Positions 1 to 64,000 of a stretch of DNA of 64,000 bases are shown in pieces. Position 1 is the first letter of the stretch. Each line of letters begins with the position of its first letter. Location of the stretch: positions 92,214,974 to 92,278,973 of the forward strand of contig CM068838.1 of NCBI GenBank assembly GCA_028554795.2. The letters are read 5' to 3'. Made by a program: the position numbers and the translations under genes. Under the pieces are notes generated by a model. That model ran no database searches. It saw nothing but the letters and a program-made list of their open reading frames with translations, and was not told where the DNA came from. Source of the stretch: Sinohyriopsis cumingii. Lineage: Eukaryota > Mollusca > Bivalvia > Unionida > Unionidae.

Positions 1-154
1 ACCAGTCCTAACACAAACCTCTTAATAATGAGCGCCAAGCGATGCAGCTGCTAGTTCCATCTTTATAAGTCTTTGGTATGACTCGGCCAGCGTTCGAACC
101 TGTGACTTCCTGCATCTAAGGTGGATGCTCTAACCACATAGACAACTGCAGTGG
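1..154 (-). mobile_element. SINE family B, copy cut by the window edge
   Basis: This is the 5' half of a tRNA-derived SINE read on the minus strand. Its 5' end is near 154, with a box-A-like segment (GTGGTTAGAGC type, here degenerate) near 130-140 and a box-B-like GGTTCGAACGCTGG near 88-101. The tRNA-unrelated body, with AAGACTTATAAA and the complement of TCCTAACACAAACCTC, matches the fuller copy at 1130-1458. The 3' part lies outside the window. Confidence 0.75.
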
Positions 155-965
155 TTGCATGTGGAACAAATTAATATAAAGCAATCTGTTCAACTGAATT
201 ACAGTACCATAACTGCCATATTTATAGACAATGTTTTGGGCAATTTGAAACTGTGGATTCATGAAAGGAGATGGTGTGGGATGTCATCGGTATGGCAAAC
301 AAGCAACATAATATGATTCAGAATAAGCCATCTTGTCTTACAAGCCTGCAGAAATGACCTACCATTCAAATCCAAACAAATGAATATAAAATCTAGCTGT
401 ATTTTCATAAACTACCATTTTATCACACATGCACAAACACACACACAAACACACACTACATGAAACTAGAAAGCGTCGATGGGATGTGGATGTCCACCCC
501 CACCCCACCACACAGTGTCTAAAATGATCTAAAACCTAACCAAGGATGAATGGAGAAATTAATGGAAAAATGTAACACTCTCATGATGAGGCATATAAAT
601 ACACAGACTTTTAAAATCCATTATCAAACAAGAAGCCTTTAATAGGACTCCCACACAAAGAAGACTCTCCCAACGGGAAATGGCCAAAAAGAAATTCAAC
701 AAATCCAAGATCAGTCCATACTTTGTTTTTAACTACTGAATAATAAAACTATCTCTGATATTCAAAAGAAATTCAATCCATCCATCCATCCATACATACA
801 TAAATACGTACATGCATGATCAATCATAACAAATTTGGTAACATTGTTCTTATGTTTGAGTTTAACATGTTCACAAGATAACTGTTAAGTGCAGAACAAA
901 AGTTTCATTCCTGGCATATAGGCATTATTTTGCTGAGGCACTGTAAGACTCTTACATGCATGCAC
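155..965. other. no gene seen
   Basis: AT-rich unique-looking DNA with short runs of CACACA (430-455) and CATC/CATA (776-800). I see no coding stretch or recognisable element. Confidence 0.5.
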
Positions 966-1125
966 AATCACACACACACCCACACACACACACACACACA
1001 TACATACATACATACATACATGTTTCATACATACATACATATGCACATACATATGCACATACACACATGCATACATATGCATATACACACATACATACAT
1101 ACATACATACATACATACATGCATA
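966..1125. repeat. (CA)n / (CATA)n microsatellite
   Basis: CACA runs (968-1000) grade into CATA and CATACACA tetranucleotide repeats up to 1124. The run directly abuts the 5' end of the SINE that follows, and a second CATA run lies at that SINE's 3' end. The SINE therefore either landed in a microsatellite or sits next to the tail of an older copy. Both strands read as Met/Tyr/His-rich frames here, which are artefacts. Confidence 0.9.
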
Positions 1126-1129
1126 CATA

Positions 1130-1458
1130 CCACTCCAGTGGCCTAGTGGTTAGAGTGTCTGTCTTGGATGCAGGAGGTCGTGGGTTCGATCCCCAGCCAA
1201 GTCATACCAAAGACTTACAAAAATGGTACGAATGGCTGCCTAGCTGGGCATTCAGCATTAAGAGGTTAGTGTTAGGACTGGTCGGCCTGGTGTCAGGATA
1301 ATGTGACTGGGTGCGACATCATGCCACATGTCTGTGGCATGATGCCCCAGTGCTAGACATCATCATAAACTGCCACACTGCAGACATCATAGTGATATGA
1401 CTGAAAACTTGTTATAGCTACCGATATGTTAAAAATCAAAATCACATCACACATCACA
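1130..1458 (+). mobile_element. SINE family B, near full length
   Basis: A tRNA-derived SINE. A polymerase III box A (TGGCCTAGTGGTTAGAG, 1139-1155) and a box B (GGGTTCGATCCCC, 1181-1193) have tRNA-like spacing. The roughly 250-bp unrelated body carries the motifs CCAAAGACTTA, GTCAGGATAATGTGACTGGG and CTGCCACACTGCAGACATCA. It ends in TTAAAAATCAAAATCACA and then a CATG/CATA microsatellite. The same layout recurs in opposite orientation at 49.6, 51.4 and 52.3 kb, which defines the family. No clear target duplication can be called because both flanks are CATA repeats. Confidence 0.85.
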
Positions 1459-1537
1459 TACATGCAAACATGCATGCATGCATGCATGTATGAATGCATA
1501 CATACATACATACATACATACATACATACATACATAC
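1459..1537. repeat. CATG/CATA microsatellite tail of the SINE
   Basis: GCATGCAT and then CATA repeats directly follow the SINE body. Other copies of the family end in CA or CATA repeats at the same place, so this is best read as the element's own 3' tail. Confidence 0.8.
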
Positions 1538-1834
1538 ACCTTTGGTAATCTACAGCCAGCATTTTTTTTAACTAACCCTGGTAGCAATACAAATTACCTG
1601 ACCTACTGTGAGTGAGTTATGTAATCTGTGAAATAGTTGTCAGCTCTGACCACCTTTACCTTTTGATCACCTCTACCCAAAATTAGCTCTGTAATCTGCC
1701 AGTGGTGACAGACAGTATGTCATGATCATTATGCAGATATTACTGTTTACTGTTCACATATAATGGGCATATCATGCAGTGTCAAAGAAGTTCTCTACCT
1801 CTCTACAGATGGCCTGAGTCTCAGGCTTTGACAA

Positions 1835-1978
1835 TGTTGGTATGTGAGAAAGCTTGCCAGTAGCTTCCTGTGGGTTGTTGGTTCTTACCAGGGTTTTTTT
1901 TTCGGTGGGGGGGTCTTCCTCTACCTTCATGTAAAGCCTATCTTGCACTGAAAAATTGTGTTAAACCCTAAACAATTA
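1835..1978 (+). mobile_element. SINE family A, diverged 3' portion
   Basis: From GTATGTGAGAAAGCTTGCCA through GTAAAGCCTATCTTGCACTG to GTTAAACCCTAAACAATTAA this follows the body and tail of the SINE at 50933-51180, with many substitutions. The tRNA-like head is missing or unrecognisable. Confidence 0.7.
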
Positions 1979-2853
1979 ATAATAACCATCTTTTGACAGA
2001 TTGTGGGCATATAATGTAGTGTCAAAGAAGACCTCTATTTTTCTCTTTTTTAAAAGTTTAATTATTGGAATTCATTTTGTTTTAACTGAAAATCAGGCTT
2101 TTCATGTGATATACTGTAACATATGGTGGGTAGGAAGTATTCATCATATGAGAACATTATCATAACTTATCATGTGTGGTTTTGATTTTGTTGATTGTTT
2201 CTAATAAATGAGGAATACAGAGTTTTTCAAGTAATAGGACAATTCACAACACATACATGCCACAATAAAAAAACATGATCTTCAGTAATTTTAGACTAAA
2301 ACAAAATGACAAAACAAAACCTGAGAGACATTTATGATTACCACCACTATAATGTCTGAATCATCTAATCTATAAATAGTACACGGTCCTACTTAGAGCC
2401 CATGTAAAACTATCCTCAGGGCAGTTTATACAGTTGATTATCACAGAGGCAATTAATACACAAGGAGGTCAGAGATAAGCAGCCACCATAAAACAGATTG
2501 CTTAACAGGCTGAAAAGTCCTTAAAAAGTCCTTAAAATATTGCTGTGGGAGACTGTATTAGGCTAATCTGCACATGTAAAGTACACCAAGTGCAACAACC
2601 AAATTGATTTAAATTAGATTCATGAAACAGATGCATGTTGATGAGTAAAAGCTTATATACACTATTGCCTTGAATGAAAATTTTAAGCCATCTTTAGTAA
2701 AAATTGGCAAGTTCACGATCAGCGGCATAATTCTTTTCAGGTTGGATTGTACTCTTTATATAAAATGACAAAGATTATTATTTCTGTAGCCAGAATACTG
2801 TACATGTGTGACTCATTTCCAAATTTTTTATTTAAAAACAGCTGTAATTCTGA
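1979..2853. other. no gene seen
   Basis: AT-rich spacer with no coding stretch or repeat that I can support. Confidence 0.4.
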
Positions 2854-3084
2854 GAGGATAATCCATCTGCAAAGCAAGCGAAGCCCAGCAAAATTAAATT
2901 ACTGAAGTACTTGACCGAGTTCGACTTTGTGAAGCATAGCAGCATGGGGAAACATTTTTTTGCACATGCTGCAAAACACCATATCAACATTGGTCCTTTC
3001 TGGAGTGTACAACATTTGTCAACAAAGAAACACCACACAGCATTTTTTATACTCCCTCGCAGCAAAGCTGATGCAAAAAGATGA
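2854..3084 (+). pseudogene. orphan coding-like stretch, unidentified
   Basis: Seen: an uninterrupted 76-codon frame from just after a TGA (2851-2853) to a TGA at 3082-3084. It has no ATG at its head, and its composition is unlike the surrounding AT-rich DNA. It includes LLKYLTEFDFVKHSSMGKHF and, further on, INIGPFWSVQHLSTKKHH. The residue mix is like that of a globular protein rather than of a chance AT-rich frame. No good splice acceptor lies in front, and what follows the stop is not open. It could be an exon of a plus-strand gene, a fragment of a retrocopy, or chance. I do not recognise the family. It may lie downstream of the last visible exon of the minus-strand gene but is on the opposite strand. 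Confidence 0.3.
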
Positions 3085-3879
3085 TTCTATTCTGAGAAAA
3101 GTTGAAGATCTCTGAAGAACTTGAGGAACAAAACCATCCAGTCTCTAATAAGTGCAATGATCTACACCAAAAGACAAAAGATATAACCCTCAATCCCCCC
3201 AGCTGTGCCCCAAACTAGTGACAGCAGCAAAGACTGGATCTAATTAAAAAAATATTCCACTGTCTAATGGATGTAATGGGCAGAAACTTGGCATACCTTT
3301 TGGTCAGTCTCTGTGATTGTGATTATGTGAGTGTGTATATATGAATTAAAGGTGTTTGTCAATGCTAAGTCTATCAGCTATATTTTGTTTGCAAGTGTAT
3401 TAATTGATTTATACATAACAGATGGGTTTTCTTAAAATTCAAATTTTAATTTCCAGTCATTTTCTTAAGCCTCATATGAAAAAAGATAAGTTATTCTCAA
3501 CTGGATGTCACTTTTTTAGGTCATGCACACTGACCCACCCTTAAGACCCTAAAAACACCCCCACCCCCAACACTGTTTGAGAATGAAGCAGGTATGATGA
3601 CAACAGGCTTCTTTTCTCACACATTTGAAAATAGTGAATTGTGTATTGTGAATTGTGTACTGTGGATTGTGTATTGTGTATTTACTTAGTATTACAAAAA
3701 AGAGTTCACTCGTACGTCACTTCTGAAATGAGTTACAAAACTTATACACAGTCACTTCAAATGGAAAAGTTTACTTACATCTCCAATGGCTGAATAAGGA
3801 TGAAATAACAGCCATGCAGACGGGTAGAAAGACCAATGATAGGTAATTGGAATAATTAACACAGAACTATGTACCATAT
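3085..3879. other. no gene seen
   Basis: Spacer. It contains a short C-rich patch (ACACCCCCACCCCC, near 3555) and ATTGTGTA-type short repeats (3640-3680). No coding evidence. Confidence 0.4.
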
Positions 3880-4085
3880 ATATTCGTTTACAAGATGAGT
3901 TCAACTGCAAACTGCACAGACCCAGACATGACGTCGCATAATGTACCAGCACATCTGGGTCTGTGCAGTTTGTTAGGAGTAATCAGTAGAACAAACAACA
4001 ATGACCCTAATCTGCAGGTGTATTATGTTATGGCAGATCTGGATCATTGCTGTTTGTAATTTAACTTGACTTATAAGTGAGTAGA
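3880..4085. mobile_element. palindromic MITE, family P
   Basis: About 205 bp with terminal inverted repeats: GTTTACAAGATGAGTTCAAC at one end, and the complement of AACTTGACTTATAAGTGAG at the other. Inside are nested inverted copies of ACTGCACAGACCCAGA (3910-3930) and TCTGGGTCTGTGCAGT (3953-3968), then a conserved middle (GGAGTAATCAGTAGAACAAAC). Seven other copies in the window have the same layout. No coding capacity, so it is presumably a non-autonomous element moved in trans. Confidence 0.8.
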
Positions 4086-5013
4086 ACGGTATGTGTTGGT
4101 CATGGCTATGAGCTTGGGTTTTTTTCCAAAGAAAATGTCAAAGACGAAAAACTTATCTGATCAGAAGCTCAAGTTTAAATTATGGCAGAACCTTTTTTGG
4201 TCATTATTGGTAGTATTCCTGAGCAAACTTTGTTCCTAGCACTTTTCTATCAAATGAAAAATTAAAAAAAAACTTATTGCCAGAAAACGGGGAAAAAATA
4301 TATTACGATGAAGTATGTTGAAATCCTGCTCACCATACTACATCACAAGAATGAGGAATACTTTTGATGTTATGGCATTGGCTTCATGTGACAACCAATC
4401 ACAACAGTTGGTCAAAGTGCTTAAGATATTAGAGCTGCTCTGACAAGAAAACAAGCCAAAATAAATAGTGACTACATTTATATCTTTATCAATAAACACA
4501 GCTTACAGCAAAATTACATGACCTTTGTTATAATTAGACACTGTTGGAAAACATGAATGATTCAAAGCAAGACTTTACCAATGATTTTTCTGTCAGCTAT
4601 TTCTTGTGTAGCACACCAGAGACACTGGCTTTCTTCTCAAAGTACATGTAACTGATTTTCTTCAAACAACATTTTGAATGGCACATACATTAAAGCTAGT
4701 GCAGGAAAACCAGTAATGATCCAAATGTAGGATGGTGATGTTGATACTGAGAAGTATTTTATGAATTCTGAAACAACGTTTGTATCTTTTGTTTAAAAAA
4801 GCGATTGTAAAATGTTTTAAATGTGGACTATGATTGTAAATCCAATTTTCATTCATTTATTCACTGCTTATTATGCTGAACTGAGACCCATTTATACAAG
4901 AAAACATTTTTAAATTTGGTTTTCAGTAATGACACTGGAATGCAATGACATAAATGAAACTGATTTCCTGTTACAGAGTACTATCATGGTACATTTGCAT
5001 GCTTCATTACCAT
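4086..5013. other. intergenic or intronic spacer, no gene seen
   Basis: AT-rich DNA. I see no exon with supporting splice sites on the minus strand downstream of 5182, so the next exon of the gene is not visible here or lies outside the window. Confidence 0.4.
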
Positions 5014-5166
5014 GCAGACTGGTGAGTCACAGTACAGGATTTGCAGACTGTGCTTAGTCACAGTAGAGGACATGTAGAGATTATTCACAGTACAGGACTT
5101 GCAGACAGGTTAGTCACAGTATAAGACTTGTATAATGGTTAGTCACAGTACAGGACTTGCAGACTG
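5014..5166. repeat. about 29-bp minisatellite, 5 diverged units
   Basis: Units centred on TTAGTCACAGTACAGGACTT with spacing near 29 bp. They lie only about 15 bp beyond the splice donor of the exon at 5182-5346, so in the transcript the array starts almost at the beginning of the next intron. Confidence 0.8.
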
Positions 5167-5181
5167 ATTAATCATATTTAC

Positions 5182-5346
5182 CTTTGAAAGAGGACTGAAG
5201 AGGTTGGTAAGTTTGTTTTGACCCTTTGTCTTACGACTGTCATTTTCCCGAATGGTCCCTTGTGGGCTCACAGAGGCTGAGAGAGACATGGGGAAAGTGC
5301 TTTCATCTATGGATAGGTTGATTCCCCGACGACTCCTCAGGCTCCC
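5182..5346 (-). CDS. host gene exon (most 3' one visible), unidentified Ser/Arg-rich protein
   Basis: A 165-nt internal exon read on the minus strand, exactly 55 codons, phase 0 at both ends. The acceptor is AATTTCAG just above 5346 and the donor is GTAAAT just below 5182. The only open frame begins GSLRSRRGINLSIDESTFPM and ends NKLTNLFSPLSK. It is rich in Ser, Arg and Lys with likely basophilic phosphorylation sites, and looks like a disordered linker or regulatory region. The phase matches the preceding exon (18977-19132), 13.6 kb upstream in transcript order. Inference: an internal exon of a large protein. I do not recognise the family, and no stop codon is reached, so the gene continues. 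That this is a real exon is well supported by the frame, the splice sites and its GC content compared with its flanks. Confidence 0.75.
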
Positions 5347-5566
5347 CTGAAATGAATTTCCAGTTATCTATTAATCAACTGAATAATTAATTACAGGTAA
5401 CTGGTCTTGAATGATGTTGGAAGTTAATTTTTAAAATATAATTTTATATTGATTAAGTGATGTCACAGTTTCTGATGAATAATATACAAACTAATTCTTT
5501 ACAGTTAAACAACACCTAAAGTAACCTTCTATAAAAAATTTATAGGTTATTATAGTATATCCCTCC

Positions 5567-6350
5567 ATGCCAGCTTAATATGGCTATGCTAGTAGATGTA
5601 TACCCACCATGCCAACTTATGGATATGCTAGTATATGTATACCCACCATGCCAACTTCTGGATATGCTAGTAGATGTATACCCACCATTCCAGCTTAATA
5701 TGGCTATGCTTGTACATGTATACCCACCATGCCAATTTATGGATATGCTAGTAGATGTATACCCACCATTCCAGCTTAATATGGCTATGCTACATATATA
5801 CCCACCATGCCAGTTTATGGCTATGTTAGTAGATGTATACCCACCATGCCAGCTTAATATGGATATGCTACATGTATACCCACCATTCCAGCTTACAGCT
5901 ATGCTAGTAGATGTATACCCACCATACCAACTTATGGCTATGCTAGTAAATGTATACCCACCATGCCAGTTTATGGCTATGCTAGTAGATGTATACCCAC
6001 CATCCCAGCTTATGGCTATGCTAGTAGATGTATACCCACCATGCCAGCTTAATATGGATATGCTACATGTATACCCACCATGTCAGCTTATGGCTATGCT
6101 AGAAGATGTATACCCACCATGCCAGCTTATGGCTATGCTAGTAGATGTATACCCACCATTCCAGCTTATGGCTATGCTAGCAGATGTATACCCACCATGC
6201 CAGCTTATAGCTATGCTAGTAGATGTATACCCACCATGCAAGCTTATGGCTATGCTAGTAGATGTATACCCACCATGCCAGCTTAATATGGATATGCTAC
6301 ATGTATACCCACCATGCCAACTTAAATTCTAGGACACAAATCACCCTCCA
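5567..6350. repeat. 39-bp minisatellite, about 20 units
   Basis: Tandem units of about 39 bp with the core TATGGCTATGCTAGTAGATG followed by TATACCCACCATGCCAGCT. A second variant (AATATGGATATGCTACATG) recurs in a loose order. Because 39 is a multiple of three and most length changes keep the frame, a 250-codon open frame runs through the plus strand (repeating PPCQLMAMLVDVY). There is no start context, no unique sequence and no splice evidence, so I treat this frame as a by-product. The array lies in the 13.6-kb intron. Confidence 0.93.
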
Positions 6351-6829
6351 TGCCAGCTTAATGACAGAAGACATCAACATGTACATACTACAATACATTA
6401 TGAAAGTTGGACAATTTAAATGCATATATAAATTATTGTTTTATCCTTTTAATTGTGTTTGGAAATGACTTTAGTGTAACCTTCCACGGCAGTTTAATGT
6501 AGTTATTCTGGCATTTAATTTTGTGAAAACAGGCAAGTTAATTGTTCTGGATATCTAAATGAATTGTCCTTGAACAATACATTTTAGAAATGTTGCAAGT
6601 GAATGATCATATAATTACAAATAAAAGCAAATTTCTATCATGACAAAAAGAAACAGGAGTCCCTTGAAGGGACTGGCAATCTACTGTCCCAAAAGAATTT
6701 TTAATAAGACAATTTTTTTAAAATATGGAGTATTGAACCATATTTGATATTCTTGAGCAATACTGGATGTAATATTGGTACTATTGCCACATAGGAAAAA
6801 GTACACATCATTAGAAGATACAGTGAACA

Positions 6830-7468
6830 TTTCATGCCAATACGACCATCCATTCAGGATGAGTAGCAACTTCATGCCAATATGGCCATCCATTTGGGAC
6901 AAGTAGCAATTTCATGCTAATATGGTAATCAGTTTAGGACAAGTAGCAATTTCATGCCAATATGGCAATCCATTCAGTACGAGTAGCAACTTCATGCTAA
7001 TATGGTAATCCATTTAGGACAAGTAGCAATTTCATGCCAATATGGCTATCCATTTAGGACAAGTAGCAATTTCATGCTAATATGACCATCCATCCAGGAT
7101 AAGTAGCAATATCATGCCAATATGGCCATCCATTCAGTATGAGTAGCAACTTCATGCTAATATGGTAACCCATTTAGGACAAGTAGCAATTTCATGCCAA
7201 TATGGCTATCCATTTAGGACAAGTAGCAATTTCATGCTAATATGACCATCCATCCAGGATAAGTAGCAATTTCATGCCAATATGACCACCCAATCAGGGT
7301 GAGTAGCAATTTCATGCCAATATGGCCATCCATTCAGGTCAATAGGCAATTTCATGCCAATAGGCCATCCACTCAGGACGAGTTGCAATTTTACGCAAAT
7401 ATGGCAATCTAATTAGCACAAGTAGCAATTTCATGCCAATATGGCCATCCATTCAGGATAAGTAGCAA
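6830..7468. repeat. 40-bp minisatellite, about 16 units
   Basis: Units with the core TTTCATGCCAATATGGCCAT followed by CCATTCAGGACAAGTAGCAA. A four-unit block recurs with an offset near 160 bp (compare 7000-7110 with 7160-7270), so the array grew in part by multi-unit duplication. Confidence 0.92.
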
Positions 7469-7773
7469 AAACAAGGTTTTCAAGCCTCACCATATTCATT
7501 TTTGGGCCCAACAAGACCATGAAATGCATATATGAGTGTAAAGTCTTATGGAAATCCTCCAAGTTGTTTTGAGTTAATGCTAATACAGTCAAAGATATTT
7601 CTTATACAACAAGCCAACCCACGAGTTGTTCTGGTCTTAAACCATTAATGTTATAAAAAAAAATCTTCATGACTGCCATAGATACAAGTTTTTCTCCCTT
7701 TATTTGAAATTTAAGTTCTGATGAAGTTATTTCCCTTTTACAGAATTTATCTAATTTGTTGTTTTCTTTATCT

Positions 7774-8000
7774 TTAACACACTATCCCCTGGTGACAAGT
7801 TTACGTGGCAGAAGGTAGTATAGCCTACTGCCGAACTCTGTAGCGTCAAGGTCATGTATGATACACTTAAGTGGGTGGTATTATAGAAAGATAGACAGAT
7901 GTAGCTCTACAATGATATCAAATAATCTGGAAGTTCTAGTTGCACTACAAAATACAGAGGGAAAAACGTCATTTTTTTTACATGATTTTTTCCACCCCAT
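7774..8000. mobile_element. TTAA-type MITE, truncated copy
   Basis: Starts at TTAA (7774-7777) followed by CACACTATCCCCTGG, which resembles the terminal repeat of the element at 9929-10540. The next 200 bp or so match the reverse complement of 10345-10520 closely, including GTTTACGTGGCAG, TCTAGTTGCACTACAAAATA and CAGAGGGAAAAAC. Similarity fades near 8000 and no second terminus is visible. Confidence 0.75.
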
Positions 8001-8754
8001 TCAAATGCAAGGCCATATGGCCACCAGTGCCCCATTAAAATACAAGGCCATGTGGCCATCAGTGTCAAATAATCTTTCTGATATAAACAAGGCTTCAACT
8101 AGTAAACAACCACCATGTTGTTTACATTGATGTCGGCTGTTGACAACAGACCTTGACAGTATATATCTCTTTCAGTGATGTCTTTCACTAATGTAAGAAG
8201 CTGATATCTACTGGACAATCACTAGTAGTACATGCCTGATATTATTATCGCAGGATTTATGATTGGTGGGGATTTTACACATCCAGACATAAGTGTCATG
8301 ATTAATCATGCCTAAAGACAGACAGACAGAGGCTCTATTTAACAGTAACTAAACTGTCCCCACATAAAGAGCCAGATGACTTCATTCATAAATTTGTAAC
8401 TCTGGCACTACTCCTTCAAGGTCTCATCAATACAAAGCTCCATGCTAAATTAGTCCAACAGAGAGAGAGACATGTAAAGTTATGCTGCGAGATCCGAGTC
8501 AGGAGCACAGGCAATCAGGGTCTGTAACTCTTATAAATGATGTTGCAGAATGATAAGAAGACAAGAAATAAACTCACCATAGAATCTCAACAATCTGAAG
8601 CCAAATGAAAAATTTAGTTGAAATTCAAAATATTTTGGGTCAAGTTATACTGCAGAAACCAGTGTCAGAAAGACAAAGCATCAAAGGGCCATAATTCTTC
8701 AAAAAAGAATAAACCCATATAAGCCACATGGAAAGTCTATGGGACCAGGTTTAT

Positions 8755-9130
8755 ACCATATGCTGAATGGTTTGGTATGGTCTGGTTTAGTGTTTTATTG
8801 ATAAGTAAAACAAATAGGTTATCAGAATATGCTGAATGGTTTGGTATGGTCTGGTTCAGTGTTTTATTGATCAGTAACACAAATAGGTTATCAGAATATG
8901 CTTGATGGTTTGGTATGGTCTGGTTCAGTGTTTTATTGATCAGTAACAAAGATAGGTAATCAGAATATGCTGAATGGTTTGGTATGGTCTGGTTCATGCA
9001 GAGTCTATGAGACCAGGTTCATCCTGAATTAGATCAGAATTTACTGAATGGTTTGGTATGGTCTGGTTCAGTGTTTTATGGGACACGAACACAAACAGGT
9101 CATCAGAATATACTAAATGGTTTGTTATAG
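8755..9130. repeat. 69-bp minisatellite, about 5 units
   Basis: Units contain GCTGAATGGTTTGGTATGGT, CTGGTTCAGTGTTTTATTGA and ACAAATAGGTTATCAGAA. The unit near 9000 is disturbed, and the last one is strongly diverged. Confidence 0.9.
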
Positions 9131-9924
9131 TCTGAAACTATATTTTCTGGCACCAAATTGCATCAAATATGTTGAATGATTCATGAGCTATGATGGTTAA
9201 AATATTTTTCTATAATGGAGGCATAATACTGCTGGTAAAGGGCAATAACTCAATGGTTCAAGAACTGTGCTGGTCATAAGGATCTACTATTGGTGGCACT
9301 CTACAATTTCATATTTGCATAGGGTTAGAATTTTAAAGAAAAAGAATTTCCCCATCTTTCCTCACTGGTTATACCGGCTGTTTAAAAAAGACCTTGTATA
9401 TCTTAGGTATAATTCAAAGAACCTTTAATTCCCTTTATTTTGGTATATGATTGATGGGTGTAATATGAGTTATAGAGTATACAGTTTGGCCTTACTCCAA
9501 TTGGTAATTCATTCATTGCACTATCAGAAGCTGGTATTGTCAAGTCTGGCAAAATGAATTTTCCCCATTTTAATAGCTACTATGGATAGTGTACTATAGA
9601 CTAATTAATGCTGATTTTAGCACAAGGGAGCAGTCATTTTAGTTAGCAGTGTGCTTAGATCATGTACAATTTCCAAAAGTACAATATCCAAAGAAATATC
9701 ATCCACATTATATTAATATAGCATAGAGGTAGCGACATTCTCTCCATTGTGCATGTTTTAAATGCGAACAACTTCACCTTACATGTGTCACTCTCTCAAA
9801 AGTACCTAATAACTGGTAAGAGGCCCCATTACAGAAATATTGATGGAAAAGGGAAATAACTCCAATACTATTATAGAACTATTGATTGTAAAAGGGAAAT
9901 AACTCCACAAAAATAATAAAACCT
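9131..9924. other. spacer, no gene seen
   Basis: Contains AGGGCAATAACTC and AAAGGGAAATAACTCC motifs (9238-9250, 9848-9865, 9892-9910). In my experience these are common in mollusc interspersed repeats. No coding evidence. Confidence 0.4.
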
Positions 9925-9928
9925 TTAA

Positions 9929-10540
9929 CTCATTAACCCCTGGAGGTTTTTAGTCATTTTTGCCTGATATGCGAGAAGGAAACACATTTTGGGGACTATT
10001 TCTGAATACATCATAATACATCGACTTTCAGGGAATTTTCCATTAGCCTAATGCCTAGTTGTGTTAGAAACATCAGTTTTTATTGGTTATTTTGCTTGCA
10101 CATGAGCAGAAGGGTAAAAGTTTGGAGTTCTTTTTCTTTTTTTGCTTAACAGACCCATCATTTTCAAATCGAGACCACTCTTTATTTCAAATGCACACCT
10201 TATCCTACTTTTTGTAAAGGTTGACCTGTCTGTGTGCAGTTCAGACTGGTCTACCTTGGATCTGAGGCCAAAAAGTCTAAAATCAGGACACAAAATCGGA
10301 ATCTGACCACAGACACATTTTGGGTGGAAAACAAAATGGTCCAAAAAATGATGTTTTTCCCTCTGTATTTTGTAGTGCAACTAGAACGTCCAGATTATTT
10401 GGTATCTTTGAAGAGCTACATCTGTCTTCCTTTCAATAATACCACCCATTTTAGTGTATCTCACATGACCTTGATGCTACAGATCTCAGCAGTAGGCTAC
10501 TACCTCCTGCCACGTAAACGCGGCAGCAGGGGTAAATGAG
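9929..10540. mobile_element. 612-bp TTAA-flanked MITE, piggyBac-like ends
   Basis: Bounded by TTAA at 9925-9928 and TTAA at 10541-10544. The ends are inverted repeats: CTCATTAACCCCTGG on the left, and CTCATTTACCCCTGC when the right end is complemented (13 of the first 14 bases agree). A four-base TTAA duplication and C-rich ends of this type are known from the piggyBac superfamily. The interior has no transposase: the two 97-101 codon frames over 10087-10539 overlap on opposite strands and look fortuitous. A related truncated copy lies at 7774-8000 in inverted orientation. Confidence 0.75.
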
Positions 10541-10544
10541 TTAA

Positions 10545-11196
10545 AAGGTGTCTTTACATGTAAAAACCAATTCAGCTGCCAAACGTCATCTGTTACAGAT
10601 CTATACTGGTTGCACAAAGTGTGAATGGAAGAACAAATGATCTGACAGATGGATGGAAGAACAAATGGACTAACAGATGGATGGAGAGAGAAAAGGATTT
10701 TACCAAAGAGCTTCCACAGCCTGATAACATGCTCTAAATATATGACTTGGTCATGAAGCTTCAAAGTTATATTTGAAATTTTTACATAATACTTTTCAAT
10801 ATCATTTCGTTACTGCAACTGAACTGCTAATAAGGTTTCTTTCCAAAAATTCTATCCAGCGATAGTATGAAAAATCCAATTTAATTTCTTAATTCACAAT
10901 TACTGCAAAAAATAGAAAATCAAAATATGAAATGTAATCTGAAATAAAACAAATGTAATGATAGGCATAAATGATGTTAAATCTAATACAAATAGCATAC
11001 ACAAACAAAGCTTACTTGCATCTCAAAGAAAGCATGGGTTCAAAAGCAACTGGTAGGTGAACATTCTGTTTAAAAAAATTCATTTCATAAATTTTTCAAA
11101 AGCCACATTACGTTATGCTTTCAAATGTCTTTAGAGTCATACATTCTTCTGAATCAAATAAAGCAACAATTTCATTTGATTCATGATACAATATTT
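10545..11196. other. spacer, no gene seen
   Basis: Contains a diverged two-copy repeat of AACAAATG...CAGATGGATGGA near 10620-10690. Otherwise plain AT-rich DNA. Confidence 0.4.
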
Positions 11197-11280
11197 ACAA
11201 AAACAAAAAAATTCATGATATAAGTAATTACAAAACAAAAAAATTCATGATATAAGTAATTACAAAACAACATAATTCAT
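11197..11280. repeat. about 36-bp tandem duplication
   Basis: Two near-identical copies of AAAAATTCATGATATAAGTA followed by ATTACAAAACAA, with part of a third. Confidence 0.85.
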
Positions 11281-11391
11281 GGTACATGTCATTTTATTTA
11301 TTGCCACACTGCTAAACAAGATGAAGTTTGTCAGAGAATGAATAACCAGTAGTGAAATTATGCTGAATTTTGATGAGTTAAAGGGTTTTAT

Positions 11392-11490
11392 TAGTTGTTG
11401 TTGTTGTTGTTGTAGTGGGGTTTAACGCCATTTTTCAGCACACGATAGGCTATACATGGCGGCCAGTATTAATGGTGGAGGAAGAACCCG
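11392..11490 (-). mobile_element. SINE family A, 3' end only
   Basis: Minus-strand 3' end of SINE A: a (GTT)n stretch (the complement of the AAC tail), then GGGTTTAACGCCATTTTTCA, GATAGGCTATACATGGCGGC and GAGGAAGAACCCGGGG. A first GGGTTTTATTAG unit of the 22-bp array lies on its outer side (11383-11394), so the fragment appears to lie inside the left edge of the array. Alternatively the array was seeded from its GGGGTTTT end. Confidence 0.8.
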
Positions 11491-12322
11491 GGGTTTTATT
11501 AGTTGTATGGTAGGGTTTTATTAGTTGTATGGTAGGGTTTTATTAGTCGTTTGGTAGGGTTTTATTAGCTGGATGGTAGGGTTTTATTAGTTGTATGGTA
11601 GGATTTTATTAGTCGTTTGGTAGGGTTTTATTAGTTGTATGGTAGGGTTTTATTAGTTGTTTGGTTGGATTTTATTTGTTGGATGGTAGGGTTTTATTAG
11701 TTGTTTGGTAGGGTTTTATTAGTTGTTTGGTTGGGTTTTATTAGTTGGATGGTAGGGTTTTATTAGATGTATGGTAGGGTTTTATTAGTCGTTTGGTAGG
11801 GTTTTATTAGTTGTTTGGTTGGGTTTTATTAGATGGATGGTAGGGTTTTATTAGTTGTACGGTAGGGTTTTATTAGTTGTTTGGTTGGGTTTTATTAGTT
11901 GGATGGTAGGGTTTTATTAGTTGTTTGGTAGGGTTTTATTAGTTGTATGGTAGGGTTTTATTAGTCGTTTGGTGGATTTTATTAGATGTATGGTAGGGTT
12001 TTATTAGCTGTATGGTAGGGTTTTGTTAGTTGTTTGGTTGGGTTTTATTAGTTGGATGGTAGGGTTTTATTAGGCATTTGGTAGGGTTTTATTAGTTGTC
12101 TGGTTGGGTTTTATTAGTTGGATGGTAGGGTTTCATTAGTTGTTTGGTAGGGTTTTATTAGTTGTATGGTAGGGTTTTATTAGTCGTTTGGTAGGGTTTT
12201 ATTAGTTGGATGGTAGGGTTTTATTAGTTGTATGGTAGGGTTTTATGAGTTGTTTGGTAGGGTTTAATTAGTTATTTGGTAGGGTTTTATTAGTTGTTTG
12301 GTAGGGTTTTATTAGTCATTTT
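11490..12322. repeat. 22-bp minisatellite, about 38 units
   Basis: Units of GGTAGGGTTTTATTAGTTGT plus AT or TT. Variants TTGTAT, TTGGAT, CGTTTG and TTGTTT alternate. The same repeat resumes at 13165, after a LINE insertion. Confidence 0.95.
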
Positions 12323-12329
12323 ATTAGTT

Positions 12330-13163
12330 TCTCATTCACATCCTTACCTCAAACAATAAATATCAGCAACACCAGTATTAAATTCACACAGTCAGTATGA
12401 AACCTAGGTGTTACTCTTAACAGTACTCTCACATTGTACCAACATGTCATGAACTTATGCAAGGCTGCATATCTTGAGCTGAGACGCATCAGCTCCATTC
12501 ACAAATATCTTGTGTGTTCATTAGTACTTTCAAGACTGGACTATTGTAACTCATTCTGTCTGGTCCATCTCAATATCTACTCCAGAAACTTCAAAAAGTT
12601 CAAAACACAGCTGCTCAGATCATTCTTCTTAAGAGTACCCTACGCTGGCTTAATCCATTCAATCCAGAATCAAACACAAAATTTGTTCTCTGTGCTATGT
12701 TTCACTGTCGGACTCTAGTCCAACATACCTCTCCGACCTCACCCATGTGTACACACCAGCAAGATACTTATGCTCCTCTTCTGACAATCGTTTACTCATT
12801 ATTCCCACTATGAAAATGAAGTCATATGGACAACGTTCTTTTGCATACCAGGGCCCAGCAACATGGAATGAATTGCCCACTGAACTTAGACATGAAGACA
12901 CAGTGATCCCATTCAAGAGTGCTCTTAAAACTCACTTATTTCGACTGCAAAAACAAACTTAAAGACGTAATAATGTTTCCTACCTTAAATATTTTCAGCA
13001 TGTTTTTTATGTGTTCTAATTTCATGGTGTTTGTTTTTTGAAATAATAGCATTATATATGTTTTTTATGTTATAGGTGTTGTCTGATGTTGTAAAGTGCT
13101 TAGAGCTTCTAAAGATTAGGCGCTATACAAAGTCCTCATTATTATTATTATTATTATTATCAT
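12330..13163 (+). pseudogene. 5'-truncated CR1-like LINE fragment
   Basis: C-terminal part of a non-LTR retrotransposon ORF2 (reverse transcriptase and following region) in broken frames. Near 12395 a frame reads NLGVTLNSTLTLYQHVMNLC behind an in-frame TGA, where an Arg codon (CGA) is usual, consistent with CpG decay. It continues ISSIHKYLVCSLVLSRLDYC (12490-12550), the SRLDYCN motif being typical of CR1-type elements. After frameshifts near 12620-12740 it picks up again with YTPARYLCSSSDN and ends RSFAYQGPATWNELP...SALKTHLFRLQKQT with a TAA at 12960. The 3' UTR has the AGGCGCTATACAAA motif and an ATT-repeat tail (13138-13160). The element splits a 22-bp minisatellite, so it is younger than the array. 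It is inactive. Confidence 0.88.
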
Positions 13164-13164
13164 T

Positions 13165-13330
13165 ATCATTGTATGGTTGGGTTTAATTATTTGTTTGGGT
13201 GGATTTTATTAGTTGTTTGGGTGGATTTAATTAGTTGTAAGGTAGAACTTTATTAGTTGTTTGGTAAGGTTTTATTAGATGTATGGTAGGGTTTTATTAA
13301 TTGTTTGGAAGGGTTTTATTGGCACTTTCT
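13165..13330. repeat. 22-bp minisatellite, right-hand remainder
   Basis: Diverged units (TGTATGGTTGGGTTTAATTA, GTTTGGGTGGATTTTATTAG, TGTATGGTAGGGTTTTATTA) continue the array of 11490-12322 on the far side of the LINE. Confidence 0.88.
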
Positions 13331-14199
13331 GTGCTTTTTAAGGCTATATAATACAGCAGGAAGTGGGAGTTAAGTCCCTTCCCCAAAGACAAACTTTGGC
13401 AGTTTACGACGCTGGTCTGGACATGTCTCATAGCACAATCCTATGATAACTAGTTATATGCTCTGAAAGGGTTTCATATTAATAAAATAAACAAAACCTA
13501 CATAAGCAGGACACCTCTGTGTGAAGACATCTGCTCATACAGAACAAAATAAAACCTACTCTTATCTTTATGTCAAGGACATCTGCTAAGGACAACAATA
13601 CAACCTACAAGATGAATGGTCGATAATATTTTATTTTGTTTTATTTAACCTCAAAAACTTTAGTCGTTGCAAGTCAGGTGTATGAATATATACAAAATTA
13701 ATTGTGTGGCTTCAAAATATAAATTATATTAATATCTAACAAGAAATCTTTAGTCTCCTTAAATACTATCCATGTAATTATTATTATCACATCGATTGTA
13801 CAGGTACTGTAGGTACAAGCAATAAAATTGGCAACAAGTTGGTCATAAGACAGTACATAAGTATACACATAAACTTACAATTATAAATATACACAATACA
13901 ACAATGTATACATACAAGAATGGGTAAAACATGCGATACTAATAAAGCGCTACACGTGTCTGACCATGAAAGCTCATTACATATAACAAAGCATGCATTT
14001 GGGAACAACCATTGCATCGTTCTAATTCAATGGCCATTAATAACCAAATAAACAGTTTTCTAAAACTCCATATTCATTATTTCTAATGTGCAAAAAACAT
14101 CCAGCTAGGTTCTAAAAAAATGAAAACAATACAACAGAAAATGAGAAACTACTCTGTCTACATAAAGCATTTCCCCATGTTCAAGTACCAATGACCTAC
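13331..14199. other. spacer with a possible SINE C scrap
   Basis: The stretch at 13330-13440 contains TTAAGTCCCTTCCCCAAAGA, like the body of the SINE at 20970-21155, but no tRNA-like head is seen. The rest is AT-rich with no coding evidence. Confidence 0.4.
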
Positions 14200-14520
14200 C
14201 TTGTAAAATTGTAAAAATTAAGGATTAACTTATTATTTGTAAAGGCTTTCTTACATGAAACTTTGTGATAACTTTGCAAAATTAGGGGATGGATTTGCCA
14301 TTTGTGCAGGATAACTAAGATGAAACTTTGTGATAACTTTGTAAAATTAGGGGATGGACTTGCCATTTGTAAAGGATAACTAAGATGAAAATCTGTGATA
14401 ACTTTGTAAAACAGGGATCAACTTATTGTTGGTAAAGGCTTTCCTAGATAAAAATTTGTCAGAACCCAGTAAAAGTGGGGGATAGACTTAATGGACTTAC
14501 TCTCAGTAAAGGATCTCTTA
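14200..14520. repeat. 65-bp minisatellite, about 4-5 diverged units
   Basis: Units contain AACTTTGTGATAACTTTGTA, AAATTAGGGGATGGACTTGC and ATTTGTAAAGGATAACTAAG. The two central units are well matched, and the outer ones are eroded. Confidence 0.85.
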
Positions 14521-16518
14521 CATAAAGCTCTGCCAGGACTTAACGTTGGTGGTAATTTAATATATTATAGAAATTACATTTTAAATAAGAACTGTCAGCA
14601 ACTGACTCACTCAGTGTTGTGCCTTGCTTAATCTGTGCCTCTTCTGATCATGCTATTGTGTTAAATCTGGGGTGACCCTGATGGAGTTGGGAGGGAGAGG
14701 ACCCATGTGTTTGCCCAAGGTGCAGTACTGTACTGTCTAGGGGTAGAAAATTGTTTTAAAGTCAATGGTTATCCCAGGGCAACCATTTTTGCAAAGTGGA
14801 TGATCAGCAGATTATTTTGGATGTAATATAATTATCGAAATTGCCCACAAGATTGCTTGAATCATAATTATGCAACAACTTTTGTCATCTCTGTAGTTAG
14901 TTTTAATTGCACACAATACCTGTAACATACCATCAGTCCTGCTAAAGGAAAGTGTTACAGGGATAAATTTAATCTATTTCAGATAGCACATAAAACTGAA
15001 CAATATCTTTTTCAAAATATCTTGCCATCCATCAGTTTTCTAGTGACGATACAAAACCAGAAATATATCCATATTTATGTCTACCCATGTTCACGTCATT
15101 ATAGTTCATGTTAATGTTAATCTGACACTATTAATCATGTATTTAAACTGTCAAGAACATGTAAGCTTTCTGAGTGTGATTTTAGTTCAACCATTATCCC
15201 ACAAGCCAAAACAGCATGAAACAGCACTTGTGAATGGTTTAATTATTTTAAACTTGTCACATTGCTTTAGCTTAACTTAGCCAACAGAAGCAGCTGTCAC
15301 ATTATCAACAGAGAGTGTCCATTTCATCAACAGACCAATGAGAAAGTGTAGATAATAAACTTTCACTTTGTCAAGCCAAAGAACCCACTATCATATCTTG
15401 ATGTGTTGATAAAAGACAAATATTTACAAGTCTTGTTTATTTTTTTGAAGGTTTTCAACCTGAGAGCTGGAAGTATGGACTGAACACCTAATAGATAATG
15501 AGAAGCTGACACATGGATTAATGGATTAATATGGAATCTTACTGGTAATCATCACCCAATACTTAAGTACTGAATAATGTACTGATAATTTGGGCATCCT
15601 GATGAAGGTACCCAGAAAGACCATGTAAGAACCAAATATTTGTCACTAGAAAGTATATAAACCTCCATTATAATTTTAAATGATTCTTTTTTTATTAATA
15701 TTTTTGGGCTGCCCTAACAAAATTTCACATTGCCTAGCATTAAATTTTAGTTGTCCCCGGCTCCAAGGAAATTGATTTTCTACCCCTGCAATACAGATAT
15801 ATCCTAAAATGACAAGCAGTTATGTACATGTATATATGTGCATATATGTGTAATTATATGTTTATATATGCATACACTATAGATATATGTAAATACTATA
15901 TATATGCACTAAATATTACCAAAATGTACTTTATATAAGTGTATAGCTTGCTCAGTAAAAAATATATAAATATTTTTCAAAGAAAATAAAAAATGTCACA
16001 TTCTCTGGAGTGGTTTTTGAGAAACAATATTAAACATTTTTATTTTTTTAGTAATAGCAGCCATGTTTGATGGAAGTGTGTCAACATTTGTGCAAATTTA
16101 AAAGTCTTTCAGTGCAGTAATGCATTGCAGCAAATTTTCTCAAATTCTGTTGATCATGATTGTGAAGAAGTAATTTAAGGACTTTTCATTTTTAGTAGCA
16201 GAGGCCATATTTGAAGGCTAAGCAGCATTATTTGTATTCACTTAAAAGAACTTCATTCCAATGCCAACCAATGTATCCCCTAGGGTGCAAGACTGAGAGT
16301 CAAAACTCTCCTTTGGTGTCAAATTGGGGGGGGGGGGGGTCAGACTTAGTAAAAAACAAACTTTGGTATCACAACTGGGGGTCAAATAAAAAAATTGGGG
16401 GTCTCTGAAATGTAAATGAGGGTAAAGGGAAACACTGGCCAATCATTCCAGGATGTGATCAAATTTGTTCAATTTTGCTGAGGTTTTTTTGAGAAGTTGT
16501 TTAATGATTGCAAAAACT
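14521..16518. other. spacer with degenerate interspersed repeats
   Basis: Plain AT-rich DNA to about 15900. From there, degenerate copies of a motif like TCTGGAGTGGTTTTTGAGAA recur near 16002, 16480, 16970 and again at 62038. This looks like an old dispersed family whose borders I cannot place. A run of 14 G lies at 16326-16339. No gene seen. Confidence 0.45.
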
Positions 16519-16680
16519 CCAGGAAGAACCAATGACCCACCAGAAGCTAACTGGCAAAGCTTTCTCAAATATCAACAATGGCAGTGCCAAAAACTTGACC
16601 CACTTGGACAGAGGTGAGATGTCAGTGATCTGTAAAGGTGAGTACATCAGACCATTCGGCCACCCGGGGCCTCTATTTGT
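16519..16680 (-). mobile_element. SINE family A, degenerate copy
   Basis: On the minus strand, GGCCCCGGGTGGCCGAATGG (box A region, 16655-16675) leads to TCACCTCTGTCC and GAGAAAGCTTTGCCAGTTAG. These match the head and body of the intact SINE at 50933-51180. Box B and the tail are eroded. Confidence 0.75.
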
Positions 16681-16785
16681 AGTAACAGCAATCATAATTT
16701 ATGTTTTAGTAAGAGTGTCCGTATTTGACAGTGGAACAGCATCAAGTGAATGTCCCTAATATCCAGTTCTTGGTCAATTCAGTTT

Positions 16786-16880
16786 TTGATGAGTTGTTGA
16801 ACAGTTGTTCAAAACATTTTGAAAGTTGCTGAAAGGTTGTTCAAAACATTTTAAGAAGTTGTTGAAAGGTTTATCAATTT
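16786..16880. repeat. short tandem duplication, about 45 bp
   Basis: GTTGTTCAAAACATTTT with the flanking GTTGTTGAAAGG or GTTGCTGAAAGG occurs twice in succession. Confidence 0.7.
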
Positions 16881-18976
16881 TCAAAAAAAGCCATATTTGA
16901 TGATAGATCAGCATCATATTGCATGAGATGTGAGGATGCTTTCTGTTGAATTTGGTCAAATTCTGTGGAGCTGTTTTCTATTTAATGTCAGCTAATATCA
17001 CATCATTCAAACAAAGCCCTTCAGGATGCCCTCAGCCAAGTTTTACTGAAATTCATCCTGCAGTTTCGTTAAGAAGATTAAAATATCAAATGTGGACAGA
17101 TGCATGATGGATAAGATCCCTTGGCTGTATGTCTGGAAGATCTAAAATTTGAGTTTTATTATGTCTGAAGCTGTCTGATCAGATCTCCAAACAGGAAAGC
17201 AGAGAAAAAATAATAAGGCTTGACAAAGAGATTCAAAGCTCTCATACTTGTTACCAAAAGTTAAGATATCAATTTTATATCTTTAAAGGAATTTACATCT
17301 TCCAGCATTGCAGGAATGCTTACTGATAAAGAATCAATGCCATATGCTCTGTATAGTAAGAAACTATTTCATACTACCAAGCAGAAACATTTCTATTTAT
17401 ACAAATGATAAATCAATGGAAGATATTGGAGAAGTACACGGGTGATGGAGCTTAACTCCAATTCTAATTCCAATAAAAACATAGAAATGATTGGTTAACT
17501 ATCTCAAGAAATCACCAGAAGAAAACGTCTTGTACCAAAATCTGTTGGCCAGCATCAAAACCGCTGAAATTGATTACAAATATCTGATAAATTATCAGCA
17601 CATGTACATTATTGCTTGCTCCATGTTTAGTACCTTTTGATTAAGGCATTAACAGGGCATGGCTGACTCTGGACATCACAAAGAAACCAACCGTGTTTCT
17701 CTGCATCCTTGTTAAATTCTTTCCTATATCAACAAGCTATCCTCAAGGACTTCTGCCATAATTCTGTGTAATGACGTCCTTTCACAGAAAACGTCTTCCT
17801 TTTTGTATCAAAGACGCTGACCTTTAAATCAAAAGATTTATTTCCTACCTCAAGTGCAACTAATCCACAAAGTAAATTGGTCAACATCAATTGTCTAGAA
17901 CAAATCTTATTGTACAGAAACCATTTTATTGTTTGACTCTCTTTGGCTGTGTGAACTTAGTCATTTATATCCAAATCAATAGATGTATTTATTACAACAA
18001 GTGCAAGCTACCCATAATCTGGTAATGGTATAGATTTTAAAAACAAGTTTATTGTAGAGAAACCAATTTTTCAAGTCAAAGACCTGGAAAATCTGAGTAG
18101 TTCCTAATTACTGGCAATGCAAGCCATCCACAAAGTTATGTGAAATTATACTGTTGTCTGTTTCTTTTTTTACCTCAGGTACTACTAATCAATTTAATAA
18201 AGGTATTTGGTCTAGAACCAAAGGTGTTAGTCTTATACCTTCATTTCTTTTTCAAAACACCATAATTTATCAAATCTGAAAGTGCCCAATATACCACAAT
18301 TCAGTATATTACACTATTCTGAATATATCATGGTACTCTATATAACATGGTTTGGTACATAACATGGTTGGCAGTTAAGGAAGAACCCCCAGTTATTGCA
18401 TTGTAATGAGGGATGGATGTTTCATGTTTAAAAGAATGTATTTCAATTATTTACATACCAATTTTAGGTCTGATCAGAGCTTCTGAACATCACCAAAAAA
18501 TTAACGGAGATAAAACTGCACAATACACGTGCAGATATTCATGACAGGAAAAGAAAACACTCGCAAAATCTTATTCTATAGCTTTACTTGGAAAAGTACT
18601 CTTGAATGTTTCGCTCTCATGAAATTTGTAATGATCCAAAATGCACCTTTATTTTTCTTTTCTAATGCACAGACTTGAACCAGGAAAATGTTCAATACAA
18701 GTTAAATATAAAATAAGGAGTCTATTTAAGAATGAGGTTTGGTACAAAATTAAATATGTTTTTTCCATTAAAGTTCATAAATTGTAGCGAATTAATACTT
18801 TCTTGATCCAAATGACACAATAAAAATGTTTAATTGGTATTAGAATGGTTTCAATGTGACCAACATATGTTTTGAAATTCAAGAGGGCCTGGTTAGTAAA
18901 TAACACTGTACATTAAATAGCAGGAGTACACTGAGTAAAATTAATGATGCAATGGTTGTAGCACTGAAGCACTTAC
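16881..18976. other. intronic spacer, no gene seen
   Basis: Part of the 13.6-kb intron of the minus-strand gene. Short frames around 17680-17860 (for example KPTVFLCILVKFF) look a little protein-like but are broken by stops, and I cannot assign them. Confidence 0.35.
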
Positions 18977-19132
18977 TGAGCTTTCATCATTTGTTCGTGT
19001 ACCATCCCCAGCTTTTGGGGATGGGAAAAATGCCTGAAATGGCAGTTGTAGTGAGCTGCGTCGTTGCCTCCCATTTGGTGGGGGTTCAAGCAAAGTGTAC
19101 ATTCGTCCGGCCACTGATTCCCTGCGACTCAT
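18977..19132 (-). CDS. host gene exon, unidentified basic/Ser-rich protein
   Basis: A 156-nt exon on the minus strand, 52 codons, phase 0 on both sides. The acceptor ATCGTACAG is above 19132, and the donor is the full consensus GTAAGT below 18977. The frame opens MSRRESVAGRMYTLLEPPPN, continues with GRQRRSSLQLPFQAFFPSPK and ends in an acidic GDGTRTNDESS. RRES and RRSS are typical basophilic kinase sites (protein kinase A/AKT-like consensus), and the composition suggests an intrinsically disordered region. Although it begins with ATG, the strong acceptor in front and the matching phase of the 24006-24115 exon make an internal exon more likely than a start. The local GC content stands out from the flanks. 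The family is not recognised. Confidence 0.82.
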
Positions 19133-19263
19133 CTGTACGATGTAACATGATTAAACAAACACGTAAACATCAGAACAAAAGACATTACCATCAAGCTGGA
19201 AATAGGGTCTGTTTTTCACCTCAACATGTGTTTAACTGAACACTGTGTTTTGGTTTAAAATGT

Positions 19264-19321
19264 GAAGTGATGTACAAGATATAACTTTCAAAAGTGATGT
19301 ACAAGATATAACTTTCAAAAG
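19264..19321. repeat. 29-bp tandem duplication
   Basis: GTGATGTACAAGATATAACT followed by TTCAAAA occurs twice in a row, the second copy identical, so this is a recent duplication. Confidence 0.85.
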
Positions 19322-19811
19322 ATTTACATAAGGGACCCTAACTCCATTAATGTTAACCCCAAAATGATGAAAATCAAACCTTACCTAGGTCTTTCTAATA
19401 TTTACTCTCAAAGTGAATTTAATTTAAATCGATTATGACCTTCAAAAGTTATTGAATGCAAATATAATGTGCAGCAGATGGGACATGTTACGATACAATG
19501 GATGAATGTGGGTAACATAAGGTAGCCCTTCTTACATATGGCTGGGTAAATCACAACATCGAGGTCAATCCTGTGGCTCATACCTGAAATTTATACCGAT
19601 AGCTGCCATCAAACCACCAAGGTTATTTACAAAACAGAAATTCTGAATGCATCATACTACTTTTTGACAATAGAAATATATAAGGCAGTCTAAATATATT
19701 GCACATTATTTTGCAAAGAATTTGTTTAAAAACAAAATGTATATTTTTGCTATAAATTACATTGTCGACACACATCTGAGGCATGTTCTTGTCTAGGATA
19801 AATACCATTCA

Positions 19812-20013
19812 TACTCGCTTATAAGTCGAGTCAAAATGCAACAAGAAAGATCCTGATTTGCTTAGCATAATGCACCTGCACACCAGGGTCTATCTTGTTT
19901 GTTCTACTGGTTACTCCTAACAAACTGCATAGACCCAGATCTGCTTGTGCATTATTTTACAGCAGATCTGGATATGTGTAGTTTGCAGTTGGACTCTACT
20001 TATAAGCGAGTAT
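19812..20013. mobile_element. palindromic MITE, family P, best-preserved ends
   Basis: Terminal inverted repeats ACTCGCTTATAAGTCGAGTC (19812-19831) and the complement of GACTCTACTTATAAGCGAGT (19992-20011) agree at 18 of 19-20 positions. The interior has GGTCTATCTTGTTTGTTCTA, CTCCTAACAAACTGCATAGA, and CAGATCTGCTTGTG facing ACAGCAGATCTGG. It is about 200 bp with no coding capacity. Confidence 0.85.
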
Positions 20014-20387
20014 ATACAGTGGTCTAAGCGGTCCAAATGATGACATAGGCATAAAAACTGCAATGCAACATTGATCGGAGAGTATTAATAAAGCATGATA
20101 TCTACTGTGTCCCATACTCTTGCTATTTAGCATGCATTACAAATGACCAACCAGATTTCCAGCTTGAACATATAATGTTAAAAACAGCACTCTGTTAGGT
20201 ATTGCCTTCTGCATCATCAGAACAAGCAAATATGCAGCATGAATTTGACCTGTCAAAATTCACTTGACTGATGTGCAACCTGATTCATTTTTACTAATAT
20301 GTGTTCATCAGTTAGTGAACAATAATGTCAGAAACATGAGTGAAATTGATCCAAAAAACCTTTTACTAAAACAGTGCATCGTTATGG

Positions 20388-20690
20388 AGAAAATCAACTT
20401 GTTCTTAGCAACATTTGAGAAAGTCAACTTTTCCCTGACAATATTTGAGAAAATCAACTTGTTTTTAGCAACATTTCAGAAAGTCCACTTTTCCCTAACA
20501 CATTTTTAAGAAAATCAAATTGTTCTTAGCAACATTTGAGAAAATCAACTTGTCTCTAGCATCATTTGAGAAAATCAACTTGTCTCTAGCAACTTTTGAG
20601 AAAATCAACTTGTCTCTAGCAACTTTTGAGAAAATCATTTTGATCTTAAGAACTTTTGAGAAAATTAAATTGTTATAAACAGCCAGAGAT
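20388..20690. repeat. 30-bp minisatellite, about 10 units
   Basis: Units of GAGAAAATCAACTTGTCTCT followed by AGCAACTTTT. The left-hand units carry TTCCCTGACA or TTTTTAGCA variants. Short repetitive frames on both strands are by-products. Confidence 0.92.
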
Positions 20691-20969
20691 AAAACAAATG
20701 TGAGCACAAAAACTTTAAAAAATGTTGATCCTTAATAACTGCACCATGTGAGTTTAAAATCACAAAATATCTGGGCATCTTTTCTTACTGTTTCCATCTC
20801 TGCATATATGCTAAATGTTAACTAAAACAAACCACTGTAACAGATGATTTTTAATATTGGAGTTGTGAGTTTAATTTTAATTCTTGTACTCAGTTTTTCT
20901 TATAAAGAATCTTGGTTTGATAATATGGATCATTATTATTTATCTTTATTATGCCAGATAAACAATCAA

Positions 20970-21155
20970 GTGTTTGGTGTTTTATAGCAAAGCAACAGAA
21001 GTAGGTCATTGTGTGCCAAGGCAACTGGAGTAAACTCCCTTGCCTAAGGACATGCCATAGTGCCTGTCCCAGTATGATCTGACGATAGGATTTGAAACCA
21101 CATTCTTTCAGTTGTGAGTCTGTCACCCTAACCAATGGGCCACCATGGCTGCTAG
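20970..21155 (-). mobile_element. tRNA-derived SINE, family C
   Basis: On the minus strand a tRNA-like head has box A TGGCCCATTGGTTAGGGT (near 21130-21147) and box B GGTTTCAAATCC (near 21088-21099). A body follows with CCTTAGGCAAGGGAGTTTAC, ending in a gene-poor AT-rich stretch. A second member lies at 36885-37060. No target duplication was identified. Confidence 0.75.
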
Positions 21156-21450
21156 ATCAACAATACAGAAAAAAATCAATAATATGGATGTTGTTTATCT
21201 GGACATACCGATCATAAGGACTAACAAAGTATTAGTATCATTCAGCCCGAAGTTTATGTGGCTCAGAGCTCTCTCAGTCATACAACTTTCTGGTAAAATG
21301 CTTCAGTGAAGAAAGGTGCTTTATCTAGACGTACTTTCTGCAATCGTTCAAACCAAAATTCTATAAAATCATAATCATAACTTTGTAAACAGATGATGAT
21401 GCAGACTTGTCACAATTAGCCAATGAAAATGTAAATGTTTATGCAAAACG

Positions 21451-21642
21451 TGACATCATCTTATCATCACATGACATCATCTTATCATCACATGACATCA
21501 TCTTATCATCACATGACATCATCGTATCATCACATGACATCATCTTATCATCACATGACATCATCGTATCATCACATGACATCATCTTATCATCACATGA
21601 CATCATTGTATCATCACATGACATCATCTTATCATTACAATG
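21451..21642. repeat. 21-bp minisatellite, 9 units
   Basis: GACATCATCTTATCATCACA plus T, nearly perfect, with units alternating CTTATC and CGTATC from the fourth onward. All three forward and reverse frames stay open because the period is seven codons. Confidence 0.96.
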
Positions 21643-22974
21643 ACATATTACATAACAAATCATGAGTAAATCAAATCATTTTTACAAATTTTGGGAAAGC
21701 CTCATTCTAGCCTTGCAAGAAAACTCTGGGACGTTTTTAAAACTAGGCCATCATTTGGCAAAGATTTCATTGGGTGATGTAAGAAGCTTGGTTGAAAGAA
21801 ACTATTGAAGTGTTTCACTCTTCACGCAGACACTTGGGATGTAATCTCTTCCTTTCACTCTGAATACAGTTATTGACTATTTTAATTGTAAACCAAATGA
21901 AGCATTTTTCTATAGGTGCTGTTCCACAGACTATTTTCTCTCAGATACCTTATATTCATAAACAAGAGGCCTAAGAAGGACAAATACTGTACACTGAATA
22001 CACTGATGTATAATACAAATCCTGTAATATGGGAGGTGCCTATGGTATAAAGACACCCACATCAGGATATTTCCAGTTATTTCGTAGAAATTGGTGAACA
22101 CTGTGGGTTGGGAGCTACCCCAGAAACAAATCTGACTGAATGTCCAAGCAAACATTCTTACCAAGTCTGATTGCAGTTGGCTCAGATGTGCAAAGGAGAA
22201 TCAAAAGCCGATTATTTCCCATGTGGTCATTTAGAGAAGCCACTCCATACACAATTTTATACAGAATTTTGTATCAAACCCTACTAACCAAGTGTGATCA
22301 AAATTAGATCAGCTGTCCTAGAGAAGAAATTCAAAAAAGGTATCCCCAAAGGATGCTTTGAAAGGAGAGCCAACCCAATCATAAGTCTGATAGATTATTT
22401 TCCATAATGGATTCCACACCATTCTAAGTGATGCCACATTAAACATACTTTTGGTAAAGCAATTCCTAACGAACATTCCTTCCAGATTTAACTGAAAAGC
22501 ATTTTCTTAAAGGAAGTTAACAACAGTAATATTGATGGATGATGCATGTCAGATAAGCTCAGATGGCTGTAACGCCTTCTTGAGCTAAAAACCTGCAGTC
22601 GAAATATCAACATTTAGCAAGTTCAGATTACAAAACATTTTCTTTTCTGACTATGAAAGTGTTTTTGGCAAGTATGCATAACCTGCAGTGGCTGGTGCAC
22701 AACACACTAACAAAATTGCAGTTGGCAACAGAGGTGATGAGAGGGTGGACTTATGACACATAATCCTCTGTGATGAGCATCAACTTCTCCCAGATACAAA
22801 ACATATTATGAATTAATGATAAATATTCTGGGCTTCCATTTATCCAAATAAAATCTATTTTCCTGAGCTTGGACTAGTGAGATTTTGCAGTGGAATGCTG
22901 TAAATTTCAACATCTGAAATCCTAAAGGTAGGTAGGAAACCAAATAATGCTGTGTCTCAGAACTCTTACCTTTT
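21643..22974. other. intronic spacer, no gene seen
   Basis: Includes motifs such as ACCAAGTGTGATCAAAATTA (near 22290) that reappear in diverged form around 36640-37090, suggesting an old dispersed repeat. No coding evidence. Confidence 0.4.
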
Positions 22975-23625
22975 TAAAAATTCTATATCAATAAAAAACT
23001 TGATGTTTTTAACAATTCTATATCAATGCCAACTTGCCTATTAAACAATTCTATATCAATGACAACTTGCCTATTTAACAATATCAATGACAACTTGCCT
23101 ATTTAACAATTCTATATTAATGCCTACATGCCTTTTTAACAATTCTATATCAAAGCCAGCTTGCCTATTTAACAATTCTATATCAATGCCAACTTACCTT
23201 TTTAATAATTCTATATCAAAGCCAGCTTGCCTATTTAACAATTCTATATCAATGCCAACTTGCCTTTTTAACAATTCTATATCAAAGCCAGCTTGCCTAT
23301 TTAACAATTCTATATCAATGCCAACTAGTCTTCTTAACAATTCTATATCAATGCCAACTTGCCTTTTAAACAATTCTATATCAAAGCCAACTTGCCTATT
23401 TAACAATTCTATATCAATACCAACTTGGCTTCTTAACAATTCTATATCAATGCCAACTTGTCTTCTTAACAATTCTATATCAATGCCAACTTGCCTTTTT
23501 CACAATTCTATATCAAAGCCAACTTGCCTTTTTAACAATTTTATATCAATGTGAACTAGCCTTTTTAACAATTATATATCAATGCCAGCTTGCCTATTTA
23601 ACAATTGTATATCAGTGACAACTTA
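22975..23625. repeat. 33-bp minisatellite, about 19 units
   Basis: Units of AACAATTCTATATCAATGCC followed by AACTTGCCTTTTT. AAAGCCAGCTTGCCTATTT variants alternate with AATGCCAACTTGCCTTTTT over 23145-23320, giving a local 66-bp dimer pattern. A 155-codon plus-strand frame and a 92-codon minus-strand frame both run through and are by-products of the period. The array ends about 380 bp from the donor of the exon at 24006-24115. Confidence 0.95.
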
Positions 23626-24005
23626 CCAAGAATAAAGAATATTGTTTCCAGACTCCTGATTTTTTACAATTCTTTATTAATGACTACTTGCAAAATGTAA
23701 ATGCATGTCAAATTGTCAAATAAAGGCAGATGATCGATATTTTACATAGGATTCAATCTGACAGGTAAATCTGCATTAATCCAAACCTTGCAATACTATT
23801 ATAGCAAAAGGGAAAGGCCATAGCATGAATTTTGTGTTACTGTGGTTTTATACTGCAAAGAAAAGCCTGCTTCAAGAAGATGAATAAAAAAGTTTAAACA
23901 TTCAAAACCAATCCCAAAATGGTTGTGAAAATGAGGCACTTTTAAGCAAAATATGCAAAGTGATTTTCCTTTCATGTTAAATCAGAAAGGAACTTATCAA
24001 CCTAC

Positions 24006-24115
24006 CCCAGCCTTGGAGTTCTTGGAGTTCTGACCTTTGCCCCCTGTGAGCTTAGCCCCAGTGGCTTTGCTCAGTGACTGGCTTCCACTTGGTGGCAGTG
24101 TTTCACCATCCTTCT
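24006..24115 (-). CDS. host gene exon, Ser/Lys/Gly-rich
   Basis: A 110-nt exon on the minus strand. The acceptor is a good polypyrimidine tract ending TTTTCTTCAG above 24115, and the donor is GTAGGT below 24006. Only one frame is open: AG completes a split codon, then KDGETLPPSGSQSLSKATGA and KLTGGKGQNSKNSKAG follow. The phase is 1 on entry and 0 on exit. It fits the exon at 28387-28443, whose last base G plus AG makes a Glu codon, and the exon at 18977-19132, which starts in phase 0. CAG/AG alternative acceptor use one codon piece later is possible. Low-complexity Ser/Gly/Lys content suggests a disordered linker. The family is not recognised. Confidence 0.78.
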
Positions 24116-24609
24116 CTGAAGAAAAAAAAAGAGATAGCTGAAAGTTACAAAAATATTAGGTACTATTTCAACCTGTGTATTATATGTGCCTATGTTGGCA
24201 GATCAGCAGTGGCATCTTTAGGTGTCAGGGTCTGGGATTTACACCAGCAACTTTGCTACTAGCACCCACCTACATTCAGCAAATCAATAATTGATTTTTA
24301 AGACAAAAATATTTTAAAAAATCCAGTTTTTGTGGAAAATGCTTGTACTCATAAAATTAGTGAACACAATGGATCAGTCTCAATTTCTCACACTTTGTTG
24401 TGTGTTGTGTAGTAAAAATTGTAAGGAAGTGTTTCAACCAAAGTAGTATTTAAAATCTTAAACATTAAAACAATATCTGTAGATTGTTTTACAAGCTATA
24501 ACTTTTACTGAGCTTGAAAGTTTAGATTCAAATCAACAATTTCACAGATTTTCTCAGCATTTGTGTAATTACTTTTGTCTCATTTCATTACATTAAAAAA
24601 ATCAATAAA

Positions 24610-27066
24610 ATGGACTTTGTTGATAGTGGACTTTATACAAACACTGTTGACAGTGGACTTCATGCAAATACTATGTTGACAGTGGACTTCATACAAATAT
24701 TATGTTGACAGTGGACTTCATACAAATACTATGTTGACAGTGGACTTTATATAAACACTATGTTGACAGTGGACTTCATACAAATACTATGTTGACAGTA
24801 GACTTCATATAAATACTATGTTGACAGTGGACTTCATACAAACACTATGTTGACAGTGGACTTCATACAAATACTATGTTGACAGTGGACTTCATACAAA
24901 CACTATGTTGACAGTGGACTTCATACAAACACTATGTTGACAGTGGACTTCATACAAACACTATGTTGACAGTGGACTTTATACAAACACTGTTGACAGT
25001 GGACTTCATACAAACACTATGTTGACAGTGGACTTTATACAAACACTGTTGACAGTGGACTTCATACAAATACTATGTTGACAGTGGACTTCATACAAAC
25101 ACTATGTTGACAGTGGACTTCATATAAATACTATGTTGACAGTGGACTTCATACAAACACTATGCTGACAGTGGACTTTATACAAACACTGTTGACAGTG
25201 GACTTCAAACAAATACTATGTTGACAGTGGACTTCATACAAACACTATGTTGACAGTGGACTTCATACAAACACTATGTTGACAGTGGACTTCATATAAA
25301 TACTATGTTGACAGTGGACTTCATACAAATACTATGTTGACAGTGGACTTCATATAAATACTATGTTGACAGTGGACTTCATACAAACACTATGTTGACA
25401 GTGGACTTCATACAAACACTATGTTGACAGTGGACTTCATACAAACACTATGTTGACAGTGGACTTTATACAAATACTATGTTGACAGTGGACTTCATAC
25501 AAATACTATGTTGACAGTGGACTTCATATAAATACTATGTTGACAGTGGACTTCATATAAACACTATGTTGACAGTGGACTTCATACAAATACTATGTTG
25601 ACAGTGGACTTCATACAAACACTATGTTGACAGTGGACTTCATACAAACACTATGTTGACAGTGGACTTCATATAAATACTATGTTGACAGTGGACTTCA
25701 TACAAATACTATGTTGACAGTGGACTTCATACAAACACTATGTTGACAGTGGACTTTATACAAACACTGTTGACAGTGGACTTCATACAAATACTATGTT
25801 GACAGTGGACTTCATACAAATACTATGTTGACAGTGGACTTCATATAAATACTATGTTGACAGTGGACTTCATACAAATACTATGATGACAGTGGACTTC
25901 ATACAAATACTATGTTGACAGTGGACTTCATACAAAAACTATGTTGACAGTGGACTTCATATAAATACTATGTTGACAGTGGACTTCATACAAACACTAT
26001 GTTGACAGTGGACTTCATACAAACACTATGTTGACAGTGGACTTCATACAAATACTATGTTGACAGTGGACTTCATATAAATACTATGTTGACAGTGGAC
26101 TTCATACAAATACTATGTTGACAGTGGACTTCATATAAATACTATGTTGACAGTGGACTTCATACAAACACTATGTTGACAGTGGACTTCATATAAACAC
26201 TATGTTGACAGTGGACTTCATACAAACACTATGTTGACAGTGGACTTCATACAAACACTATGTTGACAGTGGACTTCATACAAACACTATGTTGACAGTG
26301 GACTTCATACAAACACTATGTTGACAGTGGACTTCATATACATACTATGTTGACAGTGGACTTCATACAAATACTATGTTGACAGTGGACTTCATATAAA
26401 TACTATGTTGACAGTGGACTTCATACAAACACTATGTTGACAGTGGACTTCATACAAATACTATGTTGACAGTGGACTTCATACAAATACTATGTTGACA
26501 GTGGACTTCATGCAAACACTATGTTGGCAGTGGACTTCATACAAACACTATGTTGACAGTGGACTTCATACAAACACTATGTTGACAGTGGACTTCATAC
26601 AAACACTATGTTGACAGTGGACTTCATACAAATACTATGTTGACAGTGGACTTCATACAAATACTATGTTGACAGTGGACTTCATATAAATACTATGTTG
26701 ACAGTGGACTTCATACAAACACTATGTTGACAGTGGACATCATACAAATACCATGCTGACAGCGGACTTCATATAAATACTATGTTGACAGTGGACTTCA
26801 TACAAACACTATGTTGACAGTGGACTTCATACAAATACTATGTTGACAGTGGACTTTATACAAACACTGTTGACAGTGGACTTCATACAAACACTGTTGA
26901 CAGTGGACTTCATACAAATACTATGTTGACAGTGGACTTCATACAAACACTATGTTGACAGTGGACTTCATACAAACACTATGTTGACAGTGAACTTTAT
27001 ACAAACACTGTTGACAGTGGACTTCATACAAATACTATGTTGTCAGTGGACTTCATACAAACACCA
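24610..27066. repeat. 29-bp satellite-like array, about 85 units
   Basis: The largest array of the window, 2.46 kb of TGTTGACAGTGGACTTCATA followed by CAAACACTA. Three main unit types differ at the end (CAAACAC, CAAATAC, TAAATAC). A shorter 26-bp type lacks the ATG before TTGACAG (for example near 24640, 24990, 25045, 25190, 25770 and 26870). Unit types recur in blocks, which suggests expansion by multi-unit duplication. The array makes up more than half of the 4.3-kb intron between exons 28387-28443 and 24006-24115. The period is not a multiple of three, so no long frame results. Confidence 0.97.
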
Positions 27067-27276
27067 TGATTGATAAAAGTTTTTCATTCAGAATAATATG
27101 TTTTTGTCATAAATTTTATCAAAATTTGTAGAAAATTATGCTCTTTAATTATGACATAGTTAAGCTTAACTTGCCTTAGTCAAACATTCAAAATATTTGG
27201 GCCAGTTGGTTGTGTACACCTTTTAAGCAGTCACGGTCAATTAACTGGACCCACTGGGATTGAGACATTATTTTTT

Positions 27277-27545
27277 GTGCGAATGATTGGTTGTTTGGAT
27301 AAATAAAGGAAAGCCAAGGCCTGCATGTTGAACTCTGATTGTTTGTTTGGATAAATTAAGGAAGGCTAGGGCCTGCATGTTGAGCTCTGATTGGTTGTTT
27401 GGACAAATAAAGGAAAGCCAAGGCCTGCATGTTGGGCTCTGATTGGTTATTTGGATAAATAAAATAAGGCCAGGGCTTGCATATTGAGCTCTGATTGGTT
27501 GTTTTGGATAAATAAAGGATGTCCAGGGCCTGCATGTTGAGCTCA
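27277..27545. repeat. 52-bp minisatellite, 5 units
   Basis: Units contain GGATAAATAAAGGAAAGCCA, AGGCCTGCATGTTGAGCTCT and GATTGGTTGTTT. A 107-codon minus-strand frame passes through and is not taken as a gene. Confidence 0.93.
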
Positions 27546-28307
27546 TGATCAAAACATCACTGTAAAGTTTGTGACCTTGACCCAAAATCAAACTGTTGAG
27601 CGAGCATGCAGCAGAATTGCCTTAGTGCCTTATTTAGTCAACCAAATTATGGAGAAAATCCATCTAGGGTTGTAGGAAAATTAAACAGATGAAAAACTTC
27701 CATTAGAACCTTAAATCAGATTTATATAACAGTGATAAAACAAAATGTAATCAAAACCTAATTTAATGGCATCTTTTATTTTATGAAATTAATTTTTATA
27801 TTTTCATTTTTTGTTGTTGAAAGATTAACCTTCCATACGTTTTTCTTTACATTTTTGTTACCTTTACATTTCTGAAACTAAGAATTAAATAATGTCACTA
27901 TATAGCCAGGACTGTGCTGACACTGTGAATCCCTATATGTATGTATATATAAATCAATGGACTTTAATCATTTATATAATTATGCCCATAAATACTTATA
28001 GTGATCAAGCGGCTCCTTCAAAGCGGCTGATCACCTTATGTTTATCCTTACACCACCCCAGATGAAAATAAATATTAAAAAATGTAAAATTACTGACAGT
28101 GATGTGAGCCTCTAATCAGATCATAGAAATATTCCTGTAAGTATTCATACCATATTTGTCTTAGCAATGTGGTTTCTATGTTAATAAGTTAACATGAGCT
28201 CTGCATGAATAGACCATATGGGGCAAATCAAGATATCCAACTGTTGAACTAAATATTCAAAAAGCACTACATAGCCAGGATTGTGCTGATGTGCCACTAA
28301 ACAACCC

Positions 28308-28358
28308 CCCCCCACACACACACACATTTGTACATATATGTGTGTGTGTGTGTGTGTG
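28308..28358. repeat. (CA)n facing (TG)n inverted microsatellite
   Basis: A C run and CACACACACA (28308-28325), a short AT-rich centre (TTTGTACATATA), then TGTGTGTGTG (28339-28357). The two arms are complementary and could fold into a hairpin of ten or more base pairs in the intron, about 30 bp past the donor of the next exon. Confidence 0.85.
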
Positions 28359-28386
28359 GAAAGAACTAAGAATACTAAACTCTCAC

Positions 28387-28443
28387 CTGACTCTGTGTCA
28401 CTATGGTCTCCAATTTTGAATATTATCGACAAAGTTTCCATCC
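28387..28443 (-). CDS. host gene exon, 57 nt
   Basis: A short minus-strand exon with donor GTGAGA below 28387. The acceptor ATATAG above 28443 is weak, with little polypyrimidine tract. It is 57 nt, phase 1 on both sides. The frame reads (split Trp codon) METLSIIFKIGDHSDTES plus the first base of a Glu codon. The other two frames contain stops. The acidic end joins naturally to KDGETLPP of the next exon. With one symmetric phase on both sides, the exon could be skipped without breaking the frame. Support is the phase fit on both sides; the weak acceptor lowers confidence. Confidence 0.6.
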
Positions 28444-29731
28444 CTATATTTTACGTATACAGTGTAATGTAAAAATTCAGCAATTCTATAGTGGTCTGAA
28501 ATGGGTAGTTTCCAACATTTTTCTTTTGTGTCTCTCTGTATAGACTCTCTGTACAGACTCTTGAATTAAACCTCCACAGCATTTAAAATTGTTGGATCCA
28601 CAATCCTTATCAGAGAAGTAAAATTACATGAAAATTGATTCATGACAAATATGGCATTCAACGAGATACTCTTTTCATCAATAACCCAGAACATTTTTAG
28701 CACAATCCATTGTAAGATCATTCCTTTGGTTCAATTGTAACAAATGTACATAGCCTTTATCACTGAGTAAACATTTTAGATGCATGTGTTACTGAGAAAT
28801 GAGAATAGAGCATTTGTAGATAGCAAACACTTCAATGCAATTATCAGTTAAAAGACAAGTGATGAGATATCTTTTGCATAGATCCAGCAACATGCAAACA
28901 AGTCCTCATTTTGAACAACACAATGTTTCTTTCAACATCATTCAATCCTTTTAAATTCAGTATATTGATGATATTAAACTTTTAACAAATTTCATAAATT
29001 TTATTCCAGAGAGTTACTGAATTAGAACTTCTTGTGCCTTCATCAATAAGGATCAGCCTTCATTGTTGTGACAATTTCAGAAAATACAAGTTTGATTCGC
29101 TTGTAAATCCCACTGTCGATGCTCAAAACTCAACATATCATTCCTCCACTATCTCACAGAAAAGATAATTTTCCAACAGAGCGCAACTGCCTGGGGGGGG
29201 GCCTGATGTAGTGCATGTGTGCATATGAATGTCATTTTCTACTAAAGAAACTTGTACAACAGTGACTGGTTGTACACATTGTTACTGTCTTTTAGCACCT
29301 TCATGTCAGAGCCAATCCTCAGCAGTACCAACCTGGATACAATGAAACAATACGGTACACAATAGAGTAAGTAACTAATACCACACAGCCTGAGATAAAT
29401 ATAATGTAAATTCCAGCATCATTTTTGATGCAAGTTACAGAACTGTAGCATGTAGATTTTGAATATTTTCCAGGGAGAAAGAATTGATACATGCCTGAGT
29501 ATGTATGCACTAGTCTTATGTAAGTAGGTCCCAAGGATTGAATACATGTTTCCAATCCATTTATCTACCTACTTGTCTGTCACCATGTCTGTCTGTCAAG
29601 ACATGTCAATTAACATTTAATACTACAGTATAATCTTATCGAATGAAAAAATATTTTAAGAATTGCTTTTAAAATGAAAAATGAACAAATACTTTTGATA
29701 AACTGTCAAGTACCATTTATAATTGTTCTGA
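28444..29731. other. intronic spacer, no gene seen
   Basis: AT-rich with one GGGGGGGG run near 29195. No exon-like stretch found. Confidence 0.4.
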
Positions 29732-29918
29732 TACAACTGTAAACTTCATAGACCTAGATCTGGAGTTGTATAAAGTGCTGGCAGATCTAGGTGTATAGTT
29801 TTCTAGGAGTAATTAGTAGAACAAACAACAAAAACCCAAATCTGCTAGTGTATTATGTGACAGCAGATTAAGTCAATGTTGTTTGCAGTTGGACCCCACT
29901 TTTATGTGATTATATAAA
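29732..29918. mobile_element. palindromic MITE, family P, diverged
   Basis: Contains CATAGACCTAGATCTGGAGT facing GGCAGATCTAGGTGTATAG, then AGGAGTAATTAGTAGAACAA and GTTTGCAGTTGGACCCCACT, in the same order as the other P copies. The ends are eroded. Confidence 0.75.
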
Positions 29919-30238
29919 GCAAGTACAATTAAAACTAAATTATGAAATAAAAATACCAGAAAGATAAACACTGCATCAACACAATATTAATTTATATTTT
30001 AAAAACAGGAACTAAACAAAGGTTTATTTAAAAACAATCAACTTCTTCCTAACTTGTTAATGTATGAATTTTAAATTATTTGGAATTTTAAACATAATAT
30101 ACAATAGGGAGATAATGCCTTTTAGGTAAACTTGCTGGTCACATAAAAACACAATGATGTAACATAATTAAAGCACTGTTATAAGTGACATATATATTTT
30201 TATATCATGGTGTAAACTAATACAGGTAAATGCAAGGT

Positions 30239-30434
30239 AGGTTTGTTGAATACATGTTGTATAGGTATGACACTGTTGTACTTACAGTGATGTTGAATAC
30301 ATGTTGTATAGGTATGACACTGTTGTACTTACAGTGATGTTGAATACATGTTGTATAGGTATGACACTGTTGTACTTACAGTGATGTTGAATACATGTTG
30401 TATAGGTATGACACTGTTGTACTTACAGTGATGT
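30239..30434. repeat. 47-bp tandem repeat, 4.2 perfect units
   Basis: GATGTTGAATACATGTTGTA, TAGGTATGACACTGTTGTAC and TTACAGT repeat without visible change, so the expansion is recent. Read on the minus strand (the gene's sense) each unit carries CACTGTAAGTAC, which includes the consensus 5' splice site GTAAGT. Confidence 0.96.
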
Positions 30435-30483
30435 TTGATAATACCAAAACAAAAGTAAGGTTTCTATAATATTTCTGGCACCA

Positions 30484-31440
30484 AATGTCTTGGAAATCAA
30501 AGTCTTGGAAATCAAAGTCTTGGAAATTGACATCTAACTGATACTGATATATTGGCAATCAACATCTAATTGATATCAATGTATTGGAATTTGATATCTA
30601 ACTGATATCAATGTATTGGAAATTGATGTCTAATTGATATCAATGTATTGGAAATCGATGTCTAGTTGATATCAGTGTATTGGAAACTGATGTCTAATTG
30701 ATATCAATGTATTGGAAATTGATTTCTAGTTGATATCAATGTATTGGAAATTGATGTCTAATTGATATCAATGTATTGGAAATCGATGTCTAGTTGATAT
30801 CAGTGTATTGGAAACTGATGTCTAATTGATATCAATGTATTGGAAATTGATTTCTAGTTGATATCAATGTATTGGAAATTGATGTCTAATTGATATCAAT
30901 GTATTGGAAATCGATGTCTAGTTGATATCAGTGTATTGGAAACTGATGTCTAATTGATATCAATGTATTGGATATTGATTTCTAGTTGATATCAATGTAT
31001 TGGAAAATGATGTCTAATTGATATCAATGTATTGGAAATCGATGTCTAGTTGATATCAGTGTATTGGAAACTGATGTCTAATTGATATCAATGTATTGGA
31101 AATTGATTTCTAGTTGATATCAATGTATTGGAAATTGATGTCTAATTGATATCAATGTATTGGAAATCGATGTCTAGTTGATATCAGTGTATTGGAAACT
31201 GATGTCTAATTGATATCAATGTATTGGATATTGAAGTCTAATTGATATCAATGCATTGGAAAATGATGTCTAATTGATATCAATATATTGGAAATTGATG
31301 TCTAATTGATATCAATGTATTGGAAATCAACATCTAATTGATATCAATGTATTGGAAATCGACATCTAATTGATATCAATGTATTGGAAAGCAACATCTA
31401 GTGGATATCAATGTCCTGGTAATTGATGTCTTGGATATCA
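30484..31440. repeat. 32-bp minisatellite with an exact 128-bp higher-order period
   Basis: Units of GATATCAATGTATTGGAAAT followed by TGATGTCTAATT. The marker unit with AATCGATGTCTAG begins at 30653, 30781, 30909, 31037 and 31165, exactly 128 bp (four units) apart each time. Within a block the order is CGATGTCTAG, ACTGATGTCTAAT, TTGATTTCTAG, TTGATGTCTAAT. The left edge (30484-30530) is a short AAATCAAAGTCTTGG repeat and the right edge is monomeric. Confidence 0.96.
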
Positions 31441-31631
31441 ATCTGATAAGATGTGAGAAATAATGGGTTTTGCAGAAATGCATCTGCAGTACAGTAAATT
31501 TAGACAGAAACTGCAAGACATAAAAATAACCTTCTCTATAAAAAAATCTATGGTTAAATATGAGTGACCTTTATAGTTCTGACACCAATAATTACAAAAG
31601 AATTTCAAAACCTGTTACAGCAGGATCATAT

Positions 31632-31938
31632 TTTCTTATATATATGTAAGAATGGAGCCAGTTTTTGCTATTCTTAAATATATGTAAGAGTGGAGCCAGT
31701 TTTTGCTATTCTTATATATATGTAAGAATGGGGCCAGTTTTTGCTATTCTTATATATATGTAAGAATGGAGCCAGTTTTTGCTATTCTTATATATATGTA
31801 AGAATGGAACCAGTTTTTGCTATTCTTATATATATGTAAGAATGGAGCCAGTTTTTGCTATTCTTATATATATGTAAGAATGGAGCCAGTTTTTGCTATT
31901 CTTATATATATGTAAGAATGGAGCCAGTTTTTGCTATT

Positions 31939-32020
<82 letters not shown>

Positions 32021-32034
32021 AGAATGGAGCCATA
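31632..32034. repeat. 38-bp minisatellite ending in a (TA)n expansion
   Basis: Eight or so units of GAGCCAGTTTTTGCTATTCT followed by TATATATATGTAAGAATG. In the last unit the short TATATATA core has grown to about 34 TA pairs (31942-32012) and then resumes GTAAGAATGGAGCC. Confidence 0.95.
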
Positions 32035-32566
32035 TATATTGCTATTGTTCTTATTTTCTACCATTTTAATCAATTAGGTAACTGTGTACCTGGATTTGTG
32101 GTTTAACTGATTTGATCCACCATAAAGTCAATTAGACTTCCCTGATTTAACCTCTTGAGGCTGTTTTGTTCCAATTACATGACAATTAGCCACAATGAGA
32201 TGTGATCTTTAACTGAGGAGTAATTTTTTTTCCTGATTTTCAGACTGTACTGCATAATCTTTCATAGGCACAATAAACCCATTTGGAATCACTTACCTCT
32301 TTCAACATCTTGTCATATTTACCATCTAGACGTGTTCACCTATGTACAGTATCCCTGGCTATACAGTAACAATTTTCATGGAAGTTTAATAATGGGACTC
32401 CCTTAGAGATGAGGTGATTTTATATTGAGGTATTTTAGTCATTAAATAATGAAGTGGGCTCCATGGCCATACATACCTTACAAAAGGGGCTGCCTTAAAT
32501 TGAGGTACCTTAAATTGAAGGACATCCAATGTAACAATCACCAAAATATGAACAACATTAACTTAC
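32035..32566. other. intronic spacer, no gene seen
   Basis: AT-rich DNA with a weak duplication (CCTTAAATTGAGGTACC, near 32490). No coding evidence. Confidence 0.4.
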
Positions 32567-32611
32567 ATCTGTTGCTGTTTAGTGTGCTGGAAGATTTTGG
32601 GTCTTCCTTCA
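32567..32611 (-). CDS. possible host gene exon, 45 nt (most 5' one visible)
   Basis: A candidate microexon on the minus strand. The donor is the consensus GTAAGT below 32567, and the acceptor TTAAACAG above 32611 has a poor pyrimidine tract. The frame KEDPKSSSTLNSNR is Ser-rich like the following exons. It leaves one base T, which with GG of the next exon gives Trp, so phase 1 matches on both sides. A competing reading uses the upstream CAG (starting ILNSEGRPKIF) but then meets a stop in the next exon. The evidence is phase, donor and composition only, so this may be a chance fit. Confidence 0.42.
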
Positions 32612-33713
32612 CTGTTTAAGATCTGCATTGGATTTTAGCATCTGAGCCAAAACAACATAAGTTAATGAGAACAAACTATGACTAACCGTTACAAATTATT
32701 GTTCCCTCCATTATATCTTTATATTTAACTGTCATTAATTATTTCTCCCCCCATCATATCTTGGTATTTATTCTTTTTTTGTGTGCATGCAGTTGGACTT
32801 CAGTGTTTTCAGCATAATATTCAATGCTGATTCTGCATGCAAGATGCTAGGTAGGAAATTCAAACTGGTTTAGAATACTGCTTTGCCAAAGTTTTTATTG
32901 AATGTAGTAATATCCATAAAACCAGTCTGTGCTTACACCATTGCAGTGGTGATAAAATGTTTGTCCTGAAACCTATCTTTGTATAGAAATGAACTTGGGA
33001 AGAGATTTTACTAAATACATGGACATGAAGTGCAAAACAGACCTCAAACATTCGCTGCATTTATTAGTTTCATCTTATTGTCATTTAAATCATAACACAT
33101 GAAGCAGGTCATTATTGAAGCAAACCAGACAATGTTTGCCTGGAATGATACATTGATAAAACTGCACATTCTGAACAAGGTGTAAGTGCATTAAAGAGAT
33201 GGCAGATCTAAGTCCAGTCCCTTACTATAATGCACTTTTGTATAAAGTAACCCCCTTTTTAAGGTATTTATGGTATTGGATCACATTTTATATTTTAAGA
33301 TTTAAGTTCCCACCATGCATTTTGGTCATATAACTAAGTCCAACGTATTCATTCATTTTTTTCTGACCCCAAAAAACCTGTAAAGTTGAGGTTCCTTGCC
33401 TACATCTGTCACCCTTATGATCCGAATACATAACCACCAGAGTATGATGACATTTGTGAATGTGCTCTACTGTATATGGGCTGTTTCAAAATATCTTTGA
33501 AACAATGTAACCTTTGTAATTGTTTTAGTGAAGTTTTAGACAGTAGTTAAATATAAACAGAACTAGTGGCAATGTATGAAACATTTGTATGTATTATCAA
33601 TTATGATAATAATGTAAATTTAGAAGTGTTCCAATTAGAATATACCATCTATGCTCACTAACATTTCAAGTCAAACTGCAAACAAAAAATATACTGATCA
33701 TGTCGACCGTGTG
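32612..33713. other. spacer, no gene seen
   Basis: No further minus-strand exon with good borders could be identified upstream of 32611. The 5' end of the gene is therefore not located. Confidence 0.4.
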
Positions 33714-34030
33714 AAATGATCATGAACAATTCATGAACTGGCATTAACTGTTCATTAATCATTCATGAAAGTTCATAAAATGGTTCACTAACTATTCGTG
33801 AATGTGCATGAACTGAAAATGGTCAATTCATGAACTTTTGAATTCATGAACTGTTCATGAACCAACACTTCACAACCTGTTCTTGAACAGCTCATGAACT
33901 GAATTCATGAACATTTCATAAAAGTTCACAAATTGGGTCATCATCATTCATGAACAAGTGCATGAACATATTCATGAACTATGATGAACAAAGTTTCTCA
34001 TGAATGATTCATGACTTCATGAACAGTTCC
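33714..34030. repeat. cluster of TTCATGAAC palindromes, left
   Basis: Some 15 or more copies of TTCATGAA, TCATGAAC or one-mismatch forms lie at irregular spacing of 12-25 bp. TTCATGAA is its own reverse complement. The spacing is not constant, so this is not a simple tandem array. A matching cluster lies at 36164-36400, with the broken gene 34288-35670 between them. It could be subterminal binding sites of a DNA transposon or a degenerate repeat. Confidence 0.75.
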
Positions 34031-34287
34031 TATAAAAAAAATGATTATCTGACAAACTCAAATACCTATAGTAATATTTCCTCCTGAATCATAAAACATT
34101 GGGGGGTGGGGTTTTAAAACAGTATAAAATGCATCATATTATCTTATAACGGTCTTTAATTTCAGATACATTTACTGAAAGAACATGTAAATTGACATGT
34201 GATTTTTTTTTTTAACTCTTCACAATACTTTTTGTATGTTCTGCAATTTTTCTTTGAAAATTTCAAGAGATATTGGGGCATTTGCAT

Positions 34288-34643
34288 TCAACCAACTGTT
34301 CGACCATATTTAACTGCCATCATTGAGGGTCTGTCTTTGGGGTTCCTCTTGACTTTACCCATCCTTTTCCCTGTGAATGACCTCTTGAATAACTCCCTAA
34401 ATCCTTTGTGAAGATGTTCAGGGTCAATAATTTAATCAATTCCCGCCCATTATCACTAATGAATGTCTCCATTTGCGACTTGAGTTGTTCCATCCGATTA
34501 CTGTTTGGATCTTCCATGTTGATGCAGCAGTCACTACTTAATGTCTCTTGCATCTTGGCCATAGGCCAGTTTTCAAATTTTATTCCTTAACCTTAACCTA
34601 CCAACTTGACATCCTCGAGTAATTTTACTTTTCCGCTTTCTGG
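34288..34643 (-). pseudogene. broken second exon of an unidentified gene, probably transposon-borne
   Basis: Read on the minus strand after a good acceptor (TTATCTTTCAG above 34643). One frame gives PESGKVKLLEDVKLVG, two TAA stops created by a GGTTAA duplication (near 34585-34597), then IKFENWPMAKMQETLSSDCC and MEQLKSQMETFISDNGRELI. Near 34405 the frame shifts by one base and continues FRELFKRSFTGKRMGKVKRN and then PKDRPSMMAVKYGRTVG with a TGA at 34288-34290. A different frame after the acceptor gives a nuclear-localisation-like TRKRKSKITRG. The long protein-like runs separated by small lesions indicate a decayed gene. I cannot name the family. A Lys/Arg-rich nuclear protein is an inference. 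Confidence 0.62.
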
Positions 34644-34953
34644 TCTGAAAGATAAAGTTAGTTTATTAGTACAGATAACCTCTGATCAACATCTTCAGCT
34701 TTTATCACATTATTGCTGTATAATCCAATTTTATTTACTTTAGTGGAATAATTATGATCCAGCTCAAAATTATTTAATCCCTTACACTTAATACACAACT
34801 TACTGAGAATTTATATTATCTGGAGAATTTTGTCACTGGTTTCATTGCCCTTTTATTTTAACTGAAGCTGATTAGCCATAAGTACAGTGACAGGAGTCTG
34901 ATGTTTTATCAATAAAATATGACAAACTTTTTACAACATATTTACACTAATTA

Positions 34954-34957
<4 letters not shown>

Positions 34958-35022
<65 letters not shown>
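34958..35022. repeat. (TA)n microsatellite
   Basis: About 32 TA pairs lie in the putative intron between the two broken exons. Confidence 0.97.
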
Positions 35023-35025
<3 letters not shown>

Positions 35026-35514
35026 AGTACAGACACAGTTACTTCATTCTGTCACAAGTTTCTGTTTTCTATTGATAAAATGTCACTAATGCATCTTAAC
35101 TCCAACTCTGAATGTTGCATATCACTTCCGGTTTTATCACATTGTTCTTTGTGTCTGTATTCTTGTGTGCAAGTTGACACATGAAATAGCTTAGTTCTTC
35201 TTAAATTTACCAAATCGCATCAGATCATACAAATAGTGATATCACAAAACAGAAAACGATACCGAACATCTAAATTACTGTAGTAAATGCAGTGCTGTGT
35301 CTAATGTATTGAAATTGAAAGGGGGGTGTGTGTTTGATATAGAATATAGGAAGCAGAGTAGTGTTTAGTGATTTTAAAAAATTTGAAGAGCAACTCTAAA
35401 TTGGGTCTGAAGAAATCATTCGCTAGTTTGGTTAAAACTAATATGATGACATAAAAATCAATAAAATATCCATATAACTTCCACTGAGTAATCATGAATG
35501 ACCAAATTACTCAC

Positions 35515-35670
35515 CGCAATTTCAATGATCCTGGCTGGGTATGCTTTTCCTCCTAATTTTGCTCTCATCAAATCATTTCCTTCATATTCTTCAAAATCTC
35601 TATTTGGCACTTCTATTGACTTGAAAGAAATGATATGGAAAATATTCTCATCTGTCCATTCCACAGGAGT
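35515..35670 (-). pseudogene. first visible exon of the broken gene, small basic/acidic domain
   Basis: Minus-strand frame of 52 codons: TPVEWTDENIFHIISFKSIE, then VPNRDFEEYEGNDLMRAKLG and GKAYPARIIEIA. It ends at a consensus donor GTGAGT just below 35515. The pattern W-T-D-E ... G-x-K-A-Y-P-A-R-I-I-E-I resembles the small beta-barrel (Tudor/PWWP-like) modules at the N-terminus of uncharacterised BEN-domain-type invertebrate proteins. That is a family impression, not a proven match. No ATG is in frame: only GTG (35662-35664) or an A-rich AG border at 35671 is available, so the start is lost or non-canonical. Spliced to 34643 the phase 0 join gives the TRKRKSK reading, which dies 23 codons later. 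Confidence 0.6.
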
Positions 35671-35759
35671 CTATTTTTTTTTTGTTTTAGTGCTCGCTGC
35701 TGAACTGTTTGCGTGCTCTTTTGTTTGTAGAGGAAAAGGAGGTCGAGATGCTGAAATCG

Positions 35760-35830
35760 CGCACATATATTAACCAATTATTTCATGTCTTCTTTCACAA
35801 TCATCCAATCAGGATAATCGTTGTTTACAT
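35760..35830. promoter_or_regulatory. possible promoter with CCAAT boxes
   Basis: CCAATTATT (35772-35781) and CATCCAATCAGG (35804-35815) with TATATATG-like DNA on the minus strand (near 35763) lie just upstream of the broken gene's first exon. This is weak, motif-only evidence. Confidence 0.25.
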
Positions 35831-36163
35831 ATTTCTGTTTTTTGCGGCAAACTGGTGATTGTTACAAGTCAACAGAGTTTAGGATGAAAATGTTAGAACA
35901 AAGTAATTTCAAGCTTTTATAGTAGGTATTTTGTCGGCCAGAAGATATTTATCCATAAAACTACTCAGGTTAAGTACACAAGTACTAAATAAAAGATTTC
36001 TATGAACATTTATACATTATCGTATCATTTGTTTAATTTATTTATCTTTATATTTCACAAATATTGTGAGGTAGTTTGTTTAAAGAATTTTCATGAATGT
36101 TGTATGAATATAATGGTACAGAAATGTCATAAACATTTTCAATAAATATATTGGTGATGCATC

Positions 36164-36400
36164 AAAGTACTTGAATTGTTCATAAACCAAGTTCATGACA
36201 TTTCAGGAACTTTAAAGTTATTATAATAGTTCATAACTGTTCATCAATGTGTTCATGAACTTCATGTATGATTCATCAAAATTCCTGAAGTGTTCATGAA
36301 CTTAGTTGTGGAACTTTCATGAACATCTGAAGAACAGTTCATGTACATTCATGAACAGTTAGCATCAATGTTCAAAAAGTCATGACTTTGTTCTTGCAGG
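36164..36400. repeat. cluster of TTCATGAAC palindromes, right
   Basis: GTTCATGAACTT, TTTCATGAACAT, ACATTCATGAACAG and similar forms recur irregularly. Complemented, the outer end reads GATGCTAACTGTTCATGAAT. This resembles GGCATTAACTGTTCATTAAT at 33741-33760 near the outer end of the left cluster, which would make the two clusters inverted termini. Confidence 0.7.
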
Positions 36401-36424
36401 GGTGAATCAGACCAGCAGATCAGG

Positions 36425-36570
36425 GTCTATGTCATAACAGAGTCATAATGTATTATGCCCCAGTGCTAGATCTCACTATAAACTGTCACACTGCAGACAT
36501 CATAGTGATATGACTGAACTATTTTTAAAGCTTTGTTAAAAATCCAAAAACACACACACACACACATGCT
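36425..36570 (+). mobile_element. SINE family B, 3' end
   Basis: TATTATGCCCCAGTGCTAGA, AACTGTCACACTGCAGACAT and CATAGTGATATGACTGA follow the body of the 1130-1458 copy. They end in TTAAAAATCCAAAAACACAC and a (CA)n tail (36548-36568). The head is missing. Confidence 0.82.
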
Positions 36571-36884
36571 AATGTGTCAACAAGCTCAGCCAATAATAGT
36601 GAACCAAGATCTTCATTACACAGGCCTATTTGCCAAGCTTGATCAAAATCTTATCAAAAATACAGTCTATCAAGTAGTGACAACCTAAGCCAGTCTGAAG
36701 CAAGATCACCTTATAGATATGCATGGGTCTCACTCATGATAAAAATAACATTAAATAGCTTATTTACCAAGTCTTATTCAAATCAGGTCAGACATAAAGT
36801 GGTACTGAAGTTCGGATATGCATATGCAAGATCTCATTAATACATGCAAATAATAAACACATTATTTATCTTGATGATATGTGT

Positions 36885-37060
36885 TTGTTTTTCTTGTTTT
36901 TAATGCCACTTTTAACACATAAATGTTATATGATGCCAAAGAAATAGGAGCTAAATGCCTTTCTTGATGACAAAATGAAGCAGCAAACCTGGATGTGATC
37001 TCTGAAATATGAGTCCAATGTTCTACTATCTGAACTACCAGGGCTCTCTTCTTGAAGATT
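36885..37060 (-). mobile_element. tRNA-derived SINE, family C-like, diverged
   Basis: On the minus strand a tRNA-like head (CCTGGTAGTTCAGATAGTAG, near 37030-37050) is followed by an eroded box B and AAGAAAGGCATTTAGCTCC. This resembles the body of the SINE at 20970-21155. The end is A/C-rich (AACAAGAAAAACAAAC). Confidence 0.55.
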
Positions 37061-38607
37061 TAAGCCTACTTACCAAGTTTGATCAAAACTAATTGAGAAT
37101 TACATAGTGGAAACAAGCTAGTAAGCACATCATCACATCAAGGTCACTTCATTAAATCATGTGAATCTTGTGGATTATTCACAAAATTTAACACTGTAAT
37201 GACATAAGCATATAAAAACTGTAAAATGGTCTCCTGAGGGTTAACAAGGTCAAGTAATCAGATGTAAGCTAATCCACTAAATGAAGATAAACAAAAATGT
37301 TAAATCCTTGAAGAAAGTGTTTCTTCTTTTCTACAAACCACATTCTTGTATACTATCCTGGACCTTTCCAGCTGGAACTTCACTAGATGCATCCCCATGA
37401 GAAAAGGCAATCTCCATAACTCACCTATTATAACACTCAAGATGCCACACTAGATCCAACACAATAATATATGATTCACCAGAAGAAAAGTTATTCTCAA
37501 GAATGATCGAACACGAAACTGATCTGGCCAACCACAGTATTATCATGTAAAATTTTGGGCAGATGAGAAATACAGTCAATGTCCTGAGGCAGTCCATCAT
37601 CACAACATCAATAAGTCTGTCCAGAGTGATTTGTTGTCCATAATAAATGAATACTTCAACACACAGTTAAACACATAAAACACAGCAGGTGTCCAGAATT
37701 ATTGCATGTCATATATGCCTAACGTACGAGTAATCTGTTGTCAATAAGGATATTCCAGTACCTACTTAATCAAAGTCAACAATATAATGTCCAGCGGTAC
37801 TAAACGCATAATCAGAATAAACAGTAAAACCTGTCATGAAAGACCATTGCTGTGAGAAATCACCTGTCTTGAAAGACCAGATTCTGAGTGAAGAGTTAAT
37901 GACTACATGGTTTTATGACATGTCTGAGATATAATACCACCAGCACTGAGACCACGTTTTATATAGAGAAAGAATATTATTATATAGGTTAGAGAATTTT
38001 TCATTCATCTCCTTAAACCCAAGTTGGCATGTTATGGCACATTTAGATAGTTCCCGGATGATGTCATCAACAGCCATATTTGTTGTATGCTGGAAGATTT
38101 ACCATTGGGTTTATATGGTGTTTGGAAGTTGAAATAAATTCATTGAATCTCACTATAATGTTACAAAAAGACATACATAAACAGAATGCAAATCAGGCTT
38201 TCTGTTACTATCTATATCTGTATTTATAAAATGATTTTGCTTCAAATTGTCATGTTTAAAACGGCTAAATCTGGTGGTTGCATATATGAGAAATTGCCAG
38301 GTTGCCCATCGTCCAGGTAAATGGGCAGAATATCATCTGTTAGTGATCTTATCGGGATGCATCTATTGCCTTGCCTGCACACACCACCCTAGACTGCTTG
38401 ACTACATACACATAAAAGGCTGGTACCTAAGTCCTGTGCCAAGCAGACACACTCACATGCTAATGCTAACCCTGTAATTAACAACTAACACTAATTATCA
38501 AAATACATGTAGATAACAACTCAGGATTCCACTGAGAGAAATGAAGGCAACATAATACAATATAGAAATTTTAAAATATACACCAAATAATAAGGAAGGA
38601 GTACATG

Positions 38608-38610
<3 letters not shown>
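37061..38610. other. spacer, no gene seen
   Basis: No coding stretch with splice support on either strand. Confidence 0.4.

Positions 38611-38674
<64 letters not shown>
38611..38674. repeat. (TA)n microsatellite
   Basis: About 32 uninterrupted TA pairs. Confidence 0.97.
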
Positions 38675-38678
<4 letters not shown>

Positions 38679-38904
38679 CATGGCTTAACTAAAGCCTATA
38701 GTACTGACTACAGTCCACCTGACTTAGAGTCCATCCTACTGACTAGTTCACATCACTTGACTAAAATTCATGTTATCTTGAATGTAGTCCAAGTGGTTAG
38801 ACTTCAGGTCACATTTCTTGACAGAGAATGCACTGAATAAATGCATGCTGCATTGGAACAAGTCAGGATCATGTTACAGCCGTTTATAGTCATTGCATGT
38901 GGCC

Positions 38905-39812
38905 TTGCTAATTGCAGCATCAATAATTAGTCCTCAGTAAGCAGTATTAATAATTAGTCCTAAATATGCAGCATCAATAATTAGTCCTCAGTAAGCAGTA
39001 TTAATAATTAGTCCTAAATATGTAGCATCAATAATTAATCCTCAGTAAGCAGTACTAATAATTAGTCCTAAATATGTAGCATCAATAATTAGTCCTCAGT
39101 AAGCAGTATTAATAATTAGTCCTCAATATGCAGCATCAATAATTAATCCTCAGTAAGCAGTATTAATAATTAGTCCTAAATATGTAGCATCAATAATTAG
39201 TCCTCAGTAAGCAGTATTAATAATTAGTCCTCAATATGCAGCATCAATAATTAATCCTCAGTAAGCAGTATTAATAATTAGTCCTAAATATGTAGCATCA
39301 ATAATTAATCCTCAGTATGCATCATCAATAATTAGTCCCAAGTATGCAGCATCAATAATTATTCATCAGTATGCAGCACAAGTAATTAGTCACTAGTAAA
39401 CAATGTCAGTGATTAATCCTCACTATGCAACGTCAGTTTTTATTTCCCAGTATGCAGCATCAATAATTAGCCCTCAGTATGCAGCATCAATAATTAGTCA
39501 TCAATATGCAACATCAATAATTTTCCTCAATATGCAGCATCAGTAATTGTCCTCATTATGCAACATTATTAATTGTCCTCAATATGCAGCATCATTAATT
39601 GGTCCCACTATGCAGCATCAATAAGTATTCCTCAGTATGCAACATCAATAATTGTCCTCAGTATGCAGTATCAATAATTAGTCCTCAGTATGCAGCATCA
39701 ATAATTGTCCTCAGTATGCAGTATCAATAATTAATCCTCAGTATGCAGCATAATTAGTCCCCAGTATGCAGCATCAATAATTAATCCCCAGTATGCAGCA
39801 TCAGTAATTAAA
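38905..39812. repeat. 27-bp minisatellite with a 54-bp dimer
   Basis: Units of GCAGCATCAATAATTAGTCC followed by TCAGTAT. Between about 38910 and 39310 two unit types alternate strictly (GCATCAATAATTAGTCCTCA then GTATTAATAATTAGTCCTAA), giving a 54-bp dimer. From 39310 on, the units are monomeric and increasingly diverged. Confidence 0.94.
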
Positions 39813-41204
39813 ATACAGGAGAACAAAATGGGAAATGACTGTACCAACTCGAGTTGTCATATCATTGTTTTGTATATTACAGTAAATTTGAATCATGTCC
39901 CTCCCCCATTACTTGAACACTGTTTAACCAGAAATATCAATGAAGCTGTTGAAACTGAATAAAAAAGAGTAACTTATAAACTTTCACTGACAGGACACCT
40001 ACACTATTTTCATATTATTTGTTCATTTTGCACATGTGTTTTTATGGTCAAGGTCAATCCTGGCACCTTATAGAATTCTTCCTTCCAACAATGAATTCTC
40101 CATATCAATGGGTTTGAAATAAACTTCTTTTTTAGTAATACTTGTAGTTGCATTTTGATAGCTGTAATCTTTTTAAATACTAACAATCAGGCTATTTTCA
40201 ATGTCCACTAGCACAGATTTTATCTTGAAATAAACAACTGCAAAATACCATTAGCAAAAATGAAAGCTTGCCAGCATCAATTTTGAACCCAGGTCAAGTT
40301 TAATATAATAATCCATCAGTTAGGACAAAACATTGCACAATTCCATAGTAATGAAATATTATCAGATTTCCGTGCCTTGGTCACCAAGATCTGTATTTCC
40401 TGTCTGTCATTACAGAAACAAATTGCAAAAAGTGTCTTTTGACCACTGAGTAAATTTCCCATTTTCAAATCCTTTTACATGTGGTGCATTGTATTACTAA
40501 TTATTAAGTAAAGTGACTGATTGGTGATACTGACAGCTGAAGAATTCTGATTCTGAAATTGTGAAATGTTGATGGTCATGAAAATCATGACAAGTCCGAG
40601 TGAGAAACACACCATTAAATGCAATGCAATAATGAAGAGTCAGTCAAGTACATATTTATTGGGCAATAAAACAGACAGCAAACATGGTCAAAAAGGCATT
40701 AGACTTGAACAGTTTCATTCTAATTATGTCTGAGTTGAAGAAACAAATAATACACGTGAATTGATTTAGGATTTTTTTAATATATAAATAATTAAAAACA
40801 AATAACCATTTTCACTCAAAGAAATATATCTGGTTGTAATAAGTATGGAAAAAAAATCACTGCTTGATCCTTATATTGCAATAAATTTTTTAATGAAATG
40901 ATGATTTATGCCATTTTGCTGTACAAGCTTTCCTTTTAATGCCACTTATAATGAAGAAATAACAATTCATGCCAATGTATTTGGTTTTTTTTACATCATC
41001 ACTGGTGCCATGTGCTATGACTTGGGCAAAGCTCACATGCCTAATATGTTTTAAAGTTATGCATAAATAATCATAACTTGATAATTTTCCCAAAAACATA
41101 TTTACAAGTATGCTATCTGATTTATGCCATAACTTAACCATCGGATTTCATCTAATGCACAATTTGAACATCACCTGTAGAGTATAAAATAATGTGAATA
41201 AATA
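39813..41204. other. spacer, no gene seen
   Basis: AT-rich. No coding evidence. Confidence 0.4.
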
Positions 41205-41400
41205 ATTGGCAATACTGCACAAGGTAAATGTTAAAATGTGAATACTGCACAAGGAAAATGTTAAAATGTGAATACTGCACAAGGTAAATGTTAAAATGTG
41301 AATACTGCACAAGGTAAATGTAAAAATGTGAATACTGCACAAGGAAAATGTTAAAATGTGAATACTGCGCAAGGAAAATGTTAAAATGTGAATAATGTTT
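41205..41400. repeat. 30-bp minisatellite, 6.5 units
   Basis: GGTAAATGTTAAAATGTGAA followed by TACTGCACAA. GGTAAATG and GGAAAATG alternate irregularly. Two minus-strand repetitive frames run through. Confidence 0.95.
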
Positions 41401-42235
41401 AAAATCATACATGAATAGTAACTAATATGCATTGTAATATAATTTAAAATAAGTGTATTCAATTTAGCATTTCTTTCACCTGATTTACTGGGTGTGGGAA
41501 TTTTACCTCAATTTACTCATGGTTTGAAAAGTTGGCCCCTAAAGTTTTAAGCCAACAGGCAGTAAGCATGCTGGCAAAAAACAAACCAATAATAAACAAA
41601 TGCTAAAAGGAAACTGAACAGCTGCAAATGACCTTATATAAAGATTGACCAATATAAATGACATAAAAACTAAATCATCAATACATGGACTGACCAATAT
41701 TAATGACTAATTAAAAAAGGACCAATAAGATCAAACTGGAGTAAATAATCAACTATACTTGCATACAAGATCAAAACAAATTGTCAATGTATGAAGTACA
41801 AGTTACTAGTACCTACATCTCTCTTAGGTTTAAAAGAAGAAAAATAAAAGGGTGGGGGTGGAGGAGGATTGAAAATAATTCTCCTAAAACTGCCTAACTG
41901 CCTGAAGCAAATTTAAATGTGAGGAACAGCTGGCTTAATCAAAGCTAGGGTTTATTACTGACTGGTGGGTTAATATCAAAACATGTAACTACCAGTCAGA
42001 GTCAGTAAAGGGTTAAATAGTTAAACCTGTGAGGCAGCCTTGTTTATAATGAAGGCAGCATGCTGAAAATATCCACTTTTTGGATCAAAAGCCAACTGCA
42101 TCCTCTTGATGTGGTATAAACATTTTTAAAAAATTATTTCCTTTGTGATAATTATCAAGTCAAAAATAATCAAATCCTAAGAAAACAACATCAACTTTTT
42201 TCCAATTCTTTTTACAATGTATTTTGTTTCCAAAA
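41401..42235. other. spacer, no gene seen
   Basis: A CATTGACCAATATNAATGAC motif recurs twice (41645-41705). Otherwise plain. Confidence 0.4.
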
Positions 42236-42244
42236 CCAAGTTGT

Positions 42245-43200
42245 GGTAATGTCTCATTAGAGCGCAAACCATTAGAACTTATCACACTAGAGCACAAAAA
42301 ATATTTTTGTCCTACTAGAGATAATCTTATTAGGGCGCATCCCATTAGAGCGCGAAGAACTAGTATCACTAGAGCGCGAACAATGAAAAACATATTTGTT
42401 AACTGTAACTTTATATTTATTTTAAATTGGTTGATTCAGAATATGGCTAATACCAGTTATCAGTTCAATAGATCAATGCTCCCATCGTTGTACATTACCG
42501 TCAGTCTCTGAATGCGTTTTTCAATGTCCAAATATTTCTTGTTTGGACGTACCACTTCTTGTCCTGCAGTGATTTGCAGTCGTGTAACGGCTGAACTTTC
42601 CTGCTCATCACAAATTGCTGTAAGTAGATGCCAGATGTTCGGATGATGTTTGTTGACCAGACGATTAAAGCGATTATGCCATCCCTCACAAAGATTGTTC
42701 GTTCGTAGGTCCCTAAATTATAGTGATGTTGACCAAGGATCAATCTATTACAGTACTGTGTTTGTGTTATATATGTATCTATATTGTTTTATTCATGTAA
42801 TATCATGTTTGTGCTAGGAATGACCACTTTATATATTTTAATTTGCATTACATTTTTTATCTACTTGTTTATTTGCGTACAAAAAAGAAAAAACTGGTGT
42901 AAGGTATAATAGTTGTATAAAATTATGTGTATTGATGGTTCTCTGGTTTCTGTCTAGTAATTATTTTCTAATAGTGATGAGACCGCCGTTTTTGTACATA
43001 TTATAATATATATATATAACATCAAACGTGATGGCAATTCAATCTTGTTGAACTTAATTTTTTTCTCCGCGCCCTACTGGGAATGTGCTGTAGTGAGATT
43101 TTTTTGCACCCTAATGGGACTAGCTCTAATGAGAGAAAAAAAAATTGCAGCACCTCACTGAGCAGTGCTCAAATGGGATGTGTTCTAGTGAGACCAAACC
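42245..43200. mobile_element. Mutator-like (MULE) DNA transposon, 956 bp, internally deleted
   Basis: Seen: an exact 9-bp direct repeat CCAAGTTGT lies immediately outside both ends (42236-42244 and 43201-43209). The ends are inverted repeats: GGTAATGTCTCATTAGAGCG on the left, and GGTTTGGTCTCACTAGAACA for the right end complemented. Both termini (about 42245-42382 and 43066-43200) are built from iterated degenerate CAYTAGAGCGC motifs. Inside, on the minus strand, is the last exon of a MULE-type transposase (42465-42712). Known: Mutator-superfamily elements make 8-11 bp, typically 9-bp, target duplications. Inference: a deletion derivative that lost most of the transposase but kept the ends, so it may have moved in trans. 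Confidence 0.9.
42465..42712 (-). pseudogene. MULE transposase, C-terminal exon remnant
   Basis: Minus-strand frame after an acceptor (ACTATAATTTAG above 42712): DLRTNNLCEGWHNRFNRLVN, then KHHPNIWHLLTAICDEQ, continuing KKYLDIEKRIQRLTVMYNDG and ending in a natural-looking TGA at 42465-42467. The T-N-N-x-x-E-G-W-H-N-x-F block followed by HP-x-I-W/Y and an E-Q pair is the C-terminal signature of the MULE transposases found in animal genomes beside FLYWCH zinc fingers. The catalytic DDE part is absent from the element. The exon itself is uninterrupted, so the loss of the upstream exons may be by deletion rather than long decay. A domesticated host gene is less likely given the TIRs around it. Confidence 0.85.
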
Positions 43201-43796
43201 CCAAGTTGTATAGTCTTCTTTTAACCAGTTAATGTCCAGGACTAACACCCATCACTAGCACAGTAATTTGTGCAAAATAAAATAAAATAAAGTTCCCTGG
43301 AGATTAAAGTAGCCCCCAAAGAGGCCAATGCCATGGAATTTAGGGCATATTCCATACGCAAACCATGTGATGACAGCCATTTGAATACTAGTCAGATGGC
43401 AGCCATTTGTACACTTAATAACCAAAATTGGATGGCAGCTATTTTGAACTCTGCATAACCTAAATTAAATCATCAGCAATTGAATCCTAGTTATATGAGG
43501 CTTGATAATTTTGTCTGCATGCACAGCTAACAAGTTTATTTTGCAATGTAAATTAGATTTCTGTTTTTTATTTTGACTAGCCTTGGGTACCATATTAGCG
43601 TAAGTGCCAAAACCTGATGTTATAACATGTAAATATACTACTAGTTTAAGATATGACATTTATCTTTTTGCAAGAGTCGATTTTCTGTAAATGATCAGTG
43701 TGAGAGGTCATGATAATTCAATCATATGGCGTGCAAAATTGGCCACCACAATACATTATAAACATAAACAATGTCAATGGCACTGTTTGGAAACTC

Positions 43797-43797
<1 letters not shown>

Positions 43798-43833
<36 letters not shown>

Positions 43834-44890
43834 CCTTATTTAAAGGGGGTAACACAATTAGCTAAAAACTAATCTACCTTGAGGCCCTCATACAAAGGAA
43901 TTTATTTATTTAAGCTGCATCTCTGAAGCCACTGGATATATTGGGTTTGGAAGAAGGAAATAGAGTGGGCATTTCTAATCTCAACTGGAATACTATTCCA
44001 GAGCAGAGTTCCAGAGTATTGGAAACTTTTTTTAAATAACTCCTTATTTGGTTTGGGAATTTTATATTGTTTGGTAGATATGGATCGCAGGTGGGGAGTA
44101 TTACCAGGTAGCCTATACTGGAATAGTGATTGTAAATATTCAGGAGCACTATTCTGAGATATCCTGTACATTAATTTGGCTTTTCTCAAACAGATTCGGT
44201 CTTTAATAGGTAATATTTTTAACCTACCAGCTAAACTTTCCTTGCTTTCTTTCTGGATTGATATTAGCCCAAATGCTCTTTTTTGAAGATGTGCCAGCTT
44301 TGCTATGTTTTTATCATTTGAATTACCCCATACTGTACTACAGTAGTCCAAATAGGGTTGTATGTAACTGTTTCCTGTGCCTTTCAGGGAGAAAATGTCT
44401 TATCCTACTGAGAAGCCATAAACTTGCATTGACTTTTTTACTGGTATGTTTGATATGTTCAGTCCATGATAGGTTATTATCTACCAGAACACCAAGTAGC
44501 CTATCATGACAGACTATTTGCAGATTTGTATCCTTCCATGTCAGACATAGTTCATCACTATCAAGATTTGTCCTTCTTTGCCGTGTTGAGATAAGTAATA
44601 TTTTAGTTTTACCAGTATTTACCACCATGACATTACATGTGCACCAGTTTTCCAGTTTGTTTAGTGCATTCTGTAAAGAAATTTCGAGCTCATGCTTTGT
44701 GTTTTGGATGTCTGACAATGTTGTGTCATCTGCATAGAGATCTGTAGATGATATTGAGTCTCTTAGTAAAAGTGGTAGGTCATTAATAAATAAAATGAAT
44801 AGTAGTGGACCTAGAATTGAGCCTTGTGGTACTCCATATCTAATTGTTTCAGGTTCAGACAGAACATTATTTATGTTCAACATGTCATTT
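43798..44890 (-). mobile_element. 5'-truncated LINE with (TTA)n tail
   Basis: On the minus strand the element runs from about 44890 to a 3' UTR with GTTACCCCCTTTAAATAAGG and then a TTA repeat tail (43798-43832). It starts inside the reverse transcriptase, as usual for 5'-truncated insertions. It is a different subfamily from the 12.3-kb LINE, though with a similar ATT-type tail. Confidence 0.88.
43902..44883 (-). pseudogene. LINE reverse transcriptase, 3' half, one frameshift
   Basis: Two overlapping minus-strand frames. 44338-44883 carries RYGVPQGSILGPLLFILFIN (RT motif with PQGS and GPLLF) and LYADDTTL (the YADD catalytic box of palm motif C), then KTKILLISTRQRR and LLGVLVDNNLSWTEHIKHTS. 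A frameshift between about 44340 and 44351 moves to the second frame, which reads DYCSTVWGNSNDKNIAKLAH and LQKRAFGLI and ends KSFQYSGTLLWNSIPVEIRN and a TAA at 43902. The N-terminal RT motifs and the endonuclease are missing, and a TGA stands just before the first frame. Both catalytic Asp residues are present, but the copy is clearly dead. Confidence 0.92.
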
Positions 44891-45689
44891 CAAACTTGTA
44901 TGATTAAAGAGCAAATAAAAAATAATTTAAAGAAGAAACCTAAACTGTATTTGCCTGAAACAGTTGATGTCATTTATGTGAACCAGTTAAAAGTACTGAT
45001 GAAAATCATTAGTTTTAGGCTCTGGGAGTTTTGGTGGGACTTTGTGTGGTAATCAGTCATTTGGAATGGGATGTTATATAATACAAGGATAAGAAAACAA
45101 GCTACAACAGATACCTGTATCATAATGTGGTCAACATGCATCAAGGAGGTCAAAGTGCATCTCACTCCCCACTTTTAACAAAATGTACCTATTCTGCATA
45201 ACAAAAATACTGTACCGGTTCACCTGTTTGATAAAAGTGACCTGTCAGCAGAACTTGCCACAAATATGGTTGCATAATAAGGGTTACTCTCAGGGCAACA
45301 TGATTTCTTTTAAGAATCTTGGGGGTCTTAAAGTTTAAAATACATGACCTTGTTTATTTTGTTCATTTCTTATGGAAGCTAAGTCACCTACTTTCTGTTA
45401 CAACCTGACACAGTATGAACCCTGTAATCTATGACTTAACACACCCTTCTGTGAGAATACAGTACAACCAGGTCATGAAAAGGTCAAGATCTTATCTCAC
45501 TTTCAAACTGTTACACATTACATTAATTTGATACTTTTTTTCAATTGTTGTTCTGTTGTTAGATGGAATATTAAAAGGATTTTGTAATTATGATGAAGAC
45601 AGCAAAAGCATTATTCACCAACCAGAAATGGAATGATGGTTTACCTCCACCCTAAAGATAAAACAAAGGTGCCTCTCTATGAACTCCCC
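44891..45689. other. spacer, no gene seen
   Basis: No coding evidence on either strand. Confidence 0.4.
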
Positions 45690-46125
45690 CATGATCACGT
45701 TTTTACTTCTTATAAAGACTCCTCAGAATAATGTCTTTCCCTCTCTATAAAGTCCCCTCAGAATAATGTTTTTCTCTCTCTAAGAAGTAAATCCAGTCCA
45801 GGATAATGCTTTTACCCAATCTTCAATGAATTCTTAGCATAATTCTTTTCCCTTTTTACAATGACTGCTCAAGATAATGCATTTCCCTCTCTATAAAATC
45901 CCCAAGGATAATGCTTTTCCCTCACATGAAGTCCTCTTGGGATAATGCTTTTGCCTCTCATTAAGTCCCCTTGGGATAATGCTTTTCCCTCTCATTAAGT
46001 CCTCTTGGGATAATGCTTTTCCCTCTCATTAAGTCCCCCTGGGATAATGCTTTTCCCTCTCATGAAGTCCCCTTTGGATAATGCTTTTCCCTCTCAAAAG
46101 ACTTCTCAGGATGATATTGTTCCAT
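45690..46125. repeat. about 34-bp minisatellite, 12 units, graded divergence
   Basis: GGGATAATGCTTTTCCCTCT followed by CATTAAGTCCCCTT. The units between 45900 and 46080 are nearly identical while the left ones are eroded and vary in length, as if the array had recently expanded at its right side. Confidence 0.92.
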
Positions 46126-47881
46126 CTCTACAAAATCCCTGTGTTAGTGACATGTCTCAGAACTCAAAAGGTAACACTGTGAAAAGCCCCTCCACCCCAC
46201 TAATTCCATGGCAACAGTTTAATCATGATAAAATGGCACATATTTCCGACATATAAATGGGGATTAATGTGTGTGTGTGTGTGTGTTGGGAGATATACAT
46301 GGGGCTTAAGTGGGGAAGGAATGTAAATTGGGACCTAAAATAAGTAATAAAATAACTACTGTATTGTAACTTTTCCCACAAGCTTTGTAGTAAACTTGTG
46401 ACATAAAAGATTTTTTGATTATGAAATGTAAACTTCTTGAATTAAAAAGGTACAAACCTTGAAGAACTGGCAAAGCTACTTTCCATTCCATCCTCTCATA
46501 TGTGAACTTCATTGTCTAAATTTTATCTCTTAAGTACATGCCACACAATATCCAATAAAGAAAGCTGACATGACTGATATTGCAATCAATATTTACACAT
46601 TTACGTCAGAACAGAAATCCTTTGAAATTACAGGCGCTTCAGCGTTAATAAAAACACACAAAGCCAAACTGAAAACTAATCAAACAGTGAAAGACTTCAC
46701 TAGAAAAAGAAAATAAACAAAACTATTTCTAACTTTTGAATTGGTTTTGAAAAGCTGATTAAACAAGTAAAGTGTACAAAGAGTCACAAGCATGGCAAGG
46801 ATCAACATTACAAGAATCCAGGTAATTTCTTAATATAGCCGACTTCCCGATTGTCAATGTGGACAAATTTGGTATAGTTTATAAATCATTTAAGATTGGA
46901 ATTATTGAATCCTGATATACTCAAGGACATTTCTGTGTTAATCTTACATAGCATCTCATAGCAGAATGTCAATCGAATCTAAATCCTTTTTTAGAAATGC
47001 CACTTTTTCAACTGGAAATGAGACAAAATTTTGGTCTAATTAAAGACAAATTAAATTGCTGTAAATCACCAATTTTCATGAAGTGCACATACAAGCATAA
47101 GCTTTTTCAAGCTTCTGCTCTGCTTCATTTTCAAGCTGTAAGAACCATGTTTCTTGAGCACAACTCAAAATTTACTTTGCTGTTGAGGCAATTTTTAACG
47201 TTCATTAAATAGTCACAGTTGAGTAAACACTACGATCCAGCATATCAACCCTAACATTTCTTCAGCAAATGCCAAATTATAATTCCTAATCAATGCACAC
47301 TTCATGGTAATACAGCTGAGACTTGTTCTTTGATCAAACATTTATCCCAAACCAGCTACAATAACTTGCCTCAGTCATTAGCTGTTTTAAGGATTGAAAA
47401 GAAATCCGTTTAATCTCCTTTGCTATATAACGTGCAAGAATGCCTGTCAATTTCATCAATACATCTATGCATCAGTCCCATCTGGTATTATAGACACAAA
47501 AGAAAAAGCAACAGCTGTACCCATTGATCTGCTGAATCTACAATAAATTATTTTTTATCTTATTTGTAGTCATCAATGGAAATTAAAGGATAAGCCATAC
47601 TAATGTAGCACTCAAGTTTTACACAAGAATATGTACATGTTGTCATTTGTTTGTATTGGATTATGTTCCCCCATCCATACTGAGCATTCATGATTTGTCC
47701 TATACTGACAAAATGGTCTTATAAAATCAGAATGCATCTTACAGAGGGAAATAATTACTATATTCTGTGCAACAAACACTTCAACTAAAAACATACTGAA
47801 AAAGACTTTAAAATATTTTGTGCTTTTATGGCTGAATGAACCTTCTTCATGTAGAAATTACAAACTCTTTAACCTTGATGA
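46126..47881. other. spacer, no gene seen
   Basis: Includes a (GT)n run at 46267-46287. No coding stretch with support. Confidence 0.4.
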
Positions 47882-47895
47882 GAATACAATTCTGA

Positions 47896-48119
47896 TGTTG
47901 TTGTTGTTGTAGGGTTTAACGCCATTTTCAGCACAAGATAGGCTATACATGGCGGCCAGTATAATTGGTGGAAGAACCACCGACCCACGAGAAGCTACTG
48001 GCAGGCTTTCTCACGTATCAACGTTAGCCGAGGCTGGACTCGAACTCACGCAGACAGAGGTGAGATGGCAGTGATCCGTAACGGCGAGCGCTTTAGACCA
48101 CTCGGCCACTCGGGGCCCC
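47896..48119 (-). mobile_element. SINE family A, young copy with target duplication
   Basis: Flanked by an exact 14-bp direct repeat GAATACAATTCTGA (47882-47895 and 48120-48133). On the minus strand the head GGGGCCCCGAGTGGCCGAGT carries box A (GTGGCCGAGTGGTC) and box B (GAGTTCGAGTCCA). The body has GAGAAAGCCTGCCAGTAGCT and GCCATGTATAGCCTATCTTG, and the tail is GGCGTTAAACCCTACAACAA with an AAC repeat. The head resembles a class II tRNA (Leu/Ser-like GCCGAGTGGTC). It is transcribed by polymerase III and mobilised by a LINE in trans (family knowledge). Confidence 0.93.
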
Positions 48120-48410
48120 GAATACAATTCTGAAATGTCCAATTTGGAGGTATGAACATGGATGCATAATCATTGTGAAATACAACGATGAAAAGTGAAT
48201 AACAGTTACTGACTGAAATCGCAGATTTAAAACCCTGATCATTCAGTATATAAACATCATTTAGAAAGTAATCTATTGCATTTCAGAAATCATCCAACAA
48301 AGTAAATATGATTAATTAATATATATATATATATAATTGAATCACCATTAGTTTAAGACGTCTAACAAACACTATGTATGGCACAGAACCACAAAAATGC
48401 AAATCACCAT

Positions 48411-48600
48411 ATAAACTTGCTCTGAAGCTGAGTCCCACTAAAATCAATGCTGACACAGGTCTGCTGGCACATTATGCAATGGCAAATCTGGGTCTCTGCT
48501 GTTTGTTTTACTGATTATTCCTTACAAACTGTCAGCACATTATGAAATGACAGCTGTGGGTCTGCAGTTGGCAATTTGAGCCATCTTATAAGTGAATATA
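48411..48600. mobile_element. palindromic MITE, family P, diverged
   Basis: GGCACATTATGCAATGGCAA, ATCTGGGTCTCTGCTGTTTG, ACTGATTATTCCTTACAAAC and CATCTTATAAGTGAATATA follow the order of the family. The left terminus is eroded. Confidence 0.78.
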
Positions 48601-48611
48601 AAGGTAATTTC

Positions 48612-48835
48612 AATTGGACAATAGCAATGGATATCTTGAACACAATGCTGTTCCGCTGTGGACAATAGCAATGGATATCTTGAACACAATGCTGTTCCTC
48701 TGTGGACAATAGCAATGGATATCTTGAACACAATGCTGTTTCTCTGTGGACAACAGCAATGGATATCTTGAACACAATGCTGTTGCTCTGTGGACAATAG
48801 CAGCGGATATCTTGAACACAATGCTGTTCTTCTGC
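48612..48835. repeat. 44-bp minisatellite, 5 units
   Basis: GACAATAGCAATGGATATCT, TGAACACAATGCTGTTCCTC and TGTG, nearly perfect. It starts a dozen bases after the end of a P element, so the repeat may have grown from its flank. Three overlapping minus-strand frames are by-products. Confidence 0.95.
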
Positions 48836-49138
48836 ATGGTATTTTTCAGAGTTCAAATAATGAAAGTTTCAACTTATCTACATTTAGATGACTCGGCTGA
48901 TAAGATGTTTTAAGTTATCTATTCATGAGATATGACTATGCTTATGAACGTTCATTTCAGGTTATCCACCCATTCAGAATCAATATTCTGATAACAGACT
49001 TTAAGTTATCTACTTTTAGAGATGAGGGAAATAAATTTTTTGTAGAAATATACTAAACTTTATGGTTTTTCACCTTTTTTAATACTCACTTAAAGAGCAT
49101 AGAGTCATTACAATAAATTCAAATTATAGCTGTCTACA

Positions 49139-49140
<2 letters not shown>

Positions 49141-49187
<47 letters not shown>
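49141..49187. repeat. (CA)n microsatellite
   Basis: About 22 CA pairs with one TA interruption near the start. Confidence 0.96.
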
Positions 49188-49189
<2 letters not shown>

Positions 49190-49627
49190 TGGAAATGCAG
49201 ACTTTAAAGTGAGATACATATCAGAACAGTGGATAGAACTTATGCAATACATTCTTGATCAAAGCAGATATAATTACACCAAGCACCATAAAGCAGTGTG
49301 AAAAAGGCATCAGTCAACAGGTACATAGGGTGTCTAAGTTTAATGATGGTTTGTCAATGCCACTGAGGCTAATGGGTCCTGAAGTCCATTATACAAAGCA
49401 CAAGCTGACACTGTCTGTATGACACATGGCAATCTGATGGACACAACTGTGACCATCATGACTCACTATATATAGCCATATGTACAACAACACCCTAAAC
49501 ACAACAAACCCAAGTCTAACAATTTATAAAACTGTCACCATCAGAACTTAAGTGCCACATATACCCATAAGTATAACACCAACCCAACTGATAAACAGCA
49601 CAGTCCTACCATTGATAAAGCTAACAG

Positions 49628-49960
49628 AGAGTGTGTGTGTGTGTGTGAGTGTGTGAATTGGATTTATTACGTAACTTTAATAACTAGTCGGTCATATTGC
49701 TAAGATGTCTGCAGTGTGGCAGGTTAATGTCATATCTAGCACTGTGGCATCATGCTACAGACATGTGGCATCATATCCCACCCAGTCACATTAATCCTGA
49801 CACCAGGCTAGCCAGTCCTGACACTAACCAGTCTAAATGCCGAGTGCCTAGCATTTGTATTATTTTTATAAGTCTTTGGTATGACTCAACTAGTGTTCGA
49901 AACCTGCGACCTCCCGCATCAGAGGCAGATACTCTAACCACTATGCAACAAGAGCAGTCC
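49628..49960 (-). mobile_element. SINE family B, near full length
   Basis: On the minus strand the 5' tRNA-like head contains GTGGTTAGAGTATCTGCCTC and box B GGTTTCGAACAC. The body has AAGACTTATAAAAATAATAC and GTCAGGATTAATGTGACTGG, and the 3' end is a (CA)n tail (seen as GTGTGTGT at 49629-49648). Confidence 0.85.
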
Positions 49961-50932
49961 TTAAACAAACAGAACTTATATGTAGGTCTTCTATATATAC
50001 CAACCTGTACATCACCAACTGGACTGATATGAAGTGCACACTTGGATTTGCTGCTTCATAACATTCTTGTAGATGTCATCAACAACAGAATAACTGAAGT
50101 GCCAAATAACCCTGCCATGCCTTGTGCTGTTCACAATCTCAGGTCTATAAATATACACAGTCAGGGCTCATCAAATCTTATAGTCCAATATTTCAGACTA
50201 TTCGTCTTTCAAGTCAGACAAGTAAAATTTTTCAAGGCACTGGCACGTCCACCTTCATCTGGCCATTCAAATACCTTCCAGATAACTAAATCTACCTCTC
50301 TTCTTTTATTCCTTCATATCCTGTGATATATCACACCTGCCATAAATGGTCTTTGATAACTGTCACATGTGCAGGTGTTCCATTATTGCCTTACTGCATA
50401 ATGGGCAAAGGTACTGAATTATCAGTCAGTCAGAACACAGAAAACAAAACAAATCCAGTTGTATTGATCAGCATTGTTTTAAACATTATGATTTACTCAG
50501 CCATGCAGATCACCCTTTGATTTCAATCCAATGAGTCAGTGCAACAAAAAATGAATGGAAGGCACTTTTGTAATTAAATGACAACAACGAGCCATTAATT
50601 TTTTAATTGATTATATATGGGATCAACTACATTGTGAGATTTTTTAACAATTATGCTAAATAAACATGTACGTGTGTTAAGATTAAAAAAGAAATGCATG
50701 TTATTATCACTTTAGAAGTATCTGTCAAATGATGTTATCTTTTCTAATTGGACAAAATGTAAGTTTACTTTAAGATTAAAATTCATGTGAAAGTGGCAGT
50801 CTGCTAGTTTGTCTGATATAACTATTTTTTTCAAGAAGAATAAGCAATACTGTGCCAGTGAAAACTGCCAAATATGACACAAGAGAATGAAATATTTTCA
50901 GATAAATTGGTTTGAAAACTACCATCGGCTTG

Positions 50933-51180
50933 GGGGCCCCGAGTGGCCGAGTGGTCTAAAGCGCTCTCCGTTACGGGTCACTGCCATCTCACCTCTGTCT
51001 GCGTGGGTTCAAGTCACGGATTCGGCTACTGTGGGTATGTGAGAAAGCTTGCCAGTAGCTTCTCGTGGGTCGGTGGTTCTTTCCGGGGTTTTCCCGGGTT
51101 CTTCCTCCACCATTAATACTGGCCGCCATGTATAGCCTATCGTGTGTTGAAAAATGGCGTTAAACCCTACAATAACAATA
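50933..51180 (+). mobile_element. SINE family A, full-length copy with target duplication
   Basis: Flanked by an exact 12-bp direct repeat ACCATCGGCTTG (50921-50932 and 51181-51192). It starts GGGGCCCCGAGTGGCCGAGT (box A) and has box-B-like GGGTTCAAGTCAC. The body carries GAGAAAGCTTGCCAGTAGCT and GGCCGCCATGTATAGCCTAT, and the 3' tail is GGCGTTAAACCCTACAATAA with an AAC/AAT repeat. At 248 bp it is the best reference copy of the family in the window. Confidence 0.95.
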
Positions 51181-51366
51181 ACCATCGGCTTGAATTCATT
51201 GACTCTAAGGAAAGATGTTTTGCAGTTGCCAGTATTGCAAACAATGTCTCAAACTGGCATGGGCTGGAAGTTGAACCAGTGTTTTTTGTCAAATGGAACT
51301 GATAAATTAAGGATTTGATAAAATGCTATACATTTATAGGTTACTGCATACCCATGGATAAATATG

Positions 51367-51688
51367 TGTGTGTGTGTGTGTGATTTGGATTTTTAATGTA
51401 GCTTTAACAATTTTTCAGTTATATCGCTACGATATCTGCAGTGTGGCAGTTTATAGTGATGTCCAGCACTGAAGCATCATGCCACAGTCATGTAGCATGA
51501 TGTCCAACCCAGTCACATTATCCTGACACCAGGTCGATTAGTCCTAACACTAACCTATTAATGCTGAGCGCCAAGCAAGGCAACTATTAGCACCATTTTT
51601 TAAGTCTTTGGTCTGACTTGGCCAGGGATTGAACCCATGACCTCCTGCATATGAGGTGGATGCTCTAACCACTAAACCACTGGAGTGG
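51367..51688 (-). mobile_element. SINE family B, full-length copy
   Basis: The minus-strand head CCACTCCAGTGGTTTAGTGG and GGTTAGAGCATCCACCTCAT contains box A, and GGGTTCAATCCCTGG is box B. The body includes GGTGTCAGGATAATGTGACT, and the tail runs TTAAAAATCCAAATCACACA into (CA)n (seen as GTGTGTGT at 51367-51381). Confidence 0.9.
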
Positions 51689-52262
51689 TCCACATGAAGA
51701 AAATCATGAACAAGTATTTTTTTGTTTGATTGATACTGTATGACATTAGAAATACAGTATTGTTTAGGTGAAAAGTAAATAATTTCCCATTACTACGTAG
51801 TACTGTTTTTATTATATATACTTTTATTAAAAAAGTCTAGGACTGTTTTAACATGACCTATTTCTTCTCAATACACAACACACGGAGAAATAAAGGTATT
51901 TGGTAAATCATTTGAGGCCAACACGTCATCAATATAAATAGCAAATATCATATACTTGCCACACTCCATACCTGATTCACAAATTAGTGACCAAGTACAA
52001 CAATTCACCTGCCACAGTGCAATAAGGACCTCTGACAAGCCTTAGATAAATCATTATTCCTAGATTATTGATGTGACTGTAAGGTACTGTCCTAATGGTT
52101 TATAATGATAACACACTATATGAATTTCTGCCTTAATAATGTAATACTGCTGTAAAGAAGAAAAAAAACCCTAAGTAATAGTAGTCACTTTCAATGCCAA
52201 GAATCCAGGATCATGGTAGTACCCAATGAATATGCAATTTTTAACTAAGATGAATATATGTA

Positions 52263-52440
52263 GTGTGTATGTATGTGATTTGGATTTTTTAATATAGCTT
52301 TAACAATTTTCCAATCATATCTCTATGATATCTGCAGTGTGGCAGTTTATAGTAATGTCTAGCACTGGGGCATCATGCTTGCAGACACCTACCCAGATGT
52401 CCCACCCAGTCACATTATCCTGACACCAACCTCTTTATGT
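52263..52440 (-). mobile_element. SINE family B, interrupted by a SINE A
   Basis: The 3' half of SINE B on the minus strand (CTGCAGTGTGGCAGTTTATA and CACCCAGTCACATTATCCTG as seen on the plus strand). It stops at ACCAACCTCTTTATG exactly where a plus-strand SINE A begins. The missing 5' half is not found on the other side, so the insertion was accompanied by loss, or the two merely abut. Confidence 0.8.
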
Positions 52441-52633
52441 GGGACCCCGAGTGGCTCAGTGGTCGAAAGCACTCACCGTTCTGAATCACTACCATCTCAC
52501 CTGTGTCTGCATGGGTTTGAGTCTCAGATTCAGCTAATGTGGGTACATGAGAAAGCCTGCCAGTAGCTTCTCATGGGTTGGTGGTTCTTCCCGGGGTTTT
52601 CCAGGGTTTGTCTTCCACCAGTTATACTGGCTG
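52441..52633 (+). mobile_element. SINE family A, diverged, tail missing
   Basis: GGGACCCCGAGTGGCTCAGT (box A region), GGGTTTGAGTCTCA (box B) and GAGAAAGCCTGCCAGTAGCT match the family. It ends at TTATACTGGCTGCC without the conserved TTAAACCC tail. Confidence 0.85.
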
Positions 52634-52664
52634 CCAAATATACTGGCTGACAAATACATATGTT

Positions 52665-52800
52665 CAGGGTAAACAATGTATAGTTACCAGTAATCTGTGG
52701 AAGGTAACCAATGTACAGTTACTGGTAATCTGTGGAAGGTAGCCAATGTACACTTAACCAGTTATCTGTGGAAGGTAACCAATGTAGAGTTAACCTGAAG
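52665..52800. repeat. 35-bp minisatellite, 4 units
   Basis: GGTAACCAATGTACAGTTAC followed by TGGTAATCTGTGGAA. Starts shortly after the SINE A fragment. Confidence 0.9.
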
Positions 52801-53462
52801 AGTAACCAATAATAATATACAATTTATAGACAGTATAGTCATCAATCCATAGTAAGTATACCATTGGATACTATATCTACTTCCAATGACACTAGTCGGA
52901 AATGACATTCTTTGCATGCTTTTGAACATAAGAAACGCTTAACCTATGTTAATAGACCATAAAATGGAGATCACAGTGATCCTTGTTAGGCTGTAGTACT
53001 AACAGAAATGTGTCTAATCATTAAGTTTTATGATTAAAAAATAAACAGCACTCCAAAAATGAACCTTTGACATAACATTTTCAAAATTCAATGATGCATG
53101 AAACAGTGGTCACTGAGACCTCTTTTGCAATAATTTTGTAGTACTTTTCAAGATGCATAATACAGACAGATGAGTTATGGACAGATAGGCAAATGGACAT
53201 GTTGACAGATATATAGCAGGTATAAAAACAGAAAATTTGCTTTTGTGGCATGAAAATCTCATCATATCACCTACATACAAAACTAATTTCATTTTCCTAC
53301 ATCAACTAGTTTTTACATGATCATGTAAATACATTTTGGGAAAAAGATTACATGCATGCTGACAGACAGGGCCAAATCTAGATACCACCAATACAAGAAG
53401 TGGGACTCCACAATGTTTAACAATGTTGCCATTTTTGTGCATGAAATCCCATTATTTTATCA

Positions 53463-53674
53463 TATATATTCACTAATAAGTCAAGTTCTACTGCAAGCTG
53501 CACAGATCCAGATCTCCTGTCATGCGCTGCGCAGGCAGACATGGGTCTGTGTAGTTTTGTTAGCAGTAATCATTGGGGATAAAAAGCATTGACCCTGATC
53601 TACAGGCACATTATGCTAAGGCAGATCATGCATTTTGTTGTTGGCAGTTTACCTCAACTTATAAGCAAGTACAC
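53463..53674. mobile_element. palindromic MITE, family P
   Basis: Ends ATTCACTAATAAGTCAAGTT and the complement of TCAACTTATAAGCAAGTAC. The interior has GCACAGATCCAGATCTCCTG facing GCAGACATGGGTCTGTGTAG and then GCAGTAATCATTGGG. Confidence 0.82.
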
Positions 53675-54097
53675 ATGGTACTCCAATTGTGTCAGCACTA
53701 AGCAGTCTTCTTGTGATTCTGCACTGCTGTAAAACATAAAAACAAACCAAACCATACCAAACCAAGCCATAAACCTCTTTCAAGTAAAATCAGTCTATGA
53801 AAGGTAAAACAGATTTTCTGAGACAAATACCTCCAATCAACATATATCTGATAATTTTGTTGGCTTGATGTTCCTCAACACAAGATAAAAAATTTCACAA
53901 ATTATATTTGACCTTTTAGATGCTATTGTTAAATTATCAGAATCAATACTTTGAGTGCAGTGATGTAAGAAACGCTAGTTGCCAAATGAGCTATAAAACA
54001 TTAAAGAAACAAACTGGCATTGAAGCAAGAAAGAGTTATTTCAAGACAAAATAGCTGGCACTGTGGTTATTATTATTAAATAAAGTGATTACCATTT

Positions 54098-54305
54098 TTA
54101 CTTGCATTTAAGTCAAGTCCAGCTGCAAATACCATAGATCCTGATATGTCATTGGATAATTCATCTTCAGATCTGGGTCTATTTTGTTTGTTTTACTGAT
54201 TACTCCTTACAAACTGCACAGACCCAGAGCTGCTCAGTGCATTATACAATAGCAGATGTGGGTCTGTGTAGTTTACAGCTGGGCTAATCTTAAAATTTTA
54301 AGTAT
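54098..54305. mobile_element. palindromic MITE, family P
   Basis: TTACTTGCATTTAAGTCAAG, then GATCTGGGTCTATTTTGTTT, TACTCCTTACAAACTGCACA and GACCCAGAGCTGCTCAGTGC. The right end is eroded. Confidence 0.8.
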
Positions 54306-54384
54306 ATAGGATACTTTAAGACCTTGATTATCTTAGCAATATAGTTTTCTGTGTTAAATTTAAATTAATAAATTGTATACACTA

Positions 54385-54558
54385 GCCTGCATGCCCCGTT
54401 CAACAGCAAACAATGTGCTAACAGATCAGAGTCTATCTTGTTTGTTTTACTGATTCATCCAAACAAACTGCATAGAGTAAGATTTGGTGGGCGCATTATG
54501 CAACATCATATATTGTTAATGCAGTCTGAAAGTGGATCCAAGTTACAAGTGATTATAT
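54385..54558. mobile_element. palindromic MITE, family P, diverged neighbour copy
   Basis: GATCAGAGTCTATCTTGTTT, GATTCATCCAAACAAACTGC and AAGTTACAAGTGATTATA keep the family order. It lies 80 bp from the previous copy in the same orientation. Confidence 0.68.
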
Positions 54559-55847
54559 ACCATACAAGTGTTACTAAGATATATCAACAAGGACACAAGT
54601 CCAGGTAAGCCTGAATAGTCTACTCAGTAAATCCTTAGGAAGGCAATTTGCTTCCTTTTTCTCAGCATGAAGCAGCCAAGGAAAGCACTGAATATAATAT
54701 CATACAACAAATAACACAGCAACATTAAAAAACAACCAACCAATCAACTTATAAGCTTATAAACTTAGAGGAAACATAATCAATAGAAGACAACTCTAAG
54801 AATTGTGATAAAATTTAGCCACTTTTTACAATCTGAGATAGAAATTATTATTTCAAAGTGCAAGTGCTGTTGAAAAAAAGCATAATACAGTATCCCCTCA
54901 ATATAAAGTACCTCATTATAATATGGTCCCTTATTATAATGTGGTTGTAGGCATGGATCCCATTCATTACTTAACAGTAATATAAAATACCTCAATACAA
55001 TCCAACCTCAACTATTAGGAGATCCAGTTTTGTCGGATCAATGTACAGACTTAACAAAAAGAATTAAATATAAGATAAACATTCCAATGTCAAGTACAGT
55101 GTAACATTTCTTTACCAGCCATCCATGGGAAGGAAGGAAACTGGTTGTATGAAGGCGATGGCTGCTTAAGAAAGTTACATTTATAATTTCCCCTTCTGTT
55201 AGGTCATCTTTCATTTAGTCAAAAAAGGCATACATAAAAGCTGTAACATTGAGGTTAATCTTGGGTGTAGATGTATGCATATACATGTACATGGAAAACA
55301 AAGTGTTCATCAAGTCAAACTTCCATCAAGGTAGGCATATAGCAAAACTGCCTCACAATTAAGTATGTAATATATTATAATGAATATCCTTATAGCAAGG
55401 TAGTGATGTATTTAGTATACTACTACCTACAGTAAAGGGATCTAGGCCATCCCTGTCTTAAAAATGGATGTCAGACAGAGGTACATTACAGCGAGGAACC
55501 ACTGTACAAGACTGCTGACGGGAGGTGTTTGTTTATGGAAGTAGAGACACTGGAACATTTAAATTTATATATTCACCTTATATTTTTGAAAATATTCTCC
55601 TTAAATATCTTAGGTGAAAATACATGCATCTTTGCTTACTTACTAATGATCCCTAAAATTATAAAAATGCAACCCTACCCACCTCAACCCCCAAGGTCCA
55701 CATAGGCAGTTTATTTGCATATTTTACACCAACAAAACCAAACAGAAATTGCATAATGCATTCAAATTACGTAAAATGTTTAATGTCTTCAAATTACGCA
55801 AAACAAGTTAAGTATTTACAGTAATCCAAAACTGTGAGCATACTCAT
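54559..55847. other. spacer with an old CTC-ATTATAA repeat
   Basis: CAGTATCCCCTCAATATAAA, CCTCATTATAATATGGTCCC and TTATTATAATGTGG (54888-54942) look like scraps of a dispersed family. A CATTCAAATTACGTAAA motif is doubled near 55760-55800. No gene seen. Confidence 0.4.
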
Positions 55848-56830
55848 CTTGATGCCATAAGCAGTCCATACTTTATTATTGATCTTGCTATAAGCAGTCC
55901 ATACTTTATTATTGATCTTGCCATAAGCAGTCCATACTTTATTATTGATCTTGCCATAAGCAGTCCATACTTTATTATTGATATTGCCATAAGCACAGTC
56001 CTTACTTTATTATTAATCTTGCCATAACAGTCCATACTTTATTATGATCTTGCCATGAGCACAGTCCATGCTGTATAATGATCTTACAATAAGCAGTCCA
56101 TACTCTATTATTGATCTTGCCATAAGCAGTCCATACTTTATTATTGATCTTGCCATAAGCAGTCCATACTTTATTATTGATCTTGCCATAAGCAGTCCAT
56201 ACTTTATTATTGATCTTGCCATAAGCAGTCCATACTTTATTATTGATCTTGCCATAAGCAGTCCATACTTTATTATTGATCTTGCCATAAGCAGTCCATA
56301 CTTTATTATTGATCTTGCCATAAGCAGTCCATACTTTATTATTGATCTTGCCATAAGCAGTCCATACTTTATTATTGATCTTGCCATAAGCAGTCCATAC
56401 TTTATTACTGATCTTGCCATAAGCAGTCCATACTTTATTACTGATCTTGCCATAAGCACAGTCCATATTTTATTATTGATATTGCCATAGCACAGTCCTT
56501 ACTTTATTATTAATCTTGCCATAACAGTCCATACTTTATTATGATCTTGCCATAAGCACAGTCCATGCTGTATAATGATCTTACAATAAGCAGTCCATAC
56601 TTTATTATTGATCTGCTATAAGCAGTCCATACTTTATTATTGATCTTGCCATAAGCAGTCCATACATTATTATTGATCTTGCCAGAAGCACAGGCCATAA
56701 TTTATTATGGACTGTGCCATAAACACAGTCCATAATTTATTATGAAACTTGCCACAAGTACAGTTCATACTTTATTATGGAATTTGCCATAAGCTCAGTC
56801 CCTGCTTTATTATGGATCTTGTCATAAGCA
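55848..56830. repeat. 33-bp minisatellite, about 29 units, with a 497-bp internal duplication
   Basis: Units of CATAAGCAGTCCATACTTTA followed by TTATTGATCTTGC. An irregular segment (CAGTCCTTACTTTATTATTA, CATAACAGTCC, CATGCTGTATAATGATCTTA) starts at 55996 and recurs at 56493, so a block of about 497 bp was duplicated. 56109-56455 is the homogeneous core, and the right flank from 56690 is diverged. Three long repetitive frames (140-154 codons, both strands) are by-products of the period. Confidence 0.95.
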
Positions 56831-57204
56831 CAATCTATGATACTATATTTTGGTGCATTCAATCAATACAAAGTATGCATAATCAGGAAAATTTCCAGAT
56901 ATTTCATGCATGTTTAAAATGACAGAATTGATGACTTTCAGAACAACTGCTGTGACAGCCATCTTACTGAATGCACCCTGAATTAGGCATGGTTACTAAG
57001 CCCTTTAAGCATTCTACAAGCAAGAGTGACGGCTTGATAGTCTGGCACTATAAAAGTGTTTTCTGCAATGTTCACAAAAGAAGCCATCATATTTTTAAAA
57101 ATGAGATGAGTTATTAAAGCAGGGAGTACTTACACTCAGTTGAATAAGTTTTTATCTAGAATGCTGAGACACAGTGGCAGATATACAAAGCTTAGATTAT
57201 TTAC
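56831..57204. other. spacer between two arrays, no gene seen
   Basis: Unique-looking DNA with no coding support. Confidence 0.4.
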
Positions 57205-59125
57205 CTTTAGTGGCAGACATTCAGTGTTAGAGTGTTGAGACTTAGGTGGCAGACATTCAGCATTTAGAGCATCAAGACTTAGTGACAGACATTCAATGCT
57301 TAGAGCATCAAGACTTAGTGGCAGACATTCAATGCTTAGAGTGTAGAGACTTTGTGACAGACATTCAATACTTAGAGCATAGAGACTTGGTGACAGACAT
57401 TAAATGCTTAGAACATCAACACTTAGTGGCAGACATTCAATGCTTAGAGTGTAGAGACTTAATGGCAGACATTCAATGCTTAGAGTGTCAAGACTTAGTG
57501 ACAGACATTCAATGCTTAGAGTGTAGAGACTTAATGGCAGGCATTCAATGCTTAGAGTGTAGAGACTGAGTGACAGACATTCAATGCTTAGAGTGTAGAA
57601 ACTTAGTGACAGACATTCAATGCTTAGAGTGTAGAAACTTAGTGACAGACATTTAATGCTTAGAGTGTAGAGACTTAGTGGCAGACATTCAATGCTTAGA
57701 GTGTCAAGACTTAGTGACAGACATTCAATGCTTAGAGTGTAGAAACTTAGTGACAGACATTCAATGCTTAGAGTGTAGAAACTTAGTGACAGACATTCAA
57801 TGCTTAGAGTGTAGAAACTTAGTGACAGACATTCAATGCTTAGAGTGTAGAAACTTAGTGACAGACATTCAATGCTTAGAGTGTAGAAACTTAGTGACAG
57901 ACATTCAATGCTTAGAGTGTAGAAACTTAGTGACAGACATTCAATGCTTAGAGTGTAGAAACTTAGTGACAGACATTCAATGCTTAGAGTGTAGAAACTT
58001 AGTGACAGACATTCAATGCTTAGAGTGTAGAAACTTAGTGACAGACATTCAATGCTTAGAGTGTAGAGACTGAGTGACAGACATTCAATGCTTAGAGTGT
58101 AGAGACTGAGTGACAGACATTCAATGCTTAGAGTGTAGAAACTTAGTGACAGACATTCAATGCTTAGAGTGTAGAAACTTAGTGACAGACATTCAATGCT
58201 TAGAGTGTAGAAACTTAGTGACAGACATTCAATGCTTAGAGTGTAGAGACTGAGTGACAGACATTCAATGCTTAGAGTGTAGAGACTGAGTGACAGACAT
58301 TCAATGCTTAGAGTGTAGAAACTTAGTGACAGACATTCAATGCTTAGAGTGTAGAAACTTAGTGACAGACATTCAATGCTTAGAGTGTAGAGACTGAGTG
58401 ACAGACATTCAATGCTTAGAGTGTAGAGACTGAGTGACAGACATTCAATGCTTAGAGTGTAGAAACTTAGTGACAGACATTCAATGCTTAGAGTGTAGAG
58501 ACTGAGTGACAGACATTCAATGCTTAGAGTGTAGAGACTGAGTGACAGACATTTAATACTTAGAGTGTAGAGACTTTGTGTCAGGCATTTGATATTTAGG
58601 GTGTTTAGATTTAGTGGCAGACATTCAGTATTTAGAGTGTTTAGGTTTAGTGGCAGGCATTCAGTATTTAGAGTGTTTAGACTTAGTGGCAGGCATTCAA
58701 TATTTAGAGTGTTGAGACTTTGATATATACTGTACATTCAATATTTAGAGTGTTTAGACTTGGTGGCAGACATTCAGTATTTAGGGTGTTTAGACTTAGT
58801 GGCAGTCATTCAATATTTAGGGTGTTTAGACTTAGTGGCAGACATTCAATATTTAGAGTGTTTAGACTTTGTGGCAGACATTCAATATTTAGGGTGTGTA
58901 CACTTAGTGGCACACATTCAATATTTAGAGTATTTAGACTTAGTGGCAGACATTCAATATTTAGAGTGTTTAGACTTAGTGGCAGACATTAAATATTTCG
59001 GGTGTGTAGACTTAGTGGCACACATTCAATATTTAGAGTGTTGAGACTGTGACATACTGTCCATTCAATATTTAGAGTGTTTAGACCTAGTGGCAGGCAT
59101 TCAATATTTAGATGTGCAGACTTTC
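57205..59125. repeat. 36-bp minisatellite, about 53 units
   Basis: Units of TTAGAGTGTAGAAACTTAGT followed by GACAGACATTCAATGC. The centre (57560-58540) is homogeneous and mixes two subtypes, GAAACTTAGTG and GAGACTGAGTG. The left (57205-57560) and right (58560-59125) edges carry other subtypes (GTGTTTAGACTTAGTGGCAG with TTCAATATTTAG on the right). Because 36 is 12 codons, one minus-strand frame stays open for 445 codons (repeating LSIECLSLSFYT) and plus-strand frames of 90-131 codons also occur. I see no start context, splice sites or unique flanking protein. Confidence 0.96.
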
Positions 59126-59254
59126 AAGAGTGATGTATAATGGCAATGAACTGACACCTGGATATATGGCCAGACACCTGGACATTTGGACAACTAGAAT
59201 TATTAAAAGATTAACAGGTGGACAGAAAAAAAACAACTTAACAAGATACAAGCA

Positions 59255-59530
59255 TAGATGGATCGATAGGTAGGTAGATTTATCAACTGATGGATGTTTA
59301 TCTACTTAGCCATTATCACAGCAAGGTATGGTAGTAAATATATTTATAGATGGACTGCTGGATAGCTAACTAACCATTTGATTAGCTCAGTAGGCAGGTT
59401 GATTTAGGATGGATGGATAGAAAATGAGCCAGATGGACAGCTAAGTTATGGAAGGCAGATTGATGGATATATACCAAGCCAAATGGATAGGGTAGATAGG
59501 TAGAAATATTCATAGATAGATACAGTGTAG
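59255..59530. repeat. degenerate GATA/GATG/GGTA tetranucleotide-like tract
   Basis: Scattered GATGGAT, GATAGGTAGGTAG, GATTGATGGATAT and GGTAGATAGGTAG motifs, not in strict register. Confidence 0.7.
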
Positions 59531-61384
59531 GTAGGTTATACCTGATAAATACATCCTTCTAATGAAAGTATGAACCAAAGTAACTCCTCCTAGGCATCAT
59601 CAAACCTTATACACATGTCTTTCTTAATCCTCAACTTCATGTACGTTAAACAAATTTCTTTATCTGAGGTGCAAATTAAACTCTATAACTGTGCAGACAT
59701 CAAATGCAATTAGGCCTCCCATTAATAATGAATGGACAATGTTTGAAGATTTCATTTCAGAGCATTAGTATCAGATCCTATCTCTCACAATATTACCACA
59801 TGAATTCAACTGCCAGTAACTCTATTCCAACAGTAACATGTAAGGCAAGAAATATGTGAACTTTTAGGAATACTTTTCAAATAAAATAACACCTAACAGT
59901 CCCTCAACCCTAATGTGATTCTTAGTTTTTTAATCTAATCAACTAGTTTCTTTCCTATAATGTTTAAATTGTATGTTAACAGTCCATAAATGGATTTTAT
60001 CAAATGCTTACAAAAAGGTTAATACCACTCACAAGGTGGATATGGTATAAGAACAATTAATTCTGAAAACAATGAAATAAAATACATAAATGATTTTAGG
60101 AAAAGATTAGTTACTGCATAATAATACAACAGGTAAATGGCTACAGGACAAGATCTAAAGCCCCAAATCAAAGCCACATGTTAATATTGTTCTCAGAAAG
60201 TCCTGTGAGATCAGCTGTGTATACAACCTGTATTAACAACCAATACAACCCATGTTTTGCCAGTCCTCAGTTAAACAACTAACATTTAACAGGTCCTCAA
60301 TTTAATGAATAAAACAAATCATGTTTTGCAGGGTCCCTGATCAATTCCTTTCATATGGGTAATGCTTATAAATATATTACCATATACCTGCCATATTCCC
60401 AGACAGTACTGGGAGGTTTTGGGGGACTCTAAACATGCATTTTGAAAACCCATAACTGATAAACCAATGTTCCAACTGAGAATAAATTATCTTTTTATAT
60501 AGGCTTATATAATATTACTGGAAATTCAAATCTGAGAAAAAGAAAGTGACATATCTTTTCTTTGAAACATTTAATATACTTACAAACTTGTACACTGTTC
60601 CAACTACCAAAATAATTTGTGTTTTGCATTTTAAATATGGAGCAAAATCAGAGTTGAAAGAAGCATTGCTGTTGATCACCAACTTGCCAATAATCTTTAA
60701 TAATAGTCCCATTCCTAGACAATGATGTTTTAATAACTTCTGTGCTTTAACATGCATCTCTATGACTATGACTCAAATAAATTAGGTTGTTCCACTTAAT
60801 GAACTTTACCTATGCAAACTAACCTAATGGGCACTCCTACAGCAGTGTTCAAAGGACTTGTCATGCATCATGCTAGCTATTCTCAATCAATTAAGTAATC
60901 TGTGTAATGGTGGTTGTTTATCTCTAACCACCTTATCTTTTAATTGAATCCATGATAAACAGATGTATGAACTGCCCAGAGGATAGATTTACATGGGCTC
61001 TAAGTAGGATTGTTTACTATTTATACAGACTACATACTTCAAACATGTATAGTGGTGGTAAAATAAATGTCTTGTCCACCCACCCTCAGATTATTGAAAA
61101 TCATATTTTTTCAAATACAATGATATTGGGGGGAATTGGGAGTCAGATATCATGTTTTTTGTATGACATCATTTTATGGAAGGTATGCTACCAGCAGGTG
61201 TCAAGATTGTCATAAAATACCTTTGCAAATGTCAAACCCATCCTTTGGGGATGGGTTGCAATTTTTTATTTTTTTTGCACACTGTTTAAGCTAACAGTCT
61301 CACTCAACCAGATCCACTACATGGCTATGTGAAATCTCAGCCAAAGAGATTTTCTCCTTTTAATGTGAGAACAAGACATGTATC
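59531..61384. other. spacer, no gene seen
   Basis: AT-rich. Short open frames (60515-60757, 60952-61215) lack protein-like features. Confidence 0.4.
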
Positions 61385-61790
61385 TCATAAAGTCACACAA
61401 CCAGACCCTTACATGGCATAGATTTCATGAAGTCACACAACCAGACCCTTACATAGCATAGATTTCATGAAGTCACACAACCAGATCCTCAGATGGCACA
61501 GATCTCATGAAGCAGCATGATCTGACCCTCATATGGGATAAATCTCTTAAAGCCATATGACCAGATCCTCATATGGAATAAATTTCTTAAAGTCATATGA
61601 CCAGATCCTCATATGGATTAAATCTCTTAAAGTCATATGACCAGATCCTCATATGGGATAAATCTCTTAAAGTCATATGACCAGATCCTCATATGGGATA
61701 AATCTCCTAAAGTCATATGATCAGTTCCTCAAATGGGATAAATCTCTTAAAGTCATATGATCAGATCCTCTTCCAGCATATATCATGGAG
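61385..61790. repeat. 40-bp minisatellite, about 10 units
   Basis: AAAGTCATATGACCAGATCC followed by TCATATGGGATAAATCTCTT. The left units (AAGTCACACAACCAGACCCT, CATAGATTTCATG) are a different subtype from the right units. Confidence 0.93.
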
Positions 61791-62060
61791 CAACATGACC
61801 TGAATAGAATTTTTCTTTACTGACAGGATTGGAGACAAAAGTGTATAGATTAGCACTTACAGGGTTTCACTGTAATATCTCGGAGTCCAATTTTTCATAT
61901 TTAAGTTTGTCACACACCATCAATCCATAACAATTGGAAATTTTCTTAATACCCTATTTATACAGAACTATATTCTACATAAAACTGTGTCAATACCTGG
62001 TACCAAATGGTGGCTTTCTGTTAAATCTGGTCAAATTCTGTAGAGTGGTTTTTGAGAAGA

Positions 62061-62310
62061 AATTGTTGTTGTTGCTGGGGGCTCAATGCCATTTTTCAGC
62101 ACATGATAGGCTATACATGGCACTCATTATAACTGGTGAGGGAAGAAACTGGGAAAACCCAAGGAAGAACCACCAACCTACAGGAAACTAATGGCAAGCT
62201 TTCTCACTTACACATATGGACCAATTGCAAGACTTGAACCCACACAGACTGAGGTGAGATTGCAGTGATCAGTAATGCTGGGTGATTTTAGACCCGTGGC
62301 TGCAGAAGAA
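62061..62310 (-). mobile_element. SINE family A, diverged full-length copy
   Basis: Seen from the plus strand: (GTT)n, GCCATTTTTCAGCACATGAT, AGGCTATACATGGC, GAAGAACCACCAACCTACAG and CAAGCTTTCTCAC, then the complement of box B (GACTTGAACCCAC) and a strongly eroded box A. Confidence 0.85.
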
Positions 62311-62588
62311 GTTGTTGAAAGGTCTTTAATTTTAGTTATGGTGTCATCTGAAAAGAACTGATACCAGAATATTCCTGTAAAATCAACTGCAAATCAGTCA
62401 AGTGGATTTTAGAAGTTTTAAATATCAACTGTAAACAGACAACAAATAACCAAGCCATAAGCTCACTTGGTCCAACAGACAGATGTGCTAGAAATGTTTG
62501 TTAAAGACTAAGGTGTGTGATTAAATTGGTTAGTGGGACACTGATTTCCATTGTGTTTCTCAAGTTATTTTTGCACCAGTCCCAAAGA

Positions 62589-63210
62589 TCAATTGTCCAG
62601 ATGAAAAACAAGTGTTCTAATGAGTCTAGACAAGAGTGGACAGGTCCTTTGGCCTATCCATAACTCCATTATAAAACTGAACATTCCCCTCTCCATTTGC
62701 AAATAAAAGCAGATTTTTCTCTGAATCAGAGAGGGGAAGAATAAAGAAATAGCTTGAAAGTATAATGTACAATTTTCACACAAACATTTCTTTTTTTATA
62801 GCATAATTTAGTAGAAATAAGAATGACTCCTGCAACCATACATTCCAGAATATACCTTGTGTATCTGACCAAACTGGTAATGCTGGACATAAAAGTCACA
62901 TTGGCAGCTTTAGAAACTATTTCACACAAAAGATGTGAATTGTACTAAGGACCAGGAGTGTGACAGTGCCTTTTGAAAGGATGATACACCAGAGGGGGTG
63001 TTTTAGGCCCACTGACCAAATACTATAGATGAGTTTTCCAGTCCCGTTGCAAAATATGTAATACCAAGACCTCATTTTGGCTTGCTGACCAGAGATGTCA
63101 GTTTTGCCAGATAAATAGTCAACCAGAAACATAATTGTGTCCATGAATAAAAATATCAGACTAAGAACAAGAAGATGAGGAAAAAACAAGTCATCCAACT
63201 GTCTGCCATC
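62589..63210 (-). other. hydrophobic broken frames, possible membrane-protein relic
   Basis: On the minus strand an ATG in an AAGATGGCAGAC context at about 63210 begins MADSWMTCFFLIFLFLV, signal-peptide-like, and stops. A shifted frame continues SLIFLFMDTIMFLVDYLSGK, MRSWYYIFCNGTGKLIY and WCIILSKGTVTLLVLSTIHI, and two further frames follow with small overlaps. AT-rich DNA easily gives hydrophobic frames, so this may be chance. I cannot identify a family. Confidence 0.22.
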
Positions 63211-63627
63211 TTAAATTCTTTGCTTTATAGGCTAGGGAACCATAAATATGGTGATCCCTTGGGTCCATAATCTTGCCTCTTAAACTATGAAGAATGAATT
63301 TAAATAGTGATAATGATGAGGTAACCTAAATGGTACAACCAATGATCAAAATGAAACGTTTCTAGTTTTCAATTGAAAAACAACTATATACATATATAAT
63401 TGCTGTACAGGGAAGTCATTTTTGTTAATGTTAAATTCAAATAAAGCCCAGGGTTTTTCTTTTGCCAGTTTTGAAAAATACTTGTTACTGCCAATGATGC
63501 TTTCAGACCGACAACTGAGGATTACATGTAATTAATTTGTTCAGGAGGTAAAGGGAGAGCTTAACTTCAGTTCCAGTTTGCAAAACTATTTCAGTCAATG
63601 TTAGAAGATTACTTTAGTACCTGCTGC

Positions 63628-63981
63628 ATATACTTGCTTGTATGTCAAGTCCACTTGCAAATTGCACAGACCCAGATCTGTCATCAAATAACATGATGGC
63701 ACATCTGGGTGTAAGTAGTTTTTCAGGAGTAATCAATAGGATGAAGAATGCAGACCCAGATTGGCCAGCCCATCTGGGTCTTTGCAGTCTTTTGGGAGTG
63801 ATCAGTTGAACAAAGAACACAGATCCAGATCGGCAAGTACATTATATGACAGCAGATCTGGGTCTATGCAGTCTTTTGGGAGTGATCAGTTGAACAAAGA
63901 ACACAGACCCAGATTGGCTAGTACATTATATGACAGCATATCTGGTCTATATTATCTGCAGTTGTGTTTGGCTTATATACA
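63628..63981. mobile_element. palindromic MITE, family P, internally expanded copy
   Basis: Begins ATACTTGCTTGTATGTCAAG and ends GTGTTTGGCTTATATACAGC. The segment with GGGAGTGATCAGTTGAACAA and AGAACACAGACCCAGAT is present about three times, lengthening the element from about 200 to about 350 bp. Confidence 0.8.
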
Positions 63982-64000
63982 GCATTTTGTAAATGCAAAG

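Follow-up and report, generated by a model that had tools for sequence, protein, structure and literature searches.

Ordinary multi-exon genes of animals are the closest described systems for the locus presented here. By general knowledge, their common traits are introns bordered by GT and AG, exons of 110-165 bases and junctions in phase 0, and all of these recur in three short stretches on the minus strand of a 64,000-nucleotide window of the Sinohyriopsis cumingii genome, which is the whole stretch of DNA that was analyzed. The likeness extends to Ser/Lys/Arg-rich low-complexity sequence and to a gene with no visible long open reading frame. Nothing tested sets the three-exon gene apart from ordinary animal genes of this kind, in which disordered linkers are rich in serine and introns are long. 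Judged from the DNA and its translation, the three stretches are probably internal coding exons that follow one another directly or almost directly in an ordinary minus-strand spliceosomal gene, which holds repeats in its introns and would encode a linker. The outcome for the Sinohyriopsis cumingii genome is at most one gene model added or corrected. Short exons in minisatellite-rich DNA are detectable by G+C content, splice signals and phase despite the longer spurious frames of repeat arrays.

Splice signals and phase of three minus-strand exons

Identification of candidate exons relied on a search for stretches of 45-900 bases between AG and GT with an open frame, which were scored with generic splice matrices and with log-odds of codon use relative to a Markov model of the window's background. 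Both the splice and codon models were hand-made from general knowledge and were not trained on Sinohyriopsis cumingii. Candidates with more than 30% of their length covered by within-window repeats, as masked by self-BLAST, were left out. The within-window G+C baseline is 0.346 by base counts, with 2-kb stretches spanning 0.28 to 0.39. The firm exons are as follows.

24006..24115, minus strand: internal coding exon, firm; two split-codon bases at entry, ends in phase 0; KDGETLPPSGSQSLSKATGAKLTGGKGQNSKNSKAG
18977..19132, minus strand: firm internal coding exon of 156 nt; both borders in phase 0, one open frame
5182..5346, minus strand: firm internal coding exon of 165 nt; both borders in phase 0, one open frame

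The three stretches carry exon-like signals, coding-like composition and compatible phases. The highest total under the splice-plus-coding model, 33.8, belongs to 24006-24115, in which an acceptor of 13.6 bits (only 0.04% of AG sites are as good) and a donor of 9.1 accompany a coding score of +11.1 bits and a G+C content of 0.55. The exon at 5182-5346 totals 28.8 (acceptor 5.2, donor 7.8, coding +15.8 bits, G+C 0.49). The total of 25.3 for 18977-19132 includes a coding score of +16.1 bits (G+C 0.51), and its splice sites are mediocre: the acceptor of 4.3 is equalled or bettered by 13% of AG sites and the donor of 4.9 by 7.6% of GT sites. The junctions 24006/19132 and 18977/5346 are both in phase 0, and the introns that separate the exons, of 4873 and 13630 bases, contain several minisatellites and other repeats; self-BLAST of the window placed no repeat on any of the three exons.

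Minus-strand candidates were also chained in consistent phase at exon penalties of 12, 14 and 16, and the best chain includes all three firm exons each time. The same chains also include doubtful candidates, with 42553-42712 present at all three penalties and weak candidates between the firm exons entering at penalties 12 and 14; hence, the chain by itself is no proof of a gene. The exons may be real and come from more than one gene or transcript, for example with a start in 18977-19132 and with 24006-24115 ending another transcript. The former opens with an ATG directly after the AG, so that a start codon is also possible, and is the best-scoring minus-strand candidate for an initial exon; the latter has a frame that runs to a stop ending 9 bases beyond its donor and is the best candidate for a terminal exon, while the 13.6 kb intron has room for other units. 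Such a division is nevertheless unlikely, as all three exons lie on one strand in compatible phase and with similar composition, the minus strand of 5347-24005 has no equal candidate (the next-best unmasked one, 12729-12879, scores 19.9) and the sole plus-strand candidate above 25 in that interval is the shadow of 18977-19132. The three exons would probably be transcribed together, as parts of one gene. Its first and last exons are candidates only, so the three exons make up a fragment of a gene that presumably continues on both sides.

Encoded peptide and its likeness to known proteins

The three-exon peptide has 143 residues, including 24 Ser, 15 Gly, 13 Leu, 12 Arg, 11 Lys and 11 Pro. The original prediction gave the joined reading of all five proposed exons a Ser/Lys/Arg-rich, phosphosite-like character, which these counts of Ser, Arg and Lys bear out for the three firm exons, although as a suggestive property only. 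Two RRxS/T motifs are present, and at least as many occurred in 373 of 20000 shuffles of the same composition. RRxS is the kind of site that is phosphorylated by basophilic kinases such as PKA, and the two sites would be targets of such enzymes. The low-complexity stretch of 143 residues may form a disordered linker between folded domains that are encoded by exons elsewhere. A disordered, kinase-regulated linker is the most likely protein product, as far as it can be predicted from the translation.

Neither 18977-19132 nor 5182-5346 matched Pfam when searched singly. The peptide of the two exons 24006-24115 and 18977-19132 matched DUF6321 (PF19846) across their junction, with an E-value of 0.00017 and 22.6 bits; the score for all three exons joined was 21.4 bits, and none of eight shuffles of the two-exon peptide matched the family. 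Membership was rejected, as no form tried reaches the curated cut-off of 28.5 bits, the best being the two-exon peptide. The match is taken as one of chance or composition. The two-exon peptide matched nothing in PHROGs or, by tblastn, in phages, and exon 5182-5346 likewise had no PHROGs match. Among PDB sequences, the joined peptides had matches only at E-values of 0.9 or worse; those to recoverin and chymase, at about 1, were rejected as chance. No relative of exon 18977-19132 was found in GTDB contigs, nor of exons 18977-19132 and 5182-5346, each searched separately, in IMG/VR. The collections searched are not animal genomes, and the absence of relatives therefore says little about novelty. 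Rfam at the gathering threshold and ARAGORN yielded no hits, and short peptide strings looked up in a collection of papers were not found there.

The lack of an accepted domain and of a homologue in these collections would also fit remnants of an unprocessed pseudogene with frames still open and no functional protein. This is very improbable in view of three exons that are fully open and retain intact GT/AG borders.

Exon scores compared with chance

On the minus strand, four non-overlapping unmasked candidates score at least 25, namely the three firm exons and 42553-42712; on the plus strand, the shadow of 18977-19132 is the only one. In 300 simulated strands, the mean number of candidates at or above 25 was 0.057, with a maximum of one per strand, and the score of 33.8 was reached by none. 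An earlier simulation of 40 strands of 43390 bases gave a mean of 0.10. Reversed sequences scored against the forward background produced 8 and 6 such candidates, a result attributed to that background; when the reversed strands were rescored with their own recomputed background, the counts were 0 and 0. The three exons at 24, 19 and 5 kb had been called firm in the original prediction, and their scores, well above those of the simulated strands, uphold this.

A check of G+C content that used neither splice nor codon model singled out 109 of 35840 fully unmasked 150-base windows with at least 49% G+C. These fall into five blocks, three of which lie on the firm exons (5192-5369, 18960-19157 and 23962-24150). 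The remaining two are 14588-14748, which has stops in all six frames, and 21003-21153, whose only open frame of the six lies on the minus strand and which resembles an old tRNA-derived SINE. Open-frame stretches between AG and GT number as many as 3069 and 3424 on the two strands at the thresholds used, but that the firm exons are chance open stretches in G+C-rich patches is hardly credible given the results of the simulations and of the reversed strands scored on their own background.

Two further exons had been proposed upstream.

28387..28443, minus strand: proposed exon 2, at background level; donor 11.7, acceptor 1.3, coding -0.1 bits, total 12.9
32567..32611, minus strand: proposed exon 1, unsupported; total 9.8 from acceptor 0.2, donor 7.8 and coding +1.8 bits

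All five stretches have the AG/GT borders described for them on the minus strand, and they join without a stop into 533 nt and 177 residues. The claim of a single open frame in each holds for exons 2 to 5 and fails for exon 1, in which two of three frames are open. The G+C content is 0.42 in 32567-32611 and 0.39 in 28387-28443. The donors of both are good (as good are 1.9% of GT sites for exon 1 and 0.08% for exon 2), and their acceptors are equalled or bettered by 49% and 37%, respectively, of the AG sites on both strands. The minus strand of 24116-36000 holds 379 unmasked candidate exons, 22 of which (8 non-overlapping) score at least 12.5; among the 59 with the needed phases, exon 2 ranks second and exon 1 seventh. 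Simulated strands average 19.1 non-overlapping candidates at or above 12.9, the score of exon 2. Of the two, only 28387-28443 enters a best chain, and only at penalty 12; 32567-32611 is absent at all three penalties. The five-exon model was rejected for exons 1 and 2, whose scores are at background level, although both may be real. Of the proposed gene, spliced from the minus strand across long introns and lacking a long open reading frame, the three-exon part survives; the upstream two exons are at chance.

Upstream CpG-rich sequence and repeats of the window

A further candidate lies beyond the proposed exon 1.

35515..35670, minus strand: possible upstream coding exon; TPVEWTDENIFHIISFKSIEVPNRDFEEYEGNDLMRAKLGGKAYPARIIEIA, 52 residues, with a strong donor at its phase-0 end

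The donor scores 10.7 bits and the 3' 105 nt score 22.9; the 5' border is uncertain, with an A-rich run and an in-frame TAG immediately upstream. Direct joining to 24006-24115 was rejected because the phases do not fit: 35515-35670 ends in phase 0, whereas one leftover base is required by 24006-24115; a join of the two would call for one or more exons in between. The candidate may belong to the same gene or to another. Its peptide may resemble the N-terminal part of BEND5-like proteins; the Pfam BEN domain matched neither the 52-residue exon alone nor the exon joined to the five. The peptide had no match in Pfam or PHROGs and no relative in GTDB contigs, and its PDB matches were only at E-values of 0.59 and above.

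The adjoining stretch 35701-36100 has a CpG observed/expected ratio of 0.89, compared with 0.18 for the window, and ranks 12th of 636 400-base stretches. The stretches ahead of it are repeats under full or partial masking, apart from two in the transposon-like 42201-42700 that are unmasked. A scan of 35400-36300 for promoters of bacterial type, a model that does not apply to eukaryotes, returned 8 against 6.0 in shuffles. It is possible that 35515-36100 is the 5' end of a minus-strand gene. That the exons belong to a lineage-specific gene that has no homologues outside its clade, a promoter at about 35.6-36.1 kb and a disordered kinase-target protein spread over at least 30 kb of minisatellite-rich introns is decidedly improbable. 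Outside repeats, the CpG ratio is 0.20 and that of TpG+CpA is 1.38; the strong CpG depletion suggests widespread CpG methylation.

Two candidates named above were set aside as repeat-like. Opposite 12729-12879, the stretch 12586-12746 reads like what we presume to be the tail of a LINE. The candidate 42553-42712 was classed as a transposon remnant: the overlapping minus-strand frame 42460-42712 resembles a MULE-type DNA transposon, and the only Pfam match of this region, to ASA5 (E 0.14), is below the cut-off. The unmasked block 42101-43100 has CpG ratios of 0.80-0.97 in seven 400-base steps. A remnant of a non-LTR retrotransposon occupies 43902-44883 on the minus strand with two overlapping open reading frames, one of which matches a reverse transcriptase (PF00078, E 1.9e-11) and the other nothing in Pfam. 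An 84-base repeat at 63.77-63.95 kb was rejected as coding sequence, being a tandem repeat. Large minisatellite arrays lie at 24614-27073 (85 copies of a 29-base unit) and at 57207-59123 (53 copies of a 36-base unit), the latter with a spurious frame of 445 codons inside.
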